From Halanaerobium saccharolyticum (lineage in GTDB: Bacteria > Bacillota > Halanaerobiia > Halanaerobiales > Halanaerobiaceae), in assembly GCF_003259895.1 (NCBI RefSeq), contig NZ_QLME01000019.1, forward strand, positions 1-61,784: a DNA stretch of 61,784 nucleotides, given 5' to 3'. The notes under the pieces are model-generated. The model searched no databases, was not told the DNA's origin, and saw only the letters and a list, made by a program, of their open reading frames with translations. The translations under genes were made by a program, and so were the position numbers. Each line of letters opens with the position of its first letter. Positions within the stretch are counted from its first letter, which is position 1. Below, piece after piece: positions 1 through 61,784 of this stretch.

Positions 1-153
1 TTGTTTGTGGTAATTCAATTATATTACAGTTTGGGCCACTATGGGCATTTTTTTATTAAATTTTTAATTAGTTCAAGTTCATTATACAATTAAGCGTTAT
101 ATATAGGTTAAAATAAAGTTGAATAATAAATAGTAAAAATTGGAGGTTATTTG

Positions 154-1233
154 ATGAGTGAGATAAGTATTAGTAAACAGAAATTTGGGAAACTAAAAGA
201 TGGAAGAAGTGCAGATTTATATACTCTGGAAAATAAAAATGGAATGAGAGTAGAAATAACAAATTATGGTGGTATTATAGTCAGGCTTTATGTTCCCGAC
301 CGTGAAGGGAACTTAGATGATATTGTTCTAGGTTATGACAATTTGGAGCAGTATTTTGATGATACTAATTATTTTGGAGCTTTAATTGGTCGCTATGGCA
401 ATAGAATTGCAGAAGGTAAATTGGAGCTTGAAGGCAATACATATCAGCTGGAAATTAATGAAGAACCGGCCGGACATCCCTGCTGTCTGCATGGGGGAGA
501 AGAGGGTTTTGATGCTCAACTCTGGACAGCAAAAGAGACTGAAATTGATGGCGAAAAAGGTCTTAAATTAACACATTTAAGTGAAGATGGTGAGGGTGGT
601 TTTCCTGGTAATTTAAAAGCTGTAGTTTATTATACTCTCAGTGAAGATAATAAATTGCGAGTAGAATATAGAGCCGAAACAGATCAACCGACAGTGGTTA
701 ATTTAACTCAGCATAGTTATTTTAATTTAAAAGGACAGGGAGAAGGTAAAATAGAAGACCATCTTATATATATAAATGCAGATCACTTTACTCCTGTTGA
801 TGAGGGTGTGATACCTACAGGTGAGATTAGAGAGGTAAAAGATACTCCATTTGATTTTACCGCTATTGGAGAATTAGGAAAAGAAATTGATGCAGATCTT
901 GAACAGTTAAACTTCACCGGTGGCTATGATCATAACTGGGTTTTAAATAGAGAAGGTAAGGGCTTAGAACTTGCTGCAAGAGTTATAGAAACTCACAGCG
1001 GCAGGCAGATGGAAGTCTGGACAACCGAGCCAGGGATACAATTTTATAGTGGTAATGGTATTAATCCTAATGGCCCCGGTAAAATGGATAAAGAATATTC
1101 AAAACGCGGAGCTCTCTGTCTGGAAACTCAGCATTATCCGGACTCTCCAAATCACGATAATTTCCCCTCTACAGTACTGCGGCCGGGAGAAAAATATAGG
1201 ACAATAACAGAATTTAATTTCGATTTAATTTAA
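154..1233 (+). CDS. galM: Aldose 1-epimerase (galactose mutarotase)
   Basis: Cytoplasmic enzyme that interconverts alpha and beta anomers of aldoses such as galactose or glucose, feeding sugars to anomer-specific kinases or isomerases. The 359-residue length is normal for the GalM family. Visible family motifs are TQHSYFNL with the likely catalytic acid His187, GYDHNWVL, and LETQHYPDSPN with the likely catalytic base Glu324. A TTG lies at 151, but the SD GGAGG at 142-146 is better spaced for the ATG at 154 (7 nt), so I start there. The gene stands alone, with a hairpin terminator behind it. A role in processing arabinose, galactose or galacturonate released from pectin is an inference from the neighbourhood. 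Confidence 0.93.
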   Translation: MSEISISKQKFGKLKDGRSADLYTLENKNGMRVEITNYGGIIVRLYVPDREGNLDDIVLGYDNLEQYFDDTNYFGALIGRYGNRIAEGKLELEGNTYQLEINEEPAGHPCCLHGGEEGFDAQLWTAKETEIDGEKGLKLTHLSEDGEGGFPGNLKAVVYYTLSEDNKLRVEYRAETDQPTVVNLTQHSYFNLKGQGEGKIEDHLIYINADHFTPVDEGVIPTGEIREVKDTPFDFTAIGELGKEIDADLEQLNFTGGYDHNWVLNREGKGLELAARVIETHSGRQMEVWTTEPGIQFYSGNGINPNGPGKMDKEYSKRGALCLETQHYPDSPNHDNFPSTVLRPGEKYRTITEFNFDLI

Positions 1234-1275
1234 GATAAATAATTTTAAAAGTAAATTAATAATTTATTATCTTGC

Positions 1276-1337
1276 AGGAATTCCTTTAGATACAATTATA
1301 ACTTTTAATTGTATACGGGGATTCCTTTTTCTTTTTA
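1276..1337 (+). terminator. Rho-independent terminator after galM
   Basis: Inverted repeat ATACAATTA / TAATTGTAT inside an imperfect outer AGGAAT / ATTCCT pair, followed by a T-rich run (1327-1337). It separates galM from the chemotaxis genes. Confidence 0.75.
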
Positions 1338-1365
1338 TTGAAAAAACTAGTTTTTGTGATATAAT
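1338..1365 (+). promoter_or_regulatory. Sigma-A-type promoter for the first chemotaxis receptor
   Basis: TTGAAA (1338-1343), 16 nt, TATAAT (1360-1365), about 60 nt before the ATG at 1425. The good -10 suggests housekeeping sigma; no obvious motility-sigma element was seen. Confidence 0.6.
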
Positions 1366-1424
1366 TTATTGCAATAAGCAAAAAAAGTAGATAAAGTTAA
1401 GCGAGCAGGGAGGAAAATTAAATA

Positions 1425-3410
1425 ATGTTAAAAAAATTATATTCGATCAAAGGGAAAATGCTAATAGCTATTTCAATTTTAGTAGTTTTAATTGCAGGGG
1501 GAAGCTCAATAATTTTTTATGATCAATCTGCAGATATTATGGAAGCTTCAATAACTAATAATGCGAAAATCAATGTCCGCCAAAATGCAGATATAGTTCA
1601 TGAATGGCTTTCGGGAATGACAGTTTTTATTAAAAATTTAGCTGAAAACGATAGTATTCAGAGTATGCTCTGGAGATATCAGCAGCAGCCGTATTTAAGT
1701 CGAGTAGAAAATCCAAATATAAATAATTATCTTATCGCTAATCCGGAAGGAGAAGCAAATGTTACAGATGGCAGCACAATAAACATTTCAGATTCCAATT
1801 TTTTTAAAGAAGTTATAGAAAAAAAGCAGGTTGCCTATTCCAAACCAGTGATAAATGAAGAAACAGGAGCAGCTTTTTTTCGCATTGCTGCCCCTATTCT
1901 GGATAGAAATGAAGAATTACTGGGGGTCATTGCAGCAAGAGTGTCTACAGATTATCTACATAATTTAATTCAGGAAATGGAAATCAATGGACATGGATAT
2001 GGGTGGATAATTGACCAAAATAAAAACACAATTGTTTATCCCGAAAGTGAGTTTATTGCTAATAAAAGTCTGGCAGAAAGCAGTTCAGAACTGGTGAATA
2101 TTACTGATAGAATGATAAATGGAGAGCAAAACTATGAGTATTATCAACTAAATGGAGAAGAAAAGGTAATAGCCTATCATCCTATTAGTTTAAATGGGTG
2201 GTCTGTAGCTGTCACTGCTGATAGTTCAGGAGTTTTAAGTGCTTTAAGTGTTTTACGAAATATCAGTCTGATGGTTGCTCTGGCCGCTTTAGTTTTGGGA
2301 ATTATAGTTACTATTGTTATTGCATCATATATTGCCAGTCCACTTAATTATGTTACAGGAGTGGCTCAAAAATTAGCAGTAGGTGATTTCACCTTAGATA
2401 TTGATGAAAAATATTTAAAGCGTAAGGATGAAATTGGTAAGTTAACAAATTCATTTTCGGAAATGATCACAAATCTTAAGTCAATGATTTTAGATGTCAA
2501 AGATGTTTCTGATCGAGTTGCAGCTTCAAGTGAGGAACTTTCGGCAAGTGGAAACCAGGTTGGAGAAAGTGCAGATGAGGTAAGTAAAGCAATCCAGGAA
2601 GTTGCTTCTAATACTGAAGAGCAGTCAGCTCAGGTTGAAGAAACTTCTGCCACTATGGACGAATTAATCAAACAAATTACAATGATTAACACTTCTTCTG
2701 ATGCTATGGATAGACAGTCAGTAGATGTAATGGAAAATATAGAAAAAGGTAATAATTCTATCAAAGAGTCAGTAACAAAAGTTAACAAAGTTAAAAGTAA
2801 TTCTCAGCAGGTAGAAAATTCTATCCATTCATTAGCTGAATCTTCGAATAGAATTGGAGAAATTGTAAGTTTGATTAAAGATATTTCTTCACAGACAAAT
2901 TTACTTGCCTTAAATGCAGCAATTGAGGCAGCTAGAGCAGGAGAAGCTGGAAGAGGTTTTTCAGTTGTTGCAGATGAGATAAGAGAACTGGCAGAAGAAT
3001 CAAATCAGGCCACAGATGAGATAGCAAAGCTGATAGAAGGAATTCAACAGAATGTCAGAAGATCTGTAGAAAATATGGAAGAAACAGGAGAAGTTGTAGA
3101 TATTAGTGTTAATTCTATAGAAAATAGTGGGAAAATATTTAAAGAGATTGAAAATACCTCTCAGATACTGCGGAATATTATCGATAATATCAATAATAAA
3201 GCTGATGAGATGGCTGCCAATAGTGATGATGTAGAAAAAGCCATTAAAGAAATTGCTTCTGCGAGCGAAACAGCAGCAGCCAATGCAGAAGAAGTTGCAG
3301 CTTCCAGTCAGGAACAGAATGCAGCTACAGACGAAATTATTACTGCTTCTCAGGAACTGGCAGATATGGCAGAAGAATTATCAGAGTCAATTTCTCGATT
3401 TAAATTATAA
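1425..3410 (+). CDS. Methyl-accepting chemotaxis protein, dCache sensor
   Basis: Membrane chemoreceptor of 661 residues. Order: TM1 at about 12-32, an extracytoplasmic dCache-type ligand domain at about 35-275, TM2 at about 277-300, HAMP at about 302-355, then a long coiled-coil MCP signalling domain. The highly conserved hairpin tip that contacts CheA/CheW ([19 protein letters not shown]) lies near residues 490-510. Glutamine/glutamate-rich methylation helices flank the tip. The start ATG has a GGGAGG SD. The ligand cannot be read from sequence; the adjacent sugar locus makes a carbohydrate or uronate attractant possible, but this is inference. A second receptor follows 180 nt downstream with no strong terminator between them. 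Confidence 0.95.
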
Positions 3411-3591
3411 AGAGTAAAACTTATTTAATAATCGATTAAGCTATAAATTTGCTTTTATTGCTTAAATTTAATAGAATAGGTACAGATTAAGAAAAAAGCA
3501 ACTTTTTGTTTTATTAAGTCGAATAATGTTGTATTTTCATTTTAAGGTTAATGGATATTTTAAAAATTAATCATTTATAGGGGTGGATATT

Positions 3592-5610
3592 TTGAAAGAT
3601 GAAAAAGGATTTTTGTCTTTTTTGAAAAAAATTAAATTAAGTCAGAGTTTAAGTGTTAAAATTATTGCAATAATTTCTCTGGTGATAATACTGGGGATGG
3701 GTGGCCTGGGTTATTTAATTAATAATACAGTGACTGAAGAAATTGCTCAGCTGGCTCAGGAAAGAAATAATGGGATTGCTTCAGAGATGGGATCGGAAAT
3801 ATCTTTATTTTTACAGGAAAATAAAGGGGTTATAAATCTTTTAGCAGATCAGACTGTTGTTAAAGATGCCGATGAAGCTGGAATAAATGAACTGCTTCAA
3901 TCAGTTGCAGATAATTACGATCAGTTTCAAAGTTTATATCTAGGGAAAAATGATGGGGAAATGATAATCGTACCCGATCAGCAGCTTCCTTCTGATTTTG
4001 ATCCCAGAGATAGACCCTGGTTTCAAAATGCAGAAAATAGTGATCAGGCTGTCTGGACAGATACATATGTTGATGCTGGAAGTGGAAATTTAATTATTTC
4101 AGTTGCCAGGAGAGTTTTAGATAATAGTGGTAACCTGGTCGGAGTAATTGCGGGGGACATCTCTCTGGCAGGAATTAGTGAACTCGTGGGAACAACTACT
4201 GTCGGAGAAAATGGTTATACATTTCTTATTGACTCTAATTCCAAATTACTTGCCCATCCCGATCAGCAGATGGTTGATGACCGCTTTGATGTTACTCAAC
4301 TTTTTGATACAGCTGCTGCTTTATCAGGTGAGTCAGGTTTTATTGAGTATGAATATCAGGATGAAGAGAGACTTGCTTCTTACAGACCAATAGAAGAAAT
4401 AGATGCCGCAGTTTTTGCTCAGATTCCGGCTGCAGAAGCATATAGTGCCAACAGAGAAGTTTTAAGACAGATAATTATACTATCGCTTATTGTACTGCTG
4501 GTTCTAATTATTGTAATAGTATTCTATATTACCAGAAACGTAGTGCGTCCAATTGTGCATTACGGAGAACAGATGCGGAAGGTATCTGATGGTGATCTGG
4601 ATGTAGAATTAGAAATCCAGCGTAAAGATGAATTAGGACATCTGGGACATGTTTTTAATCAAATGATTAGAGATCTAAAAAATCTGGTACACAATATCAA
4701 GGATACTTCTGATCAGGTTACAGAGACATCTCTTCATTTAGAAGAAAGTTCCAGAGAAGTTGGCAGTACTTCAGAACAGGTTGCAGTTTCAATCCAGGAG
4801 GTTGCTACTGGAGCTGATGAACAGGCTAAAAATGTTGAAGATGTTTCAATAAATATTCAGCAGTTATCGGAAGGGATAGATGAGCTTGACCAGACTAATG
4901 AAGAAGTTGAAAAACTAACTGAAAATATGAATCAGGTTACTGAAGAAGGAACAGGAAAAATGAAAGAATTAAGTACCCAGATGAAGGAGATAGTTAAAGC
5001 AATGAGAGAAGTTGCTGATGATATTTCTGATTTAGAATCTATCTCACAGGAAATTGGGAGTATTATTGATATAATTAATAATATTTCTGATCAGACCAAT
5101 CTGTTAGCACTAAATGCAGCTATAGAGGCCGCAAGAGCAGGAGAAGCTGGACGAGGGTTTTCCGTTGTTGCTGATGAAATACGAGAATTAGCAGAAGAAT
5201 CATCTTCTTCAGCTGATAAAATAAAAAAATTAATTGATGAGGTTACCAAAACAACAGCATCGGTTGGTAAGGAAATGAAAACAAGTGAAAAAGAGATTTT
5301 AAATGGAGAAGAACTTGTTGGGTCAGCTAATTTAACTTTCCAGGAAATTAAAAATACTTTATTGAAAATAAACGAAGGAATGAGAAAATCAGCAGAAATT
5401 GTAGATAATACCAATCAGTTTAGTAAGGAAATATCTGAAAACGCACAAAACATTGCCGGTATTTCTGAAGAAACCTCTGCTTCCGCAGAAGAAGTTGCAG
5501 CTGCCAGTGAAGAGCAGTCAGCTTCTGTAGAAGAGGTTGCATCAATTGCTGATGAATTAGCCAATCGAGCTTCGAATTTAGAAAAACTAATTGAAAAATT
5601 TGATGTATAA
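3592..5610 (+). CDS. Methyl-accepting chemotaxis protein, dCache_1 sensor
   Basis: Second chemoreceptor, about 672 residues. TM1 lies near 20-42. The extracellular double-Cache domain carries the typical DPRDRPWF and SVARRV segments around residues 140-170. TM2 is near 295-320, followed by HAMP and the MCP domain, whose hairpin tip is near residue 503. A GTG at 3583 is possible, but AGGGGTGG (3579-3586) is a good SD for the TTG at 3592, which I prefer. The signalling domain closely resembles that of the preceding receptor while the sensor domain differs, suggesting duplicated output and diverged ligand. It is followed by two hairpin terminators. Confidence 0.94.
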
Positions 5611-5649
5611 ATTTCAAATATTATATTAATCAAAGAATTTCAAGATAAA

Positions 5650-5694
5650 AGTCTGCAAAGTTGTAGTGATATAACTGTGCAGGCTTTTTATTTT
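5650..5694 (+). terminator. Terminator of the chemoreceptor gene
   Basis: Stem AGTCTGCA / TGCAGGCT (8 bp, one G-U), about 20-nt loop, followed by a T run. Confidence 0.7.
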
Positions 5695-5762
5695 AAATGG
5701 TGAGCTGATTTAATTTAAACTAAAAAGTTTTTCTAAAATTGAAAAAATTAGAATAAAAAATC

Positions 5763-5803
5763 AAAGGCCTTCTTCATATTAAACTAGAAGAGGGCCTTTT
5801 TTC
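5763..5803. terminator. Bidirectional terminator between convergent genes
   Basis: Stem AAAGGCC-TTCT / AGAA-GGGCCTTT with T runs on the + strand after it and an A run before it (T run on the - strand). It sits between the + strand chemoreceptor gene and the end of the - strand small gene at 5807, so it can serve both. Confidence 0.75.
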
Positions 5804-5806
5804 TGA

Positions 5807-5962
5807 TTAAAATATTGTTTTTGTTAACATAAATCCTATATAAATTCCTACTATTCCCATTACACCAGATAATGTTGGAGGAGCAGGAATTGGTAATTTT
5901 AGAAAAGAAAAAAGACCGCCTACTATTAATCCAGAAATAGTTGCTAAAAATGCTTGATTCAT
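5807..5962 (-). CDS. XapX domain-containing small membrane protein
   Basis: 51-codon gene on the reverse strand. Translation begins MNQAFLATISGLIVGG, continues through a Pro-rich turn LPIPAPPTLSGVMG, and ends in a second hydrophobic stretch. Two short transmembrane helices around a conserved KLPxPAPP turn match the XapX (DUF1427) family of about 50 residues, whose function is not known to me. The ATG at 5962-5960 has an excellent AAGGAG SD (complement of 5970-5976). It is the only reverse-strand gene in the window and lies convergent to the chemoreceptor and divergent from the LacI regulator. Its small size and good family match make it a genuine gene despite being easily missed. Confidence 0.85.
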   Translation of the reverse strand: MNQAFLATISGLIVGGLFSFLKLPIPAPPTLSGVMGIVGIYIGFMLTKTIF

Positions 5963-6068
5963 AATTGATTCTCCTTTATATAAAAATTAAAATTTTGTTA
6001 GACGTCAGACAACTGACTCCAGAATCTATTTTATTATATTTTATGTTATTTGTCAAAATTAATTATAA

Positions 6069-6081
6069 TAACGTTTTCCAT
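6069..6081. promoter_or_regulatory. Partial LacI-type operator upstream of lacI gene
   Basis: TAACGTTTTCCAT: one good half (TTTTCCA) of the palindrome seen in full at 7338 and 7469, lying just upstream of the candidate promoter at 6087. Consistent with autoregulation, but the left half is degenerate. Confidence 0.4.
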
Positions 6082-6086
6082 ATTGA

Positions 6087-6115
6087 TTGAAAGCATTATA
6101 ATTTTATGATAGAAT
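6087..6115 (+). promoter_or_regulatory. Candidate promoter of the LacI regulator gene
   Basis: TTGAAA (6087-6092), 17 nt, TAGAAT (6110-6115), ending about 40 nt before the ATG at 6154. Confidence 0.55.
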
Positions 6116-6153
6116 TATGCTTATAAATGATATTATTTTGGAAGGAGTTTATC

Positions 6154-7185
6154 ATGGCTAATAAAGAAGTAACTATCAAAGATGTAGCAAAACTTGCAGA
6201 ATGTTCGCCAACAACGGTTTCCAGAGTTATAAATAATAGTGATCACCCTGTTAGTAAGGATACTGCAGAAAAGGTTGAAGCTGCAATTGAAAAATTAAAT
6301 TTTTCACCTAATAGAATTGCTCAGGGATTAAAAAGTGATAAATCAAACATAATTGGGGTAATTGTACATGACATCTGTGATTCATATTTTGCCCAAATGG
6401 TTAAGGGGATAGAAGAGTTTATTTCCGGTCATGAGTATATTGTAAACATCTACAATACCAGCCGCAGTGTAGAAAAGGAACTTTATGCAGTTAGTATGTT
6501 GAAAGCTAATCGTGCTGATGCTGTTGTATTTGCTGGTGGTGCACTAATGGATAAAGAGTATGAAAAGAAAATGTATTCTATTGTTGAACAATTAAAAGGT
6601 CAGGGTACAGTTTTACTTGGTGTAACTCCGCATCCATTTGATATAAACAATATTAGTCTTGGTAATAAAAAAGCAGCTGCAATAATTGCTGATTATCTTG
6701 TAGAAAATGGACACCGCAAAATTGCTTTCATTGATGGTCCAGAAAAACTTTATACAAGTTATCTGCGTCGAGAAGGTTTAAAAGAATCTCTGCTCAAACA
6801 TGATTTGGATCTTGAGGATGAATTAATTTTTCCAGGCGATTTTAGTTTTGAAGGTGGAAGAAAAGCTGCTTTAAAGTTATTGGATAAAATTGATGAGATT
6901 ACAGCTGTTGTGGGTGCCAATGATGCTACAGCTTTGGGATTAATCTGGGAACTGAATAACCAGGGGATTAAAGTGCCGTCTGATATTTCTGTGGTAGGTA
7001 TTGATGATTTACCAGAAGCAAAGTATTCCTATCCACCTCTAACAACTATCTCCTTACCAATTCATCAGCTGGGTACTAATATAGGTAAGTATTTATTGGA
7101 AAGTTTAACCTCTGATCAAATTACTGATTTAATAAATATCGAAATGCAATTGATAAAGAGAAAATCAGTAAAAAAATTAGGTTGA
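6154..7185 (+). CDS. LacI-family transcriptional regulator
   Basis: DNA-binding repressor of 343 residues, the usual LacI/GalR length. The N-terminal helix-turn-helix plus hinge helix (TIKDVAKLAECSPTTVSRVI, residues about 6-25) is followed by a periplasmic-binding-protein-like effector domain. An in-frame ATG at 6127 exists, but AAGGAG at 6142-6147 places the start at the ATG at 6154. It is transcribed toward the first CUT1 operon, whose leader carries two perfectly placed LacI-type palindromes (7338, 7469). I infer that this protein binds GGAAA-N4-TTTCC sites across the locus and responds to a pectin-derived sugar or uronate; the effector is not readable from sequence. Confidence 0.93.
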   Translation: MANKEVTIKDVAKLAECSPTTVSRVINNSDHPVSKDTAEKVEAAIEKLNFSPNRIAQGLKSDKSNIIGVIVHDICDSYFAQMVKGIEEFISGHEYIVNIYNTSRSVEKELYAVSMLKANRADAVVFAGGALMDKEYEKKMYSIVEQLKGQGTVLLGVTPHPFDINNISLGNKKAAAIIADYLVENGHRKIAFIDGPEKLYTSYLRREGLKESLLKHDLDLEDELIFPGDFSFEGGRKAALKLLDKIDEITAVVGANDATALGLIWELNNQGIKVPSDISVVGIDDLPEAKYSYPPLTTISLPIHQLGTNIGKYLLESLTSDQITDLINIEMQLIKRKSVKKLG

Positions 7186-7266
7186 ATAAGGGCTGTTACT
7201 TCAGACTTCATATAGGCTTTATGTGAATACCATAATTTAATTACTAAAAATTATTTAAAAAATTGT

Positions 7267-7295
7267 TTGACAATTAACAGACAATTATTTATAAT
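7267..7295 (+). promoter_or_regulatory. Consensus promoter of CUT1 operon 1
   Basis: Perfect TTGACA (7267-7272), 17 nt, perfect TATAAT (7290-7295). The -35 continues as TTGACAATT exactly as at 59389. A full-consensus promoter followed by operators is the usual logic of a strong, repressor-controlled gene. Confidence 0.8.
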
Positions 7296-7337
7296 AGTGT
7301 TAGTGAATATAATATTTTTGCTTTTTTATTTCATTCA

Positions 7338-7353
7338 TGGAAATTGTTTTCCA
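7338..7353. promoter_or_regulatory. LacI-type operator O1
   Basis: TGGAAATTGTTTTCCA, near-perfect 16-bp palindrome about 43 bp downstream of the -10 element, positioned to block transcription. Confidence 0.65.
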
Positions 7354-7468
7354 AGACTTAATTATTTGACTTATGAATTCGTCTGGATTTATAGAACTTC
7401 TTAATTGAGTACTAATTAAATAAGATTGTTAGTATTTATCAAAAAATTCATAATAATTTTTAATTTGA

Positions 7469-7484
7469 TGGAAAACATTTTCCA
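7469..7484. promoter_or_regulatory. LacI-type operator O2
   Basis: TGGAAAACATTTTCCA, palindrome with only the central CA asymmetric. Start-to-start distance from O1 is 131 bp (about 12.5 helical turns), compatible with looping by a tetramer or with independent roadblock sites. Confidence 0.65.
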
Positions 7485-7690
7485 AAGTCAAGTTTACAGA
7501 TAATCTTTAAGGATAAGGCTATAAGACTGTATTTACATTTAATACGTCAAAAAAAGGGGGGACATCAAATTTTCTCTGATCTTTTTGTCAGACTGCAGAA
7601 AGATTAATAAGTCTATAAGAAAAGAATTTATTTTTATTACTCAGAAGACGAACAAATTAAGATTCAATTAAATTCCAAGGAGGAAATTAA

Positions 7691-8983
7691 ATGTTTAATA
7701 AAAAAACTTTAGCTTTAGTATTAATTTTAACATTTGCGTTATCCTTATCACTTAGTGTGGCTGCAATGGCTCAGGATGAAGAGGTAACTTTACGTTTTGC
7801 CTGGTGGGGCTCACAGAGCAGACACGAAAGAACTTTAAGAGTAATTGAAATGTTTGAAGAAGAATATCCGAACATAAAAATTCAGCCAGAATATACTGGT
7901 TGGAGTGGCTACTGGGATAAGATGAATGCTCAGGCAGCTGGAGATAACTTACCTGATATTATTCAGCATGTAAGAAAAATGATGGCAAGTTATGTTGAAA
8001 ACGATCAGCTATTAGCTTTAGATCCTTATATTGAAGATGGAAGTTTAGATGTTAGTAAAATTGGTGAATCTTACCTGGAAATGGGTAGAGCTTATGGGAA
8101 GCAGATGAGTCTTGCTACTGGTGTTAATGCTCCTGCAGGTTATTATGATAAAGAGTTATTTGATGCTGCTGGTGTAGACTATCCTTCCCCAGAAGATACA
8201 TGGGAAGATAGAGCAGAAATGCTCAAAAAGTTACATGAAGAATTAGGAATTTTAGGTGCTGCAACTCCTGCTTCTCAAGAGGAAGGAAATGGTTTTGTTG
8301 TCTGGTTAAGACAGCATGGTCAGAATTTTTATAGTGAAGATGGCAAATCTTTAGGTTATGATGATGATCAGTTATTTGTAGATTATATGAACTATGATCT
8401 GGAATTAATCGAATCTGGTGCAGTTCAGGATGCTATGCAGAGACAGGAATCTGCCAATGCAATTGAACAGGATCCTGTAACTCAGGGTGAAGCTGCATCT
8501 GCAACTAACTACTGGAGTAATCAGTTAGTAGCTATTTCTAATGGTGCTGGCAAACTCCTACATCCTTTCCTATATCCAAGTGCAGAGGGTCAGGTTCGGG
8601 AAGGTAGATTTATGAAACCTGCAATGGTTATGACTGCTGCTAGAACTACTGAACATCCCGAAGAAGTTATGACATTCTTAAACTTCTGGTTCAACAATGT
8701 TGAAGCTGGTAAGGTAATTGGTACAGATCGTGGAGTACCTACAAATAGTGAAATAAGAACAGCTCTTAAAGCTGATGCTGACGAATATGATCAGGCTGTA
8801 TTTGATTTTATTGAAGTAGCAGCTGAAAATGCCGGTCCAGTTCTTCCTTTACAGCCACCTGCTGATCCAGAAGTAACTACAGCTTTTGCTGATCAGTACT
8901 GGGAAGTAATTTATGGCATGAAAACTCCTGCAGAAGCTGCAGCAGATTTCAGAGAAGAAGCAACAAAATTACTTTCAAGATAA
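7691..8983 (+). CDS. CUT1 ABC transporter sugar-binding protein 1
   Basis: Extracellular solute-binding protein (family 1), 430 residues. A signal peptide spans about residues 1-27 (hydrophobic core then AMAQ, no lipobox Cys). The mature N-terminus shows the family 1 pattern TLRFAWWGSQSRHERTL and VIEMFEEEYPNI. It is the ligand-capturing part of an importer completed by the two permeases downstream; no ATPase is encoded with it. It has close paralogues at 52212 and 59705, all sharing the WWGSQ-RH start. The ligand is likely an oligogalacturonide or a related pectin fragment, inferred from context. It is preceded by a strong promoter and two operators and followed by a 15-bp stem-loop. Confidence 0.93.
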   Translation: MFNKKTLALVLILTFALSLSLSVAAMAQDEEVTLRFAWWGSQSRHERTLRVIEMFEEEYPNIKIQPEYTGWSGYWDKMNAQAAGDNLPDIIQHVRKMMASYVENDQLLALDPYIEDGSLDVSKIGESYLEMGRAYGKQMSLATGVNAPAGYYDKELFDAAGVDYPSPEDTWEDRAEMLKKLHEELGILGAATPASQEEGNGFVVWLRQHGQNFYSEDGKSLGYDDDQLFVDYMNYDLELIESGAVQDAMQRQESANAIEQDPVTQGEAASATNYWSNQLVAISNGAGKLLHPFLYPSAEGQVREGRFMKPAMVMTAARTTEHPEEVMTFLNFWFNNVEAGKVIGTDRGVPTNSEIRTALKADADEYDQAVFDFIEVAAENAGPVLPLQPPADPEVTTAFADQYWEVIYGMKTPAEAAADFREEATKLLSR

Positions 8984-9031
8984 GAAAACTTATTTTAATA
9001 GCAAAAGAAAAATAAAATAAGATAAAAATTC

Positions 9032-9068
9032 TATAAGCTAGTGATTTCTGATGAATCACTAGCTTATA
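9032..9068 (+). terminator. 15-bp stem-loop between binding protein and permease genes
   Basis: Perfect 15-bp stem (TATAAGCTAGTGATT and its complement) with a 7-nt loop, lacking a T run. More likely a processing/3' stabilising hairpin or leaky terminator that raises binding-protein mRNA over permease mRNA than a full stop. Confidence 0.75.
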
Positions 9069-9098
9069 ATTTGTACTAACATTTAAGGAGGGAGATTT

Positions 9099-10049
9099 TT
9101 GAATAATAAATTTGGAGCACTAGATTCAGTACGTTCTCTAGATGCTGGAATGAACAAAAAGAAGTGGATTAAAGAAAATTTGACAGGTTATGTATTTATT
9201 CTGCCCTGGTTAATTGGTTTTTTGGCTTTTTTAGCTTTTCCTTTACTCAGATCATTATATTATTCTCTGACTGAATATACTATTGTAGGTGATCCCAGCT
9301 GGGTAGGACTTCGCAATTATATTGAAATCTTTACTGATGATCCCAAATTCTGGACTTCACTTAAGGTAACTTTTTATTATGTTGTTTTTGCGGTACCTTT
9401 AAGGTTGGCAAGTGCTTTAGCTCTGGCTCTTGTTTTTAGAAAGGCAAGACCCTTTACTAATTTTTATCGAGCAGCATATTATGTACCTTCGATTCTAGGT
9501 GGAAGTGTTGCTATCTCAGTAATCTGGAGACAGTTATTTTCTTCACAGGGAGCTTTTAATGATTTTCTTGTTGCAATGGGAATTATGGGAGATAGAATTT
9601 CCTGGATTGGTCATCCTGATTATGCAATCTGGACAATAATTATTTTAGCTGCCTGGCAGTTTGGTTCACCGATGATCATCTTCCTGGCCGGATTAAAGCA
9701 GATTCCTAAAGGATTGTACGAGGCTGCAGAAATTGATGGAGCCGGGAAAATACAGCAGTTTTTCAGTGTGACCTTACCACTTTTAACCCCTGTTATTTTC
9801 TTTAATCTGATTATGCAGATGGTTAAGATGTTTATGGTCTTTACTCAGGTTTATATTATTACTGAGGGTGGTCCCTTAAATAGAACCCTGGTTTACGCTG
9901 TTTATCTTTATAGAAAAGGTATTTCCAATGGGTATTTAGGTTATGGTTCAGCCCTGGCCTGGATTATACTTGTTTTATTAACCATTGTTACTATCGTTTT
10001 ATTTAAAACATCCAACAAATGGGTATACTATGAGTCGGAAGGAGAATAA
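9099..10049 (+). CDS. CUT1 ABC transporter permease 1A (MalF/UgpA-like)
   Basis: Inner-membrane permease of 316 residues, six predicted TM helices. It carries the binding-protein-dependent transport EAA loop in the form EAAEIDGAGKIQQFFSVTLP, which docks on the ATPase. The start is the TTG at 9099 behind the SD AAGGAGGGAG; the first ATG lies 17 codons later and has no SD. It pairs with the permease at 10053 and the binding protein at 7691. The order SBP-permease-permease without an ATPase is typical of CUT1 systems served by a shared MsmX/MsmK-type ATPase encoded elsewhere (established for Firmicutes; inferred here). Confidence 0.92.
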   Translation: MNNKFGALDSVRSLDAGMNKKKWIKENLTGYVFILPWLIGFLAFLAFPLLRSLYYSLTEYTIVGDPSWVGLRNYIEIFTDDPKFWTSLKVTFYYVVFAVPLRLASALALALVFRKARPFTNFYRAAYYVPSILGGSVAISVIWRQLFSSQGAFNDFLVAMGIMGDRISWIGHPDYAIWTIIILAAWQFGSPMIIFLAGLKQIPKGLYEAAEIDGAGKIQQFFSVTLPLLTPVIFFNLIMQMVKMFMVFTQVYIITEGGPLNRTLVYAVYLYRKGISNGYLGYGSALAWIILVLLTIVTIVLFKTSNKWVYYESEGE

Positions 10050-10052
10050 TTG

Positions 10053-10898
10053 ATGAATTTAACCTTTAGTCAAAAAGAAAAAATTAAAAATATATTATTT
10101 CATGTATTGGTAGGCGGTTTTTGTTTCTTTATGCTTTACCCTTTACTCTGGATGGTAGCTGGCTCATTAAAAACATCAGGTAATGCGTTGAGTGCTACTT
10201 TATGGCCTCAAGCAATGCAGTTTAGTAATTTCCTGGAAGGATGGAGAGGTTTTGGAGGAGTTTCGTTTGCAGTGTTTTTTAGAAACTCATTCTTTATTGC
10301 TGGTACAGCTACAGTAGGTCAGATTATTTTAGCATCATTTTCTGCTTTTGGTTTTACCAGAACCAGATTTATCGGACAGAAATTCTGGTTTGCAATTATG
10401 ATCGCAACTGTTTTAGTTCCGGGGCAGATTTTAAGAATTCCTCAATACATAATGTTCAATCAGTGGGGCTGGGTGGGTTCATTTTTACCGGTAATTTTGC
10501 CGCAGATGTTACCTGTTCCGTTTTTTACATTTCTGATGGTGCAGTTTGTCAGAGGAATACCGAAAGAACTGGATGAAGCAGCAGAAATTGATGGCTGCAG
10601 TAAGTTTGGTATTTTCTTCAAGATTATTTTGCCTAACTTAAAGCCGGTATTAGTTACAGCTGGAATCTTTAGATTTTACTGGTCCTGGAATGATTTTATG
10701 ACACCATTGTTATATTTGCAGAGTGTTACAAAATATCCTGTATCAATTGCACTTAAAATGTTCTCTGATCCAAATGCGATTACAAACTGGGGAGCAATGT
10801 TTGCAATGACATTCCTGTCAATTCTGCCAACTATTATTCTCTTTATATTCTTCCAGAGATATTTAATCGATGGTGTAGCTTTTTCCGGTATTGATTGA
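10053..10898 (+). CDS. CUT1 ABC transporter permease 1B (MalG/UgpE-like)
   Basis: Second permease of 281 residues with six TM helices and the EAA loop DEAAEIDGCSKFGIFFKIIL. It ends in a short hydrophobic tail as expected for MalG-like subunits. A TTG at 10050 abuts the preceding stop, but the ATG at 10053 is better spaced from AAGGAG (10039-10044). It is tightly coupled to the upstream permease. No terminator is visible in the 167-bp gap to the next gene, so read-through into the uronate operon is possible. Confidence 0.92.
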   Translation: MNLTFSQKEKIKNILFHVLVGGFCFFMLYPLLWMVAGSLKTSGNALSATLWPQAMQFSNFLEGWRGFGGVSFAVFFRNSFFIAGTATVGQIILASFSAFGFTRTRFIGQKFWFAIMIATVLVPGQILRIPQYIMFNQWGWVGSFLPVILPQMLPVPFFTFLMVQFVRGIPKELDEAAEIDGCSKFGIFFKIILPNLKPVLVTAGIFRFYWSWNDFMTPLLYLQSVTKYPVSIALKMFSDPNAITNWGAMFAMTFLSILPTIILFIFFQRYLIDGVAFSGID

Positions 10899-11065
10899 TC
10901 AATATATATTTAACTTAAATAATGTTGAAAATATTATTATTGTTAAAAATATGTTTAGAAATTAGATATTTAATTAGTTACAATGAATTATGTAATCTTA
11001 GACACAGTTTTAACACTCCAAATTAAATAATTAAAGAAAGATATAACAAATAGGGGGTAGATTGA

Positions 11066-12289
11066 ATGTCAGAAGTAGGTTTTGCAGTTGTCGGTGTGCG
11101 AAATTTTGCTGGAAGTTATCTGCGTAATATAGAAGAATTAGAGGCAGAAGGTAAAATGAAATTGACAGCTGTGGTAGTAAATGATCAGGTGAATAACGCT
11201 GATAAAGTAAGAGAATTAAGACATAAGGGTATAGCTATTTTTAGTACTTATGAGAGCTTATTAAAAGAAGGTAAAGCCTGTGTAGATGTTATTGGTTTAC
11301 CTGTTTCAATTCCGACTCATGCAGAAATGGCAATTAAGGGTATGAAAGCAGGCTACAATATCTTATTAGAAAAGCCACCTGCACCCACAGTACAGGAAAT
11401 TGATGCAATGATAAGAACTGAAAAAGAAACTGGTAGATTTTGTTCTATAGGTTTTCAGTATATACACTCACATACAATTAGAAAGATCAAGCAGTTTATT
11501 TTAGATGGAAAACTGGGTGAACTTAAAGAAATAGCTGCTAAAGGTTTCTGGCCTCGTTTTAAATCATATTATGATCGTAATGAGTGGGCCGGAAAAAGTA
11601 TAGCAATGGGTCAGCTGGTTTTAGATGGACCAATGCACAATGCATTTGCCCATTATTTAAATAATATGATCTTTATTGCAGGTACTGATATGCATAGTTC
11701 TGCTCAGTTAAAAAGAGTAAGAGCTGAATTATATAGAGGCCACAGTTATATAGAGGCTGACGATAATTCCTGTCTGGAAGTTGAAACAACTACAGGTGCG
11801 AAAATCTATTTTTATGTAACTCATATTCCAGAGGAAAAACGAGATCCTGTTATGGAAATTGTTGGTTCTAAGGGTAAAATCACCTGGCAGATGAATGAAG
11901 AAACAAAAATTGAATTAAATAATGGTGAAGTTATTGAATTTGATAATGAAGGTTTAGATCCTAAAAAAGAGGTTTTCAGAATTGCAGCAGATAAAGATCT
12001 TTCTTTAATTGAAGATTTATACTGTACACCTGAAAACACAAGAAATTTTGTAGTAGCAATTAATGGAGCTTATGATTCTGCTCAAAAAGTAAAAGCTGTT
12101 CCTCAGGATTTAGTAGAGGAATTTACCAATGATAATGATGAATATCAGACAGTACTACCCGGAATTGATAAATTAATTGACCAGGCATTTGCTGAAAGAA
12201 AATTATTATCTGATTTAGATATTGACTGGACAGTTAAAACAGAATGGGTTAATGTAGAGAACTATCCTGGTTTTAATCCGTTTAATTAA
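11066..12289 (+). CDS. Gfo/Idh/MocA family NAD(P)-dependent oxidoreductase
   Basis: Cytoplasmic dehydrogenase of 407 residues. The N-terminal Rossmann fold begins near VVGVRNFAGSY, and the hallmark EKPP motif (usual form EKP) lies near residue 110. The C-terminal alpha/beta domain has the family's substrate region around GQLVLDGPMHNAFAHY. Family members oxidise or reduce sugars, inositols or sugar acids; the exact substrate is unknown. The first Rossmann glycine pattern is looser than canonical GxGxxG. Only 16 nt separate it from the old-yellow-enzyme-like gene, so the two are almost certainly co-translated and perhaps act on one substrate. SD is GGGGG before the ATG. Confidence 0.85.
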   Translation: MSEVGFAVVGVRNFAGSYLRNIEELEAEGKMKLTAVVVNDQVNNADKVRELRHKGIAIFSTYESLLKEGKACVDVIGLPVSIPTHAEMAIKGMKAGYNILLEKPPAPTVQEIDAMIRTEKETGRFCSIGFQYIHSHTIRKIKQFILDGKLGELKEIAAKGFWPRFKSYYDRNEWAGKSIAMGQLVLDGPMHNAFAHYLNNMIFIAGTDMHSSAQLKRVRAELYRGHSYIEADDNSCLEVETTTGAKIYFYVTHIPEEKRDPVMEIVGSKGKITWQMNEETKIELNNGEVIEFDNEGLDPKKEVFRIAADKDLSLIEDLYCTPENTRNFVVAINGAYDSAQKVKAVPQDLVEEFTNDNDEYQTVLPGIDKLIDQAFAERKLLSDLDIDWTVKTEWVNVENYPGFNPFN

Positions 12290-12305
12290 GGAAGGATTTG
12301 ATTAA

Positions 12306-13619
12306 ATGAAAGATCAAAAATTTAATTATAGTTCTCTCAAAGACCTGCGGGCAGATCTGTCTGAGATTGATTTCAAACTGCCTTTAACAGAGAACACAGA
12401 AATATTAAGTAAAGAAATTAAAATAGAAAATTCGATTATTCCAAATCGAGTTGCTATTCATCCAATGGAAGGTGCAGATTCAAATCCAGACGGCACCCCT
12501 TCGGATTTAACTAGAAGAAGGTATAAACGTTTTGCTAATGGTGGGGCCGGATTGATCTGGATGGAGGCAATAGCGGTAGATGATGCCGGACGAGCAAATA
12601 AGAGTCAGCTTTATTTAAAAGAAGATAATTTAGCTGAATTTAAAGATCTGATTGAGTTTATCAATAAAGAGTCCAGAGTCAATCCCTATGTGGTGGCTCA
12701 GCTGACTCACTCCGGTCGTTTTGGAGAAAATAACATAATAGCTTTTAGAGATAAAGATCTTGATCCGGTATCAATTGCAGAAAACGATTTCCATATTATC
12801 ACAGATTCAGAACTTGATCAGCTGCAGCTTAATTATTTAAAGGCTGCAGAATTGGCTGCGGAGGCAGGTTTTGACGCTGTTGACATTAAAAGCTGTCACC
12901 GTTATCTGCTGTCATCTCTGCTGGCTGCATTTGATAGAAAAGGTAAATACGGCGGTAGTTATAAAAATAGAACTCGTTTTTTAAGAGAAACGATCAAAAA
13001 AGTAAAAGAAAATGTGGATATAGATATTACCGTCCGTTTAAATATTTATGATGCAATACCGGGTGGCTGGGCTACAGATAAAAATGGCGAACCCGAGCTG
13101 GGGGAAAGTGCAAAATTGATTAAAGACTTAGAATCACTTGGAGCAAAGATGATAAATGTTACTGCCAGCACTCCCTATTTAAAGCCACATGTTAATCGTC
13201 CTTATGATAAGGGAGGCTATAAACCGCCAGAGCATCCACTGCGTGGGGTACAGAGATTACTGGAGCTGACTAAATTTACCAGAGATAACTTAAATCAGAC
13301 TCTGGTTCTTGGAACAGGATTTAGCTGGCTGCGTCAGTATGGTGCTAATGCAGCAGCTGGAATGATAGCGGCTGGCTGGACAGATCTTGCCGGTTTTGGT
13401 CGTCAGGCATTTGCTTATCCTGATTTTGTAAATGATATTTTTGAAAAAGGAGAAATGGATAAATCAAAAGTCTGCATCAGCTGCAGTAAGTGTGCAGAAC
13501 TTAAAGCAGCAAAAAAGAAAGCTGGCTGTGTAATTAGAGACCAGGAAATTTATCTTCCAATTTATCGAGAACTGCAGCAGGAAAAGAAAGCTGATAAGCT
13601 AGAAGCTGTCAGTAATTAA
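12306..13619 (+). CDS. Old yellow enzyme-like NADH:flavin oxidoreductase
   Basis: FMN-dependent TIM-barrel ene-reductase-like protein of 437 residues, cytoplasmic. Family segments visible are NRVAIHPMEG, AQLTHSGRFG, GFDAVDIKSCHRYLLSS with the KYGGSYKNRTRF continuation, and GTGFSW. The normal HGAH active-site sequence is replaced by KSCH, keeping only the last His. The C-terminus has Cys residues spaced C-x2-C-x2-C-x11-C, resembling but not identical to the 4Fe-4S site of 2,4-dienoyl-CoA reductase (normally C-x2-C-x3-C-x11-C). The FAD/NADPH domains of that larger enzyme are absent. It is co-transcribed with the Gfo/Idh/MocA gene (16-nt gap). Substrate unknown; an unsaturated or keto uronide is a speculative candidate. 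Confidence 0.82.
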   Translation: MKDQKFNYSSLKDLRADLSEIDFKLPLTENTEILSKEIKIENSIIPNRVAIHPMEGADSNPDGTPSDLTRRRYKRFANGGAGLIWMEAIAVDDAGRANKSQLYLKEDNLAEFKDLIEFINKESRVNPYVVAQLTHSGRFGENNIIAFRDKDLDPVSIAENDFHIITDSELDQLQLNYLKAAELAAEAGFDAVDIKSCHRYLLSSLLAAFDRKGKYGGSYKNRTRFLRETIKKVKENVDIDITVRLNIYDAIPGGWATDKNGEPELGESAKLIKDLESLGAKMINVTASTPYLKPHVNRPYDKGGYKPPEHPLRGVQRLLELTKFTRDNLNQTLVLGTGFSWLRQYGANAAAGMIAAGWTDLAGFGRQAFAYPDFVNDIFEKGEMDKSKVCISCSKCAELKAAKKKAGCVIRDQEIYLPIYRELQQEKKADKLEAVSN

Positions 13620-13670
13620 ATTAATTTAATGTATTCAAACAATAATTGAGCTAATAATTGAATAAAATGA

Positions 13671-13711
13671 CAAATTACTTTATTGTAATTTGAGTATATT
13701 TTTAGTATTAT
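13671..13711 (+). promoter_or_regulatory. Candidate promoter and inverted repeat before uxaB
   Basis: Inverted repeat CAAATTAC-N6-GTAATTTG (13671-13692) overlaps a -35-like TTGTAA (13683-13688), then 17 nt to TATTAT (13706-13711). It could be an internal promoter with its own operator, distinct from the LacI-type sites. Confidence 0.4.
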
Positions 13712-13765
13712 AGATCCGAAGGGTAAAATAGAATTTTATATTTTTAAATTTAAAGGGGGCAAATA

Positions 13766-15304
13766 ATGTCTGAAAATAATTTACCGATGCTAGATCGTGA
13801 ATATTTAGAATCTGAGCTGCTGGGTACAGAATTAGCTGATTTTCCAGCTGAGGTTCTTGACTATCCAGAAAAAGTTGTACAGATCGGAGAAGGTAATTTT
13901 TTAAGAGCCTTTGTTGATTGGATGTTCCATACTATGAATAAAAAAGGAATTTTCAAGGGCAGAACCGTTGTTGTGCAGCCGATTAGAGAAGGTAGAATCT
14001 CTAATTTAAATGAACAGGATGGATTATATACTCTCTATTTAAGAGGTATAGAAAATGGGAAAGAAGTTAATAAAAAAGAGATAATGACAGCAATTTCCCG
14101 GGGTATTGAATCATATACTCAGTGGGAAGAATATTTAAAACTTGCTGAAAATCCAGCCATAGAATTTGTAGTATCTAATACTACAGAAGCTGGTATTACT
14201 TATAATGAAGACGATAAATTGAGTGATACACCTCCAGAATCATATCCTGGTAAACTGACTGCTTATCTTTACCGCCGTTACCAGACTTTTAATGGAGATG
14301 CTGATAAGGGTATGGTAATTATTCCGGTTGAATTAATTGATCGTAATGGAGATAATCTAAAACGGATTATCCTGCAGCTGGCGGAAGACTGGAAATTAGA
14401 GACCGGATTTTCCGAGTGGATTAAAGAGTCGAATCATTTTCTAAATACACTTGTTGACCGAATTGTAACGGGATATCCTTTCAATGAAATTGATGAACTG
14501 GAATCCGAATTGGGTTATCATGATCAGAATCTGGATACTGGAGAGATCTTTCACCTCTGGGTTATTGAAGGTGATGAGAGCTTAAAAGAAAAATTACCAT
14601 TCCATAAAGCTGGATTGAATGTAAAGTGGGTTGATGATTTAACACCTTACAGAACAACTAAAGTAAGAATTTTAAATGGAGCTCATACTTCAACAGTACC
14701 TGTATCCTACTTAGCTGGTATTGATCTGGTTAGAGATGCAGTAAATGATGAGCTTGTAGGTGAATTTATAAATCAGGCAGTTTTTGAAGATATTATTCCA
14801 ACTCTGGATGCAGATGAGGAAGAATTAGAAGATTTTGCCTCTAAGATTTTTGAACGCTTTAAAAATCCATATATTGACCATAAATGGCTTGATATATCCC
14901 TGAATTCAACTTCTAAATTTAAAACAAGAGTATTGCCTTCACTGGTTCAGCATATTGAAGAATATGATAAGGTTCCTGATCGTTTAAGCTTTGCTTTAGC
15001 TTCTTTGATTCATTTTTATCACGGAACCAAATTAGCGGAAGGTAAACTTGTTGCATATCGCGATGGAGAAAAATATTTAATTCGTGATGATCAGGATGCA
15101 CTAAAATACTTTGCTGGACTCTGGACTAAATTTGAAGCCGAAGAACTTAGCCTGGCTGAATTAGGAAAAGATGTGCTGGCAAATAAAAATTTCTGGGATA
15201 GAGATTTAAATGAACTTTCTGGTCTGACTGATTCCTTAATTAATAATTTAAAAATGATTAAAAAAGAAGGAATGAAAGAAAGTTTAGAGAAATTAATTAA
15301 ATAG
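13766..15304 (+). CDS. uxaB: Tagaturonate reductase (altronate oxidoreductase)
   Basis: Catalyses D-tagaturonate + NADH to D-altronate, second step of the isomerase route of galacturonate catabolism. 512 residues, mannitol dehydrogenase superfamily. The N-terminal cofactor region includes VVQIGEGNFLRAFVDWM, and the C-terminal domain has RILNGAHTS followed by the family Lys/His-rich segment around FKTRVLPSL. Slightly longer than the E. coli enzyme as I recall it (about 480). Strong SD (AAAGGGGG) precedes the ATG. It is the first of four consecutive uronate genes (uxaB, uxaE, uxaC, uxaA). Fructuronate reductase UxuB is a paralogous alternative, but adjacency to UxaA supports UxaB. Confidence 0.9.
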   Translation: MSENNLPMLDREYLESELLGTELADFPAEVLDYPEKVVQIGEGNFLRAFVDWMFHTMNKKGIFKGRTVVVQPIREGRISNLNEQDGLYTLYLRGIENGKEVNKKEIMTAISRGIESYTQWEEYLKLAENPAIEFVVSNTTEAGITYNEDDKLSDTPPESYPGKLTAYLYRRYQTFNGDADKGMVIIPVELIDRNGDNLKRIILQLAEDWKLETGFSEWIKESNHFLNTLVDRIVTGYPFNEIDELESELGYHDQNLDTGEIFHLWVIEGDESLKEKLPFHKAGLNVKWVDDLTPYRTTKVRILNGAHTSTVPVSYLAGIDLVRDAVNDELVGEFINQAVFEDIIPTLDADEEELEDFASKIFERFKNPYIDHKWLDISLNSTSKFKTRVLPSLVQHIEEYDKVPDRLSFALASLIHFYHGTKLAEGKLVAYRDGEKYLIRDDQDALKYFAGLWTKFEAEELSLAELGKDVLANKNFWDRDLNELSGLTDSLINNLKMIKKEGMKESLEKLIK

Positions 15305-15314
15305 ATAAACATAT

Positions 15315-15343
15315 AATATCCTCACTATTTAAGTGAGGATATT
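15315..15343 (+). terminator. Intercistronic stem-loop uxaB-uxaE
   Basis: Perfect 12-bp stem AATATCCTCACT / AGTGAGGATATT with a 5-nt loop, no strong T run. Likely processing or partial termination inside the operon. Confidence 0.65.
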
Positions 15344-15383
15344 CTTGCTGAATATTGTTTCTCAAACTTAAGGAGGTAATATT

Positions 15384-16907
15384 ATGTCCTGGAAAGATTT
15401 TGCGGAAGAACTTGTTGGTACTTCAAAAGAGGCTGTTAAAAAAGTTGCTGAATATGCTGAAGATTATCGGATTTATCCCCGTTCTATTATTAAAGAAGGG
15501 AAGTCATTTTATTTTCTGGCTAAAGTTGATCAGAAAAAGAAACTGGTGATTTTGAACAAAAGTAAGAATTTTGAACTTTTTGAAGGTGAAACTGAAGAAC
15601 TGGCAGGCTTTAAGGCGAAAGTTGCCCCACTAAGCCACTATAATGCAGAAATTTTGAGAGATATATTTCCGTTTGCTGCTCCTCGAGCTTTAGGAAATCA
15701 GTCTCCCAGCATTGGACTTGGAGATCGTCTGGGAATTGCAACACCGGGGCATATTAAAGCTGTTAAAGATAGCGATGCTCTACCTGTATTTGCACAGCAG
15801 TCGGTAAGAGAACTCAATTTAACCGGTAGAACATTTAAATCGGTACTTGATGATGTTAGCTGGGCAGTTTTTCAGGAAGGATATCAGGATGGATTTGCTG
15901 CAGATGCTGATCATTTAAAAGAAAAACCTGATATTGAGAATGCTTTAGAACTTGGATATAGTATGTTAACTTTAGATTGTACAGAATATATCAATGATAA
16001 TCTTGATCAAATGTCAGATACTGAAATAGAAGAGGCCTATCAGGAAGTACCTGATTATTTAAAAGATGGTCTGGAAGATCAGTATTTAGATAAAACTTTT
16101 GTACTCAATTCCGGTTATCAGCTTGAATATAATCAGGATAATTTCAAAAAAATAGTATTAATTTATTACAAGATGCTTGATTTTGCAAAGGAGATTCAGC
16201 ACCTGATCAAAAAATCAAATAGGGATGTAGACTTTGAAATTTCAATTGATGAGACTTCAACTCCTACTACCCCAGAAGCCCATTTCTTTGTGGCAAATGA
16301 ATTACAAAGAAATAATATTGATGTTAATTCTCTGGCTCCTCGTTTTGTTGGGGAATTTCAGAAGGGTATTGATTATATTGGTGATCTGGAGCAGTTTGAA
16401 AAAGAATTTAAAATTCATGCTGATATTGCAGAACGTTTTGGCTATAAATTAAGTATCCATTCTGGTAGTGATAAATTTAGCGTTTTCCCAATTATTGGAC
16501 GTCATACTCAGGGGAGAGTGCATGTTAAAACTGCTGGTACTAACTGGTTGGAAGCAATTAGAGTAGTTGCTGAAAACGACCCTTCATTATATCGGGATAT
16601 TCATGCTTATGCTCTAGAAAAATTCGAAGCAGCTAAAGAATTCTATCATGTGACAACTGATCTTTCACAACTACCGGAGCTGGCACAGCTTAGTGACCAG
16701 GAACTGGGAGAGTTGTTAGAAATTGATGAAGTAAGACAGCTGCTGCATATTACCTATGGTTTTATACTTCAGGATAAAAAAGATGGACGTTATATTTTTA
16801 GAGACAAATTATATAAATTCTGGGATGAACATGATAAGGAATACCGCCGAGCTTTAGAAAGACATATCGGAAAACATCTGAGCAAACTTGGGTTTTACAA
16901 AAAATAA
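15384..16907 (+). CDS. uxaE: Tagaturonate epimerase (tagaturonate/fructuronate)
   Basis: 507-residue cytoplasmic enzyme matching the UxaE family first assigned in Thermotoga, which epimerises D-tagaturonate to D-fructuronate and so joins the galacturonate branch to the mannonate branch. Recognised by overall length and segments such as FAAPRALGNQSPSIGLGDRL, GYQDGFAADADHLK and SIHSGSDKFSVFPIIGRHTQ, which contain conserved acidic and His residues suitable for metal binding. The ATG has an AAGGAGG SD. Its presence beside UxaB and UxaA gives the cell a choice between altronate and mannonate routes; no mannonate genes (uxuA/uxuB) are in the window. Confidence 0.85.
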   Translation: MSWKDFAEELVGTSKEAVKKVAEYAEDYRIYPRSIIKEGKSFYFLAKVDQKKKLVILNKSKNFELFEGETEELAGFKAKVAPLSHYNAEILRDIFPFAAPRALGNQSPSIGLGDRLGIATPGHIKAVKDSDALPVFAQQSVRELNLTGRTFKSVLDDVSWAVFQEGYQDGFAADADHLKEKPDIENALELGYSMLTLDCTEYINDNLDQMSDTEIEEAYQEVPDYLKDGLEDQYLDKTFVLNSGYQLEYNQDNFKKIVLIYYKMLDFAKEIQHLIKKSNRDVDFEISIDETSTPTTPEAHFFVANELQRNNIDVNSLAPRFVGEFQKGIDYIGDLEQFEKEFKIHADIAERFGYKLSIHSGSDKFSVFPIIGRHTQGRVHVKTAGTNWLEAIRVVAENDPSLYRDIHAYALEKFEAAKEFYHVTTDLSQLPELAQLSDQELGELLEIDEVRQLLHITYGFILQDKKDGRYIFRDKLYKFWDEHDKEYRRALERHIGKHLSKLGFYKK

Positions 16908-16960
16908 TTTATTTTATGATTAGTTATGGATTTTAATTAAAATAGATGATATTATGATTA

Positions 16961-16974
16961 TGAAAACATTTTCA
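16961..16974. promoter_or_regulatory. LacI/cre-like palindrome before uxaC
   Basis: TGAAAACATTTTCA, a palindrome apart from the central CA, 31 nt before the uxaC ATG. It resembles both the locus operator core (AAAACATTTT, identical to O2 at 7469) and a catabolite-responsive element, from which it differs at the central CG. Confidence 0.5.
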
Positions 16975-17004
16975 AAAGTTAAATATCACATTAGGAGGAA
17001 TAAA

Positions 17005-18378
17005 ATGGCTTTTTTAGATAAAAATTATTTACTTGAAGGTGAAACAGCAAAAAAATTATACAAAGAAATTGAAAATTTACCGATTTTAGATGCACATAAC
17101 CACGGAGATGTGCCAGAAATTTTAGCCAATGAAGGCTGGAATGATATTTGGGAGGTTGAAGCTGAGACTGACCATTATGTCTGGGAAATGATGCGTAAAA
17201 GAGGTGTGCCGGAAGAAAGGATTACTGGAGATGCTTCCAATAAAGAAAAGTGGATGGCTTTAGCAAAAATCTTTCCAGAAATTGCAGGAAATCCAACCTA
17301 TGAGTGGGTACATCTTGACTTAAAACGCCGTTTTGGAATTGAGGAGCCTATTTCTGAGCATACAGCAGAGATGATCTGGGAAAAAACTAAGAATATGCTG
17401 GCTAAAGAAGAAATGAGCCCCCAGAATTTATTAAAAGAAATGAATGTTGAGATTATGTGTACTACAGATGAGCCATATTCTCGCCTGGAAAATCATAAAA
17501 AAGCAAAAGAAGAGGTAGAAGGAGTAAAGATTCTTCCTACCTGGCGTCCTGATAAAATAATGAATATTGAGCACCAAAATTGGTCTGAGTATGTTGAAAA
17601 ATTAGGAGATGCTTATGAGCAGGATGTTAACGATTTAGATGGTCTTTTAACTGCTCTTAAAAAGTCTCACGATTACTTTGATGAAATGGGCTGTGTAGCC
17701 AGTGACCACGGGATTGTGGAGCCAATTTCTTATAAAGTTGAGAAGTCAAAGTCTGCTGAGATTTATAAAAAAGCAGTAAATGGTGAAGAATTAACTGAAG
17801 CAGAAGTTAGAGATTTTAAAGCCTTTACTTTAGTTGAATTCGCTAAATTAAATAAAGAGAGTGGCTGGGTAACCCAGCTGCATATCGGAGCTGTTAGAGA
17901 CTATCGCGACAACCTTTATGAAAACTTAGGCCCTGATACAGGTGGGGATATTTCTAATAGTGATATTGAGCTAGCTGAGAATCTGAAGTATTTTGTTAAT
18001 AAATTTGATTCTGAGTTAGACATCGTGCTTTATACAATGGAGCCAACTCACTGGTTTACAGCTTCTACAATTTCCAGAGCTTTTCCAAATGTTTCATTAG
18101 GAGCTCCCTGGTGGTTAACTGATAGTCCTTTTGGAATGGAAAGACAGCTGCAGCAGGTTACAACTGTAGATTTATTTTATAATCTTGCAGGGATGGTAAC
18201 AGACTCCAGAAAATTAATGTCTTATTCTTCTCGTTCAGAAATGTTTAGAAGAACCTTAGCCAATGTTGTCGGCCGTCAGGTTGATCGTGGTAGAATGCCT
18301 TACAGTGTAGCAGCAGATCTGGTTGCACATGTAAGTTACTACGGACCAAAGAAATTGTTCTTTAAAAATGTAAAATAA
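17005..18378 (+). CDS. uxaC: Uronate (glucuronate/galacturonate) isomerase
   Basis: Converts D-galacturonate to D-tagaturonate and D-glucuronate to D-fructuronate, the entry step of the pathway. 457 residues, close to the E. coli enzyme. Amidohydrolase-like TIM barrel with the early metal/active-site motif LDAHNHGD near residue 30, and QLHIGAVRDYR and GAPWWLTDSP further on. An in-frame ATG at 16954 would swallow the palindrome at 16961; the ATG at 17005 has a strong AGGAGG SD (16993-16998) and is preferred. It lies between uxaE and uxaA, with a stem-loop after it. Confidence 0.93.
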   Translation: MAFLDKNYLLEGETAKKLYKEIENLPILDAHNHGDVPEILANEGWNDIWEVEAETDHYVWEMMRKRGVPEERITGDASNKEKWMALAKIFPEIAGNPTYEWVHLDLKRRFGIEEPISEHTAEMIWEKTKNMLAKEEMSPQNLLKEMNVEIMCTTDEPYSRLENHKKAKEEVEGVKILPTWRPDKIMNIEHQNWSEYVEKLGDAYEQDVNDLDGLLTALKKSHDYFDEMGCVASDHGIVEPISYKVEKSKSAEIYKKAVNGEELTEAEVRDFKAFTLVEFAKLNKESGWVTQLHIGAVRDYRDNLYENLGPDTGGDISNSDIELAENLKYFVNKFDSELDIVLYTMEPTHWFTASTISRAFPNVSLGAPWWLTDSPFGMERQLQQVTTVDLFYNLAGMVTDSRKLMSYSSRSEMFRRTLANVVGRQVDRGRMPYSVAADLVAHVSYYGPKKLFFKNVK

Positions 18379-18404
18379 GCTATTAAATAATCAAATATAT
18401 ATTT

Positions 18405-18437
18405 AAATAGCCTGGGATGTACTATTCCAGGCTATTT
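18405..18437 (+). terminator. Intercistronic stem-loop uxaC-uxaA
   Basis: AAATAGCCTGG / CCAGGCTATTT, 11 bp perfect and extendable by a G-U and an A-U pair, followed by only a short T stretch, 24 nt before the uxaA ATG. Confidence 0.65.
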
Positions 18438-18458
18438 TAGAATAAAAAGGAGGTTCTT

Positions 18459-19964
18459 ATGGGAGCCAGAGTTTTACTAATAAATGAAAATGATAATATA
18501 GTGATAGCAGTTGAAGAAATAAACGCAGGAGATGTAATTGAGGTTAGAGGAGAAAAAATAAAGGTATTAAGCAATATTCCTGTAGGTCATAAGGTGGCTT
18601 TAAAAGATTTTGATGCTGGTGATAAGGTGATTCGTTATGGTTTTCCAATCGGTAAAGCCAGTGAAGAAATTCAAAAAGGTGAGTGGGTCCATTCTCATAA
18701 TTTAAAAACAGCACTGGAAGGAAAACTGGATTATGATTATCAGCCTGATCTACCTGAGGAAGATGAACCAGATAAGATGCCTACTTTTATGGGATATAGA
18801 CGTGAAAACGGTAAAGTTGGGATTCGAAATGATATCTGGATCATCAACACAGTCGGTTGTATCAATAAAGTAGTAGAAAAAACGGCATTAAGATCTGAGA
18901 TGAAATATGAAGAGTTAATTGAAAATGAAGTTATTGACAGTATTCATGCTTTTCCCCATCCTTATGGATGTTCCCAGCTTGGTGATGACTTAGAGATGAC
19001 TCAAAAGGCACTGGCCGGTCTGGTTAATCATCCCAATGCAGCTGCAGTAATGGTTGTTGGTCTGGGTTGTGAGAATAATTTAATTGAAGATTTTAAAGAA
19101 TATATTGGAGATTATAATCCGGATAGGGTTAAGTTTATTAATCTGCAGGATGTACAGGATGATCAAAAGGCAGCAGATAAAATTTTAGATAATCTGGTTG
19201 ATTATGCTAAAGGATTTGAGCAGGAAGAAATTCCGGTTTCAGAACTTAAAATTGGCTTAAAATGTGGTGGTTCTGATGGATTTTCTGGAGTAACTGCCAA
19301 CCCTTTACTGGGTAGAATTTCTGATAAACTTGCCGGTTATGGTGGAACAAGTATTTTAACTGAAGTACCAGAGATGTTTGGTGCCGAAACTATTTTAATG
19401 AATAGAGCCAGGGATGAAGAGACTTTTGAAAAAGTAGTTGAGCTAGTCAACGGATTTAAGGATTATTTCCTCTCTCATGATCAGGAAATTTACGAAAACC
19501 CATCTCCCGGAAATAAAGAGGGTGGAATAACTACTCTGGAAGAAAAGTCTTTAGGCTGCACCCAAAAAGGTGGTACAGGAATTGTAAATGATGTGTTTTT
19601 CTATGGTGACCAGGTTACAGGTAGTGGTTTAAATCTACTTGAGAGCCCGGGGAATGATTTAGTAGCAACTACTGCTTTATCATTATCTGGAGCCCATATG
19701 GTGTTATTTACTACCGGTAGAGGAACACCCTTTGGTGGTCCAGTGCCAACAGTTAAGGTTTCTACTAATAATCGTTTGTATAATCAGAAGCGTAACTGGA
19801 TTGATTTTAATGCAGGAGAATTGCTTGAAGGTCGAAAAATGGACTCTCTGGCAGAAGAATTTTTTGAATATCTGCTTGATCTTGCTTCTAAGAAAACTAA
19901 AACCAAAAATGAAATTAATGATTATCGAGAAATAGCAATTTTTAAAGATGGAGTTACATTATAA
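18459..19964 (+). CDS. uxaA: Altronate dehydratase
   Basis: Dehydrates D-altronate to 2-keto-3-deoxy-D-gluconate. 501 residues, the full-length type, with an N-terminal SAF domain (residues about 1-85) and a C-terminal UxaA catalytic domain. Family landmarks are GYRRENGKVGIRN, HPYGCSQLGDD, GLGCENN, KCGGSDGFSG and LGCTQKGGTG, which contain the Cys residues expected for iron binding. The ATG has an AGGAGG SD. Its product requires KDG kinase and KDPG aldolase, neither of which is in the window. A hairpin follows at 19993. Confidence 0.94.
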   Translation: MGARVLLINENDNIVIAVEEINAGDVIEVRGEKIKVLSNIPVGHKVALKDFDAGDKVIRYGFPIGKASEEIQKGEWVHSHNLKTALEGKLDYDYQPDLPEEDEPDKMPTFMGYRRENGKVGIRNDIWIINTVGCINKVVEKTALRSEMKYEELIENEVIDSIHAFPHPYGCSQLGDDLEMTQKALAGLVNHPNAAAVMVVGLGCENNLIEDFKEYIGDYNPDRVKFINLQDVQDDQKAADKILDNLVDYAKGFEQEEIPVSELKIGLKCGGSDGFSGVTANPLLGRISDKLAGYGGTSILTEVPEMFGAETILMNRARDEETFEKVVELVNGFKDYFLSHDQEIYENPSPGNKEGGITTLEEKSLGCTQKGGTGIVNDVFFYGDQVTGSGLNLLESPGNDLVATTALSLSGAHMVLFTTGRGTPFGGPVPTVKVSTNNRLYNQKRNWIDFNAGELLEGRKMDSLAEEFFEYLLDLASKKTKTKNEINDYREIAIFKDGVTL

Positions 19965-19992
19965 TTATTTTTAATATCCAGGTTTTAAATTC

Positions 19993-20039
19993 AAGCTTCT
20001 CTGTGCAAAAATTAAATATAATTTAGGCTGGGGAAGCTT
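19993..20039 (+). terminator. Probable terminator after uxaA
   Basis: AAGCTTCTC / GGGGAAGCTT pairing (about 10 bp with G-U) around a long loop, followed by a weak T-rich stretch. It ends the uxaB-uxaE-uxaC-uxaA block just before a new operator. Confidence 0.45.
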
Positions 20040-20075
20040 TAACTATGTTTTTATTAATATTTACATTTGAGTTAT

Positions 20076-20091
20076 CGGAAATTGTTTTCCA
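20076..20091. promoter_or_regulatory. LacI-type operator O3
   Basis: CGGAAATTGTTTTCCA, 15 of 16 positions identical to O1 at 7338. It lies 26 nt before the preferred start of the downstream gene. Confidence 0.6.
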
Positions 20092-20117
20092 TAAAATCAA
20101 AAAAAGAGGTGTTAGCT

Positions 20118-21104
20118 GTGAAAATAGTTTTAATTGGTTCTACCGGTCATACTAATTATGTTGTAAACGGACTTAAAGATAATTATGAAGATCAGATTGT
20201 GGGAATTGCTCCTGGATCTGAAGGGGAAAGTGTAGACTCTTTATATCAAAAATTAGCAAAAGATTATGATCTAAAAAAGTATAATGATTATCAGAAAATG
20301 CTGGATGAATTAAAACCAGATGTAGCTGCAGTTGCCTGTCATTTTGGTGACCATGCTAAAGCTGCCGTAGAAGTTTTAAATAGAAATATTGATCTATTTG
20401 TAGAAAAACCAATTGCAACCACTCTTTCGGAACTGGCTGAAGTTAAATCTGCCTACGAAAAAAGTGAGTCTAAACTTGCTTCTATGTTTGGAATCCGCTA
20501 TAAGCCCTGGTTTTTAACAGCTTATAAATATATAAAAGAAGGAGCAATCGGGGAAGTAAGATTGATGAATGCTCAAAAATCATATCGTCTAGGACAGCGA
20601 GCTGAGTTTTATAAAAAAAGAGAAACATACGGAGGAACTATTCCCTGGGTTGGAAGTCATGCAATTGACTGGATGCAGTGGCTGAGCGGCAAAGATTTTA
20701 AATCAGTTTATGCCTCTCATTCAACTAAGGCCAATCGGAATCACGGTGAACTTGAAGTTTCAGCACTCTGTCACTTTAATTTTGAAGATGAGGTTTCTGG
20801 ATCAGTCAATATTGATTATCTCAGACCACAGAATGCTACCAGCCATGATGATGATCGGATCAGAATAGCCGGAGATAAAGGAGTTATTGAAGTTTTAAAA
20901 GAAAAGGTATATTTAATCAATGATCAGATTGAAGGAAGCAGAGAACTTCCACTGGTCGGAAACAAAGAAATATTTGCTGACTTTTTAGACTGGGTCAAAG
21001 GTCAGGGAGAATGCATGATCAGTGCCGCAGAATCTTTTAGAGTATCTGAGGCTGCTCTGCAGGCCAGAGAATCTGCAGATCAGAAAAAATTGATTAAGTT
21101 TTAA
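20118..21104 (+). CDS. Gfo/Idh/MocA family oxidoreductase
   Basis: Second Gfo/Idh/MocA dehydrogenase, 328 residues, cytoplasmic. The Rossmann start KIVLIGSTGHTNYVV is followed by the EKPIATT motif near residue 112 and a GGTIPWVGSHAIDWMQW segment with the typical catalytic His region. A TTG at 20067 would add 17 residues but would place operator O3 inside the gene. The GTG at 20118 follows an AGAGGTG SD and gives the normal N-terminus, so I use it. It heads a block with GH28, an esterase-like hydrolase, a MATE-like protein and a flavoprotein. Substrate unknown; a uronide or its keto derivative is plausible from context. Confidence 0.85.
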   Translation: MKIVLIGSTGHTNYVVNGLKDNYEDQIVGIAPGSEGESVDSLYQKLAKDYDLKKYNDYQKMLDELKPDVAAVACHFGDHAKAAVEVLNRNIDLFVEKPIATTLSELAEVKSAYEKSESKLASMFGIRYKPWFLTAYKYIKEGAIGEVRLMNAQKSYRLGQRAEFYKKRETYGGTIPWVGSHAIDWMQWLSGKDFKSVYASHSTKANRNHGELEVSALCHFNFEDEVSGSVNIDYLRPQNATSHDDDRIRIAGDKGVIEVLKEKVYLINDQIEGSRELPLVGNKEIFADFLDWVKGQGECMISAAESFRVSEAALQARESADQKKLIKF

Positions 21105-21190
21105 ATTATATATCTTTAAATCTATATAGTTTTAAATTGATTTATCTTATGTAGTTTTAATAAATTATTATTTTCAAACTGGAGGTAGCG

Positions 21191-22516
21191 ATGTTAAAAA
21201 ATAATTTTGAAATAGAAGTCAGAAAACCGGAATTTCCTGATCGAGAATTTAATATCAAAGAATTTGGTGGAGTAGCAGAGGGGAAATTTGATAATACTGA
21301 AGTTTTTGCTGAAGCAATATCCAGCTGTCATCAGGCAGGTGGAGGAACTATTATTGTTCCCGAAGGAAAGTGGTTTACAGGACCAATTCATTTTAAAAGT
21401 AATGTTCATTTAAAATTAGAAGCAGGAGCAGTTATCTCCTTTAGTGATAATTTTGAAGACTATCTTCCGGTTGTATTTACCCGCTGGGAAGGAAATGAAT
21501 GCTATAATTATTCTCCTTTAATTTATGCAGCAAACTGTGAAAACATTGCAATTACAGGTCAGGGTAAACTGGTAGGTAATGGTGCCAGATGGTGGCCCTG
21601 GAAGCAGACTCAGCATGCTGCTGCCAGAGAATTATATGATGCAGAATATAACGGGATTCCAGTTGAAGATAGAATTTTTGGTAGAGAAGAAGGATTAAGG
21701 CCCCAGTTTATTCAGCCTATTAATTCTAAAAATATTTTAATTGAAGGAATTACAATTGTTGATGGGCCAATGTGGACTATCCATCCTGTTTATTGTGAGA
21801 ATACAATAATTAGAGATTTAAAAATTATCACAGATGGACCAAATACAGATGGCATAAATCCAGATTCCTGCAAAAATATGCTAATTGAAGACTGTGATTT
21901 TGAAACTGGTGATGACTGTATAGCAATAAAATCCGGTATCAATGAAGACGGCAGGCGAGTTAACAGACCGACTGAAAACTTACTGATTCGTAACTGTAAG
22001 GCAAAAGAAGGTCATGGGGGAGTTGTAATTGGCAGTGAAATGTCCGGAGGAGTTAAAAATGTGCATGTCCATGACTGTGTTTTCAATGGAGGTGAAAGAG
22101 GAGTCCGTCTAAAATCAATGCGCGGCCGTGGTGGCTGTGTAGAAAATCTTCTCTTTGAAAATATTGAAATTAATAATCTCCGTGATCAGGGCATAATTTT
22201 AAACATGTATTATGATGCAACAACTGTTGAACCCCGCAGTGAAATGCCGCCTTTGTTTAGAAATATTACTGTCCGCAATATTACAGGAACAAATATCAAT
22301 CAACCGATTGTCCTGCGAGGACTGCCGGAAAATAAAATGAAGGATATAACTTTAGAAAATATTGACTTGAGTGGTACAGAGGGTCTAACTGCCAGTAATC
22401 TGGATGGTTTGTACTTAAAAGATATTAAGCTTAAAGTAAAAGCTGAGGCACAGTTTGAATTTAAAAATGTTACTGATTTAAATATAGAAAACAGCAGCTG
22501 TCAGGAAAATAAATAG
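21191..22516 (+). CDS. Glycoside hydrolase family 28 (polygalacturonase-like), cytoplasmic
   Basis: 441-residue parallel beta-helix enzyme hydrolysing alpha-1,4-galacturonosyl bonds. All four GH28 signatures are present: N218-T-D220-G, G240-D241-D242, G274-H275-G276 and R306-L-K308; the Asp residues are the catalytic acid/base set. No signal peptide is present, so it should act on imported oligomers, most likely as an exo-acting galacturonidase or on rhamnogalacturonan oligomers. The ATG has a GGAGG SD. It is followed 46 nt later by an esterase-like hydrolase, consistent with coordinated de-esterification and hydrolysis. Two further GH28 domains lie at 28189 and 38503. Confidence 0.92.
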   Translation: MLKNNFEIEVRKPEFPDREFNIKEFGGVAEGKFDNTEVFAEAISSCHQAGGGTIIVPEGKWFTGPIHFKSNVHLKLEAGAVISFSDNFEDYLPVVFTRWEGNECYNYSPLIYAANCENIAITGQGKLVGNGARWWPWKQTQHAAARELYDAEYNGIPVEDRIFGREEGLRPQFIQPINSKNILIEGITIVDGPMWTIHPVYCENTIIRDLKIITDGPNTDGINPDSCKNMLIEDCDFETGDDCIAIKSGINEDGRRVNRPTENLLIRNCKAKEGHGGVVIGSEMSGGVKNVHVHDCVFNGGERGVRLKSMRGRGGCVENLLFENIEINNLRDQGIILNMYYDATTVEPRSEMPPLFRNITVRNITGTNINQPIVLRGLPENKMKDITLENIDLSGTEGLTASNLDGLYLKDIKLKVKAEAQFEFKNVTDLNIENSSCQENK

Positions 22517-22562
22517 TTTGTTATTAAAAAGAGATTAAACATAAAATTATGAGGTGTAAATA

Positions 22563-23627
22563 ATGGCAGGAAATAAAATGGATTTTTCTCCAGATTCCTA
22601 TTTAGCAAAACTATATCAAAATAATCAGCCTGAACTGCAATTTGATGCTGAAAATAGAGCCGGGTGGAAGAAGTGGCGTCAGAAGTTGAAAGCAAAAATC
22701 GCTGATTTGATCGGTGGACCTCTAGAGAAAACTCAAATTACTGAACTGGTAGTTATAGAAAAGAGAGAATTTGAAACTTACAGTAGAGTCAAAATTGCCT
22801 ATCAGGTTAAGGACTATCTTAAGATTCCTGCCTATTTATTAATTCCTGACAGGGATCAAGATAAGTATCCGGCAGTGATAATTGCTCACGGCCATGGAAA
22901 TGGAAATCGAGAAACTCTGGGATTAAATGGAGCTGGAGAAAAGTTAGAAGAAGCTACCTGTCACAATAATCTGGCTCTGGATTTTGTGGAAGCCGGTTAT
23001 ATTGTGCTTGTTCCGGAGCTAATTGGTTTTGGTGAGCGCAGATTGAAAGAAGATTATCAGGAGGATCCAGCTTTAAAAGAAGATCCAACTGCAAATTCCT
23101 GTTATCGAATCAACAGCCAGCTCATGTTATACGGGCAGAGTATTCTCAGACTCAGGCTCTGGGATATTATCTCTGCTCTTAAAGTTTTAGAAAACAGGGA
23201 AGATGTGATAAGAGAGCAAATTAGCTGTCTTGGATTTTCGGGCGGAGCACCGGTTGCGATTTTAGCCTCGTTATTTTCTGAAGGGATAAAAGCAGCTGTA
23301 ATCAGTGGTTATACTTCCTATTATCAGGACAGTATCATGGACAGACGTCACTGTTTAGATAACTATTTGCCCGGGATTTTAAATACTGCTGAATTACCGA
23401 CAATTATATCTTCTATTGCTCCTAAACCACTTTTAATTCAGGCTGCAGAAAATGATCATCTTTTTCCAGTTGATTCTGCCCAGAAAGCATATCGGGAAAT
23501 AGAAAAAGTTTATAAATTTTTAAATGTTGAAGATCGAATTAGAATGGATATTATAGAAAATGCAGAGCATTCAGTTTCGGCTGCAGCTGCTATAAAATTC
23601 TTAAATAATTTAGACGAAATTAGATAG
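22563..23627 (+). CDS. Alpha/beta hydrolase, acetyl-esterase/dienelactone-hydrolase-like
   Basis: 354-residue cytoplasmic serine hydrolase. The oxyanion region HGHGNG lies near residue 105, the nucleophile elbow is G-F-S226-G-G, and likely triad Asp (NDHLFPVD, about residue 303) and His (ENAEHS, about 337) follow. The AENDHLFP-type end is typical of dienelactone-hydrolase and acetyl xylan esterase relatives. Its position between GH28 and transport genes suggests removal of acetyl or other ester groups from pectic oligomers, but the acyl group cannot be deduced. No signal peptide. Confidence 0.75.
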   Translation: MAGNKMDFSPDSYLAKLYQNNQPELQFDAENRAGWKKWRQKLKAKIADLIGGPLEKTQITELVVIEKREFETYSRVKIAYQVKDYLKIPAYLLIPDRDQDKYPAVIIAHGHGNGNRETLGLNGAGEKLEEATCHNNLALDFVEAGYIVLVPELIGFGERRLKEDYQEDPALKEDPTANSCYRINSQLMLYGQSILRLRLWDIISALKVLENREDVIREQISCLGFSGGAPVAILASLFSEGIKAAVISGYTSYYQDSIMDRRHCLDNYLPGILNTAELPTIISSIAPKPLLIQAAENDHLFPVDSAQKAYREIEKVYKFLNVEDRIRMDIIENAEHSVSAAAAIKFLNNLDEIR

Positions 23628-23664
23628 TCAAGCTAACTAATCTTAATATAGCAAGGAGAATTTG

Positions 23665-25026
23665 ATGTCGAAGAATATAAAAAATAGAATTGAAGCAATA
23701 AAATATCCGCAATTACTTAAGTTTTTTCTACCACTGGCAGTAATGCCGATTATTATAGGAATCTCACATAATGCAATTAATGCCAGTCTGGCCAGATTAC
23801 CTTTTCCGGAAATCACCCTGGCAGTTTATGCAGTAGCGAAGAGTATAACCAATATTATTAAATCTCCTATACATATGTCAAGACAGACAGTAACCTCCCT
23901 GGTTGATGATCACAGCAGTTTTAAATTTGTCAGCCGTTTTATTTTTGGGCTGGGTGTTTTATATTTTTTGATGATTGCCTCTCTAGGTTATACGCCCCTG
24001 GGAGAATTTGTATTTAAAAAGATTATCGGCTTAAAGGATCCCCAGGAGATTAAATTTGCCTATCAGGCTTTGAGCATCATGGCTTTTATTCCCCTTGTAG
24101 AGTCAATAAGGAATATAATGCAGGGGCTGGCTATCAGTCTCAAAAAGACTAATTTAATTACTCCGGGAGTGGTAGTGAGGATTATTAGTATTTCGTTAAT
24201 TCTGCTCTGGGTAACTATAAATCAGGCAGTCGCCGGTGTAACAGCAGCCAGTGGTGTCTGGTTGATTGGAATTACAATTGAAATGATTTTTATTACTTTT
24301 GCTTTACGTTATACTTTTGGCAGTTTTAGTGGAGTTATCGATAGTTTACCTGATAATGTAAGTAAAAAGGTTAATCTTAAAAGTATAACTAAATTTTTTA
24401 TACCAATTGCAATTATGGCATTTCTGGCCCGTTTTGTTCAGCCGGTAGTCCAGAGTGGAATTGTGCGCAGCAGTATCGGTACTCATGATCTGGCAGCTTA
24501 TGGTGTCAGCTGGACACTGGTAATGATTTTTGTGGGTCCTTTAGATCAACTGCATCAGTGTTCTCTGGTTTATGCTCGGGAATTAAATCATAATAACTGG
24601 CAGAAAATACTGAAGTTTTCGCTGGCAGCAGGAGCAATTGTCAGTTCAATTCTGGCTGTTCTGGCTTTTACTAAAGTTGGAGATTTTGTTTTGATCAGAT
24701 TAATTTCTGTTTCACCTGCAATTGCTGCCATAGTTAAAAAGGTGATTTTTGCCTTTATCTTATTTCCAATCATTAGGGCCTTTAGAGAGACCTTCTGGGG
24801 AGTAATGATGCAGCGGCAGACAACTAATATTATTGCAGCTGCTAAAATAGTCGGGCTGGTATTTGTGGTCCTAGTCTTTTTAATATTAGCTATAACTATA
24901 GAAATTAATGCTGCAATAATTGCAGCTATAGCTCTAACAGCTGGAGAAGCAGCAGATGCATTAACAATTAGCTTTTTTATTATTAAAAACAAAATTTTAG
25001 AAAAAATATATGCAGACAATAATTAA
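23665..25026 (+). CDS. MATE-like multidrug/oligosaccharide-flippase superfamily membrane protein
   Basis: 453-residue polytopic membrane protein with about 12 hydrophobic segments arranged as two similar halves, resembling MATE (MOP superfamily) antiporters. It is divergent: I recognise the fold-level pattern rather than a clear subfamily. The ATG at 23665 follows AAGGAG; a TTG three bases earlier is less well spaced. It is embedded between an esterase and a flavoprotein in a catabolic operon, where an importer, or an exporter of a pathway by-product, would make more sense than a drug pump. Direction and substrate are unknown. Confidence 0.65.
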   Translation: MSKNIKNRIEAIKYPQLLKFFLPLAVMPIIIGISHNAINASLARLPFPEITLAVYAVAKSITNIIKSPIHMSRQTVTSLVDDHSSFKFVSRFIFGLGVLYFLMIASLGYTPLGEFVFKKIIGLKDPQEIKFAYQALSIMAFIPLVESIRNIMQGLAISLKKTNLITPGVVVRIISISLILLWVTINQAVAGVTAASGVWLIGITIEMIFITFALRYTFGSFSGVIDSLPDNVSKKVNLKSITKFFIPIAIMAFLARFVQPVVQSGIVRSSIGTHDLAAYGVSWTLVMIFVGPLDQLHQCSLVYARELNHNNWQKILKFSLAAGAIVSSILAVLAFTKVGDFVLIRLISVSPAIAAIVKKVIFAFILFPIIRAFRETFWGVMMQRQTTNIIAAAKIVGLVFVVLVFLILAITIEINAAIIAAIALTAGEAADALTISFFIIKNKILEKIYADNN

Positions 25027-25076
25027 AGTAATGACTTATAATAAAGGTACATTGTTAATTTTTGAAGGAGGATATA

Positions 25077-27074
25077 ATGAAAAAAGATCAGCTTCAAATT
25101 AATGAACAAAATATCGATGTTTATTCTTTAAATACAGTAGTTGTTGGTTCTGGGGCTGCGGGTTTTAATGCCGCTGATCGACTTTATAATTTTGGACAAA
25201 AAGATATAGCAATTGTCACAGAGGGCATTAAGATGGGAACTTCCCGCAATACAGGTTCAGATAAACAGACCTATTATAAATTAACTTTAGGTGGCAAAGA
25301 TCAGGACTCAGTATTTGAAATGGCAGAAACCTTATTTGTCGGTGGCAGTATGGACGGAGATATTGCTCTGGTAGAAGCGGCATTATCGTCTCGTTCTTTT
25401 TACCATCTGGTGGATATTGGTGTGCCTTTTCCTCATAACCGCTTTGGAGAGTATGTGGGTTATAAAACTGATCATGATCCACGCAAAAGAGCAACATCTG
25501 CTGGACCTCTTACTTCTCGCTATATGACAGAAAAACTGGAAAAAGAAGTTAAAAATAAGGAGATTGAAATCTTTGATAACTATCAGGTAATAGCGGTTTT
25601 AACAGATCAGGAGCAGGAAAATGCAGTTGGTCTTTTAACCCTTAATAAAAATCAGCTGGACAATGGTGCCAGACGTTATACAATTTTTAATGCGACTAAT
25701 ATAGTTTATGCAACCGGGGGACCTGCCGGCCTGTATGATACTTCTGTTTATCCAGGCAGTCAGACTGGCGCTTCCGGACTTGCTTTTGAGGCAGGAGTTA
25801 AGGGAAAAAATTTAACTGAGTGGCAGTACGGAATTGCCTCGATTAAATTTCGCTGGAATCTATCTGGAACCTATCAGCAGGTTTTACCTACCTATATTTC
25901 TACCGACCAGGATGGAAATGATAAGAAAGAATTTTTAAAAGAATATTTTGCTGAGCCCGGAAAAATGCTGGATGCAGTTTTTCTTAAAGGCTATCAGTGG
26001 CCCTTTGATCCCCGAAAAGTTAAAGATTTTGGTTCTTCGTTAATTGATATTTTAGTTTATAATGAAACCGTAGTTAAAGGAAGAAGAGTCTGGCTGGACT
26101 ACGGCCATAATCCTCAATTCGCATCAGAGAATGGTAAATTAGATTTTTCTCTTCTGGGGGAAGAAGCCGAAGAGTATCTTAAAAATTCTGAGGCTTTATT
26201 TGGGACTCCAATCGAAAGATTAAAAAAGATGAATCAGCCGGCAATTGATTTATATGCTGACAATGGTATAGACTTAGCCAATGAAATGCTGGAAATTGCA
26301 GTCTGTGCTCAGCATAACAATGGAGGTTTAGAAGGTAATATCTGGTGGGAAAGTAATCTATCTCATTTCTTCCCGGTAGGAGAGGTAAATGGAAGTCATG
26401 GAGTTTATCGACCAGGTGGAACTGCCCTAAATTCTGGCCAGGTGGGAAGTACCAGAGCTGCGCAGTTTATAGCAGCTCGATATCAGGAAAGCCCGGCTGA
26501 GTTAGAAGAGTTTAAAGCTATAACTGAACTGCAGATTAAAAAGAAACTAGATCTTGGTGAAAGACTTTTACAATCAATAAAATCTAGCGATGATACTAAT
26601 GTAATTGAAATTAGAAAGAATCTGGGAGAGAGAATGAGCAGAGCTGGTGCCCATATTCGCAACTTAAGTGCTATAGAAACTGCTCTAAAAGAAGCAGAAA
26701 GCCAACTGGAAAATCTGGGTGAGATTAGCAATCTAAACTCAAGCAGAGATTTAAGTCTGGCTTTTCAGAATTATGATTTACTCATAGCCCAGTTTGTCTA
26801 TTTAACCGCCTTTAAAGATTATATTGAACTGGGAGGTAAAAGTCGGGGTTCTTATCTTGTTCAGGATGAAGATGGAGAACTTCCTTTAGAAAGTTTAGAC
26901 GATAATTTTAGATTTAGTTTAGAAGATAGCAATTTAAGCAAAAAAATACAGCGCATTAAATATAAAGAAGATCATTTTGAATTCAGCTGGCAGGATGTAA
27001 AGCCAATTCCTGAGGACAATAACTGGTTTGAAACTGTCTGGAATAAATATCTTAATGATCAAGTGATAAAATAA
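25077..27074 (+). CDS. FAD-dependent oxidoreductase, succinate dehydrogenase/fumarate reductase flavoprotein-like
   Basis: 665-residue soluble flavoprotein. The dinucleotide-binding motif G24-S-G-A-A-G29 follows VVV. The C-terminal FAD-binding signature FFPVGEVNGSHGVYR...GGTALNSGQVGSTRAA is characteristic of the SdhA/FrdA/L-aspartate oxidase superfamily. No iron-sulfur or membrane partner subunit is encoded nearby and there is no signal peptide, so it is not a respiratory complex in the usual sense. The ATG at 25077 sits behind AAGGAGG. Co-transcription with GH28 and a Gfo/Idh/MocA enzyme points to oxidation or reduction of a sugar-derived intermediate; the substrate is unknown. Confidence 0.82.
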   Translation: MKKDQLQINEQNIDVYSLNTVVVGSGAAGFNAADRLYNFGQKDIAIVTEGIKMGTSRNTGSDKQTYYKLTLGGKDQDSVFEMAETLFVGGSMDGDIALVEAALSSRSFYHLVDIGVPFPHNRFGEYVGYKTDHDPRKRATSAGPLTSRYMTEKLEKEVKNKEIEIFDNYQVIAVLTDQEQENAVGLLTLNKNQLDNGARRYTIFNATNIVYATGGPAGLYDTSVYPGSQTGASGLAFEAGVKGKNLTEWQYGIASIKFRWNLSGTYQQVLPTYISTDQDGNDKKEFLKEYFAEPGKMLDAVFLKGYQWPFDPRKVKDFGSSLIDILVYNETVVKGRRVWLDYGHNPQFASENGKLDFSLLGEEAEEYLKNSEALFGTPIERLKKMNQPAIDLYADNGIDLANEMLEIAVCAQHNNGGLEGNIWWESNLSHFFPVGEVNGSHGVYRPGGTALNSGQVGSTRAAQFIAARYQESPAELEEFKAITELQIKKKLDLGERLLQSIKSSDDTNVIEIRKNLGERMSRAGAHIRNLSAIETALKEAESQLENLGEISNLNSSRDLSLAFQNYDLLIAQFVYLTAFKDYIELGGKSRGSYLVQDEDGELPLESLDDNFRFSLEDSNLSKKIQRIKYKEDHFEFSWQDVKPIPEDNNWFETVWNKYLNDQVIK

Positions 27075-27157
27075 ATTGACTAAAAAGATAATTGTAAATC
27101 ATTCGAGATCAATGATAAAATAATCACAAATAATTCTGTTTTATGGAGGAGATAAAC

Positions 27158-27994
27158 ATGGTCTGTAAGGCTGAAAAACTGACAGGAGAATTGAGCTTCG
27201 AAAACATGAGCAGACTCAATGATAATGGAATGTCATCAGTTCATTATCATAATGCTTATGAGATTTATTATCTGCAGGATGGTAATCGTGGTTATGATAT
27301 TAAAGATAAAACTTTTAGAGTCAAAAAAGGCAATTTAATTTTAATTGATAAATTCAAACAGCATAAGACATTTAATGATGGTAATAATTCTTTTAATAGA
27401 ATGCTGGTTAAATTTAAAGATACTTCTCTAGGTAGTTTTAATCAGGAAGATTATGATCTGCTAGCATCATTTAATAAGGGGATTAACATTATTCAATTTG
27501 ATGCTAGAGATAGAATTATAATTGAAAATATATTTGCCAGAATGGAAGCAGAAAAAAGAAAAAATAAACCTGGTCAGAAACTATACTTAAAAACACTTTT
27601 GATTGAATTGCTGATTTACATTAACCGATATGTTGAAGGTAAACATACTGATCAGAAAGAAAGAAATTATCATATTAAAATTGTAGAAATCATGAATTAT
27701 ATTGATCAAAATTATTATAAAGAATTAACCCTGAGTAAACTAGCTGATAAATTTTCTTACAGCAGCAGTTATTTAAGCTCATTATTTAAAGAAAAAAGTG
27801 ATTATACAATAACTGAGTACATAAATAATACTCGAATTAAGGAAGCCCAGAACTTATTATTAAATGAAAAAGACAATATTACTAAAATTTCAGAAAAAGT
27901 TGGGTATAATAATCTTGTTCATTTTGGCCGCAACTTTAAAAAGATCACTGGTTTAACTCCCAGTGAATATAGAAAATGTTATAAAAATAATTAG
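27158..27994 (+). CDS. AraC-family transcriptional regulator with cupin sensor domain
   Basis: 278-residue regulator. An N-terminal cupin-like ligand domain contains the HYHNAYEIYYLQDG-type metal/sugar-binding strand (residues about 26-40). The C-terminal double helix-turn-helix starts near YIDQNYYKELTLSKLADKFS and ends with the signature HFGRNFKKITGLTPSEYRK. The ATG at 27158 has GGAGGAG at 27145-27151; an upstream in-frame ATG at 27143 overlaps that SD and is rejected. It closes the flavoprotein operon and is followed by a strong terminator, so it probably regulates the flanking pectin genes in response to a sugar. Confidence 0.9.
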   Translation: MVCKAEKLTGELSFENMSRLNDNGMSSVHYHNAYEIYYLQDGNRGYDIKDKTFRVKKGNLILIDKFKQHKTFNDGNNSFNRMLVKFKDTSLGSFNQEDYDLLASFNKGINIIQFDARDRIIIENIFARMEAEKRKNKPGQKLYLKTLLIELLIYINRYVEGKHTDQKERNYHIKIVEIMNYIDQNYYKELTLSKLADKFSYSSSYLSSLFKEKSDYTITEYINNTRIKEAQNLLLNEKDNITKISEKVGYNNLVHFGRNFKKITGLTPSEYRKCYKNN

Positions 27995-28040
27995 TTTTTA
28001 ACTAATCGCAACCATAAAATAATACAAATTTATTTTATTT

Positions 28041-28075
28041 AACTACAGTCTATCTATGAGGCTGTAGTTTTTTTA
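28041..28075 (+). terminator. Rho-independent terminator after the AraC regulator
   Basis: AACTACAG / CTGTAGTT stem (8 bp, extendable), followed by a run of T residues. Confidence 0.85.
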
Positions 28076-28188
28076 TTATAAGAAATGTTTATTTTATCAG
28101 GATAACTAAAAATATGTTAAGAAATTGCGCCAAAATATTGTTAAGATGAGTTTAATAATTACAAATAATATAAGCAGGAGAGATAACA

Positions 28189-29451
28189 ATGAATAACTCA
28201 TTTTATAATATTTTAGATTTTGGAGCTAAAAGAGATGGTAAGACATTAAATACAGCTGCATTTAAAAAGGCTGTAAAAAAATGCAGCGAATGTGGTGGGG
28301 GAGAGATTTATATTCCAGCAGGTGATTATTTAAGTGGTTCAATCAGGCTGGAAAGTAATATTACTTTGAATATTTCTGCAGGAGCAAAAATAATTTTTAG
28401 TAATAGACCTGAGGATCACGAAATTATCCTACAACGCTGGGAAGGAAAAGAACAAAAAGTATACAGTCCTTTAATTTATGCTAAAAATGCTGAAAATGTA
28501 ACTATAAAAGGGCAGGGAATGATTGATGGTCAGGGGAAAAAATGGTGGCATCTTTTTGAGAATAATAAACTTAAATATGCAAGACCCAGAGGTATTTCTT
28601 TTGAAAACTGCAGTAATATTTTGATTGAAGGAGTAAAAATTAAAAATTCTCCTGCCTGGACAGTTAACCCAATTAAATCAGATAAGATAACTATTAACAA
28701 AGTTAGTATTAAAAATCCGCCCAACTCTCCCAATACTGATGGAATTAATCCCAGTTCTTGCAAAAATGTACATATTTCTGACTGTCATGTTGATGTTGGT
28801 GATGACTGTATTACCATTAAATCAGGTACAGAAAAAGGTCAGGACTTAATTCCCTGTGAAAATATCACAGTTACAAATTGTACAATAGTTCATGGTCATG
28901 GAGGAGTAGTAATTGGCAGTGAAATGAGTGGGTCAGTTAGAAATGTAACAATTAATAATTGTGTATTTGATGGAACTGACAGAGGGATTAGGATCAAATC
29001 ACGTCGTGGCAGAGGGGGAGTTGTAGAAGACATAGTTGTTAATAATATTGTTATGAACAATGTTTTATCTCCAGTAATTATGAATTTATTTTATTTTTGT
29101 GGTGAAGGTGGTAAAGATAAGTTTGTCTGGGATAAAAATCCTAAAAAATTCAACTCACAAACCCCGGTAATTAGAGAAGTACATTTTAATAATATTAGGG
29201 CAAATAATGTTAAAACCAGAGCTATTTTTATTTATGGCTTACCGGAGAGTCCAATTAAAGATATAACATTTAGTAATGTTTCTATTACTATGGCTGATCA
29301 GGCTGAAGCAAAAGTTCCAGCGATGATGAGTAAACTAAAAGCTGAAAAACAAAAGGGAGTATATTGTAATAATTTTAAAGATATCGATTTTATTAATTTT
29401 AAAGTAAAAAATCAAATTGGAAAGAAATTTGAATTACTAAATGCTAAATAA
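28189..29451 (+). CDS. Glycoside hydrolase family 28, cytoplasmic
   Basis: 420-residue GH28 beta-helix enzyme with all signatures: N182-T-D184-G, G204-D205-D206, G236-H237-G238 and R268-I-K270. No signal peptide. It shares the general layout of the enzyme at 21191 but is diverged in the N-terminal and C-terminal turns, implying a different pectic substrate, for example an unsaturated or rhamnogalacturonan oligomer. The ATG follows a CAGGAG SD. It lies immediately upstream of the peptide-type ABC transporter, suggesting that it processes what that system imports. Confidence 0.92.
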   Translation: MNNSFYNILDFGAKRDGKTLNTAAFKKAVKKCSECGGGEIYIPAGDYLSGSIRLESNITLNISAGAKIIFSNRPEDHEIILQRWEGKEQKVYSPLIYAKNAENVTIKGQGMIDGQGKKWWHLFENNKLKYARPRGISFENCSNILIEGVKIKNSPAWTVNPIKSDKITINKVSIKNPPNSPNTDGINPSSCKNVHISDCHVDVGDDCITIKSGTEKGQDLIPCENITVTNCTIVHGHGGVVIGSEMSGSVRNVTINNCVFDGTDRGIRIKSRRGRGGVVEDIVVNNIVMNNVLSPVIMNLFYFCGEGGKDKFVWDKNPKKFNSQTPVIREVHFNNIRANNVKTRAIFIYGLPESPIKDITFSNVSITMADQAEAKVPAMMSKLKAEKQKGVYCNNFKDIDFINFKVKNQIGKKFELLNAK

Positions 29452-29575
29452 TATTGGATAATAACCCTAAGTCTGAAAAAAATAGTTTAAATAATAAAGA
29501 TGAAATTTCGATTAACCTAAAAAAATGTAAAAAATCATTAGTTAGCTAAATATCTGTTAAGTATCTGAAAATTAT

Positions 29576-29598
29576 TTCTGTTATTATTATTAACAGAA
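29576..29598. promoter_or_regulatory. Inverted repeat upstream of peptide-type transporter operon
   Basis: TTCTGTTA-N7-TAACAGAA, perfect 8-bp arms, 44 nt before the binding-protein ATG. Candidate operator; unrelated in sequence to the LacI-type sites. Confidence 0.45.
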
Positions 29599-29641
29599 GA
29601 AAGAAATATTATAAAAAATTATTAAGGGGGATATTTTTTAA

Positions 29642-31552
29642 ATGAAATTAGTAAAACAAAATACCATTGTATTACTGACAATCTTATTTTTATTCTTAAG
29701 CTCAGGTCTTGTTTTTGCCTATAACCAGGCTCCAATGCTGGATGAGCAGGTTGAAAGTAGAGAATTACCTGCAGTAGACGAAAGATTACCCGAAAATCCA
29801 TATGTGACAGAAGTATTAGATCGGATAGGTGACTATGGTGGAACTTTAAACTGGCTGGCAACAAATAGTACTGATGATCCTAAATTAATGGCTCTTTATA
29901 ATAACATTAATTTAGTTCGCTATACTCCCAGTTTAACAGTTAAACCAGACCTGGCAGAAAGTTATGAGGTTTCCGATGACTTATCTACCTTTACTTTTAA
30001 GTTAAGAGAGGGAATTCGCTGGTCTGATGGTGAGCCATTTACAACAGATGATATTATGTTCTGGTTTAATGATCTGATTAAGCACGAAGAATTAACTGCA
30101 GAGTCAGGAAGTGGCTGGTTAAAAGTAAAGGACGAGCTGCCAGAAGTAGAACAAATTGATGATTATACGGTTAGATTTACTTTTACTGCTCCCAATCCAT
30201 ATTTTTTAGAAAAACTTGCTTTTCCGGGGCGTAAACCTTATGTAGCATCACATTATTTAAAGCAGTTCCATGCAGATTATGCAGATACAGATGAGTTAGC
30301 AGAGAAAGTAGAAAACTCTGATTTTGATAAATGGGTTGGTTTATTTGAGTCCGAAAACTCCAAGAAGTTTTTCAGAAACCCTGATCTTCCAGTTATTCAA
30401 CCATGGATACCGGTTACCGAACCACCTTCCAATAGATTTGTTTATAAAAGAAATCCTTACTTTTATAAAGTAGATGAAGAAGGTAATCAGTTACCTTATA
30501 TTGATGAGGTTGTCTTAAAAATTGTGTCTGATAAAGAAGTACTTTCTATGCAGGTAGTTGCAGGAAATGCTGATTTACAGATGAGACAATTAATGACAGG
30601 TAACTTTACACTTTACAAGAATAATGAAGAAAATGGAAATTATAAGGTGTTAAAATGGGAACAAAATACGACATCTCTTCCAACCTTTGCTCCAAACATT
30701 ACTTATGGAGAAGATGACTGGATGAGAGAATTAAATAATGATAAAAAGTTCCGTCAGGCATTATCACTTGCTATTAACAGACCGGAACTTAATCAGGTGG
30801 CTACCAAAGGCTTAGCTGTACCACGTCAGGCTACAGTTTATCCACAGTGGGAAGGATTTAAGCAGGAATGGGCTGATGCTTATGCTGATTATGATCCTGA
30901 TAGAGCCAATAAGCTTTTAGATGAAGCTGGATATACTGAGCGCAATGATGATGGAATCAGACTTAAAGATGGTAAGCCAATTCACCTAACAATTTATATT
31001 GGAGAAGATCCTAATTTACCAAGAACGATGAATATGATTAAAGATTACTGGAATGAGATTGGTGTAGATATGGACTTTAAAGCCTTAGAAAAGACTCTCC
31101 ATTATACAAGAAGAGATGCCAATAAACTTCCCTGGGCTTATATTGGTAGTGCTTCCTGGTCCCCAACCTATCCATTTAATTTTGTACCAGTAAGTAACTC
31201 TTATTCATCCGGTAACTGGTGGGCACCATCATATGCTAAGTGGTATGAAACAAATGGTGAACAGGGAGAAGAACCACCAGCAGAAATCAAAAAGATGATG
31301 GATATTTATGATGAGATTCAGGTTACAAAAGATCAGGATAGACGAGTAGAATTGTGGCAGCAGATTTTTGAAATTCATGCAGAAAACGTCTGGATGATCG
31401 GTACTAATGGTCTGCATCCACAGTTTGTGATCAAGAAAAATTATGTTCACAATGTTCCTGAAAGAGCTTTAGCAAGTTGGGATTACGGAGCTTATTTTGG
31501 TCCGAGTGAATTTTATCAGTTCTTCATCGAAGAAGGAGCACAGGATAATTAA
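29642..31552 (+). CDS. Peptide-type ABC transporter substrate-binding protein (family 5)
   Basis: 636-residue exported binding protein, family 5 (OppA/DppA type). The signal peptide spans about residues 1-25, ending VFA with no lipobox Cys. The family core YTFKLREGIRWSDGEP appears near residue 115 (here FTFKLREGIRWSDGEPF), and SLAINRPELNQVATKG near residue 378. In anaerobes such as Thermotoga, this transporter class commonly carries oligosaccharides; flanking GH28 and pectin-esterase genes make an oligogalacturonide or rhamnogalacturonide ligand likely here (inference). It is followed by a stem-loop and then both ATPase and both permease genes. Confidence 0.92.
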   Translation: MKLVKQNTIVLLTILFLFLSSGLVFAYNQAPMLDEQVESRELPAVDERLPENPYVTEVLDRIGDYGGTLNWLATNSTDDPKLMALYNNINLVRYTPSLTVKPDLAESYEVSDDLSTFTFKLREGIRWSDGEPFTTDDIMFWFNDLIKHEELTAESGSGWLKVKDELPEVEQIDDYTVRFTFTAPNPYFLEKLAFPGRKPYVASHYLKQFHADYADTDELAEKVENSDFDKWVGLFESENSKKFFRNPDLPVIQPWIPVTEPPSNRFVYKRNPYFYKVDEEGNQLPYIDEVVLKIVSDKEVLSMQVVAGNADLQMRQLMTGNFTLYKNNEENGNYKVLKWEQNTTSLPTFAPNITYGEDDWMRELNNDKKFRQALSLAINRPELNQVATKGLAVPRQATVYPQWEGFKQEWADAYADYDPDRANKLLDEAGYTERNDDGIRLKDGKPIHLTIYIGEDPNLPRTMNMIKDYWNEIGVDMDFKALEKTLHYTRRDANKLPWAYIGSASWSPTYPFNFVPVSNSYSSGNWWAPSYAKWYETNGEQGEEPPAEIKKMMDIYDEIQVTKDQDRRVELWQQIFEIHAENVWMIGTNGLHPQFVIKKNYVHNVPERALASWDYGAYFGPSEFYQFFIEEGAQDN

Positions 31553-31600
31553 GATAACCAGGAAAATTAATATTAGTTAATTTAAATGATATAGGATAGA

Positions 31601-31634
31601 AAATTGGTCTCTCTATTATCAGGGAGGCCAATTT
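31601..31634 (+). terminator. Stem-loop between binding-protein and ATPase genes
   Basis: AAATTGGTCTCTC / GGGAGGCCAATTT, 13 bp with two G-U pairs and an 8-nt loop, no T run. Same position relative to a binding-protein gene as the hairpins at 9032, 53525 and 61012. Confidence 0.7.
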
Positions 31635-31700
31635 CATTAAATAATAATTAATGAAAAAAATTATAATTATTTAAGATTATAGAAGCTTGGAGGTTAAATT

Positions 31701-32711
31701 ATGAGTTCCAGTAATTGTGTTATTGATGTAAAAAATCTACAGACATTTTTTAACACAGAAAATGGTATAGTAAAGGCAGTAAATGGGGTTAGCTTTTCAA
31801 TTGAAAAAGGAAAAACACTGGGGATTGTTGGAGAAAGTGGATGTGGTAAAAGTATGACATCTATGTCCCTGATGAATTTAGTACCCCGCCCCAAAGGATA
31901 TATTGCTGGGGGAGAAATAAATTATTATTATGAAGACGGCAGTAAGATTGATATAACTCAGTATGATCATGATAGTGAAAAAATGCGAAAATTAAGAGGT
32001 AATGAAATGGCCATGATTTTTCAGGAGCCGATGACTTCTTTAAATCCAGTTTATACTGTTGGAGATCAGATTATTGAAGCAATAAAACTGCATCAGGATT
32101 ATAAAAATAAAGCTGAACTTAGGAGTAGAGCAGTTAAAATGCTAAAAAAAGTTGGGATTTCCGCTCCTGAGAGTAGAGTTGATGAATATCCCCATGAATT
32201 TAGTGGTGGTATGAGGCAGAGAGCAATGATTGCTATGGCTTTATCCTGCAACCCACGACTTTTAATTGCAGATGAACCAACAACGGCTCTGGATGTAACT
32301 GTAGAAGCTCAAATTATAAATCTAATGGGTGATTTACAGAAAGAATTGAATATGGCAATTATGTTTATTACTCATGATCTTGGAGTTATAGGCGATATAG
32401 CTGATGAAGTAATGGTGATGTATACAGGTAGGGTTGTGGAAAAATCTGATACCAAAAGCCTGTTTTCAAATCCTAAACATCCTTACACTAAAGGATTGTT
32501 AAATTCCAGACCGGTTATTGGAAGTAAAAAAAGATTAGAACCTATTGAAGGTTCTGTGCCTGATTTACTTCATTTACCAGAAGGTTGTGACTTTCATGAT
32601 CGATGTCCAGAAGCAATGGCAATCTGTAAAAAAGAAGATCCACCTGTATTTGAGGTAGAGGATTGTAAAGTTAAGTGTTGGCTTTATCGGAAGGAGGAAA
32701 AAGCGTCTTGA
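31701..32711 (+). CDS. Peptide-type ABC transporter ATPase (OppD/DppD-like)
   Basis: 336-residue cytoplasmic ATPase. Walker A is GESGCGKS near residue 42, the Q-loop follows in [14 protein letters not shown], the signature is EFSGGMRQR and Walker B is [12 protein letters not shown]. The C-terminal oligopeptide-type extension carries Cys-rich [12 protein letters not shown], typical for OppD/DppD. The last four bases overlap the TTG start of the partner ATPase, indicating translational coupling. It works with the partner ATPase and the permeases at 33768 and 34822. Confidence 0.94.
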
Positions 32712-33730
32712 CTGGTGAAGAAAAAATTTTAGAAGTTAATGATTTAAAAAAATATTTTCCTATCAGGAAAGGTTTTTTTAAAAGAGTTGTTGGTCATGTA
32801 AAGGCTGTAGATGGTGTGGATTTTACTATTAAAAAAGGAGAAACTTTAGGTTTAGTTGGAGAAAGTGGTTGTGGTAAATCAACTCTGGCAAGAACTGTTT
32901 TAAAACTTTTAGAACCAACTGCCGGTAATGTGATTTATAATGATCAGGGAATTAAGAAGGATTTAGCAGAAACCGAAGGCAAAGAATTGAGAAAGCTGCG
33001 ACGGAATATTCAAATGATTTTTCAGGACCCGTTTTCTTCTCTAGATTCTCGTCTCTCAGTTAGAGACATTGTAGCAGAACCACTTACTGTCCAGGGAATC
33101 GGTAAAAATCGTAAAGAACGGACTGAAAAAGTTAAAGAATTACTGGAACAGGTAGGTTTAAATAGTTACCAGATGAATCGTTATCCCCACGAATTTAGTG
33201 GCGGACAGAGGCAGAGAATTGGTGTTGCCAGAGCTCTGGCCTTAAATCCGGAACTAATTATTTGTGATGAGCCAGTTTCTGCGCTTGATGTTTCAGTTCA
33301 GGCTCAGGTATTAAATTTATTATCTGACCTGCAGAAAGAATTAGGTTTAACATATTTATTTATTGCTCATGATTTAGGAGTAGTAGAGTACATAAGTGAT
33401 AGAATAATGGTCATGTATTTAGGAAAAATAGTGGAAGTGTCTGATGCAGATGATCTATATGAAAGTCCAAAACATCCTTATACTGAAGCTTTACTTAAAT
33501 CAATTGCTGCTGGTGATCCTTTTTCTGATAAACCCAGAGAAGCTCTGGAAGGTACTGTACCTGATCCAGCCAATCCGCCTTCAGGCTGCAAATTTCATAC
33601 CAGATGTCCCTATTGTAGTGATCTCTGCAAAACTAAAGAGCCTGATTTGATTCCAACTTTAGATGATTATGATTCCTATGTAGCCTGTCATTTCAGCGAC
33701 AGTCTTGATCTTAAATCATTTGAAAAATAA
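32708..33730 (+). CDS. Peptide-type ABC transporter ATPase (OppF/DppF-like)
   Basis: 340-residue second ATPase. It has Walker [10 protein letters not shown], the OppF-type Q-loop [15 protein letters not shown], signature EFSGGQRQR and Walker [13 protein letters not shown]. The C-terminal extension has [16 protein letters not shown] place the start at the TTG 32708, which overlaps the preceding TGA (TTGA) and follows AAGGAGG at 32691-32697. An upstream in-frame start at 32675 would lie inside the previous gene with no SD. Translational coupling with the OppD-like gene ensures equal amounts of both ATPases. Confidence 0.92.
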
Positions 33731-33767
33731 ATTTTATAGTTGATTATAAAACGAAGGGAGTTAAAAA

Positions 33768-34757
33768 ATGTTTAATTATATTACTAGGAGAGTTGCTGTA
33801 ATGATCCCAGTACTCATACTTATTTCAATGTTTATATTTTTTATTATTCAGTTACCTCCAGGTAACTATCTTGATTCATATGTTGCTTTAATCTCAAGTC
33901 AGGGTGAAACTATAAGTGGAGAAAGAGTTGAGAAATTAGAAGAAAGATATGGTTTAAATCAACCTGTGTATGTTAAGTACTGGAAGTGGGTGAAAGGATT
34001 TGTTTTTCTTGATTTTGGAAACTCCTTCCAATATGATAATGCGAGTGTCTGGTCAATTGTGAAAGCCTATTTAGGTTATTCAATTTTAATTGCCGGTTCA
34101 ACCCAGATATTTATGATAGTGGTGGGGATACCGATAGGTATTTACTCGGCGACTCATCAATATTCATTTGGAGATTATTTCTGGACTATTCTGGGTTTCA
34201 TTGGTTTATCAATACCAAATTTTATGTTAGCTTTGATATTGATGTATGTCGGCTATTTTGTTTTTGGAATCCCTTCCCTGGGAGGGCTGTTTTCAGAACA
34301 GTATATTACTGCCCCCTGGAGCATAGCTAAATTTATAGATTTATTACAGCATCTCTGGATTCCGGTGGTTGTCCTTGGTACAGCAGGGACAGCGGGAGTG
34401 ATTCGGACCATGAGAGCTAATTTACTTGATGTACTTAATATGCAATATATTAGTACAGCCCGGGCTAAAGGTTTAAAAGAAAGTGTAGTTATTTATAAAC
34501 ATGCAGTTAGAAATGCACTTCATGTTATCATCATGTGGGCTGGAATGAGGCTGCCAAAACTAATTTCTGGATCCACAGTTGTTTCAATTGTACTGTCTTT
34601 ACCAACATTAGGACCGATAATTTATACTGCTTTGAGATCTCAGGATATGTATCTTGCTGGTACAGTTTTATTATTCCAGTGTGTGCTTTTATTGGTGGGT
34701 AATCTGATTGCTGATATTATTTTAGCTGTTGTAGATCCCAGAATTCAGTATAATTAA
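33768..34757 (+). CDS. Peptide-type ABC transporter permease (OppB/DppB-like)
   Basis: 329-residue membrane permease. The N-terminus MFNYITRRVAVMIPVLILIS is the usual first TM helix of DppB proteins, followed by the periplasmic segment with LEERYGLNQPVYVKYW. The cytoplasmic EAA-like loop reads STARAKGLKESVVIYKHAVRNAL. Six TM segments are predicted. The gene follows the ATPases by 37 nt and pairs with the permease at 34822. Confidence 0.93.
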   Translation: MFNYITRRVAVMIPVLILISMFIFFIIQLPPGNYLDSYVALISSQGETISGERVEKLEERYGLNQPVYVKYWKWVKGFVFLDFGNSFQYDNASVWSIVKAYLGYSILIAGSTQIFMIVVGIPIGIYSATHQYSFGDYFWTILGFIGLSIPNFMLALILMYVGYFVFGIPSLGGLFSEQYITAPWSIAKFIDLLQHLWIPVVVLGTAGTAGVIRTMRANLLDVLNMQYISTARAKGLKESVVIYKHAVRNALHVIIMWAGMRLPKLISGSTVVSIVLSLPTLGPIIYTALRSQDMYLAGTVLLFQCVLLLVGNLIADIILAVVDPRIQYN

Positions 34758-34821
34758 ATTTCAATTAAATTAGTGATAAATATTCAATATCACTAAGTAT
34801 ATTATACGAGGGAGGATAGAA

Positions 34822-35949
34822 ATGAAAACAGAAGGAAATCAAATAGAACAAAATGATATTGATATAGTCGATGAATCACCAGAGATTTTGAGTAGAAACC
34901 GATTGATGTGGAGAAAATTCAAAAAAAATAAATTAGGTATTGCCGGGGGAATTGTGGTATTATTATTTTATCTAATGGTGTTATTTGGAGGTTTTCTCAG
35001 CCCTTATACTTTAGATCATAAAGATTATTCTCATATTACTGCACCTCCAAGGAGAATTAGGATAATTGATGAAGAAGGTTTAAGTGCTCCCTTTGTTTAT
35101 GGTTATGAAGCCTCTATGGATCCTGAAACTTTACAGAGGAATTATGCACTAGATAAAGAGAGTAAGTATTATATAGATTTTCTATATCGAGGAGATAATT
35201 ATGAATTTTTAGGGTTGTTTAATACTGACCTACATTTATTTGGGGTAAATGAGGGCCAGATGTATTTACTGGGAACAGATGAAACTGGCGGTGATTTATT
35301 AACCAAGATAATCCTGGGTGGTAGAATTTCTTTATCCATCAGTTTGCTGGGACCCTTAATTAGTTTAATTATTGGCGCAATACTGGGAACAGTATCCGGT
35401 TATGTTGGAGGAATAGTGGATGGTGTGATTCAGAGAGTTATTGAATTTTTCAAGTCATTCCCGAGAATTCCACTCTGGTTAACTCTGGCAGCTGCTCTGC
35501 CAGCAAACTGGTCTTCGCTTAGAGTTTATATTGGGATAGTAGTTATTCTGGCCTTTTTAGGATGGACTGGATTGGCCCGAATGGTTAGAGGTAAAATTAT
35601 GTCTTTAAGAGAAGAAGATTTTGTATCTGCTGCTGTAGCCTCTGGTTCAACTGGCTGGTGGATTGTTAGGAAACACTTAATTCCCAATGCAATGAGTCAG
35701 CTTATTGTATCAGCTACATTATCGATACCTTCAATGATTTTAGCAGAGGCTTCGTTGAGTTTTCTTGGTTTAGGTATTAGAGCTCCGATGACCAGCTGGG
35801 GTGTTTTATTACAGGAAGCACAGAATGTTAGAACAATTGCGCTTCATCCCTGGTTATTTACTCCAGCATTGTTTATAATTGTAGCAATTTTAGGCTTTAA
35901 CTTTTTAGGTGATGGATTAAGAGACGCTGCAGATCCATTTTCAAATTAA
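34822..35949 (+). CDS. Peptide-type ABC transporter permease (OppC/DppC-like), long-loop form
   Basis: 375-residue permease. The N-terminal OppC_N region (RNRLMWRKFKKNKLGIAGG) leads into TM1 at about 43-62. It is followed by an unusually long extracytoplasmic segment of roughly 100 residues before LGTDETGGDLLTKIILGGR, then the permease core with EAA-type loop SAAVASGSTGWWIVRKHLIP. The terminal helix ends NFLGDGLRDAADP as in the family. The expanded loop is a feature I associate with oligosaccharide-importing members; that reading is inference. A terminator follows at 35989. Confidence 0.92.
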   Translation: MKTEGNQIEQNDIDIVDESPEILSRNRLMWRKFKKNKLGIAGGIVVLLFYLMVLFGGFLSPYTLDHKDYSHITAPPRRIRIIDEEGLSAPFVYGYEASMDPETLQRNYALDKESKYYIDFLYRGDNYEFLGLFNTDLHLFGVNEGQMYLLGTDETGGDLLTKIILGGRISLSISLLGPLISLIIGAILGTVSGYVGGIVDGVIQRVIEFFKSFPRIPLWLTLAAALPANWSSLRVYIGIVVILAFLGWTGLARMVRGKIMSLREEDFVSAAVASGSTGWWIVRKHLIPNAMSQLIVSATLSIPSMILAEASLSFLGLGIRAPMTSWGVLLQEAQNVRTIALHPWLFTPALFIIVAILGFNFLGDGLRDAADPFSN

Positions 35950-35988
35950 ATAACAGTTATTAATTACTGTTTATAAATTTCAACAATT

Positions 35989-36045
35989 CCCTGTCTTTCT
36001 GACTATTGATTATATATCATTTGCTCAGGGAGATGGGGTTTTTCT
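35989..36045 (+). terminator. Terminator of the peptide-type transporter operon
   Basis: 14-bp stem CCCTGTCTTTCTGA / TCAGGGAGATGGGG including G-U pairs, about 22-nt loop, followed by TTTTT. Confidence 0.75.
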
Positions 36046-36081
36046 CTATTAAAAAATAAAACTTAAAGGGGAGTGATATAA

Positions 36082-37659
36082 ATGAGAAAAAAAACTGAAA
36101 ATAATGTCTGGATCGCAGATCTGGGGAATGGTAAATATAAAAACCCAATTCTTCATGCTGATTATTCGGATCCTGATGTAATAAAAGTAGCAGCTGACTT
36201 TTTTATGGTTGCTTCCAGTTTTAACTGTATGCCCGGACTGCCAATTTTACACTCTAAAGATCTGGTCAACTGGGAAATTGTAAACCATGTTTATCCAGAA
36301 TTCCCAGTTGCAGATTATAATCAGGTTGCACATGGTAAATGTGCCTGGGCACCTGCTATCCGTTATCACGATGGAAAATACTGGGTCTATGTTGGAGATC
36401 CTGATCATGGAATTTTTATGAGTAAGACTGAAGATCCGTTTGGTCAGTGGTCCAAACCAATTTTTGTTAAAGAGGGAAAAGGCTTAATCGATACCTGTCC
36501 CTTCTGGGATGATGATGGCAGTGCCTATTTAGTTCATGCTTATGCCCGCAGTAGAACTGGATTTAAGAATGTTTTAAATCTCTGCCGGATGAGTGATGAT
36601 GGGACAGAGTTACTGGATCAGGGCACCTTTATTTTTGATGGAGAAGATGGGCATCCAACTACAGAAGGTCCCAAAATCTATAAAAGAAACGGCTATTACT
36701 ATATTTTTGCACCTGCAGGAGGAGTGGCTACCGGCTGGCAGCTGGTATTGAGATCCAAAAACATCTATGGACCTTACGAAAAAAGAGTTGTTTTAAAACA
36801 GGGAGATACTGCAGTTAATGGTCCCCATCAGGGAGGATATGTAGAGTTAGAATCCGGAGAATCCTGGTTTGTGCATTTTCAAGATAAAGACGCCTATGGC
36901 AGAATTGTCCATCTGCAGCCGATGAACTGGCAGGATGACTGGCCAATAATTGGTCTTGATCAAGATAATGATGGAATTGGAGAACCAGTCATGGAATACA
37001 AAAAGCCGAATATAAAAGTTGAAACGGAAATTAAAACTCCAGCCACCAGTGATGATTTTGAAAATCGAAAACTAGGTCTGCAGTGGCAGTGGCAGGCAAA
37101 TCCAGAATCTGAATGGTATTCTCTCAGAGAAAATCAAGATTCACTGCGTCTATATACCAACAATATCAGTCAGGAGAAAGAACCAGTTTTATGGTATGCC
37201 CCCAATTTATTACTTCAGAAGTTTCCTGCCACAAATTTCAGTGCAGAAACTATGATTCAATTTCAACCTGAAGTTGAAGGAGAAAAAGCAGGTTTATTGA
37301 TTATGGGAGAAAAATACAGTTATCTCAGTCTGGAGAAATCAGAATCAGGTTTAAAGCTTGCTCAATACTGGGGAGTTAAGAGAGAAAAAAGAACAGAATT
37401 CAAAATGACAGAAGCAAAAATAGAAGTGAATCAGATTCATCTAAAAGTTGAAGTAAAAGAATTTAAAGGAGAAGCTCTCTGTCAGTTTAGCTACAGCTGT
37501 GATGGTCAGGAATTCAAAAACTTTGGTAAGCGCTTTAAAGCAGTTCCCGGACGCTGGATCGGAGCAAAACTTGGCCTATTTGCAGTGAATATAAATAAAC
37601 ATCTAACTTCAGCTTATGCTGATTTTGATTACTTTAAAGTTAAAGAATCAAAAATATAA
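36082..37659 (+). CDS. Glycoside hydrolase family 43 with C-terminal beta-sandwich domain
   Basis: 525-residue cytoplasmic five-bladed propeller glycosidase, beta-xylosidase/alpha-L-arabinofuranosidase type. The catalytic triad is visible: base Asp30 in YSDPDV, pKa-modulating Asp137 in LIDTCPF, and acid Glu195 in TEGPKIYKR. Residues about 320-525 form the concanavalin-like C-terminal domain typical of beta-xylosidase-like GH43. No signal peptide, so it trims imported side-chain oligomers. The start ATG has a GGGGAG SD. Likely target is arabinose or xylose decorating pectin; specificity cannot be decided from sequence alone. Confidence 0.9.
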   Translation: MRKKTENNVWIADLGNGKYKNPILHADYSDPDVIKVAADFFMVASSFNCMPGLPILHSKDLVNWEIVNHVYPEFPVADYNQVAHGKCAWAPAIRYHDGKYWVYVGDPDHGIFMSKTEDPFGQWSKPIFVKEGKGLIDTCPFWDDDGSAYLVHAYARSRTGFKNVLNLCRMSDDGTELLDQGTFIFDGEDGHPTTEGPKIYKRNGYYYIFAPAGGVATGWQLVLRSKNIYGPYEKRVVLKQGDTAVNGPHQGGYVELESGESWFVHFQDKDAYGRIVHLQPMNWQDDWPIIGLDQDNDGIGEPVMEYKKPNIKVETEIKTPATSDDFENRKLGLQWQWQANPESEWYSLRENQDSLRLYTNNISQEKEPVLWYAPNLLLQKFPATNFSAETMIQFQPEVEGEKAGLLIMGEKYSYLSLEKSESGLKLAQYWGVKREKRTEFKMTEAKIEVNQIHLKVEVKEFKGEALCQFSYSCDGQEFKNFGKRFKAVPGRWIGAKLGLFAVNINKHLTSAYADFDYFKVKESKI

Positions 37660-37702
37660 TAATTTGAAATAAAATAATTAATAAGGAGAAGATATTTATA
37701 AA

Positions 37703-38389
37703 ATGTCGAAAAAGAGAAAAATTTTTATTGCAGGTGATTCCACTGCTTCCAATTATCAGGAAAGTGATGCCCCCAGAGCAGGCTGGGGCCAGGTTATCAG
37801 TAATTTTTTTGTAGATGAAATTGAAGTTATTAATAAAGCAGCTTCCGGAAGAAGTACAAAAAGTTTTATCAATGAAAATAGATTGAATGAAATTGAGAAA
37901 TTAATTTCTGAAGGAGATTACTTGTTTATACAATTTGGACATAACGATCAAAAAGATGATCCGGCAAGAGGAACTGAAGCTTTTGGAAGTTTTCAGGATA
38001 ATTTAAAAGCGTATATTAAAGTAGCCAAAAAGAATGGAGCGACTCCCATACTTTTAACCCCGATTCAGAGAAGAAATTTTTCCAGCAGTGGTCATTTAAT
38101 CAATACTCATGGGAAATATCCTGAGGCAGTAAAAAAATTAGCGCATCAGCTTAATTTAAATTTAATTGATTTAGCTAAAATAACAAAAAAATATTTTGAA
38201 GAACTGGGACCTAAAAGAACAAAAGAAATTTTTCTCTGGTTAGAACCAGGAGAAAGTGAAAACTATCCTGAAGGTGAAGAGGATAACACTCATTTTTCTA
38301 AAAATGGAGCTCTAAAAATCTCTGAATTAATTGTAGAAGAAATGAGAAATCAAAATTTAGAATTAAGTAAATATATAGTAGGAAAATGA
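37703..38389 (+). CDS. Rhamnogalacturonan acetylesterase (CE12, SGNH hydrolase)
   Basis: 228-residue SGNH hydrolase removing acetyl groups from rhamnogalacturonan. The nucleophile lies in G-D-S13-T-A-S, block II is AASGRSTKSF, block III is FGHNDQKDD, and the Asp/His pair is D194-N-T-H197 followed by FSKNGA. No signal peptide, in contrast to many secreted family members, so deacetylation is probably intracellular after import. The GH43 gene ends 43 nt upstream and the GH28-CE8 fusion follows, forming a side-group removal cassette. Confidence 0.9.
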   Translation: MSKKRKIFIAGDSTASNYQESDAPRAGWGQVISNFFVDEIEVINKAASGRSTKSFINENRLNEIEKLISEGDYLFIQFGHNDQKDDPARGTEAFGSFQDNLKAYIKVAKKNGATPILLTPIQRRNFSSSGHLINTHGKYPEAVKKLAHQLNLNLIDLAKITKKYFEELGPKRTKEIFLWLEPGESENYPEGEEDNTHFSKNGALKISELIVEEMRNQNLELSKYIVGK

Positions 38390-38502
38390 TTTTGGCTATT
38401 GGAGATGATTAAATTAAAAACCAAGCTAATTATAAGATAAAAAATATTACTTTAAACAAAAAAATAATTAAAACTGCTTTATAAAAGAAGGTGAATTTAT
38501 TA

Positions 38503-40827
38503 ATGGATAAAGAAACCAATAAAGTTTCTGAAATTATCGAGGTAAGTGAAATAAAGGAAGTTGAATTTAAAAATCAAAATTTTAATATTTTAGATTATGG
38601 AGCAAAAAAAGGTGGTAGAATAAAAAATACAGAAGCTATAAATGAGGCAATTAGTGCCTGCTCCAGTTCAGGTGGAGGTAGAGTTATTGTTCCATCTGGT
38701 TTATACTTAACTGGGCCTATTAACTTTGCTAAAAATGTTAACCTCCATTTAGAAAAAGGAGCTATAATTAAATTTTCGTCTCAATTAGAGAATTATAAAA
38801 TTGTAGAAAGTGAATTTGAAGGGGAGAAAAATTATCGCTTTCAATCACCAATTTCTGCTAACGGTCTTAAAAACATTGCAATAACTGGCCGGGGCATTAT
38901 TGATGGTTCTGGGGATCAGTGGAGGCCAGTTAAAAAGTATAAAACGACAGAAAGACAGTGGCAAAAGCTAATCAGCTCTGGAGGAACAGTAGAAGAAACA
39001 GCTGAGTGTAAGATCTGGTGGCCTTCCCAAAAAGCTGCTCAAGGTCAGGAATTAGTTCATAATTTATATAAGAAAAGAGAAGCCGGCGGAAAAATACTAC
39101 CTGAGGCTTACCGGGAGGCAGGAGAATATTTGAGGCCTGTATTATTAAATTTTAAAAAGTGTAAAAATATTTTACTAGAAGGAGTTACCTTTCAAAATTC
39201 TCCTGGCTGGAATCTCCATCCTATAATGTCAGAAAATATTATTCTGCGTCAGCTTACTATTCGCAATCCCTGGTACGCTCAAAATGGAGATGGACTAGAT
39301 CTTGATTCCTGCCAGAATGTACTGGTAGAAGAATGTGATTTTGATGTAGGGGATGATGCAATCTGTCTTAAGTCAGGTAAAAATGAAACAGGAAGAATGA
39401 GAAATATGCCAACAGAAAATGTATTCATAAGAAATTGCAAGGTCTACCACGGTCATGGAGGCTTTGTCATTGGTAGTGAAATGTCTTCTGGCATTAAAAA
39501 CATTTATGTAGAAAACTGTGATTTTATGGGCACAGATATTGGCATTAGATTTAAAAGCACCCGCGGTCGAGGGGGAATTGTTGAAAATATATATCTGAGT
39601 CAGATTAAAATGACTAAAATTAAAAATGAGGCTGTTAAGTTTAATCTATTTTATGAATCTAATAAAAAAGAAACAGAACCAAAAGAAGTAACTGTTGAGA
39701 CACCCCAATTTAAAAATATTTATTTAAAAAATATTAATTGTCTTGAAGCTGATCACGCAATTTATATTAAGGGGCTTCCGGAAATGCCAGTTAGAGACAT
39801 TAATTTTGAGGATATTAGGATGGCTGCAGCTAAAGGTTTAACAGTCAATTATGCTGAAAATATTGAGTTAAAAAATCTAGATTTAACAGCTAAAAAAGAA
39901 CATCTGATCCTTACTAATTCCAAAAATATAAAATTAAATAATTATTTATTTGTAGCAGCTGATGGCAGTGGTGATTGTGATACTTTTGCTGAGGCAGTAA
40001 ATATTCTAGAAGAAAATAATGTTATAAATAAAGTTTATATTAAAAACGGCTGCTATAAAGAAAAAATAGTATTCCCGGAGAGCCTGACTGATATAACTTT
40101 TATTGGTGAAGATTCCGAGAATACTATCTTAACTTATAATGATTATGCTCGAAAAATTAAGGATAATGATGAAGAGATGGGAACTTTTGCTTCTGCCTCT
40201 ATTTTTATTAATGGTGAGCGATTAAAGTTTAGGAATCTGAGTTTTGTTAATACTGCAAAGCCGCGCAATAAGGTGGGACAGGCAGTAGCAGCAAGTATAG
40301 GAGGAGACAGGATTTCTTTTTATAACTGCCAATTTAAGGGTAATCAGGATACGCTTTATACAAAAAGTGAAGGCAGCCTATTTTTTGATGACTGCTATCT
40401 TGAGGGAGATGTAGATTTTATCTTTGGAGCGGCAACTGCTTATTTTAATAGTTGTGAGATACACAGTACTGGACCGGGTTATATTACAGCCGCCTCAACA
40501 CCAGAAGCTAAAGAATATGGATATATTTTTAAAAACTGTGCTTTGAGCGCTGATCTGAAAAAGGACAGTGTATTTCTTGGCCGCCCCTGGAGACCATATG
40601 GAAGTGCTGTTTTTATTGATTGTTATCTGGGTCAACATATAAGGAGTGAAGGCTGGAATAACTGGCGGGATCCGGAAAAAGAAAAAACAGCCAGATATGC
40701 TGAGTATAATAATTATGGTCCTGGAGCAGATGATCGACACAGATCTGACTGGATAGATATTCTGACCGCAGAAGAGGCCAATCACTATAATATCAATAAA
40801 GTTTTTACTGATCAGAGCTGGATCTAA
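38503..40827 (+). CDS. GH28 polygalacturonase - CE8 pectin methylesterase fusion
   Basis: Bifunctional 774-residue protein. Residues about 25-465 are a GH28 domain with N261-G-D263-G (usual Thr replaced by Gly), G283-D284-D285, G317-H318-G319 and R349-F-K351. Residues about 482-774 are a complete CE8 pectinesterase: GNQ615-D616-T, catalytic DVD638FIFG, and LGR694PW. There is no signal peptide; the N-terminus MDKETNKVSEIIEVSEIKEV is charged. De-esterification and glycosidic cleavage thus reside in one cytoplasmic polypeptide. A GTG at 38491 is in frame, but the AGAAGGTGA SD overlaps it and fits the ATG at 38503. The domains are in one uninterrupted frame. Confidence 0.92.
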   Translation: MDKETNKVSEIIEVSEIKEVEFKNQNFNILDYGAKKGGRIKNTEAINEAISACSSSGGGRVIVPSGLYLTGPINFAKNVNLHLEKGAIIKFSSQLENYKIVESEFEGEKNYRFQSPISANGLKNIAITGRGIIDGSGDQWRPVKKYKTTERQWQKLISSGGTVEETAECKIWWPSQKAAQGQELVHNLYKKREAGGKILPEAYREAGEYLRPVLLNFKKCKNILLEGVTFQNSPGWNLHPIMSENIILRQLTIRNPWYAQNGDGLDLDSCQNVLVEECDFDVGDDAICLKSGKNETGRMRNMPTENVFIRNCKVYHGHGGFVIGSEMSSGIKNIYVENCDFMGTDIGIRFKSTRGRGGIVENIYLSQIKMTKIKNEAVKFNLFYESNKKETEPKEVTVETPQFKNIYLKNINCLEADHAIYIKGLPEMPVRDINFEDIRMAAAKGLTVNYAENIELKNLDLTAKKEHLILTNSKNIKLNNYLFVAADGSGDCDTFAEAVNILEENNVINKVYIKNGCYKEKIVFPESLTDITFIGEDSENTILTYNDYARKIKDNDEEMGTFASASIFINGERLKFRNLSFVNTAKPRNKVGQAVAASIGGDRISFYNCQFKGNQDTLYTKSEGSLFFDDCYLEGDVDFIFGAATAYFNSCEIHSTGPGYITAASTPEAKEYGYIFKNCALSADLKKDSVFLGRPWRPYGSAVFIDCYLGQHIRSEGWNNWRDPEKEKTARYAEYNNYGPGADDRHRSDWIDILTAEEANHYNINKVFTDQSWI

Positions 40828-40911
40828 TATTGTTAGCTGATTTTTTTGTTTTATTGATCCGAGAAAGATTAAGTTTATGTAATTTAAATTATTAAGAAGG
40901 GATGTAATTAA

Positions 40912-41721
40912 ATGATTGACATCTGGAATGGTAAAATTCCTGGTTATAAAAAAACAGATGATTTTGCGCCAGCCTTAGAAAAATATTTAATTAAAGATAA
41001 AAAGTCCCGGGGGACTATCTTGATTTTTCCTGGAGGAGGATATACACATCGGGCTGACCATGAAGGAGCAGACGTGGCCCGCTTTTTAAATGAAAATGGT
41101 TTCAATGCCTTTGTATTACACTATCGGGTAGCTCCCTATAAATTTCCTTATCCTCTACTGGACGCTTTAAGAGCAGTAAAATATATTAAATCAAAATCTG
41201 AGCCGTGGCAGCTAAAAAGAGATAAACCGGCTGTGCTGGGGTTTTCAGCTGGTGGTCACCTGGCTTCTATGGTCGGAACAAATAATGATCTATATCGAAA
41301 TATTTATAAAAAAAAATTAAACGAGAATGGTTTTAAATCTGATCAAATTGAAGCAGAAAGTTCAGAGATCGAAGCTTTAGTTTTATCTTATCCGGTAATT
41401 ACTGCTGGAGAATTTGCTCATCAGGGATCGGTAGAAAATTTACTGGGAAAATCACCTTCTCAAAAATCATTAAACTTATTTGCAACTGATAAAAATATTT
41501 GTGCAGAAACAGCTCCAACTTTTATCTGGCATACTGCAGATGATGCTTCTGTACCGGTGGAAAATACTATTCAATTTAGCAATGCCTTAAGTAACAAAAA
41601 AATAGATTTTGAAAGTCATATTTTTCCTAATGGCAGGCATGGACTGGGGCTGGCAGCAGATAATAAATATGTTTCCCGATGGACAGATTTACTTTTAGAT
41701 TGGTTGGAAGAGAAATTTTAA
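40912..41721 (+). CDS. Alpha/beta hydrolase, BD-FAE/acetyl-esterase-like
   Basis: 269-residue cytoplasmic esterase. The oxyanion loop FPGGGYTHRADHEG lies near residues 40-53, the nucleophile elbow is G-F-S112-A-G-G, the likely acid Asp is in WHTADDASVP (about 210), and the His is in GRHGLGLA (about 243). Family members include acetyl xylan esterases and feruloyl esterase-like proteins. The locus suggests action on acetylated or feruloylated pectic side chains; the acyl group is undetermined. It ends the GH43-CE12-GH28/CE8 operon and is followed by a strong terminator. Confidence 0.82.
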   Translation: MIDIWNGKIPGYKKTDDFAPALEKYLIKDKKSRGTILIFPGGGYTHRADHEGADVARFLNENGFNAFVLHYRVAPYKFPYPLLDALRAVKYIKSKSEPWQLKRDKPAVLGFSAGGHLASMVGTNNDLYRNIYKKKLNENGFKSDQIEAESSEIEALVLSYPVITAGEFAHQGSVENLLGKSPSQKSLNLFATDKNICAETAPTFIWHTADDASVPVENTIQFSNALSNKKIDFESHIFPNGRHGLGLAADNKYVSRWTDLLLDWLEEKF

Positions 41722-41726
41722 CAGCC

Positions 41727-41763
41727 AAATAGATAGCAGATTTAATTTTGCTATCTATTTTTT
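41727..41763 (+). terminator. Rho-independent terminator
   Basis: Perfect 12-bp stem AAATAGATAGCA / TGCTATCTATTT, 10-nt loop, T run. Confidence 0.88.
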
Positions 41764-41791
41764 GATTAAATTATATGAAAATTTAAAATAA

Positions 41792-41837
41792 AATCTAAAA
41801 ATATGTATGAAATCAATTAGAATCTAAAAATATGTAT
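41792..41837 (+). repeat. 17-bp direct repeat upstream of the pectate lyase gene
   Basis: AATCTAAAAATATGTAT at 41792-41808 and again at 41821-41837, start-to-start distance 29 bp. Could be a regulator-binding tandem or a slippage relic. Confidence 0.6.
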
Positions 41838-41907
41838 AGAAAAAATAAATTTTAGTTGATAAAATAAATTCAGAAATATTTATATTGCATAAATTTTTAA
41901 TATTTTA

Positions 41908-41923
41908 TGGAAAACGTTTAACA
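41908..41923. promoter_or_regulatory. Degenerate LacI-type operator before the pectate lyase gene
   Basis: TGGAAAACGTTTAACA: perfect left half and core of the locus operator, right half altered. Confidence 0.45.
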
Positions 41924-41939
41924 TAAATCTGGGAGGTGA

Positions 41940-41978
41940 ATGAAAAAAGTATTTTTTTTAAGATGGTATTGTAATTAA
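41940..41978 (+). CDS. Possible 12-residue leader peptide
   Basis: ATG behind GGGAGGTGA, encoding MKKVFFLRWYCN, then TAA, 19 nt before the lyase ATG, which has its own AGGAGGG SD. The SD-to-ATG spacing is short (3-4 nt). Aromatic- and Cys-containing; no attenuator hairpin seen. It may be a translational-coupling leader or chance. Confidence 0.3.
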   Translation: MKKVFFLRWYCN

Positions 41979-41997
41979 TTTTAGGAGGGTTATACTA

Positions 41998-44900
41998 ATG
42001 AATTTTAAAAGTAGCTTAATTATTATTTACATTTTGTTAATTATGTTTTTGATTGTTCCAGTGACTTCAGCAGAAATGATAAAAGTAGAGAGTGGCTGGG
42101 AAGCAAGTGTATTTGGTAATGTTGGTGGGGATAATAAAATAACTGCTGAAAACTTTGCGATTCAGGAGCTTGATGACGGCAGAATAAAAATGATGAGTGC
42201 CAATAATAGCGGTAAAATTGAAAGTTCATCAGAAGGAATAGCCTATTATTTTAAAAAGTTAAAACAAGAAGACAATTTTGAAATGACTGTTCAGACAAAA
42301 GTTGAATCTTTTGACATGAACAATCAGGTTTCCTTTGGAATAATGCTTAGAGATAAAGTTTTATATAATGAAAATAATAAAAAAGATATCGGCTATGCAC
42401 TGGCAGTCGGACCCTTAAATGTAACTAAAGATACTCCAACTACAGCTTTTTATAGAACTGCAGAGGGACAAAAGAAGCTGGGAGAACTGGTAAATGGTGC
42501 GGTTCCTGCTCCTGAACTCAGCTACCAGGTACAGCTAAAAAAATCAGCAAATACATACTGGCTTAAATTTGGTGAAGAAAAACCGGTAGTAATTGAAGAT
42601 TTTAATGGTTTTGAAGGAGAAGATCTATTCGCCGGTTTATATACTTCCAGAAACACCACAGTTTATTATAGTGATTTGGAATTTGAAGAGATTAAAGAAG
42701 TTGCGGAACTGAAAACTGACACTTCAGATTTTAAAACAGACTATTTATTAGAAGAAGATTTTGAGCTTGAGGGACTGGAAGTTACTGCAGAATTTGCAGA
42801 TGGCAGCAGTAAAAAGTTGAGCCAGGAAGATTATATAGTAACAGGCTTTGACAGCTCTGAGGCTGGTGAAAATACAATTACAATTCATTATGGTGGCGCT
42901 CAAAAAGATCTGGAGCTAAATATAAATGAATTAAGTGCCACAGATTTAGAGATTAAATATTATTCTGCTAAAACAGATTATTATTTAGGAGATAAATTTG
43001 ATTTTGAAGGACTTACAGTAATAGCAGAGTATAATGACGGCTACAGAAGAGAAACACTTGCAGCAGCTGATTATACAGTTGAAGCTGCAGGAGCAGAAAT
43101 TACAGAAGCTGATTTTGTCTTTGAAAGCGCAGGGGAAAAGGTGATTTTTGTAATTTATAATGAAAATCCTGAGGTGAGTACTGATTTTACGGTAGATGTC
43201 AGTGATGCAGAGCTAAAAGAACTGGAAATCAAAAATAAACCGTCAAAAACTCTATATTTTCCTGGTGAAGAACTAAAATTAGACGGACTTTCTGTTTATG
43301 CCAGTTATGCTGATGGAAATTCTATTAGATTGATGAGAGATCAGTATCAGGTTTCAGGTTTCAATAGTGAAACTGCTGGAAATAAAAAGTTAGAAATCGA
43401 ATATAAAGATCAGAAAACTAAAATGGATTATAGAGTCAAAGAAAAGGAACTGGAAGGTCTAAAAATTGTTAAATATCCTCAAACAACCATTGACTTTGCT
43501 GAAGAATTTTTAGCAGAAGGAATTAAAGTTGCTAAAGTCTATGATAATGGTGATCAGGAAATTCTGGATTCTGATGAATTTGAAATAGACAGTTCAAATA
43601 TTGATAATCAAAAAGAAGGTAAATATAAAGTGAAAATTATTCCAGAATCTGATAATCTAGAGGCCATTGATTTTGAGGTAACAGTCAGAGAGACAAAAGA
43701 CTACAGCTGGAAAGCAATTAATTTTGGCCAGTCAGCTGCTGCTGATAAAACATTTGTTGAAATAAAAGAAGATGCAGTAGAAATTGCTTCTATTGATGGT
43801 GGAGGTAAAGTGGCAACTGATCACGATGGAATCGCCTATTATTACACAGTACTTGATGCTGAAGATAACTTTGAGCTTTCAGCAGCTGTGAAGGTAATTG
43901 AATATGCTAAAGATCCTCATGATGGTCAGGAAGCCTTTGGTATCATGGCTCGTGACGCAATTGGTGAAGATGGTGACACCGGTGTATTTGCATCTAATAT
44001 TGCTGGAGTAGGCGGCTACAGTGGTGGTAGTAAAGATCCAAATGGAACTCAGCTTTTCTATAGAACAGGAGTAGAATCTCCGGACGGAAAGGGAAGTAAT
44101 GGAAATCAGGGTCTTATGATTGAAGAAGTTAAGCCAACACCAGAAAACACCCATCCAGCTGAGGAATATCGCCTGACTCTGGCAAAGACAAACAGTGGTT
44201 ATGTTGGCAGCTTAAATGGCGAAAAAGAAGAAATTTTATTTGAGCCAGAATTATTGAAAGTACAAAATGATAAGATCTATCTTGGTTTCTTTGGAGCCAG
44301 AATAGGGCATATAGAAGTTAGTAATATTGATTTAAAGGTGTCTAACGCAGAAACTGATGCACCTCAGGTTATACCACCTGCTGAACCAGTTGAACCTGAA
44401 ATCAATCTCTTATCTTTAACTGAAACCGCTGTTAAAGATTACCAGTTAATCACTGAAGCAAATGTAGCTGGATCATTAACTGTAAAACAGGGGAAAGAAA
44501 TAATCGCTGCTGATCAAAAAGTAGAGGCAGGAAAAGAGTTTAAATTAATTTCAGAGTTGAAAGCAAATGCTCAAAATGACTTTACTTTAATCTTCTTACC
44601 TGATGATACCCAAAAACTGACTGACTATGACCGGATTATAGAAAACTTTACCGTTCAGATGAAGACTTATAGAGATGGTAAAGTTATTTATGTTGCCCCA
44701 GAAGGTAGTGCAAATGGAGATGGTGGTCAGGAAAACCCACTTGATCTGGACACAGCAGCAGCTTATTCACAACCGGGACAGAGAATAGTAATGCTTTCCG
44801 GTCATTATCTAAGAGATCAAAAATTAGAAATCAAAGAGTATAATGAAGGTACTCCAGAAAATTATAAGTATCTAACTGCAGCAGAGGATGCAGAAGTGGT

Positions 44901-45807
44901 AATTGACTTTGATAAGAAGACTGAAGGAATTATTCTAAGTGGTGACTACTGGCATATCAAAGGAATTGATGTGACTAATTCGGCAGCTAATGAAAAAGGT
45001 ATGGTAATCGGTGGAAATCATAATATTGTAGAGAAAAGTAGATTCTATAATAATGGTAATACTGGCCTCCAGATCAGCAGAACCGATATTACAGAAGATG
45101 ATAAGGATAAATGGCCATCACATAACCTGATTCTAAACTCAACTGCCTATGATAATGTAGATCCATCCAATAATAACGCTGATGGTTTTGCAGCTAAATT
45201 GACCTCAGGTGAAGGGAATGTATTTAAAGGCTGTATCGCCCACAATAATATTGATGATGGCTGGGATCTATATACAAAAGTAGGTACCGGAGCAATTGGA
45301 AAAGTTGTAATTGAAGATTCCGTTGCTTACAATAATGGTACCCTAACAGATGGTACGGTAGGAAGTGGAGATAAAAATGGATTTAAACTCGGTGGAGAAG
45401 GAGTCCATGTTCCTCATTTAATTAAAAACAGTACTGCCTTTGGTAATGGAGCTGTTGGTTTTGCCAGCAATAGTAATCCGGGAGTAAGAGCTGTTAATAA
45501 TATTTCCTTTAACAATCAGGGTGGAAATATTGTCTTTACAACTTATGATGGCATCAAAGAGGACTTTGTAATTGAAGAATTCGTTTCCTTTGCCACCAAA
45601 GAGATTGAAGCTGACAGCTATCCTAAAGCAGAAGCTTCCAATCATAACTTCTTCTATAATGGAGAAAAATCTACTAATATTAATAATGTAGAAATTTCTG
45701 AAGCTAATTTTGAGAGTTTAGAAATTGAATTACCTTTGACCAGAAATGAAGATGGAAGTATAATAACAGGAGATTTTTTAGAATTTACTTCCCCAATGTT
45801 TAAGTAA
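41998..45807 (+). CDS. Secreted modular pectate lyase, PL9 family
   Basis: 1269 residues. The signal peptide spans about 1-25 (hydrophobic core, then TSA). It is followed by an N-terminal beta-sandwich (about 26-235), four bacterial Ig-like repeats (about 237-318, 318-400, 405-480, 485-565), a second copy of the beta-sandwich (about 570-785), a Pro-rich linker, another Ig-like module (to about 895), and a C-terminal right-handed beta-helix of PL9 type (about 897-1269). The PL9 signature NNADGFAAK places the likely catalytic base at Lys1067 (D1062-G-F-A-A-K), and IDDGWDLY supplies Ca-site Asp residues. No SLH or sortase anchor. It is the only clearly exported depolymerase in the window, so it probably generates the oligomers taken up by the transporters. 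Confidence 0.88.
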   Translation: MNFKSSLIIIYILLIMFLIVPVTSAEMIKVESGWEASVFGNVGGDNKITAENFAIQELDDGRIKMMSANNSGKIESSSEGIAYYFKKLKQEDNFEMTVQTKVESFDMNNQVSFGIMLRDKVLYNENNKKDIGYALAVGPLNVTKDTPTTAFYRTAEGQKKLGELVNGAVPAPELSYQVQLKKSANTYWLKFGEEKPVVIEDFNGFEGEDLFAGLYTSRNTTVYYSDLEFEEIKEVAELKTDTSDFKTDYLLEEDFELEGLEVTAEFADGSSKKLSQEDYIVTGFDSSEAGENTITIHYGGAQKDLELNINELSATDLEIKYYSAKTDYYLGDKFDFEGLTVIAEYNDGYRRETLAAADYTVEAAGAEITEADFVFESAGEKVIFVIYNENPEVSTDFTVDVSDAELKELEIKNKPSKTLYFPGEELKLDGLSVYASYADGNSIRLMRDQYQVSGFNSETAGNKKLEIEYKDQKTKMDYRVKEKELEGLKIVKYPQTTIDFAEEFLAEGIKVAKVYDNGDQEILDSDEFEIDSSNIDNQKEGKYKVKIIPESDNLEAIDFEVTVRETKDYSWKAINFGQSAAADKTFVEIKEDAVEIASIDGGGKVATDHDGIAYYYTVLDAEDNFELSAAVKVIEYAKDPHDGQEAFGIMARDAIGEDGDTGVFASNIAGVGGYSGGSKDPNGTQLFYRTGVESPDGKGSNGNQGLMIEEVKPTPENTHPAEEYRLTLAKTNSGYVGSLNGEKEEILFEPELLKVQNDKIYLGFFGARIGHIEVSNIDLKVSNAETDAPQVIPPAEPVEPEINLLSLTETAVKDYQLITEANVAGSLTVKQGKEIIAADQKVEAGKEFKLISELKANAQNDFTLIFLPDDTQKLTDYDRIIENFTVQMKTYRDGKVIYVAPEGSANGDGGQENPLDLDTAAAYSQPGQRIVMLSGHYLRDQKLEIKEYNEGTPENYKYLTAAEDAEVVIDFDKKTEGIILSGDYWHIKGIDVTNSAANEKGMVIGGNHNIVEKSRFYNNGNTGLQISRTDITEDDKDKWPSHNLILNSTAYDNVDPSNNNADGFAAKLTSGEGNVFKGCIAHNNIDDGWDLYTKVGTGAIGKVVIEDSVAYNNGTLTDGTVGSGDKNGFKLGGEGVHVPHLIKNSTAFGNGAVGFASNSNPGVRAVNNISFNNQGGNIVFTTYDGIKEDFVIEEFVSFATKEIEADSYPKAEASNHNFFYNGEKSTNINNVEISEANFESLEIELPLTRNEDGSIITGDFLEFTSPMFK

Positions 45808-45832
45808 AGAAAATATCATAAGTGATAATTAT

Positions 45833-45869
45833 GCAGAAAGGCCCTTTATCCTGGTCTTTCTGCTTTTTT
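45833..45869 (+). terminator. Rho-independent terminator after the pectate lyase gene
   Basis: GCAGAAAGGCC / GGTCTTTCTGC, 11 bp with one G-U, followed by TTTTTT. Confidence 0.85.
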
Positions 45870-45982
45870 ACTCTATATATCAAAAAAAGTAGAAAAAATC
45901 TTTTAGATCACAATAAATGTCTTGTTATTCCTCTTTTTTTTAGATAAACTAAAATTAAATACAAATATTTTAGGAGGGACTT

Positions 45983-46930
45983 ATGTTAGATAATTTTATT
46001 TTTAGTCTTAGTGTTGCTTTACCGATCTTTTTAGTTATGTTGAGTGGTTTTATTTTGAAGAGAAAAAGTATAATAAAGCAGGATTTTATCAATGCTGCTA
46101 ATTTTATAGTTTTTTACATAGCTTTACCTTTAAAACTTTTTAATAGTGTTTCTCAGAGTTCGGTTGCTGATAATTTTGATTTAAAGTTTATAATTTTTGC
46201 AATTGCTGGAACAACTATTAGTGTAATTATAATCTATATTTATTCAAAATTTGTGGTGAACGAAAAAAGTAAAGTTGGAGCTTTTGTTCATGGGACTTTC
46301 AGAGGTAATTTTGTTTATGTTGGATTTTCACTTTTAGAAAATATTACAGGAGCAGTAGGGCCACTTGCTTCCCTGGTAGTTGCTTTTGTGGTACCTATTT
46401 ATAATATTCTGGCAGTTCTGGTTCTGGTTTTGACTAATCCAGAGAATGAAGCTAAAAATGAATTCAAAAATGCATTAAAAAATATGATTATAAATCCCTT
46501 TATTATTTCAATTGGTCTGGGACTAATAGCTTCTTTTGTTAACTTTAGGTTTCCTCCTCTGCTGCAGAATACAGCAGATTATTTTGATGTTCTGGCAACT
46601 CCACTGGCCCTTTTAACAATTGGAGCTACATTCCGGGTGGATAAATTATTTGTAGATATCAAGCCAGCGGTTGCTGCAACAATTTTTAAATTAATTATTA
46701 ATCCGGCAGCCGCAGTTCTGGCAGCTCTCGCTTTTGGTCTGGGAAACAGCGAAATATTTTTAATCTATATTTTATTTGGAGTTCCGACTTCAATTTCTTC
46801 TGCTATTATAACAGCAGCTATGGGTGGAGATGAAAATTTGGCAGCTTCGATAGTAATGATGACTACTCTGGGATCAGTTTTTTCATTAACATTATTTGTT
46901 TTTCTATTCAGGATATTTTCAATAATCTAA
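45983..46930 (+). CDS. Auxin efflux carrier (AEC) family transporter
   Basis: 315-residue membrane protein with about 10 TM helices and the AEC layout: NFIVFYIALPLKLFNSV in the first half and FGVPTSISSAIITAAMGGDE in the second. Bacterial AEC proteins move organic acids such as malonate, malate or others. Within a uronate locus it may export a fermentation acid or import a uronate or other acid; neither is shown by the sequence. AGGAGGG SD precedes the ATG. It begins a new transcription unit after the lyase terminator. Confidence 0.88.
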   Translation: MLDNFIFSLSVALPIFLVMLSGFILKRKSIIKQDFINAANFIVFYIALPLKLFNSVSQSSVADNFDLKFIIFAIAGTTISVIIIYIYSKFVVNEKSKVGAFVHGTFRGNFVYVGFSLLENITGAVGPLASLVVAFVVPIYNILAVLVLVLTNPENEAKNEFKNALKNMIINPFIISIGLGLIASFVNFRFPPLLQNTADYFDVLATPLALLTIGATFRVDKLFVDIKPAVAATIFKLIINPAAAVLAALAFGLGNSEIFLIYILFGVPTSISSAIITAAMGGDENLAASIVMMTTLGSVFSLTLFVFLFRIFSII

Positions 46931-46971
46931 TTTACTGGATAATTTAGTTGAGCGTCAGAAAGGGGATAAAT

Positions 46972-47985
46972 TTGAATTTTAAAAATGCTGAGTTATATAA
47001 TATTGAAGAATTAATAAAAGTTGATGAAAAATATTATAGAATGAGTCGCCTGAATGCTCAAATTAGGGGTGAGATCGCAGAAAGTACTGCTGAAAGATCA
47101 TTTTATAACTGCGGCTGTGAAATTAGATTTAATCTTAAAGGTGAAAAGGCAGAAATCGCTCTGCTGAGAAAACCCGGAGAGGAAGTGTTGACAACTGGAG
47201 CTGCAGAAATATACTATGGTGATTTTCAGGCGTCCTATCAAGAAACTCCCCGTATTCTCAGTAATGAACCGCTGACAATAACTATTAAACAGAAAATAGT
47301 AGTAGAGGTTAAAAATACTGCTAAGAATTTAAATAATGTTTTTGCACCTGAGCTGGTGAGAATACTTTTACCTTATGACTGGGATAATTATCTAATAGAT
47401 ATTCGAGGTAATCTTGATCCACCAGCCGCATCACAGGTGCCGGCAAAGAAGATATTAACTTATGGTTCTTCAATCACTCATGGAGGAAGTGCCAATCATC
47501 CTGGCGAAAGTTATGCCTTTAAGCTGGCACAGTTATTGGGCTATGACCTGATTAATAAAGGATTTGCTGGTAGTGCAAAAATGGAACCTGCCATGGCTAA
47601 TTATCTGGCTGAACTTGATTGGGATCTGGCTGTTCTCGAAATGGGAATAAATATTATTGATGATTGGTCGCTGGAAAAGTTTGCAAAAAAAATTGACTAT
47701 TTCATCGAAGAGATTGCTTTAAAGAATCAGGACAAATGGATTTTTTGTACAGATCTATTCAGAAATAGACGTGATTTTAATGATAATCATAAGAGTAAAG
47801 AATTCAGGCGGATTATAAAAAACAAAGTAGAAACTTTAAACTTAAAAAAACTTAAGTATGTATCAGGACTGGAATTACTAACGGATATCCGGGGCTTAAG
47901 TGCTGATTTTGTTCATCCGTCCACTTATGGAATGGATCAGATTGCTCATAATTTTTATAAAAAAATAAGGAAAATGATTACTTAG
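46972..47985 (+). CDS. SGNH/GDSL hydrolase with N-terminal beta-sandwich
   Basis: 337-residue esterase-like protein. An N-terminal jelly-roll-like domain spans about 1-160, then the SGNH domain has nucleophile block YGSSITHGG near residue 165 and a C-terminal catalytic pair in DFVHPSTYG. Such two-domain proteins are often carbohydrate deacetylases. The in-frame TTG at 46948 is rejected because AGAAAGGGGAT (46958-46967) is an SD for the TTG at 46972. No signal peptide. It probably deacetylates a pectic sugar (inference). Confidence 0.78.
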   Translation: MNFKNAELYNIEELIKVDEKYYRMSRLNAQIRGEIAESTAERSFYNCGCEIRFNLKGEKAEIALLRKPGEEVLTTGAAEIYYGDFQASYQETPRILSNEPLTITIKQKIVVEVKNTAKNLNNVFAPELVRILLPYDWDNYLIDIRGNLDPPAASQVPAKKILTYGSSITHGGSANHPGESYAFKLAQLLGYDLINKGFAGSAKMEPAMANYLAELDWDLAVLEMGINIIDDWSLEKFAKKIDYFIEEIALKNQDKWIFCTDLFRNRRDFNDNHKSKEFRRIIKNKVETLNLKKLKYVSGLELLTDIRGLSADFVHPSTYGMDQIAHNFYKKIRKMIT

Positions 47986-48118
47986 TATAAACTTTTGAAA
48001 AAACAGAAAATTGGCTGGCTTGATTGTGTTTTCTTAATAAATTAGGTAGAATTAATAATTGGAATGAATATGAATATTTTGTTTGTTGTTATTAAAAATT
48101 ATCTGGGGAGATGTAAAT

Positions 48119-49495
48119 ATGAAATTTTTAGAAAATAAAGTCAATGATATAAATCTTGCTTATATTGGCGGCGGTTCTCGTGGTTGGGCCTGGAATTTAA
48201 TGGGAGATTTAGCTCTGGACGAAGAAATTTCTGGAACAGTAAGCTTGTACGATATTGACCACAAGGCAGCAGCAGATAATAAAAAAATTGGCAATCAGCT
48301 TTTTAAAAGAGAAGAAGCTAAGTCTGACTGGACATTTGAGGTCTCAGATTCTTTAAAGGATGTACTTAAAGATACTGATTTTGTCATAATTTCTATTTTG
48401 CCCGGGACTTTTGAGGAAATGGAGTCAGATGTACATGCTCCTGAAGAATATGGGATCTATCAGTCGGTAGGAGATTCTGTTGGGCCAGGGGGTTTGGTTA
48501 GAGCTCTTCGAACTATTCCCATGTATGTTGAGATAGCAGAAGCTATAAAAGAGTTTGCTCCTGAAGCCTGGGTAATCAATTATACCAATCCAATGAGCTT
48601 ATGTACCAGAACTCTTTATGAGATCTTTCCGGAAATAAAAGCTTTTGGCTGCTGTCACGAAGTTTTTGGGACTCAGGAACTTCTAGCTGAGATGCTGTAT
48701 GATTTAGAGGGAATAAAAAATATACAAAGAGATGAGATAAAGGTCAATGTTAAAGGGATAAATCATTTTACCTGGCTTGATCAGGCTGCTTACCAGGATA
48801 AAGACTTATTTCCACTTTATGAAAAGTTTGTTGATAAATATTATGAAACTGGATTTGGAGAGGAAAATGAAGATTATTTTTCTTCTCAGGAGAGAGTTAA
48901 ATTTGATTTATTTAAAAGATATGGTTTAATAGCTGCTGCTGGAGATAGGCATCTGGCAGAATTTTGTCCTAAAAACTGGTACCTTAAAAATCCAGATCAG
49001 GTAGAGAAGTGGAAGTTTGCTTTAACTCCAGTTAACTGGAGAAAAAATGACAAAGCTGAAAAGTTAGAAAAAAGCAGAGCCTTAATCAAGGGTGAGGAAG
49101 AGATTGAATTAAAAGCAAGTGGAGAAGAAGGAATTCGACAGATAAAGGCGATTTTGGGGCTGGAGGAATTTGTAACAAATGTTAACCTTCCCAATCAGGG
49201 TCAAATTAAAGGTCTGCCTGAAGGTGCCGTTGTAGAAACAAATGCTTTATTTTCCAGAAACTCTGTTAAACCTGTAACTGCAGGTAAATTACCTGATAAT
49301 ATCCAGGCTTTAATAGAAAGACATGTTTTAAATCAGGAAACAATTTTGAAAGCAGCTCTGAACAAAGACAAACAATTGGCTTTTAGTGCTTTTATTAATG
49401 ATCCTCTGGTAGATATTGATTTAGAGCAGGCGGAAAAATTATTTAACGAAATGTTAAAAAATACAGAAGAATATCTACCTGGATGGGAAATTTAA
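48119..49495 (+). CDS. GH4 alpha-galacturonidase (LplD-like)
   Basis: 458-residue NAD- and metal-dependent GH4 enzyme that cleaves by oxidation-elimination-reduction instead of classical hydrolysis. The NAD-binding start is YIGGGSRGWAW, followed by NYTNPMSLCTR and the metal/active-site motif C179-H180-E181-V182. CHEV is the published hallmark of alpha-galacturonidases, separating them from the other GH4 glycosidases. It therefore likely releases galacturonate from small oligomers in the cytoplasm, feeding UxaC. The start is the ATG at 48119 after GGGGAG; an upstream TTG at 48083 lacks an SD. Confidence 0.9.
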   Translation: MKFLENKVNDINLAYIGGGSRGWAWNLMGDLALDEEISGTVSLYDIDHKAAADNKKIGNQLFKREEAKSDWTFEVSDSLKDVLKDTDFVIISILPGTFEEMESDVHAPEEYGIYQSVGDSVGPGGLVRALRTIPMYVEIAEAIKEFAPEAWVINYTNPMSLCTRTLYEIFPEIKAFGCCHEVFGTQELLAEMLYDLEGIKNIQRDEIKVNVKGINHFTWLDQAAYQDKDLFPLYEKFVDKYYETGFGEENEDYFSSQERVKFDLFKRYGLIAAAGDRHLAEFCPKNWYLKNPDQVEKWKFALTPVNWRKNDKAEKLEKSRALIKGEEEIELKASGEEGIRQIKAILGLEEFVTNVNLPNQGQIKGLPEGAVVETNALFSRNSVKPVTAGKLPDNIQALIERHVLNQETILKAALNKDKQLAFSAFINDPLVDIDLEQAEKLFNEMLKNTEEYLPGWEI

Positions 49496-49540
49496 GCTTT
49501 TGAACTCCAAAAATTATAATTTTTTGAAGGTGATAAATTT

Positions 49541-50299
49541 ATGTATAGATTAATTGTTGTGGATGATGAAAATGAAATCAGACATGCTCTGAGCAATTAT
49601 ATTCCCTGGTCAGAAATGGATTTTAAATTTGTAGATTCTTTTTGTAACGGTAAAAAAGCTTATGAATTTCTGCAGAAAAATGAAATTGATGTTGTTTTAT
49701 GTGATATAAAAATGCCTGTTATGAACGGGATTGAACTGGCAGAAAGAATATATAAAGATAACTTAGCCTGCAAAGTTGTTTTTTTAAGTGCCCATAAAGA
49801 ATTTGAATTTGCCCAGAAAGCACTATCTTTTGGCGTAGAAGATTATGTCTTAAAGCCGACTAAGTATGAAGAGTTACTTGATGTTTTTCAAAAAGTAAAA
49901 GTTAAATTAAATAATGAATGTAGAAATAATTTAAAAACTGAAAATAAAGAAGTTAAATGTAATGATAATTATAATAAAAAATTAATCAAAAGAATAATAA
50001 ATTATATAAATAATAATTATCAAAATGCAAACCTTGAGGAAGCAGCAGAAATTGTTCATTTTAGTCCCAGTTATCTGAGTAAATTTTTTAAAGACTGTAC
50101 TGGAGAAAATTTTTCTGCTTACTTAAATAAAGTAAAAATGGAAAAGGCAAAAGAATATTTACAGAATGTTGACTATCATGTTTATCAGATAAGCGAAAAA
50201 TTGGGCTACAGTAATCCTAAAAACTTTAGCAGGAGTTTCAAAAAATTTACTGGTCAGACACCCAGCCAGTTTAGAAGAGGAAATAATAATGAAAAATAA
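49541..50299 (+). CDS. YesN-like response regulator, compact receiver-AraC form
   Basis: 252-residue regulator. The receiver domain spans about 1-120 with acidic pocket VVDDENE and phospho-acceptor Asp55 in VVLCDIKMPVMNG; Lys is in LKPTK. A short linker leads straight into an AraC-type double HTH (about 148-250) ending FSRSFKKFTGQTPSQFRR. YesN proteins are often much longer, with a central linker domain; that is lacking here. The 3' end overlaps the kinase gene by 11 bp, so the pair is translationally coupled. It probably controls the downstream CUT1 operon through the repeats at 52067. Confidence 0.92.
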   Translation: MYRLIVVDDENEIRHALSNYIPWSEMDFKFVDSFCNGKKAYEFLQKNEIDVVLCDIKMPVMNGIELAERIYKDNLACKVVFLSAHKEFEFAQKALSFGVEDYVLKPTKYEELLDVFQKVKVKLNNECRNNLKTENKEVKCNDNYNKKLIKRIINYINNNYQNANLEEAAEIVHFSPSYLSKFFKDCTGENFSAYLNKVKMEKAKEYLQNVDYHVYQISEKLGYSNPKNFSRSFKKFTGQTPSQFRRGNNNEK

Positions 50300-52061
50300 T
50301 AACTTCGAAAAATTTGAAGTCAAGAATTCCAGATTTTTTATTAAAAACTTAGTTATATTTTTAATACCTGTTATTTTACCGGTTTTAATCCTGGGTTTAT
50401 TTTCTATTTATATTACCCAGGAATATTTGCAGGAAAATATTGATATCCATAATCAAAACTTACTGGTCCAGGCCAAAAGTCAGGTGGAAAATGTATTTAA
50501 AGAAACAGAGTCGATTTATCAGAGTTTGATCTCTAATCCAGAAATTAATAATAATTTAAAAAGAATTTTAGAAAGTAGAAATTTGAGTCCTGATGATTAC
50601 AAATTGATTCGATTTCTGAATAATTCAATAAGTTCCCAGGCCAGGTCGAGAGATTATATTCATTCAATCTATATCTATTATGAAAATAGTCAGGGGACTT
50701 TTTTAAGCAGTAATCAGGGTTTGAGTTATCAAAATAGTTTTTTTGATACTTCCTGGAAAAAAGAATATAATAACCGCAAAGAAATTGACCAGAAATGGAT
50801 GACCTATCGCCGAATATATCCTGAAGGTCATAATAATCCAGCAGAGGAAGTGTTTTCTCTTTACTGGGTCAACAGAAATAGTGGGAGTGTTGAGGGAACA
50901 GTGGTCTTAAATATTTATTCAGAATATCTCAAAAATATTCTAGCCAGTTTTGATACTCTGAAAGAACAAAAATTAATTGTAGTTGATAATGAAGATAATC
51001 TGCTTTTTTCCAATCAGAGACTTTCCTATTTAGATAAAATGAATACACTCTATAAATTGAGAGTAAATGATGAACAGACTATAATTGATCAGGAAAACTC
51101 AGAAATATTTGATTGGAATTATTATTCTATTGTGCCAGAAGATATAATTTATGCTGCTCCGATTGAAATCACTAAAATTTTGATTTTCTTATTGATATTT
51201 TTAGTATTCTTAGGTTTATTTGTAAGCTATTATTTAACTAAAAAAAATTATAACAGAATAACTAATATTATCGAGATTATTAATCACGCTGAAGCTGGAG
51301 AAGAACTTCCAGAGATTGATGATGATACAGATGATGAGTATGGTTATATTACCAGAGAAATAATAGAAACCTTTATTCAAAATAGTTACCTTAAACTACA
51401 GATGTCGGAAAGAAACTACAAGCAAAAAACTCTGGAGTTATTAGCATTACAGTCTCAAATTAATCCGCATTTTTTATATAATACTTTAGAAACAATTTAC
51501 TGGAAAGTTTTTCAATTTACAGGTTCAACTAATGTTACAACTAAGATGATAGAAAATTTATCTGATATACTTAAATACTCTCTCCATAGTCCGCGTAAAA
51601 AGGTGACTATCAACGAAGAGATAAAACATACAAGAAGTTATCTGGAGATCCAGAAAATTAGATTTAATGATAGATTTAAAGTTAAATGGGAGTATGATTC
51701 GAGTTTGATAGATAATTTAATTATTAAGTTAATTCTCCAGCCCCTGGTTGAAAATGCAATTCATTATGGTATTTCCGAAAAAAATGAGAATGGAAGTATA
51801 AAAATTAAAATTACGGATTCAAAAGTTAAAGATAAAATAAAAATTTCAATAATTGATAGTGGAGTCGGTTTTAATAAGCAGAGATTAATGGAAGTTAAAG
51901 CTGCACTTTTAGAAGGGAAAACTGGGGGAGATAATATTGGCCTGCGGAATACAAATAAAAGACTGATCTTAATGTATGGCGAAGAAGCAAGACTTCATAT
52001 TCGTTCTAAAAAAGATTTTGGAACAGCAGTTTATTTTTATATTCCCCGGGAGAAAAGATAA
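50289..52061 (+). CDS. YesM-like sensor histidine kinase
   Basis: 590-residue membrane kinase. TM1 lies at about 19-41, a large extracytoplasmic Cache-like sensor at about 42-285, and TM2 at about 293-318. The phospho-acceptor motif QINPHFLYNTLE has His394, and the HATPase_c domain shows the N-box LQPLVENAIHYG and G-boxes DSGVGFN and GLRNTNKRL. This LytS/YesM architecture commonly senses extracellular saccharides, often with a sugar-binding protein. It is coupled to the response regulator upstream and lies directly before a CUT1 operon. Confidence 0.93.
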   Translation: MKNNNFEKFEVKNSRFFIKNLVIFLIPVILPVLILGLFSIYITQEYLQENIDIHNQNLLVQAKSQVENVFKETESIYQSLISNPEINNNLKRILESRNLSPDDYKLIRFLNNSISSQARSRDYIHSIYIYYENSQGTFLSSNQGLSYQNSFFDTSWKKEYNNRKEIDQKWMTYRRIYPEGHNNPAEEVFSLYWVNRNSGSVEGTVVLNIYSEYLKNILASFDTLKEQKLIVVDNEDNLLFSNQRLSYLDKMNTLYKLRVNDEQTIIDQENSEIFDWNYYSIVPEDIIYAAPIEITKILIFLLIFLVFLGLFVSYYLTKKNYNRITNIIEIINHAEAGEELPEIDDDTDDEYGYITREIIETFIQNSYLKLQMSERNYKQKTLELLALQSQINPHFLYNTLETIYWKVFQFTGSTNVTTKMIENLSDILKYSLHSPRKKVTINEEIKHTRSYLEIQKIRFNDRFKVKWEYDSSLIDNLIIKLILQPLVENAIHYGISEKNENGSIKIKITDSKVKDKIKISIIDSGVGFNKQRLMEVKAALLEGKTGGDNIGLRNTNKRLILMYGEEARLHIRSKKDFGTAVYFYIPREKR

Positions 52062-52066
52062 ATTAT

Positions 52067-52132
52067 GATACTGAAAAACAAGAAATGATACTTTTAAGAA
52101 TATTTAATAAAATCTAAACAAAATAAGATACT
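52067..52132 (+). promoter_or_regulatory. Three phased GATACT direct repeats
   Basis: GATACT at 52067-52072, 52087-52092 and 52127-52132: exactly 20 and 40 bp apart, hence on one DNA face. Flanking bases are A/T-rich and similar. They lie between the YesN/YesM genes and the CUT1-2 binding-protein gene, the expected place for YesN-type binding sites. Confidence 0.5.
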
Positions 52133-52155
52133 GATTCTAAACTCAACCCCCTTCA

Positions 52156-52183
52156 TTGTTTGAATTATTAGTGTTATCATAAT
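52156..52183 (+). promoter_or_regulatory. Weak candidate promoter of CUT1 operon 2
   Basis: TTGTTT (52156-52161), 16 nt, CATAAT (52178-52183), about 24 bp downstream of the last GATACT repeat. A poor consensus fits an activator-dependent promoter. Confidence 0.4.
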
Positions 52184-52211
52184 ATTAACAAAACAAGAAG
52201 GGGGATTTATT

Positions 52212-53510
52212 GTGAAGAAAAAGAGTTTTGTATTATGGGTGACGATTTCGTTGGTATTGATGTTCAGTATTTCTGTAATGGCTCAGACAACAATTAGTGT
52301 AGCGTGGTGGGGTTCTCAGGATAGACATAATAGAACATTAGAGGTAATTGAAATGTTTGAGGAAGAATATCCTGATATTAATGTAGAGCCTGAATTTTTA
52401 GGTTTTGATGGCTACTGGGAAAAAATGGCTGCTCAGGCAGCAGGGCGTAATTTACCTGATGTAATGCAGCATGGTTATGGTTTGATTCCTCAATACATAG
52501 AAGCAGATTTACTTTTAGATTTAGCTCCTTATGTTGAAAGTGGAGAAATCTCAAGGGAATATATTGATGATACCATTGTTTATCAAAATAACGGTTCTGA
52601 ATCAATGTATGGTGTTAACTTAGGTTATAATGCTATTGGTTTAGTCTATGATCCCGCTATGCTGGAAGAAGCTGGAGTTGAAGATTTCGAACCTGGTTAT
52701 ACTTATCAAGATTTAATGGAAAAATCAAGAAAAATAGCTAATAACACAGATTTTTATGCTAAAAGCAGTTATTTATTACTGGATAATATTGACGGATTCT
52801 GTACTTTCTTAAGACAAAATGGAACTGATCTTTATTATGGTGAGGATTTTGCCAGCAAAACTTTTCAGGAAATAGAAGAAATAGGTTATGATGATGATCA
52901 GTTATTTGTTAAATTTCATGAGATGGAATTAGAAATGGTAGAAGCAGGTGCTTTTGCTCCTATTGATAGAAGTTCTGAAGTAACTAATGTAGAAGAAGAC
53001 CTGCTGGCCTCAGGTGAAGCTGCTATGTCAGCAATCTGGAGCAATCAGCTTGTAGCCATGGAAAGAGCAGCAGATAGACCACTAAATTTAACTATTCTAC
53101 CAAAATATAAGGATCAGGTTGCTGAAGGTTTGTTTTTACAGCCATCTCAGTACTTCTCTGTTGCAAGTAATTCTGAAAATCCAGATGCAGCAGTTAAATT
53201 TATTAATTTCTTTGTCGATAATGTAGAAGCTAATAAAGTGCTGATGGGAGAAAGAGGAGTACCAGCTTCTGCTAAAGTTAGAGATGCACTGATACCTCTC
53301 TTAGATGATACTACAGCTAAAACTTTTGATTATATTGACTTAGCAGTAGAACATTCCGGTCCAATTGCACCTCCATATCCTGAAGTTCACAATCAGACAA
53401 TGCAGGAATATGATAATTTAAGAGAAATGATGTTTTATGGTTTAATCACTCCGGAAGAGGCTGCCAGGCAGTTTAGACAAAAAGTAAATCAGATATTAGC
53501 TAATAGATAA
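52212..53510 (+). CDS. CUT1 ABC transporter sugar-binding protein 2
   Basis: 432-residue family 1 solute-binding protein, paralogue of those at 7691 and 59705. The signal peptide spans about residues 1-24 (ending VMAQ), and the mature start TISVAWWGSQDRHNRTL is followed by VIEMFEEEYPDI. It starts at the GTG 52212 behind GAAGGGGG. It belongs to the operon controlled (by position) by the YesN/YesM pair rather than by the LacI-type operators. Ligand unknown; differences from the other two copies in the middle of the protein suggest a different oligosaccharide. Confidence 0.92.
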   Translation: MKKKSFVLWVTISLVLMFSISVMAQTTISVAWWGSQDRHNRTLEVIEMFEEEYPDINVEPEFLGFDGYWEKMAAQAAGRNLPDVMQHGYGLIPQYIEADLLLDLAPYVESGEISREYIDDTIVYQNNGSESMYGVNLGYNAIGLVYDPAMLEEAGVEDFEPGYTYQDLMEKSRKIANNTDFYAKSSYLLLDNIDGFCTFLRQNGTDLYYGEDFASKTFQEIEEIGYDDDQLFVKFHEMELEMVEAGAFAPIDRSSEVTNVEEDLLASGEAAMSAIWSNQLVAMERAADRPLNLTILPKYKDQVAEGLFLQPSQYFSVASNSENPDAAVKFINFFVDNVEANKVLMGERGVPASAKVRDALIPLLDDTTAKTFDYIDLAVEHSGPIAPPYPEVHNQTMQEYDNLREMMFYGLITPEEAARQFRQKVNQILANR

Positions 53511-53524
53511 GATATCAGACACTA

Positions 53525-53565
53525 AATTTAAATAGCTGTGTTTTTATGACACAGCTATTTAAATT
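53525..53565 (+). terminator. 17-bp stem-loop between binding protein and permease genes
   Basis: Perfect stem (arms 53525-53541 and 53549-53565) with loop TTTTATG, then a T-rich stretch. The T run makes partial termination plausible. Same position as the hairpins at 9032, 31601 and 61012. Confidence 0.8.
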
Positions 53566-53596
53566 AATTTTTTCTTTGCAAAGGAGTTAAATAATT

Positions 53597-54535
53597 ATGT
53601 CTTCATTAACAGAAAAAGCAAAAGATTTATTCAGCAGTAAAAAAATTAAAGAATATGATAATTTAGCAGGATTTATATTTATTTCTCCCTGGCTAATTGG
53701 ATTTATTGCCTTTACTATAATACCCATGATTTTATCCCTGGGAGTTTCATTTACACGTTATGATGTTATTTCCGCTCCCGAATGGGTAGGTTTAAAAAAT
53801 TATATAGACATCTTTACAGTGGACAGCACTTTTAGATCATCTATTAAAATTACATTTTTCTATGCTTTTGTTTCAGTCCCTTTAAGATTAGCCTTTGCTT
53901 TATTTTTAGCAGTTTTATTTAATCAAAAGCGGAAAATGGTGGGATTATACAGAACATTATTTTACATACCTTCTGTTATTGGTGGAAGTGTTGCAGTAGC
54001 AGTAATGTGGAGGCAGTTATTCGGTTCCTCAGGAGCATTAAATTCTCTCTTAAATGCCTTTTTTGGAATGGATATTGCACGCAGCTGGATCAGACATCCT
54101 CAATCTGCTCTCTGGACTTTAATTTTTCTTGCTATCTGGCAGTTTGGTTCTCCAATGCTCATTTTCTTAGCCGGGTTAAAGCAAATTCCTGGTTCATTAT
54201 ATGAGGCAGCTTTAATTGATGGAGCAAACTGGTGGCAGAAGTTTTTCAAAATTACTATTCCAATGCTCAGTCCGGTAATCTTATTTAATTTAATAATGCA
54301 GATTATAAGTGGGTTTATGATGTTTACTCAGGCCTATATAATAACTGAAGGTGGTCCTTTTGATCAGACTCTTGTTTATGTACTTTATTTGTTTAGAAGA
54401 GCTTTTAGTTTTTATGAAATGGGTTATGCCAGTGCTTTAGCCTGGATTTTACTTGTGATAGTTGCAATTATAACAGTGATTATTTTTAAAACTGCCCCCC
54501 ACTGGGTATATTACGAATCAAAGGGTGAATTTTAA
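53597..54535 (+). CDS. CUT1 ABC transporter permease 2A
   Basis: 312-residue MalF/UgpA-like permease, six TM helices, EAA loop YEAALIDGANWWQKFFKITI. The SD AAAGGAG precedes the ATG. It is strongly similar to the permeases at 9099 and 61099 over the whole length (shared stretches such as SPWLIGF, LAIWQFGSPM and FLAGLKQIP). The stop codon overlaps the next start by one base (TAATG). Confidence 0.93.
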   Translation: MSSLTEKAKDLFSSKKIKEYDNLAGFIFISPWLIGFIAFTIIPMILSLGVSFTRYDVISAPEWVGLKNYIDIFTVDSTFRSSIKITFFYAFVSVPLRLAFALFLAVLFNQKRKMVGLYRTLFYIPSVIGGSVAVAVMWRQLFGSSGALNSLLNAFFGMDIARSWIRHPQSALWTLIFLAIWQFGSPMLIFLAGLKQIPGSLYEAALIDGANWWQKFFKITIPMLSPVILFNLIMQIISGFMMFTQAYIITEGGPFDQTLVYVLYLFRRAFSFYEMGYASALAWILLVIVAIITVIIFKTAPHWVYYESKGEF

Positions 54536-55374
54536 TGGAAAAAAGTCAATTGAAAACTATCTTATATCATTTATTGATCGGTATAATTGGAATAGCAATG
54601 TTTTATCCTGTACTATGGATGCTTTCCAGTTCATTTAAAGTAGAGGGAACTATCTTTAGAAATGCCCATAATTTAATTCCTGAGGCCTTCACTTTAAGTA
54701 ATTATGTTTCTGGTTGGGCTGGATTTGGCGGTACACACTTCGGTATATTTTTTAGAAACTCTTTTATTATTACTTTAACTGCTACAGCAGGTCAGATTTT
54801 TACTTCGGCTGCAGTTGGCTATGGTTTTGCCCGGATTAAGTTTAGAGGTAAAGCAATTCTATTTGCTCTGGTGATTTCAACTCTGCTTTTACCACAGCAG
54901 GTAGTGATGATTCCTCAGTATATTATGTTTAGTTTTATTGGCTGGATTAACTCTTATAAACCATTAATCTTACCAAGATTTTTTGCAATGCCTTTCTTTA
55001 TCTTCTTAATGTATCAATTTATACAGGGAATACCAAAAGAACTTGATGAAGCAGCAAAAATTGATGGTTGTGGGGTTTATTCAATCTTTTTTAAGATAAT
55101 TCTTCCCAATATTAAACCGGCTTTAATTACAACCTTTATTTTTCAGTTTTACTGGACCTGGCAGGATTTTTTTGGTCCCCTGCTTTATCTACAATCCGCT
55201 AATAAATATCCAGTCTCACTGGGATTAAAGCTCTTTTCTGACCCAAGTACTGTAACTAACTGGGGTGGAATGTTTGCAATGTCAGTTTTATCTTTATTAC
55301 CGGTTTTAGTTATTTTCATTGTTTTTCAGCGTTATTTAGTGGAAGGAATCAGTACAACAGGTTTAAAAGGATAA
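54535..55374 (+). CDS. CUT1 ABC transporter permease 2B
   Basis: 279-residue MalG/UgpE-like permease, six TM helices, EAA loop DEAAKIDGCGVYSIFFKIIL, near-identical in layout to the permease at 10053. TAATG overlap with the upstream permease shows translational coupling. No ATPase follows; glycosidase genes come next. Confidence 0.93.
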   Translation: MEKSQLKTILYHLLIGIIGIAMFYPVLWMLSSSFKVEGTIFRNAHNLIPEAFTLSNYVSGWAGFGGTHFGIFFRNSFIITLTATAGQIFTSAAVGYGFARIKFRGKAILFALVISTLLLPQQVVMIPQYIMFSFIGWINSYKPLILPRFFAMPFFIFLMYQFIQGIPKELDEAAKIDGCGVYSIFFKIILPNIKPALITTFIFQFYWTWQDFFGPLLYLQSANKYPVSLGLKLFSDPSTVTNWGGMFAMSVLSLLPVLVIFIVFQRYLVEGISTTGLKG

Positions 55375-55404
55375 TAATTATCCACTTAAGAGAGGTAGAT
55401 TTAA

Positions 55405-57453
55405 ATGATTAATAGATATCAATTAGTAAATAGAAACAACCCTATTTTAAAAAATAAAGATCTAAATTCGCCATTCACTTTAGGAAATGGCGAATTTGCA
55501 TTTACAGCAGATTTTACCGGTCTTCAAACTTTTTATAAAAGTTATGCAGAAGAAATTCCAATTAATACAATGGCCCAATGGGGATGGCATAGTTTTAACA
55601 GTGAAGAAAATTATGATAGAAAAAACTTAAAATTTAAAAATTATAACCGAGGAAATAAAAAAATACCTTACGCTTCAGAAGAAAAGGGACAGGCCGGTTT
55701 ATTTAATTTTTTGAGAGAGAATCCTCATAAATATAACTTAGCAAGAGTAGGTCTGCATCTGGAAAAAAAGAATGGAGTTAAAGTTGAATTTGAAGACATT
55801 GAGCTTAATCAGCAGGAACTTAATTTATGGCAGGGCATTTTAAAGAGTGATTTTGTAGTTGAAGGTGAACAGGTTAATGTGGAAACAATCTGTGATCCGC
55901 TGACAGACAGTATTGCAGTTAAAATAGTATCGGACTTAATTATTAAAAAGAGACTGGGAGTAGAAATTGAATTTCCTTATCCGGAGCAGAGCAAAACTGC
56001 TTCCAACTGGGAAAACAAAGAAAAACATCAGACAAAATTGATTGAGCAGAATGAAAAGGCCTATAATTTTAATAGATTTATTGACGAGACCAAGTATTTT
56101 GTAAATCTATTCAGTTCTAAAAATTTAGAGCTGAAAATTCCTTCTCAACAGCATTATTTATTTAAAAGTAAAAAGAATGAAAACAGCTTAACTTTTGTTA
56201 TTAATTTTAATGAAAATCAGAATAGAGTTAAGCAAATAAGTTTCAGTGAAGTTAAAGAGCGAAGTATAGAATACTGGCAGGATTATTGGACACAGGGAGG
56301 AATAATTGATTTTTCTAAAACTGAAGCTCCAAAAGCAAAGGAATTAGAAAGAAGAATTGTTTTATCACAATATTTAACTGCTGTTCAGTGTTCCGGGACG
56401 CTGCCTCCTGCTGAGACGGGTCTGACCTGTAATAGCTGGTATGGTAAATTTCATTTAGAAATGCATTTCTGGCATGCTGCTCATTTTGCTCTCTGGAATA
56501 GAGAATCTTTACTGGAAAAATCTCTCTGGTGGTATTATAATATACTTGAGCGAGCAAAAGAACTTGCTTCTTCTCAGGGTTTTAAAGGAGCTCGCTGGCC
56601 CAAAATGGTTGGCCCGGAGGGTTATGATAGCCCTTCTTCCATTGGGCCGTTTTTAGTCTGGCAGCAGCCGCATCCAATTATTTATGCTGAATTACTCTAT
56701 AGAAATAGGCAAAAAAAATCGGTTCTAGAATATTATTATGAGCTAATTGAAGAAAGCATAGAATTTATGGTTTCTTATTTAGAGTTTGATCAGGAAAATG
56801 ATAGATTCAATTTAGAAGCTCCACTAATTCCAGCTCAGGAAAGTTATGATCCGGAAGCTTGCTTAAATCCTACTTTTGAATTAGAGTACTGGCATACAGC
56901 GTTTGTTATTGCTCAAAAATGGAGAAAACGGCTGGGAATGGAAAAAAATAAAAAGTGGGAAGAAATAACCGATAAGTTAGCTGAACTGCCCCACAAAAAT
57001 AATTTATATTTAGGTCATGAAAAAGCAGAAGACACTTTTGAAAAATATAATATAGATCATCCAAGTATGCTGGGGGCATATGGTTTATTACCGGGCTCGA
57101 AAGTAGATAAAGATATCATGAAAAATACATTTGATAAAGTGCTTTCTGACTGGCAGTTTGATCGGGCCTGGGGCTGGGATTTTCCGATGACAGCTATGAC
57201 AGCAGCAAAACTGGGTGAAAAAGAAAAAGCAGTAGATATTCTTTTAATGGATTCTCCTAAAAACACATATTTATTTAATGGACACAATAGGCAGGGAAGT
57301 AAAAAAGATTTACCTCTCTACCTTCCGGGGAATGGAGCTCTGCTTCTAGCAGCAGGAATGATGGCAGCTGGTTGGGATGATTCAGGGCTGGAATCTACTG
57401 CTTTTCCAGAAGAATGGCAGGTAGAGTATGAATCAATTAATAAATATTTGTAG
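55405..57453 (+). CDS. Putative (alpha/alpha)6-barrel glycoside hydrolase, family unassigned
   Basis: 682-residue cytoplasmic protein. An N-terminal beta-sandwich-like region (about 1-300) contains LGNGEFAFTADFTGLQTF. A helical region with six-hairpin character (about 310-680) includes GLTCNSWYGKFHLEMHFWHA, GARWPKMVGPEGYDSPS, and acidic candidates in WGWDFPMTA and AQESYDP. The arrangement resembles GH65/GH95-type enzymes, but I do not recognise the family and cannot name the catalytic acid with certainty. It lies between the CUT1-2 permeases and a GH43 gene, so it probably acts on the imported oligosaccharide. Confidence 0.65.
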   Translation: MINRYQLVNRNNPILKNKDLNSPFTLGNGEFAFTADFTGLQTFYKSYAEEIPINTMAQWGWHSFNSEENYDRKNLKFKNYNRGNKKIPYASEEKGQAGLFNFLRENPHKYNLARVGLHLEKKNGVKVEFEDIELNQQELNLWQGILKSDFVVEGEQVNVETICDPLTDSIAVKIVSDLIIKKRLGVEIEFPYPEQSKTASNWENKEKHQTKLIEQNEKAYNFNRFIDETKYFVNLFSSKNLELKIPSQQHYLFKSKKNENSLTFVINFNENQNRVKQISFSEVKERSIEYWQDYWTQGGIIDFSKTEAPKAKELERRIVLSQYLTAVQCSGTLPPAETGLTCNSWYGKFHLEMHFWHAAHFALWNRESLLEKSLWWYYNILERAKELASSQGFKGARWPKMVGPEGYDSPSSIGPFLVWQQPHPIIYAELLYRNRQKKSVLEYYYELIEESIEFMVSYLEFDQENDRFNLEAPLIPAQESYDPEACLNPTFELEYWHTAFVIAQKWRKRLGMEKNKKWEEITDKLAELPHKNNLYLGHEKAEDTFEKYNIDHPSMLGAYGLLPGSKVDKDIMKNTFDKVLSDWQFDRAWGWDFPMTAMTAAKLGEKEKAVDILLMDSPKNTYLFNGHNRQGSKKDLPLYLPGNGALLLAAGMMAAGWDDSGLESTAFPEEWQVEYESINKYL

Positions 57454-57528
57454 ACTTGTTGTTTGAGTTAGTTAAAAATATAATTTATTTGGGATAAAAA
57501 TAAGAAATTAATAGCTGGAGGTTATTTA

Positions 57529-58410
57529 ATGAAAAAAAGAGAAGACGTTTATATTCGTGATCCTTTTATTGTGCCAGTAAAATCAGAAAAATCATATTAT
57601 ATGTTTGGCACAACTGATAAAAACTGCTGGCGAGATCAAATTGCAACTGGCTTTGACTATTATAAAACTACAGATCTGGAAAACTTTGAGGGACCTTTTG
57701 AAGCCTTTAGACCGTCAGCAGATTTCTGGGCAAATAAGAACTTCTGGGCTCCGGAAGTACATAAATATCAGGGTGAATTTTATCTATTTGCAACCTTTAT
57801 TGCAGATGAATATAACAGAGGAACTCAGGTTTTGCATTCCAAACAGATTGAAGGACCATATCAGCCTCATTCAGACAGGGCTCTGACTCCAGCGGCTTGG
57901 ATGGCTCTTGATGGTACACTTTTTGTAGATCAAAATCAGGATCCCTGGATGGTATTCTGTCATGAATGGGTACAGATTTATGATGGCACAATCTGTGCAG
58001 TTAAATTAACTAAGGATTTAAAAGAAACTGCCTCTGAGGTGAAAACTTTGTTTTCTGCTTCCGAAGCTCCCTGGACAGAGAGCATTAAAGAAGTTGATGG
58101 TAAGCAGTGCTATGTTACTGATGGACCATTTTTATATAGAACTGAAAATAATAAATTATTAATGATCTGGTCCAGTTTTGTGGAAAATAATATCTATGCA
58201 ATTGGAGTTTCGCGTTCAGAATCAGGGACAATTATGGGCCCCTGGATTCACGAAGAAAAACCACTTTATGATCAAGATGCAGGTCACGGCATGATTTTTG
58301 AAACTTTTGAAAATCAATTAATGCTCACTATTCACACTCCAAATGAAACAGGTAAGGAAAGAGCAATTTTTATTGAGTTGACAGAGAAAAATGATAGATT
58401 GATGTTATAA
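57529..58410 (+). CDS. GH43-like glycosidase
   Basis: 293-residue single-domain five-bladed propeller protein, cytoplasmic. Likely base Asp11 is in IRDPFIV, pKa modulator Asp128 in ALDGTLF, and at the acid position the sequence is V-T-D198-G-P-F-L where many GH43 enzymes have Glu. This Asp variant may be a feature of its subfamily or indicate altered catalysis. Length is that of small arabinanase/arabinofuranosidase-type GH43 members. The gene has a GGAGG SD and follows the unassigned glycosidase. Confidence 0.82.
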   Translation: MKKREDVYIRDPFIVPVKSEKSYYMFGTTDKNCWRDQIATGFDYYKTTDLENFEGPFEAFRPSADFWANKNFWAPEVHKYQGEFYLFATFIADEYNRGTQVLHSKQIEGPYQPHSDRALTPAAWMALDGTLFVDQNQDPWMVFCHEWVQIYDGTICAVKLTKDLKETASEVKTLFSASEAPWTESIKEVDGKQCYVTDGPFLYRTENNKLLMIWSSFVENNIYAIGVSRSESGTIMGPWIHEEKPLYDQDAGHGMIFETFENQLMLTIHTPNETGKERAIFIELTEKNDRLML

Positions 58411-58435
58411 GAATAGAGGCAGAGAAAGGAAGCCA

Positions 58436-59329
58436 ATGAAAATTACTAATGATTTAAATGATTTAAATAATTATTTTTTTGAAAATAAAAAAATAATACT
58501 TTTTTTTGTATTGTTTTTTATTTCTATTTTGCTTTTTAATATTTTTATTTACATAGCTGTTGATTCTTTTATTAGAAAAAATGATGAAGAAAATTTATTA
58601 AAAAATGTTTCTTTAATAGAATCTTTTCTGGAAGAAAAAAAACAGCAGGTATCCAATTATGCAAAACTTCTGGCCCGATTTCCCGATTTAAAAAATATTA
58701 ATAATGATAATTTATTAAAAAGAAGGGTTTATAATTTACACAGCAGTTTAAATGTTAAAGGTATTCAGGTTTTTGATAATAATTTAAATCAAATATTCGA
58801 GATTGGTGCAGGTTATGAATTAGATAAAAATAGTCAGCTGGCAGAAAGCATAATTAAGGTTGTAAAAGATGGTTATTCGGTGTCTTTTTTTAGTGAAAAT
58901 GATTCGTTTGATATTCAGATTACTTCCTTTAGTTATATTTATGATGAGTACAGTATTGAAATTGAAGGTCTGGTTTCTATTTCGGAATCGATAAAGAAGG
59001 ATAGTATCAATAGAATTGCCTATGATATTGATGGAGTTATTAATTTTTATTCTGTAGCTGAGTTGAATCAAAACTTTTTTGCAGATTTTAATAAAGAAAG
59101 AAGTATTTCCGGAAAGGCTTATTATTTAAAAGAACAAAAAATTGAGGAAGAAAATTATTTGCTTTCTTATTTACCAGTAAATGATTTTTATAATAATCCT
59201 ATAGGCTATTATACAATTTTAGTACCTCAAAGCAGCAGAAAAGAACTGATCTATCAACTATCTGTTATTAATTTAGCTTTGTTTTTGTTTTTATTACTTT
59301 TATTAGCACTTTATCAAAAAATAAAATAG
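58436..59329 (+). CDS. Membrane-anchored Cache-like sensor without output domain
   Basis: 297-residue protein. A short cytoplasmic N-terminus is followed by TM1 (about 20-43), an extracytoplasmic alpha/beta domain with a coiled helix then Cache-like strands (about 45-270), and TM2 (about 272-292), ending QKIK within a few residues. It looks like the input half of a YesM-type kinase or chemoreceptor, yet no HAMP, kinase, cyclase or HTH follows, and the DNA after the stop is non-coding. Very A+T-rich. It may be a co-sensor for the kinase at 50289 or a degenerate receptor; function unknown. Confidence 0.7.
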   Translation: MKITNDLNDLNNYFFENKKIILFFVLFFISILLFNIFIYIAVDSFIRKNDEENLLKNVSLIESFLEEKKQQVSNYAKLLARFPDLKNINNDNLLKRRVYNLHSSLNVKGIQVFDNNLNQIFEIGAGYELDKNSQLAESIIKVVKDGYSVSFFSENDSFDIQITSFSYIYDEYSIEIEGLVSISESIKKDSINRIAYDIDGVINFYSVAELNQNFFADFNKERSISGKAYYLKEQKIEEENYLLSYLPVNDFYNNPIGYYTILVPQSSRKELIYQLSVINLALFLFLLLLLALYQKIK

Positions 59330-59388
59330 TTAAAACTAAATAAAAATATCATAAACAAAGAAAAAAGCAAAAAAACCATATTATTTAT

Positions 59389-59417
59389 TTGACAATTCTC
59401 AAAATATTAATTATAAT
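59389..59417 (+). promoter_or_regulatory. Consensus promoter of CUT1 operon 3
   Basis: TTGACA (59389-59394), 17 nt, TATAAT (59412-59417). Same consensus, spacing and TTGACAATT extension as the promoter at 7267. Confidence 0.8.
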
Positions 59418-59450
59418 AATAATTGTAAAGTGAATTACATTTTAGAGATT

Positions 59451-59466
59451 AGGAAAATGTTTTCCA
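59451..59466. promoter_or_regulatory. LacI-type operator O4
   Basis: AGGAAAATGTTTTCCA, same family as O1-O3, 33 bp downstream of the -10. Confidence 0.62.
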
Positions 59467-59468
59467 CT

Positions 59469-59509
59469 ATTTATCAGTATTTGAAGAGATTTTGCATATA
59501 CTGATAAAT
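59469..59509. repeat. 12-bp inverted repeat in the CUT1-3 leader
   Basis: ATTTATCAGTAT (59469-59480) and its exact complement ATACTGATAAAT (59498-59509), 17-nt spacer. Contains ATACTGA, also present in two of the three GATACT repeats at 52067-52134. Confidence 0.7.
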
Positions 59510-59513
59510 TATC

Positions 59514-59529
59514 TTTAAAGCGCTTTAAA
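59514..59529. promoter_or_regulatory. Perfect 16-bp palindrome with GCGC centre
   Basis: TTTAAAGCGCTTTAAA. LacI-family operators often have a central CG; this one resembles a cre site (TGAAAGCGCTTTCA) but lacks its G/C end positions. Confidence 0.5.
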
Positions 59530-59704
59530 AAGATAATTCACTTTATGATTTCAGATTTAATTAGTAAAAGTTTACAGATAATACATATAATTATATAAGG
59601 CTGTATTCATTCATTAAAAAAGAAAGGAGGTAAAAAAAGATTTTTTGGAAACCTATAAGTTTATAAGAAAATTTTAACTTAAAAAACTAGGGAGGTTTTT
59701 ATTA

Positions 59705-60982
59705 ATGAAAAAGAAAACAGTTTTACTTTCTTTAATTCTGGTCTTTATTATGATCTTTTCTGCTTCTGTATTAGCCCAGGAAGAGGAAGAAATTACACTT
59801 AGAATATCCTGGTGGGGTTCTCAGAGCAGACACAATAAAACTTTAGAGGTAATTGAAATGTTTGAAGAACAAAACCCAAATATTAACATTGAGCCTCAGT
59901 ATACAGGTTGGAGTGGTTACTGGGAACAGATGTCTGCTCAGGCAGCCGGTGGAAATTTACCGGATGTAATGCAGCATGACCGGATGTACTTAACTCAATA
60001 CATTAATAATGATCGTATTTTATCTTTAACTCCATATGTAGAAAATGGAACTCTTGATATGAGCAATATTGATCAACCAATGGAAGAAGTAGACGGAGAA
60101 CTTTATGGGGTTACTCTTGGTGTTAATGCTTTTGCAGTTGCTTATCATCAGGATATGTTTGAAGAAGCAGGTTTAGAGGAGCCTTCTCCTGAGTGGACCT
60201 GGCAGGATTTTATGGATACATCCAGAACACTTAAGGAAAAATTAGACATTGATTATGGAAGTACCATTCTTCCTGGTGCCCATAGAGATGTATTTGGATT
60301 TAGAATCTGGTTACGTCAGCACGGAGCATCTCTTTATAATGAAGATGCAACTGGTTTAGGTTATGAAGACGATCAGTTATTTACAGACTTCTTCGGGATG
60401 TATGAACAGTTAAAAGATGAAGGAGTAGTTGCTCCTCCAGAAGTTACTGAAGAAGCAGGACATAATATTGAAATGGATCCTTTTGTTCAGCAGAGATCAG
60501 CAATGTCAAGTATGTGGAGTAATCAGGTTGTAGCTGCCAGTTCAGCTGCCGGTAAAAAAGTTGATCTTACTTTAATGCCAAATGCTGAAGGACAGGAACA
60601 AAAAGGTATGTTTATTAAGCCTGGTATGTACTTTACAGTTTCCAAAAATAGTGAACATCCTGAAGCTGCAGCTAAATTCATCAATTTCTTTGTTAACGAT
60701 TTAGAAGCTAATAAAGTTATTGATGCAGGTAGAGGAGTTCCAGTTTCTTCTGAAATAAGAAGTAAGATGGCTCCAGAACTAAATGACATTAATCGAGAAC
60801 AGTTTGAATATATTGATCTGGCCACAGATCACAGCAGTTCTATTTATGCACCACCACCTAAGAATCACCCACAGGTTAGAGATCTGATGACAGAAACTGT
60901 CTTAAGAATTCTTTACGGACAGATGTCCGCTGAAGAAGCTGCCGAAAGCTTTAGAAGTCAGGCAGAAAACTTCTTAAATTAA
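59705..60982 (+). CDS. CUT1 ABC transporter sugar-binding protein 3
   Basis: 425-residue family 1 solute-binding protein, closest in layout to the copy at 7691 (shared IEPQYTGWSGYWE-type segment and RIWLRQHG). The signal peptide spans about residues 1-25, ending VLAQ. GGGAGG SD precedes the ATG. Its promoter and leader share elements with the first CUT1 operon, so both are probably controlled by the same LacI-family repressor. It is followed by an 18-bp stem-loop and a permease cut by the window end. Ligand presumably another pectic oligomer. Confidence 0.93.
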   Translation: MKKKTVLLSLILVFIMIFSASVLAQEEEEITLRISWWGSQSRHNKTLEVIEMFEEQNPNINIEPQYTGWSGYWEQMSAQAAGGNLPDVMQHDRMYLTQYINNDRILSLTPYVENGTLDMSNIDQPMEEVDGELYGVTLGVNAFAVAYHQDMFEEAGLEEPSPEWTWQDFMDTSRTLKEKLDIDYGSTILPGAHRDVFGFRIWLRQHGASLYNEDATGLGYEDDQLFTDFFGMYEQLKDEGVVAPPEVTEEAGHNIEMDPFVQQRSAMSSMWSNQVVAASSAAGKKVDLTLMPNAEGQEQKGMFIKPGMYFTVSKNSEHPEAAAKFINFFVNDLEANKVIDAGRGVPVSSEIRSKMAPELNDINREQFEYIDLATDHSSSIYAPPPKNHPQVRDLMTETVLRILYGQMSAEEAAESFRSQAENFLN

Positions 60983-61011
60983 TAAAATAGTTTAGTAATA
61001 AGAATCAGTTT

Positions 61012-61050
61012 AATTAGAGGTCGTCAGTTACAAACTGTCGGCCTCTAATT
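61012..61050 (+). terminator. 18-bp stem-loop between binding protein and permease genes
   Basis: Arms 61012-61029 and 61033-61050 pair over 18 positions with one G-U and one mismatch around a 3-nt loop, followed by TTTT. Fourth hairpin found directly after a binding-protein gene. Confidence 0.75.
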
Positions 61051-61098
61051 TTACAAAAATTTTAAAGTTTTTTAAATTGACAGAGGGGATGATTTTAA

Positions 61099-61784
61099 TT
61101 GAGAAATTATGTAAATGAAAGGACAACTTTAGCCGGATATGTATTTATCAGTCCCTGGTTAATCGGTTTTGTTGCTTTTATGTTAGTTCCAATATTTATG
61201 TCCTTATATTATTCTTTTACCAGTTACGATCTTATCAGTCAGGCTGCATTTGTGGGGCTGGAAAATTACAAAGATATTTTTATGAATGATGCTCGTTTTT
61301 TAAATTCTTTAAAGGTAACCTTTATTTATACCTTTACCGCTTTACCTTTGAGATTGGGCTTTGCACTACTTTTAGCAGTTTTATTTAATCAGGGGAGAAA
61401 ATTTGTAGGATTTTATAGAACCTTATTTTATGTACCTTCTTTAATTGGAGGGAGTGTTGCAATTTCTGTAGTCTGGAGACAATTATTTGGTTACAGTGGA
61501 GCAATGAATGATTTATTAATGGGGGTAGGGATTTTAGAATCACCAATAGGCTTTATTGGTAACCCACAAACCTCATTATGGACGCTTGTTTTACTTGCTG
61601 CCTGGCAGTTTGGTTCGCCGATGCTCATTTTCCTTGCTGGTTTAAAGCAGATTCCGATTAGATTATACGAATCAGCAGCAATTGATGGAGCCAGCTGGTG
61701 GCAGAAGTTTTTTCATATTACTATCCCGATGCTGACACCGGTTATATTTTTTAATGTTGTAATGCAGACAATTCGTTTATTTAT
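61099..61784 (+). CDS. CUT1 ABC transporter permease 3A (3' end beyond window)
   Basis: Partial gene, 228 complete codons visible, open to the window edge. The translation from the TTG at 61099 (SD AGAGGGGAT at 61082-61090) gives RNYVNERTTLAGYVFISPWL, then permease segments VWRQLFG, AAWQFGSPMLIFLAGLKQIP and the EAA loop YESAAIDGASWWQKFFHITI. It is clearly homologous to the permeases at 53597 and 9099, so roughly 80-90 residues are missing. An ATG at 61089 hits a stop after nine codons and is rejected. Confidence 0.92.
   Translation, partial: MRNYVNERTTLAGYVFISPWLIGFVAFMLVPIFMSLYYSFTSYDLISQAAFVGLENYKDIFMNDARFLNSLKVTFIYTFTALPLRLGFALLLAVLFNQGRKFVGFYRTLFYVPSLIGGSVAISVVWRQLFGYSGAMNDLLMGVGILESPIGFIGNPQTSLWTLVLLAAWQFGSPMLIFLAGLKQIPIRLYESAAIDGASWWQKFFHITIPMLTPVIFFNVVMQTIRLF

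Follow-up and report, generated by a model that had tools for sequence, protein, structure and literature searches.

A putative flavin-dependent sugar-acid redox module among the galacturonate genes of Halanaerobium saccharolyticum

Four genes for redox proteins are interspersed with galacturonate genes in the window, which here means the whole 61,784-nucleotide stretch of DNA analysed from the halophile Halanaerobium saccharolyticum (Table 1). They encode two Gfo/Idh/MocA dehydrogenases (GfoA and GfoB), an OYE-like flavoprotein (OYE) and an FAD protein with the SdhA/FrdA fold (SDHL). Pfam matches confirmed the family assignments of the original prediction, and the genes are indeed co-oriented with the intervening uxaB, uxaE, uxaC, uxaA and GH28 genes. 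Clear ribosome sites accompany the starts assigned earlier to GfoB (20118, GTG) and SDHL (25077, ATG), which are preferable to the longer mechanical reading frames that begin at 20067 and 25062. Intergenic gaps from 11066 to 27994 are only 17–154 bp, and the terminator-like hairpin with its T run lies on the coding strand directly 3' of the AraC gene. Hence, as judged from the sequence, 11066–27994 plausibly forms one transcription unit. The GH28 protein is nearest to the alpha-D-galacturonidase BT4155, but its score (NF049892, 372 bits) is under the cutoff of 800. A GH4 gene, invoked earlier as support for the set, is indeed present at 48083–49495, but at a distance of 20 kb it does not belong to the redox genes.

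Table 1. Features of the gene run and its upstream flank, with window coordinates.
Feature	Position	Strand	Evidence
LacI-type regulator	6127..7185	+	HTH/LacI sequence
ABC sugar transporter, binding protein and two permeases	7691..10898	+	sequence
GfoA, Gfo/Idh/MocA dehydrogenase	11066..12289	+	PF01408 (GFO_IDH_MocA) 5.5e-14; EKP motif
OYE-like FMN protein, C-terminal 4Fe-4S motif, no FAD/NAD domain	12306..13619	+	PF00724 (Oxidored_FMN) 1.6e-30
UxaB tagaturonate reductase	13766..15304	+	NF002969 687 bits, cutoff 359
UxaE tagaturonate epimerase	15384..16907	+	PF16257 1.5e-206
UxaC uronate isomerase	16954..18378	+	NF002794 533 bits, cutoff 387
UxaA altronate dehydratase-type	18459..19964	+	PF20629 9e-99
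GfoB, second Gfo/Idh/MocA dehydrogenase	20118..21104	+	PF22725 (GFO_IDH_MocA, C3 domain) 1.5e-20; EKP, GSHAID motifs
GH28, no evident signal peptide	21191..22516	+	PF00295 4e-41
Abhydrolase, probable esterase	22563..23627	+	PF12715 2.3e-14
Membrane protein (ANKH/MATE-like), possible transporter	23662..25026	+	PF07260 1.5e-16
SDHL, cytosolic SdhA/FrdA-fold FAD protein	25077..27074	+	PF00890 (FAD_binding_2) 3.1e-10
AraC-type regulator	27143..27994	+	PF12833 5.7e-22
Terminator-like hairpin, end of gene run	28041..28069	+	11-pair stem, then TTTTTATTAT

The OYE-like protein has the features of the 2-enoate/dienoyl-CoA reductase branch, namely the PF00724 domain, the FMN barrel and a CxxCxxC...C motif for a 4Fe-4S cluster. 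In its chain of 437 aa the motif reads CISCSKC-x11-C, and the cysteines C390, C393, C396 and C408 were invariant in all 46 relatives. In comparisons with the AlphaFold model (pLDDT 94.9), 2-naphthoyl-CoA reductase (TMq 0.74) and dienoyl-CoA reductase (0.71) covered the query best; that a family is missing from the list of a structure search is no evidence against that family. The FMN-site residues are kept, and an invariant K195 replaces His164 of YqjM. The C-terminal FAD/NAD(P)H domain is not present, as the chain ends soon after the motif. Fused OYE-Fer4_20-Pyr_redox_2 versions were found only at L057, L089 and L104, which shows that NAD(P)H can supply OYE with electrons. We also considered whether SDHL stands in for the FAD domain that OYE lacks, but this idea is weakened because the loci with OYE-FAD fusions retain SDHL.

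The model of SDHL (pLDDT 92.0) shows the complete SdhA/FrdA fold (VIA-align to FrdA: Z 43.1, 549 residues, rmsd 4.2). Yet, its active site differs from that of FrdA. Equivalents of FrdA H232 and R287 are absent, at positions that were checked in 70 sequences: QYGIAS stands in place of QYHPTG, and the RDKVSQ region is without arginine. Retained are the counterparts of FrdA H355 and R390, which serve one carboxylate in that enzyme; R287 is the proton donor of FrdA. Genes for an iron-sulphur B subunit or membrane anchor neither adjoin SDHL in the window nor occur among its identified recurrent neighbours. SDHL reached no NCBIfam cutoff, none of the four redox proteins reached the cutoff of a characterised family, and no characterised relative of the module's enzymes indicated a substrate.

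The association of these genes is more than chance, because other genomes repeatedly have them in combination. OYE and SDHL are both present in 16 of 18 carrier genomes. Over 61 genomes they were jointly present or jointly absent in 57, including three Halanaerobium genomes with neither (16/2/2/41; Fisher p 1e-10, uncorrected for kinship). From the SDHL family, which has over 571 loci, we further compared 75 usable ones from Bacillota, Planctomycetota, Aminicenantes, KSB1 and one archaeon. OYE was located within 6 kb of SDHL in 37 of these; it preceded SDHL in the same orientation in 35, and was the directly preceding gene in 12 of the 75. An SDR gene lay within 6 kb in 41 loci and a member of the LacI cluster in 11; relatives of the window's LacI adjoin the module elsewhere, and orthologues of its ABC transporter (87–98%) lie upstream of GfoA in related genomes. 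Other neighbours of the module include an IlvD/EDD sugar-acid dehydratase, TctABC or TRAP carboxylate transporters and IclR. Large genes adjoining some SDHL loci appeared mostly housekeeping-like by eye and gave no clue to the substrate.

The module's third member, an NAD(P)-type dehydrogenase, is interchangeable among the unrelated SDR, Gfo and Zn-ADH families. Both GfoA and GfoB match PF01408 above its cutoff, in line with a Rossmann fold, and carry the EKP motif. Orthologues of GfoA (identity at least 58%) were confined to SDHL genomes, where they occurred in 9 of 18. GfoA and SDR were nearly exclusive in these genomes (one with both, seven with SDR only, eight with GfoA only), and in the two SDHL genomes with neither, Zn-ADH genes adjoin the module. 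Genome G000 has no SDR partner at E 1e-60, and GfoA is therefore taken as its stand-in. The module SDR itself is not KduD, since it scored 331 bits with PRK12745 (cutoff 250) but only 163 bits with KduD (cutoff 339). GfoB orthologues likewise occurred only in SDHL genomes (8 of the 61), and GfoB is an extra dehydrogenase that accompanies the module in some of them. In G022 and G025, from another family, GfoB and GfoA-like proteins recur near OYE and SDHL, with KDG genes but no adjacent uxa genes. Together with the co-occurrence of OYE and SDHL, this upholds the view that the set behaves as a unit.

Conserved neighbourhood gave a mixed answer on the link with uronates. The genes recur together, as predicted, but they stand beside uxa genes mainly in Halanaerobium and G057, and mostly apart from them elsewhere. 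Any KDG, uronate or aldonate gene was found within ~6 kb at 18 of 44 OYE-positive SDHL loci. KDG-kinase and KDPG-aldolase genes are often downstream of the module; SDHL is flanked by KdgK, Eda or both in G007, G022, G023, G025, G026 and several distant loci. In the Halanaerobium genome G007 (one contig, 99% complete) the order is GfoA-OYE-TIM-SDHL-Eda-KdgK, and UxaC, UxaA, UxuA and KduI were not found in this genome. Therefore, the module is no mere accessory of the isomerase route, even though G007 might have another KDG source, for instance an IlvD/EDD-type dehydratase. Conversely, G006 and G010 have UxaC without OYE and SDHL, which agrees with the claim that the known galacturonate pathway can do without these genes. 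KduI did not accompany the module: G000 has it at another place, and G007, G023 and G026 lack it. Nothing pointed to the predicted specific tie to lyase products or rhamnose-linked disaccharides. Hence, the observation behind the original prediction is confirmed, and its interpretation is supported in part.

Our tentative explanation, to which we give slightly less than an even chance, is that OYE, SDHL and GfoA are the local form of a three-part redox module for sugar acids, as yet uncharacterised, that feeds KDG beside UxaC, UxaB and UxaA. It builds on demonstrated gene linkage, co-occurrence, an interchangeable dehydrogenase, fold, motif changes and the KDG kinase/KDPG aldolase context in G007. 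The module would combine a flavin/4Fe-4S protein of the enoate-reductase type, an SDH/FRD-fold FAD protein and one NAD(P)-type dehydrogenase (Gfo, SDR or Zn-ADH). The dehydrogenase would form or remove a ketone on a mono-carboxylated sugar, such as a uronate or aldonate derivative. Adjacent to the carboxylate, SDHL might interconvert C-C and C=C or carry out an equivalent two-electron reaction, and the activated C=C formed in this way would be reduced by OYE. The product would be a 2-keto-3-deoxy acid, KDG or an isomer, reached beside rather than through UxaC, UxaB and UxaA. In the window, this could permit the use of a pectin uronide that UxaC cannot accept. Against this explanation speak the small share of OYE-positive loci with a recognised KDG, uronate or aldonate gene close by (18 of 44), and the lack in the window of the TIM-barrel gene that accompanies GfoA in relatives. 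A quinate/shikimate-type dehydroxylation was considered in view of the carboxylate transporters, but we found no literature support for it, and the KDG genes argue against it in the close branch.

An alternative explanation, close to the original prediction, might be a 3-keto glycoside route. A uronoside would first be oxidised at C3 by a Gfo enzyme; elimination of the aglycone by a TIM-barrel protein would then yield an enone, which the flavoproteins would reduce. An Agrobacterium operon provides a precedent, since it combines a flavoprotein C3-dehydrogenase and a Gfo protein with two 'sugar phosphate isomerase' proteins that act as eliminase and, preliminarily, hydratase (PMC10628242). In addition, GfoA paralogues adjoin AP_endonuc_2 TIM barrels with GH2, DUF2264 and heparinase II/III-like genes. 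A TIM barrel adjoins GfoA in G001, G004, G007, G011, L090 and L094, and in G007, L090 and L094 one of the AP_endonuc_2 type lies inside the GfoA-OYE-SDHL locus. The window operon, however, has no TIM barrel and thus lacks the usual lyase partner, and its flavoproteins belong to families other than the Agrobacterium one. Moreover, the NCBIfam glycoside/disaccharide 3-dehydrogenase models (BT_2158/BT_2159) gave 23–37 bits against cutoffs of 650–750, and SDR or Zn-ADH replaces Gfo in many modules. We regard this explanation as unlikely.

It seems rather improbable that the proteins form an electron sink, in which electrons pass from NAD(P)H via OYE and its 4Fe-4S cluster to SDHL and from there to a C=C compound as the last acceptor, in the manner of a soluble NADH-dependent fumarate/acrylate-type reductase. 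This would be consistent with the co-occurrence of OYE and SDHL and their direct adjacency in 12 of 75 loci, with a 4Fe-4S motif supplied by OYE to an SDHL without SdhB-like partner, and with the OYE-FAD fusions. Yet, SDHL misses the equivalent of the proton donor R287, and the sugar dehydrogenases, KDG genes and sugar regulators that constantly accompany it indicate a role in carbon catabolism. Uronates are oxidised sugars, and their fermentation scarcely requires an additional sink. Least probable is that the genes are passengers of a pectin operon with no relation to each other, one of them detoxifying enoates, for example, and another reducing hydroxycinnamates of feruloylated pectin, because OYE, dehydrogenase and SDHL recur in many phyla, also at loci without pectin genes, even though the operon has an esterase-like gene and the OYE and FAD_binding_2 superfamilies contain broad enoate reductases.

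The proposed module may be a second way from acidic sugars to the central intermediate KDG. More broadly, it is conceivable, if doubtful, that OYE, the interchangeable dehydrogenase and SDHL provide many anaerobic bacteria and some archaea with an undescribed flavin-dependent route to KDG, where redox-assisted deoxygenation replaces the sugar-acid dehydratases. If the module does feed KDG, genome annotation misses a flavin-dependent entry into this pathway, because it names the genes fumarate reductase-like, 3-ketoacyl-ACP reductase and NADH oxidase. Such an entry would also explain the KDG kinase and aldolase in sugar operons of genomes without UxaC, UxaA, UxuA and KduI, and assign a function to a large orphan SdhA/FrdA branch with a distant member in more than half of the E. 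coli genomes. In the literature outside subscription papers we found no description of OYE with KDG, or of enoate reductase or fumarate reductase-like proteins with uronates, which is no proof of novelty. Direct tests are possible, since the module is short and cultured strains carry it (H. saccharolyticum, H. congolense and H. kushneri).

Compared to known systems, OYE shares the FMN barrel and 4Fe-4S motif with 2,4-dienoyl-CoA reductase, 2-naphthoyl-CoA reductase and the bile-acid enzyme BaiCD, but differs in its missing FAD/NAD(P)H domain, the lysine for YqjM His164 and an identity of ~20%. Similarly, SDHL has the whole fold of SdhA, FrdA and L-aspartate oxidase, including the helical C-terminal domain and the HxxGG and R-xGG motifs, but only 18–20% identity, and it lacks the H232/R287 equivalents and an SdhB or membrane partner. 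The Agrobacterium GlycDH-OGE-HYD-Gfo operon for glycoside deglycosylation (PMC10628242) is similar in having a flavoprotein, Gfo and TIM-barrel proteins that act on sugars, but its flavoprotein is of another family and the window has no TIM barrel.

SDHL relatives of E. coli and Rhizobium (35–37% identity) have no OYE nearby but an enoyl-CoA hydratase and a CoA-transferase instead, and the SDHL family may therefore serve more than one pathway. The E. coli island between ytfB and rplI consists of SDR, TIM barrel, enoyl-CoA hydratase, CoA-transferase, FAD protein and TRAP genes. It shares a distant SDHL (36–37%) and the same SDR family (PRK12745) with the module, with CoA genes in place of OYE. 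Finally, unlike the module, which G007 has without UxaC, UxaA and UxuA, the galacturonate isomerase pathway (UxaC-UxaB-UxaA, KdgK and Eda, with UxaE) has no flavin-requiring step; the two share the operon in the window and, in related genomes, the KDG kinase/KDPG aldolase exit.

The original prediction had set four oxidoreductase genes among the uronate genes of the window, and this arrangement was confirmed: all four lie on the + strand amid UxaB/E/C/A and GH28, within contig 19 of the 3.3 Mb genome. In fact, every large gene from 7691 to 27994 is on that strand (see table). Intergenic gaps between 11066 and 27994 are 17–154 bp, and a terminator-like hairpin lies 3' of the AraC gene. Neither the Gfo/Idh/MocA dehydrogenases GfoA and GfoB nor the OYE-like FMN protein (OYE) and the SdhA-like FAD protein (SDHL) match an NCBIfam model at cutoff; the adjoining uxaB and uxaC pass theirs. 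None of the four is a member of a CHARACTERISED family. Related Halanaerobium genomes conserve the ANKH/MATE-like protein inside their pectin operon. Elsewhere in the window, two dCache chemoreceptor genes (1425–5610) precede the pectin genes, and a single protein (38491–40827) combines GH28 and pectinesterase domains.

Gene order from 7691 to 27994 in the window
Feature	Position	Strand
ABC sugar transporter	from 7691	+
GfoA	11066	+
OYE-like FMN protein	12306	+
UxaB, UxaE, UxaC, UxaA	in this order between OYE and GfoB	+
GfoB	20118	+
GH28, no evident signal peptide	between GfoB and abhydrolase	+
Abhydrolase	between GH28 and ANKH/MATE-like protein	+
ANKH/MATE-like membrane protein	23662–25026	+
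SDHL, SdhA-like FAD protein	25077	+
AraC regulator	ends run at 27994	+

OYE and SDHL travel together. Of 61 genomes, comprising that of the window and 60 relatives, 18 gave strong matches to SDHL (>250 bits) and 18 to OYE (>350 bits), with both in 16 (Fisher p 1e-10; 1e-6 within order; 0.005 within genus; kinship uncorrected). In the four discordant genomes, the lone gene sits on a short contig. SDHL and OYE distances were correlated across 45 loci (r 0.61; 0/1000 permutations as high, kinship uncorrected), and the OYE label was clustered on the SDHL tree (12 changes vs 22.6 for shuffles). Both genes are absent from three Halanaerobium genomes, two of which (G006, G010) have UxaC, so the canonical pathway needs no OYE/SDHL pair. 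For this pair, the earlier claim of dispensability for the known galacturonate pathway was thus borne out. Fragments of an OYE paralogue with an internal stop (G000:C12:17299–17823) are apparently a decayed copy.

With a dehydrogenase, OYE and SDHL would form a three-part module. Scanning bacterial and archaeal genomes yielded >571 SDHL loci, and counts were made on those 75 of the best 80 in which the SDHL reading frame was sufficiently complete. Within 6 kb of SDHL, OYE was present in 37/75 and a PRK12745-family dehydrogenase (SDR) in 41/75; directly 5' of SDHL lay the SDR gene in 33 loci and the OYE gene in 12. Of the 37 OYE-bearing loci, 35 have OYE upstream of SDHL and in the same orientation. 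Among the 18 relatives with SDHL, seven have only the SDR, eight only a GfoA orthologue, one both and two neither; in these last two, Zn-ADH genes adjoin the module. Given this near-exclusive distribution, three unrelated NAD(P)-type dehydrogenases appear to stand in for one another. GfoB orthologues are confined to SDHL genomes in the 61-genome set, and two genomes of another family hold GfoA-like, GfoB, OYE and SDHL genes together, with KDG genes.

In G007, G022, G025 and G026, SDHL is flanked by genes for a KDG-kinase-like protein and a KDPG aldolase, in G023 by the aldolase gene, and one or both recur in several distant loci. Other module loci carry an IlvD/EDD dehydratase, epimerase-like TIM barrels, a Zn-ADH resembling scyllo-inosose dehydrogenase, IclR or LacI regulators, and TctABC or TRAP carboxylate transporters; the order in H. 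congolense is OYE-SDR-SDHL-TctCBA-uxaB-uxaE-uxaC. A KDG, uronate or aldonate gene is nearby in 18/44 OYE-positive loci. Whether orthologues lie mostly apart from uronate genes, which would have counted against the original prediction, has a mixed answer: uxa neighbours are found only in Halanaerobium and one further genome (G057), while sugar-acid genes in a broader sense recur. In G007, a single-contig genome of 99% completeness, the order is ABC transporter-GH112-GfoA-OYE-TIM barrel-SDHL-Eda-KdgK; a search there for UxaC, UxaA, UxuA and KduI found none, and enolase-superfamily matches were weak only. This gene content of G007 is the chief argument that the module would be more than an accessory of the isomerase route. 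A GH112-type phosphorylase gene adjoins, or lies two genes from, an OYE copy at L048 (G007; Pfam) and L060 (G000:C49; by eye). Uroporphyrinogen-decarboxylase-family genes, which might be methyltransferases for methylated sugars, recur beside the module (L077 8760–9902, L079, L111, L128 977–2017).

Among proteins of solved structure, a sequence search related SDHL to L-aspartate oxidase, SdhA and FrdA and to no others (best E 5e-11). The AlphaFold model of SDHL (pLDDT 92.0) matches FrdA from end to end, helical domain included (Z 43; 549 residues aligned). In the alignment, SDHL keeps HxxGG with H418 (FrdA H355) and R450 (R390), whereas QYHPTG has become QYGIAS and the arginine is absent from the R287 region. 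In FrdA, one carboxylate is bound by the residues that SDHL keeps; the other is bound, and the proton supplied, by those that it has lost. Since only one carboxylate-binding pair is kept, we infer a mono-carboxylate substrate and another proton donor. R264, W265 and N266 are near-invariant across the family.

OYE (AlphaFold pLDDT 94.9) has a 4Fe-4S motif, CISCSKC-x11-C, and none of its four cysteines varies across 46 relatives. By structural coverage it is nearest to 2-naphthoyl-CoA and dienoyl-CoA reductases but, unlike these, stops shortly past the motif; the position of YqjM His164 is an invariant Lys195. OYE-Fer4_20-Pyr_redox_2 fusions occur at L057 (1240–3912; Pfam), L089 (6592–9210) and L104 (2–2524; the latter two by 44–45% identity). 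SDHL is retained at all three, which favours an NAD(P)H- or Fe-S-fed OYE reductase and a separate chemical step for SDHL.

In the proposed route, the dehydrogenase would interconvert alcohol and ketone on a sugar acid, SDHL would act on C-C/C=C or perform an equivalent step next to the carboxylate, and OYE would reduce an activated C=C, giving a 2-keto-3-deoxy acid for KDG kinase and KDPG aldolase. Distant loci in E. coli and Rhizobium (SDHL 35–37% identity) have enoyl-CoA hydratase and CoA-transferase close by, and OYE is not among the annotated genes nearby. As enoate reductase and enoyl-CoA hydratase both use enoates, an alpha,beta-unsaturated acid would, on this indirect evidence, fit as the intermediate common to both types of locus. 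At L164 (E. coli HS 4447269–4463350) and L160, an operon between ytfB and rplI encodes an SDR (PRK12745), a TIM barrel, enoyl-CoA hydratase, CoA-transferase, an SDHL-like FAD protein and a TRAP transporter. The FAD gene is present in 3106/5426 complete E. coli genomes; a search for a function of this operon found none.

GfoA, OYE, GfoB and SDHL are each members of known superfamilies; the module's combination, wide spread and KDG link appear undescribed within the searchable literature. A less likely but viable alternative is a 3-keto route in which a Gfo enzyme would oxidise the substrate, a TIM-barrel protein would carry out the elimination and the flavoproteins would reduce the product. In G000, G004 and G011, GfoA paralogues are accompanied by varying sets of genes for TIM barrels, GH2, DUF2264 and heparinase II/III-like proteins. 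At L151, L154, L155 and L156, likely second uronide loci of their genomes, DUF2264, GH2 and heparinase II/III-like genes adjoin GfoA paralogues or SDR/TIM-barrel genes. The precedent for the 3-keto route is an Agrobacterium flavoprotein-Gfo-TIM barrel operon, which acts via oxidation and elimination (PMC10628242). However, that operon has a TIM barrel, which the window's operon lacks, and its flavoprotein differs from those of the window.
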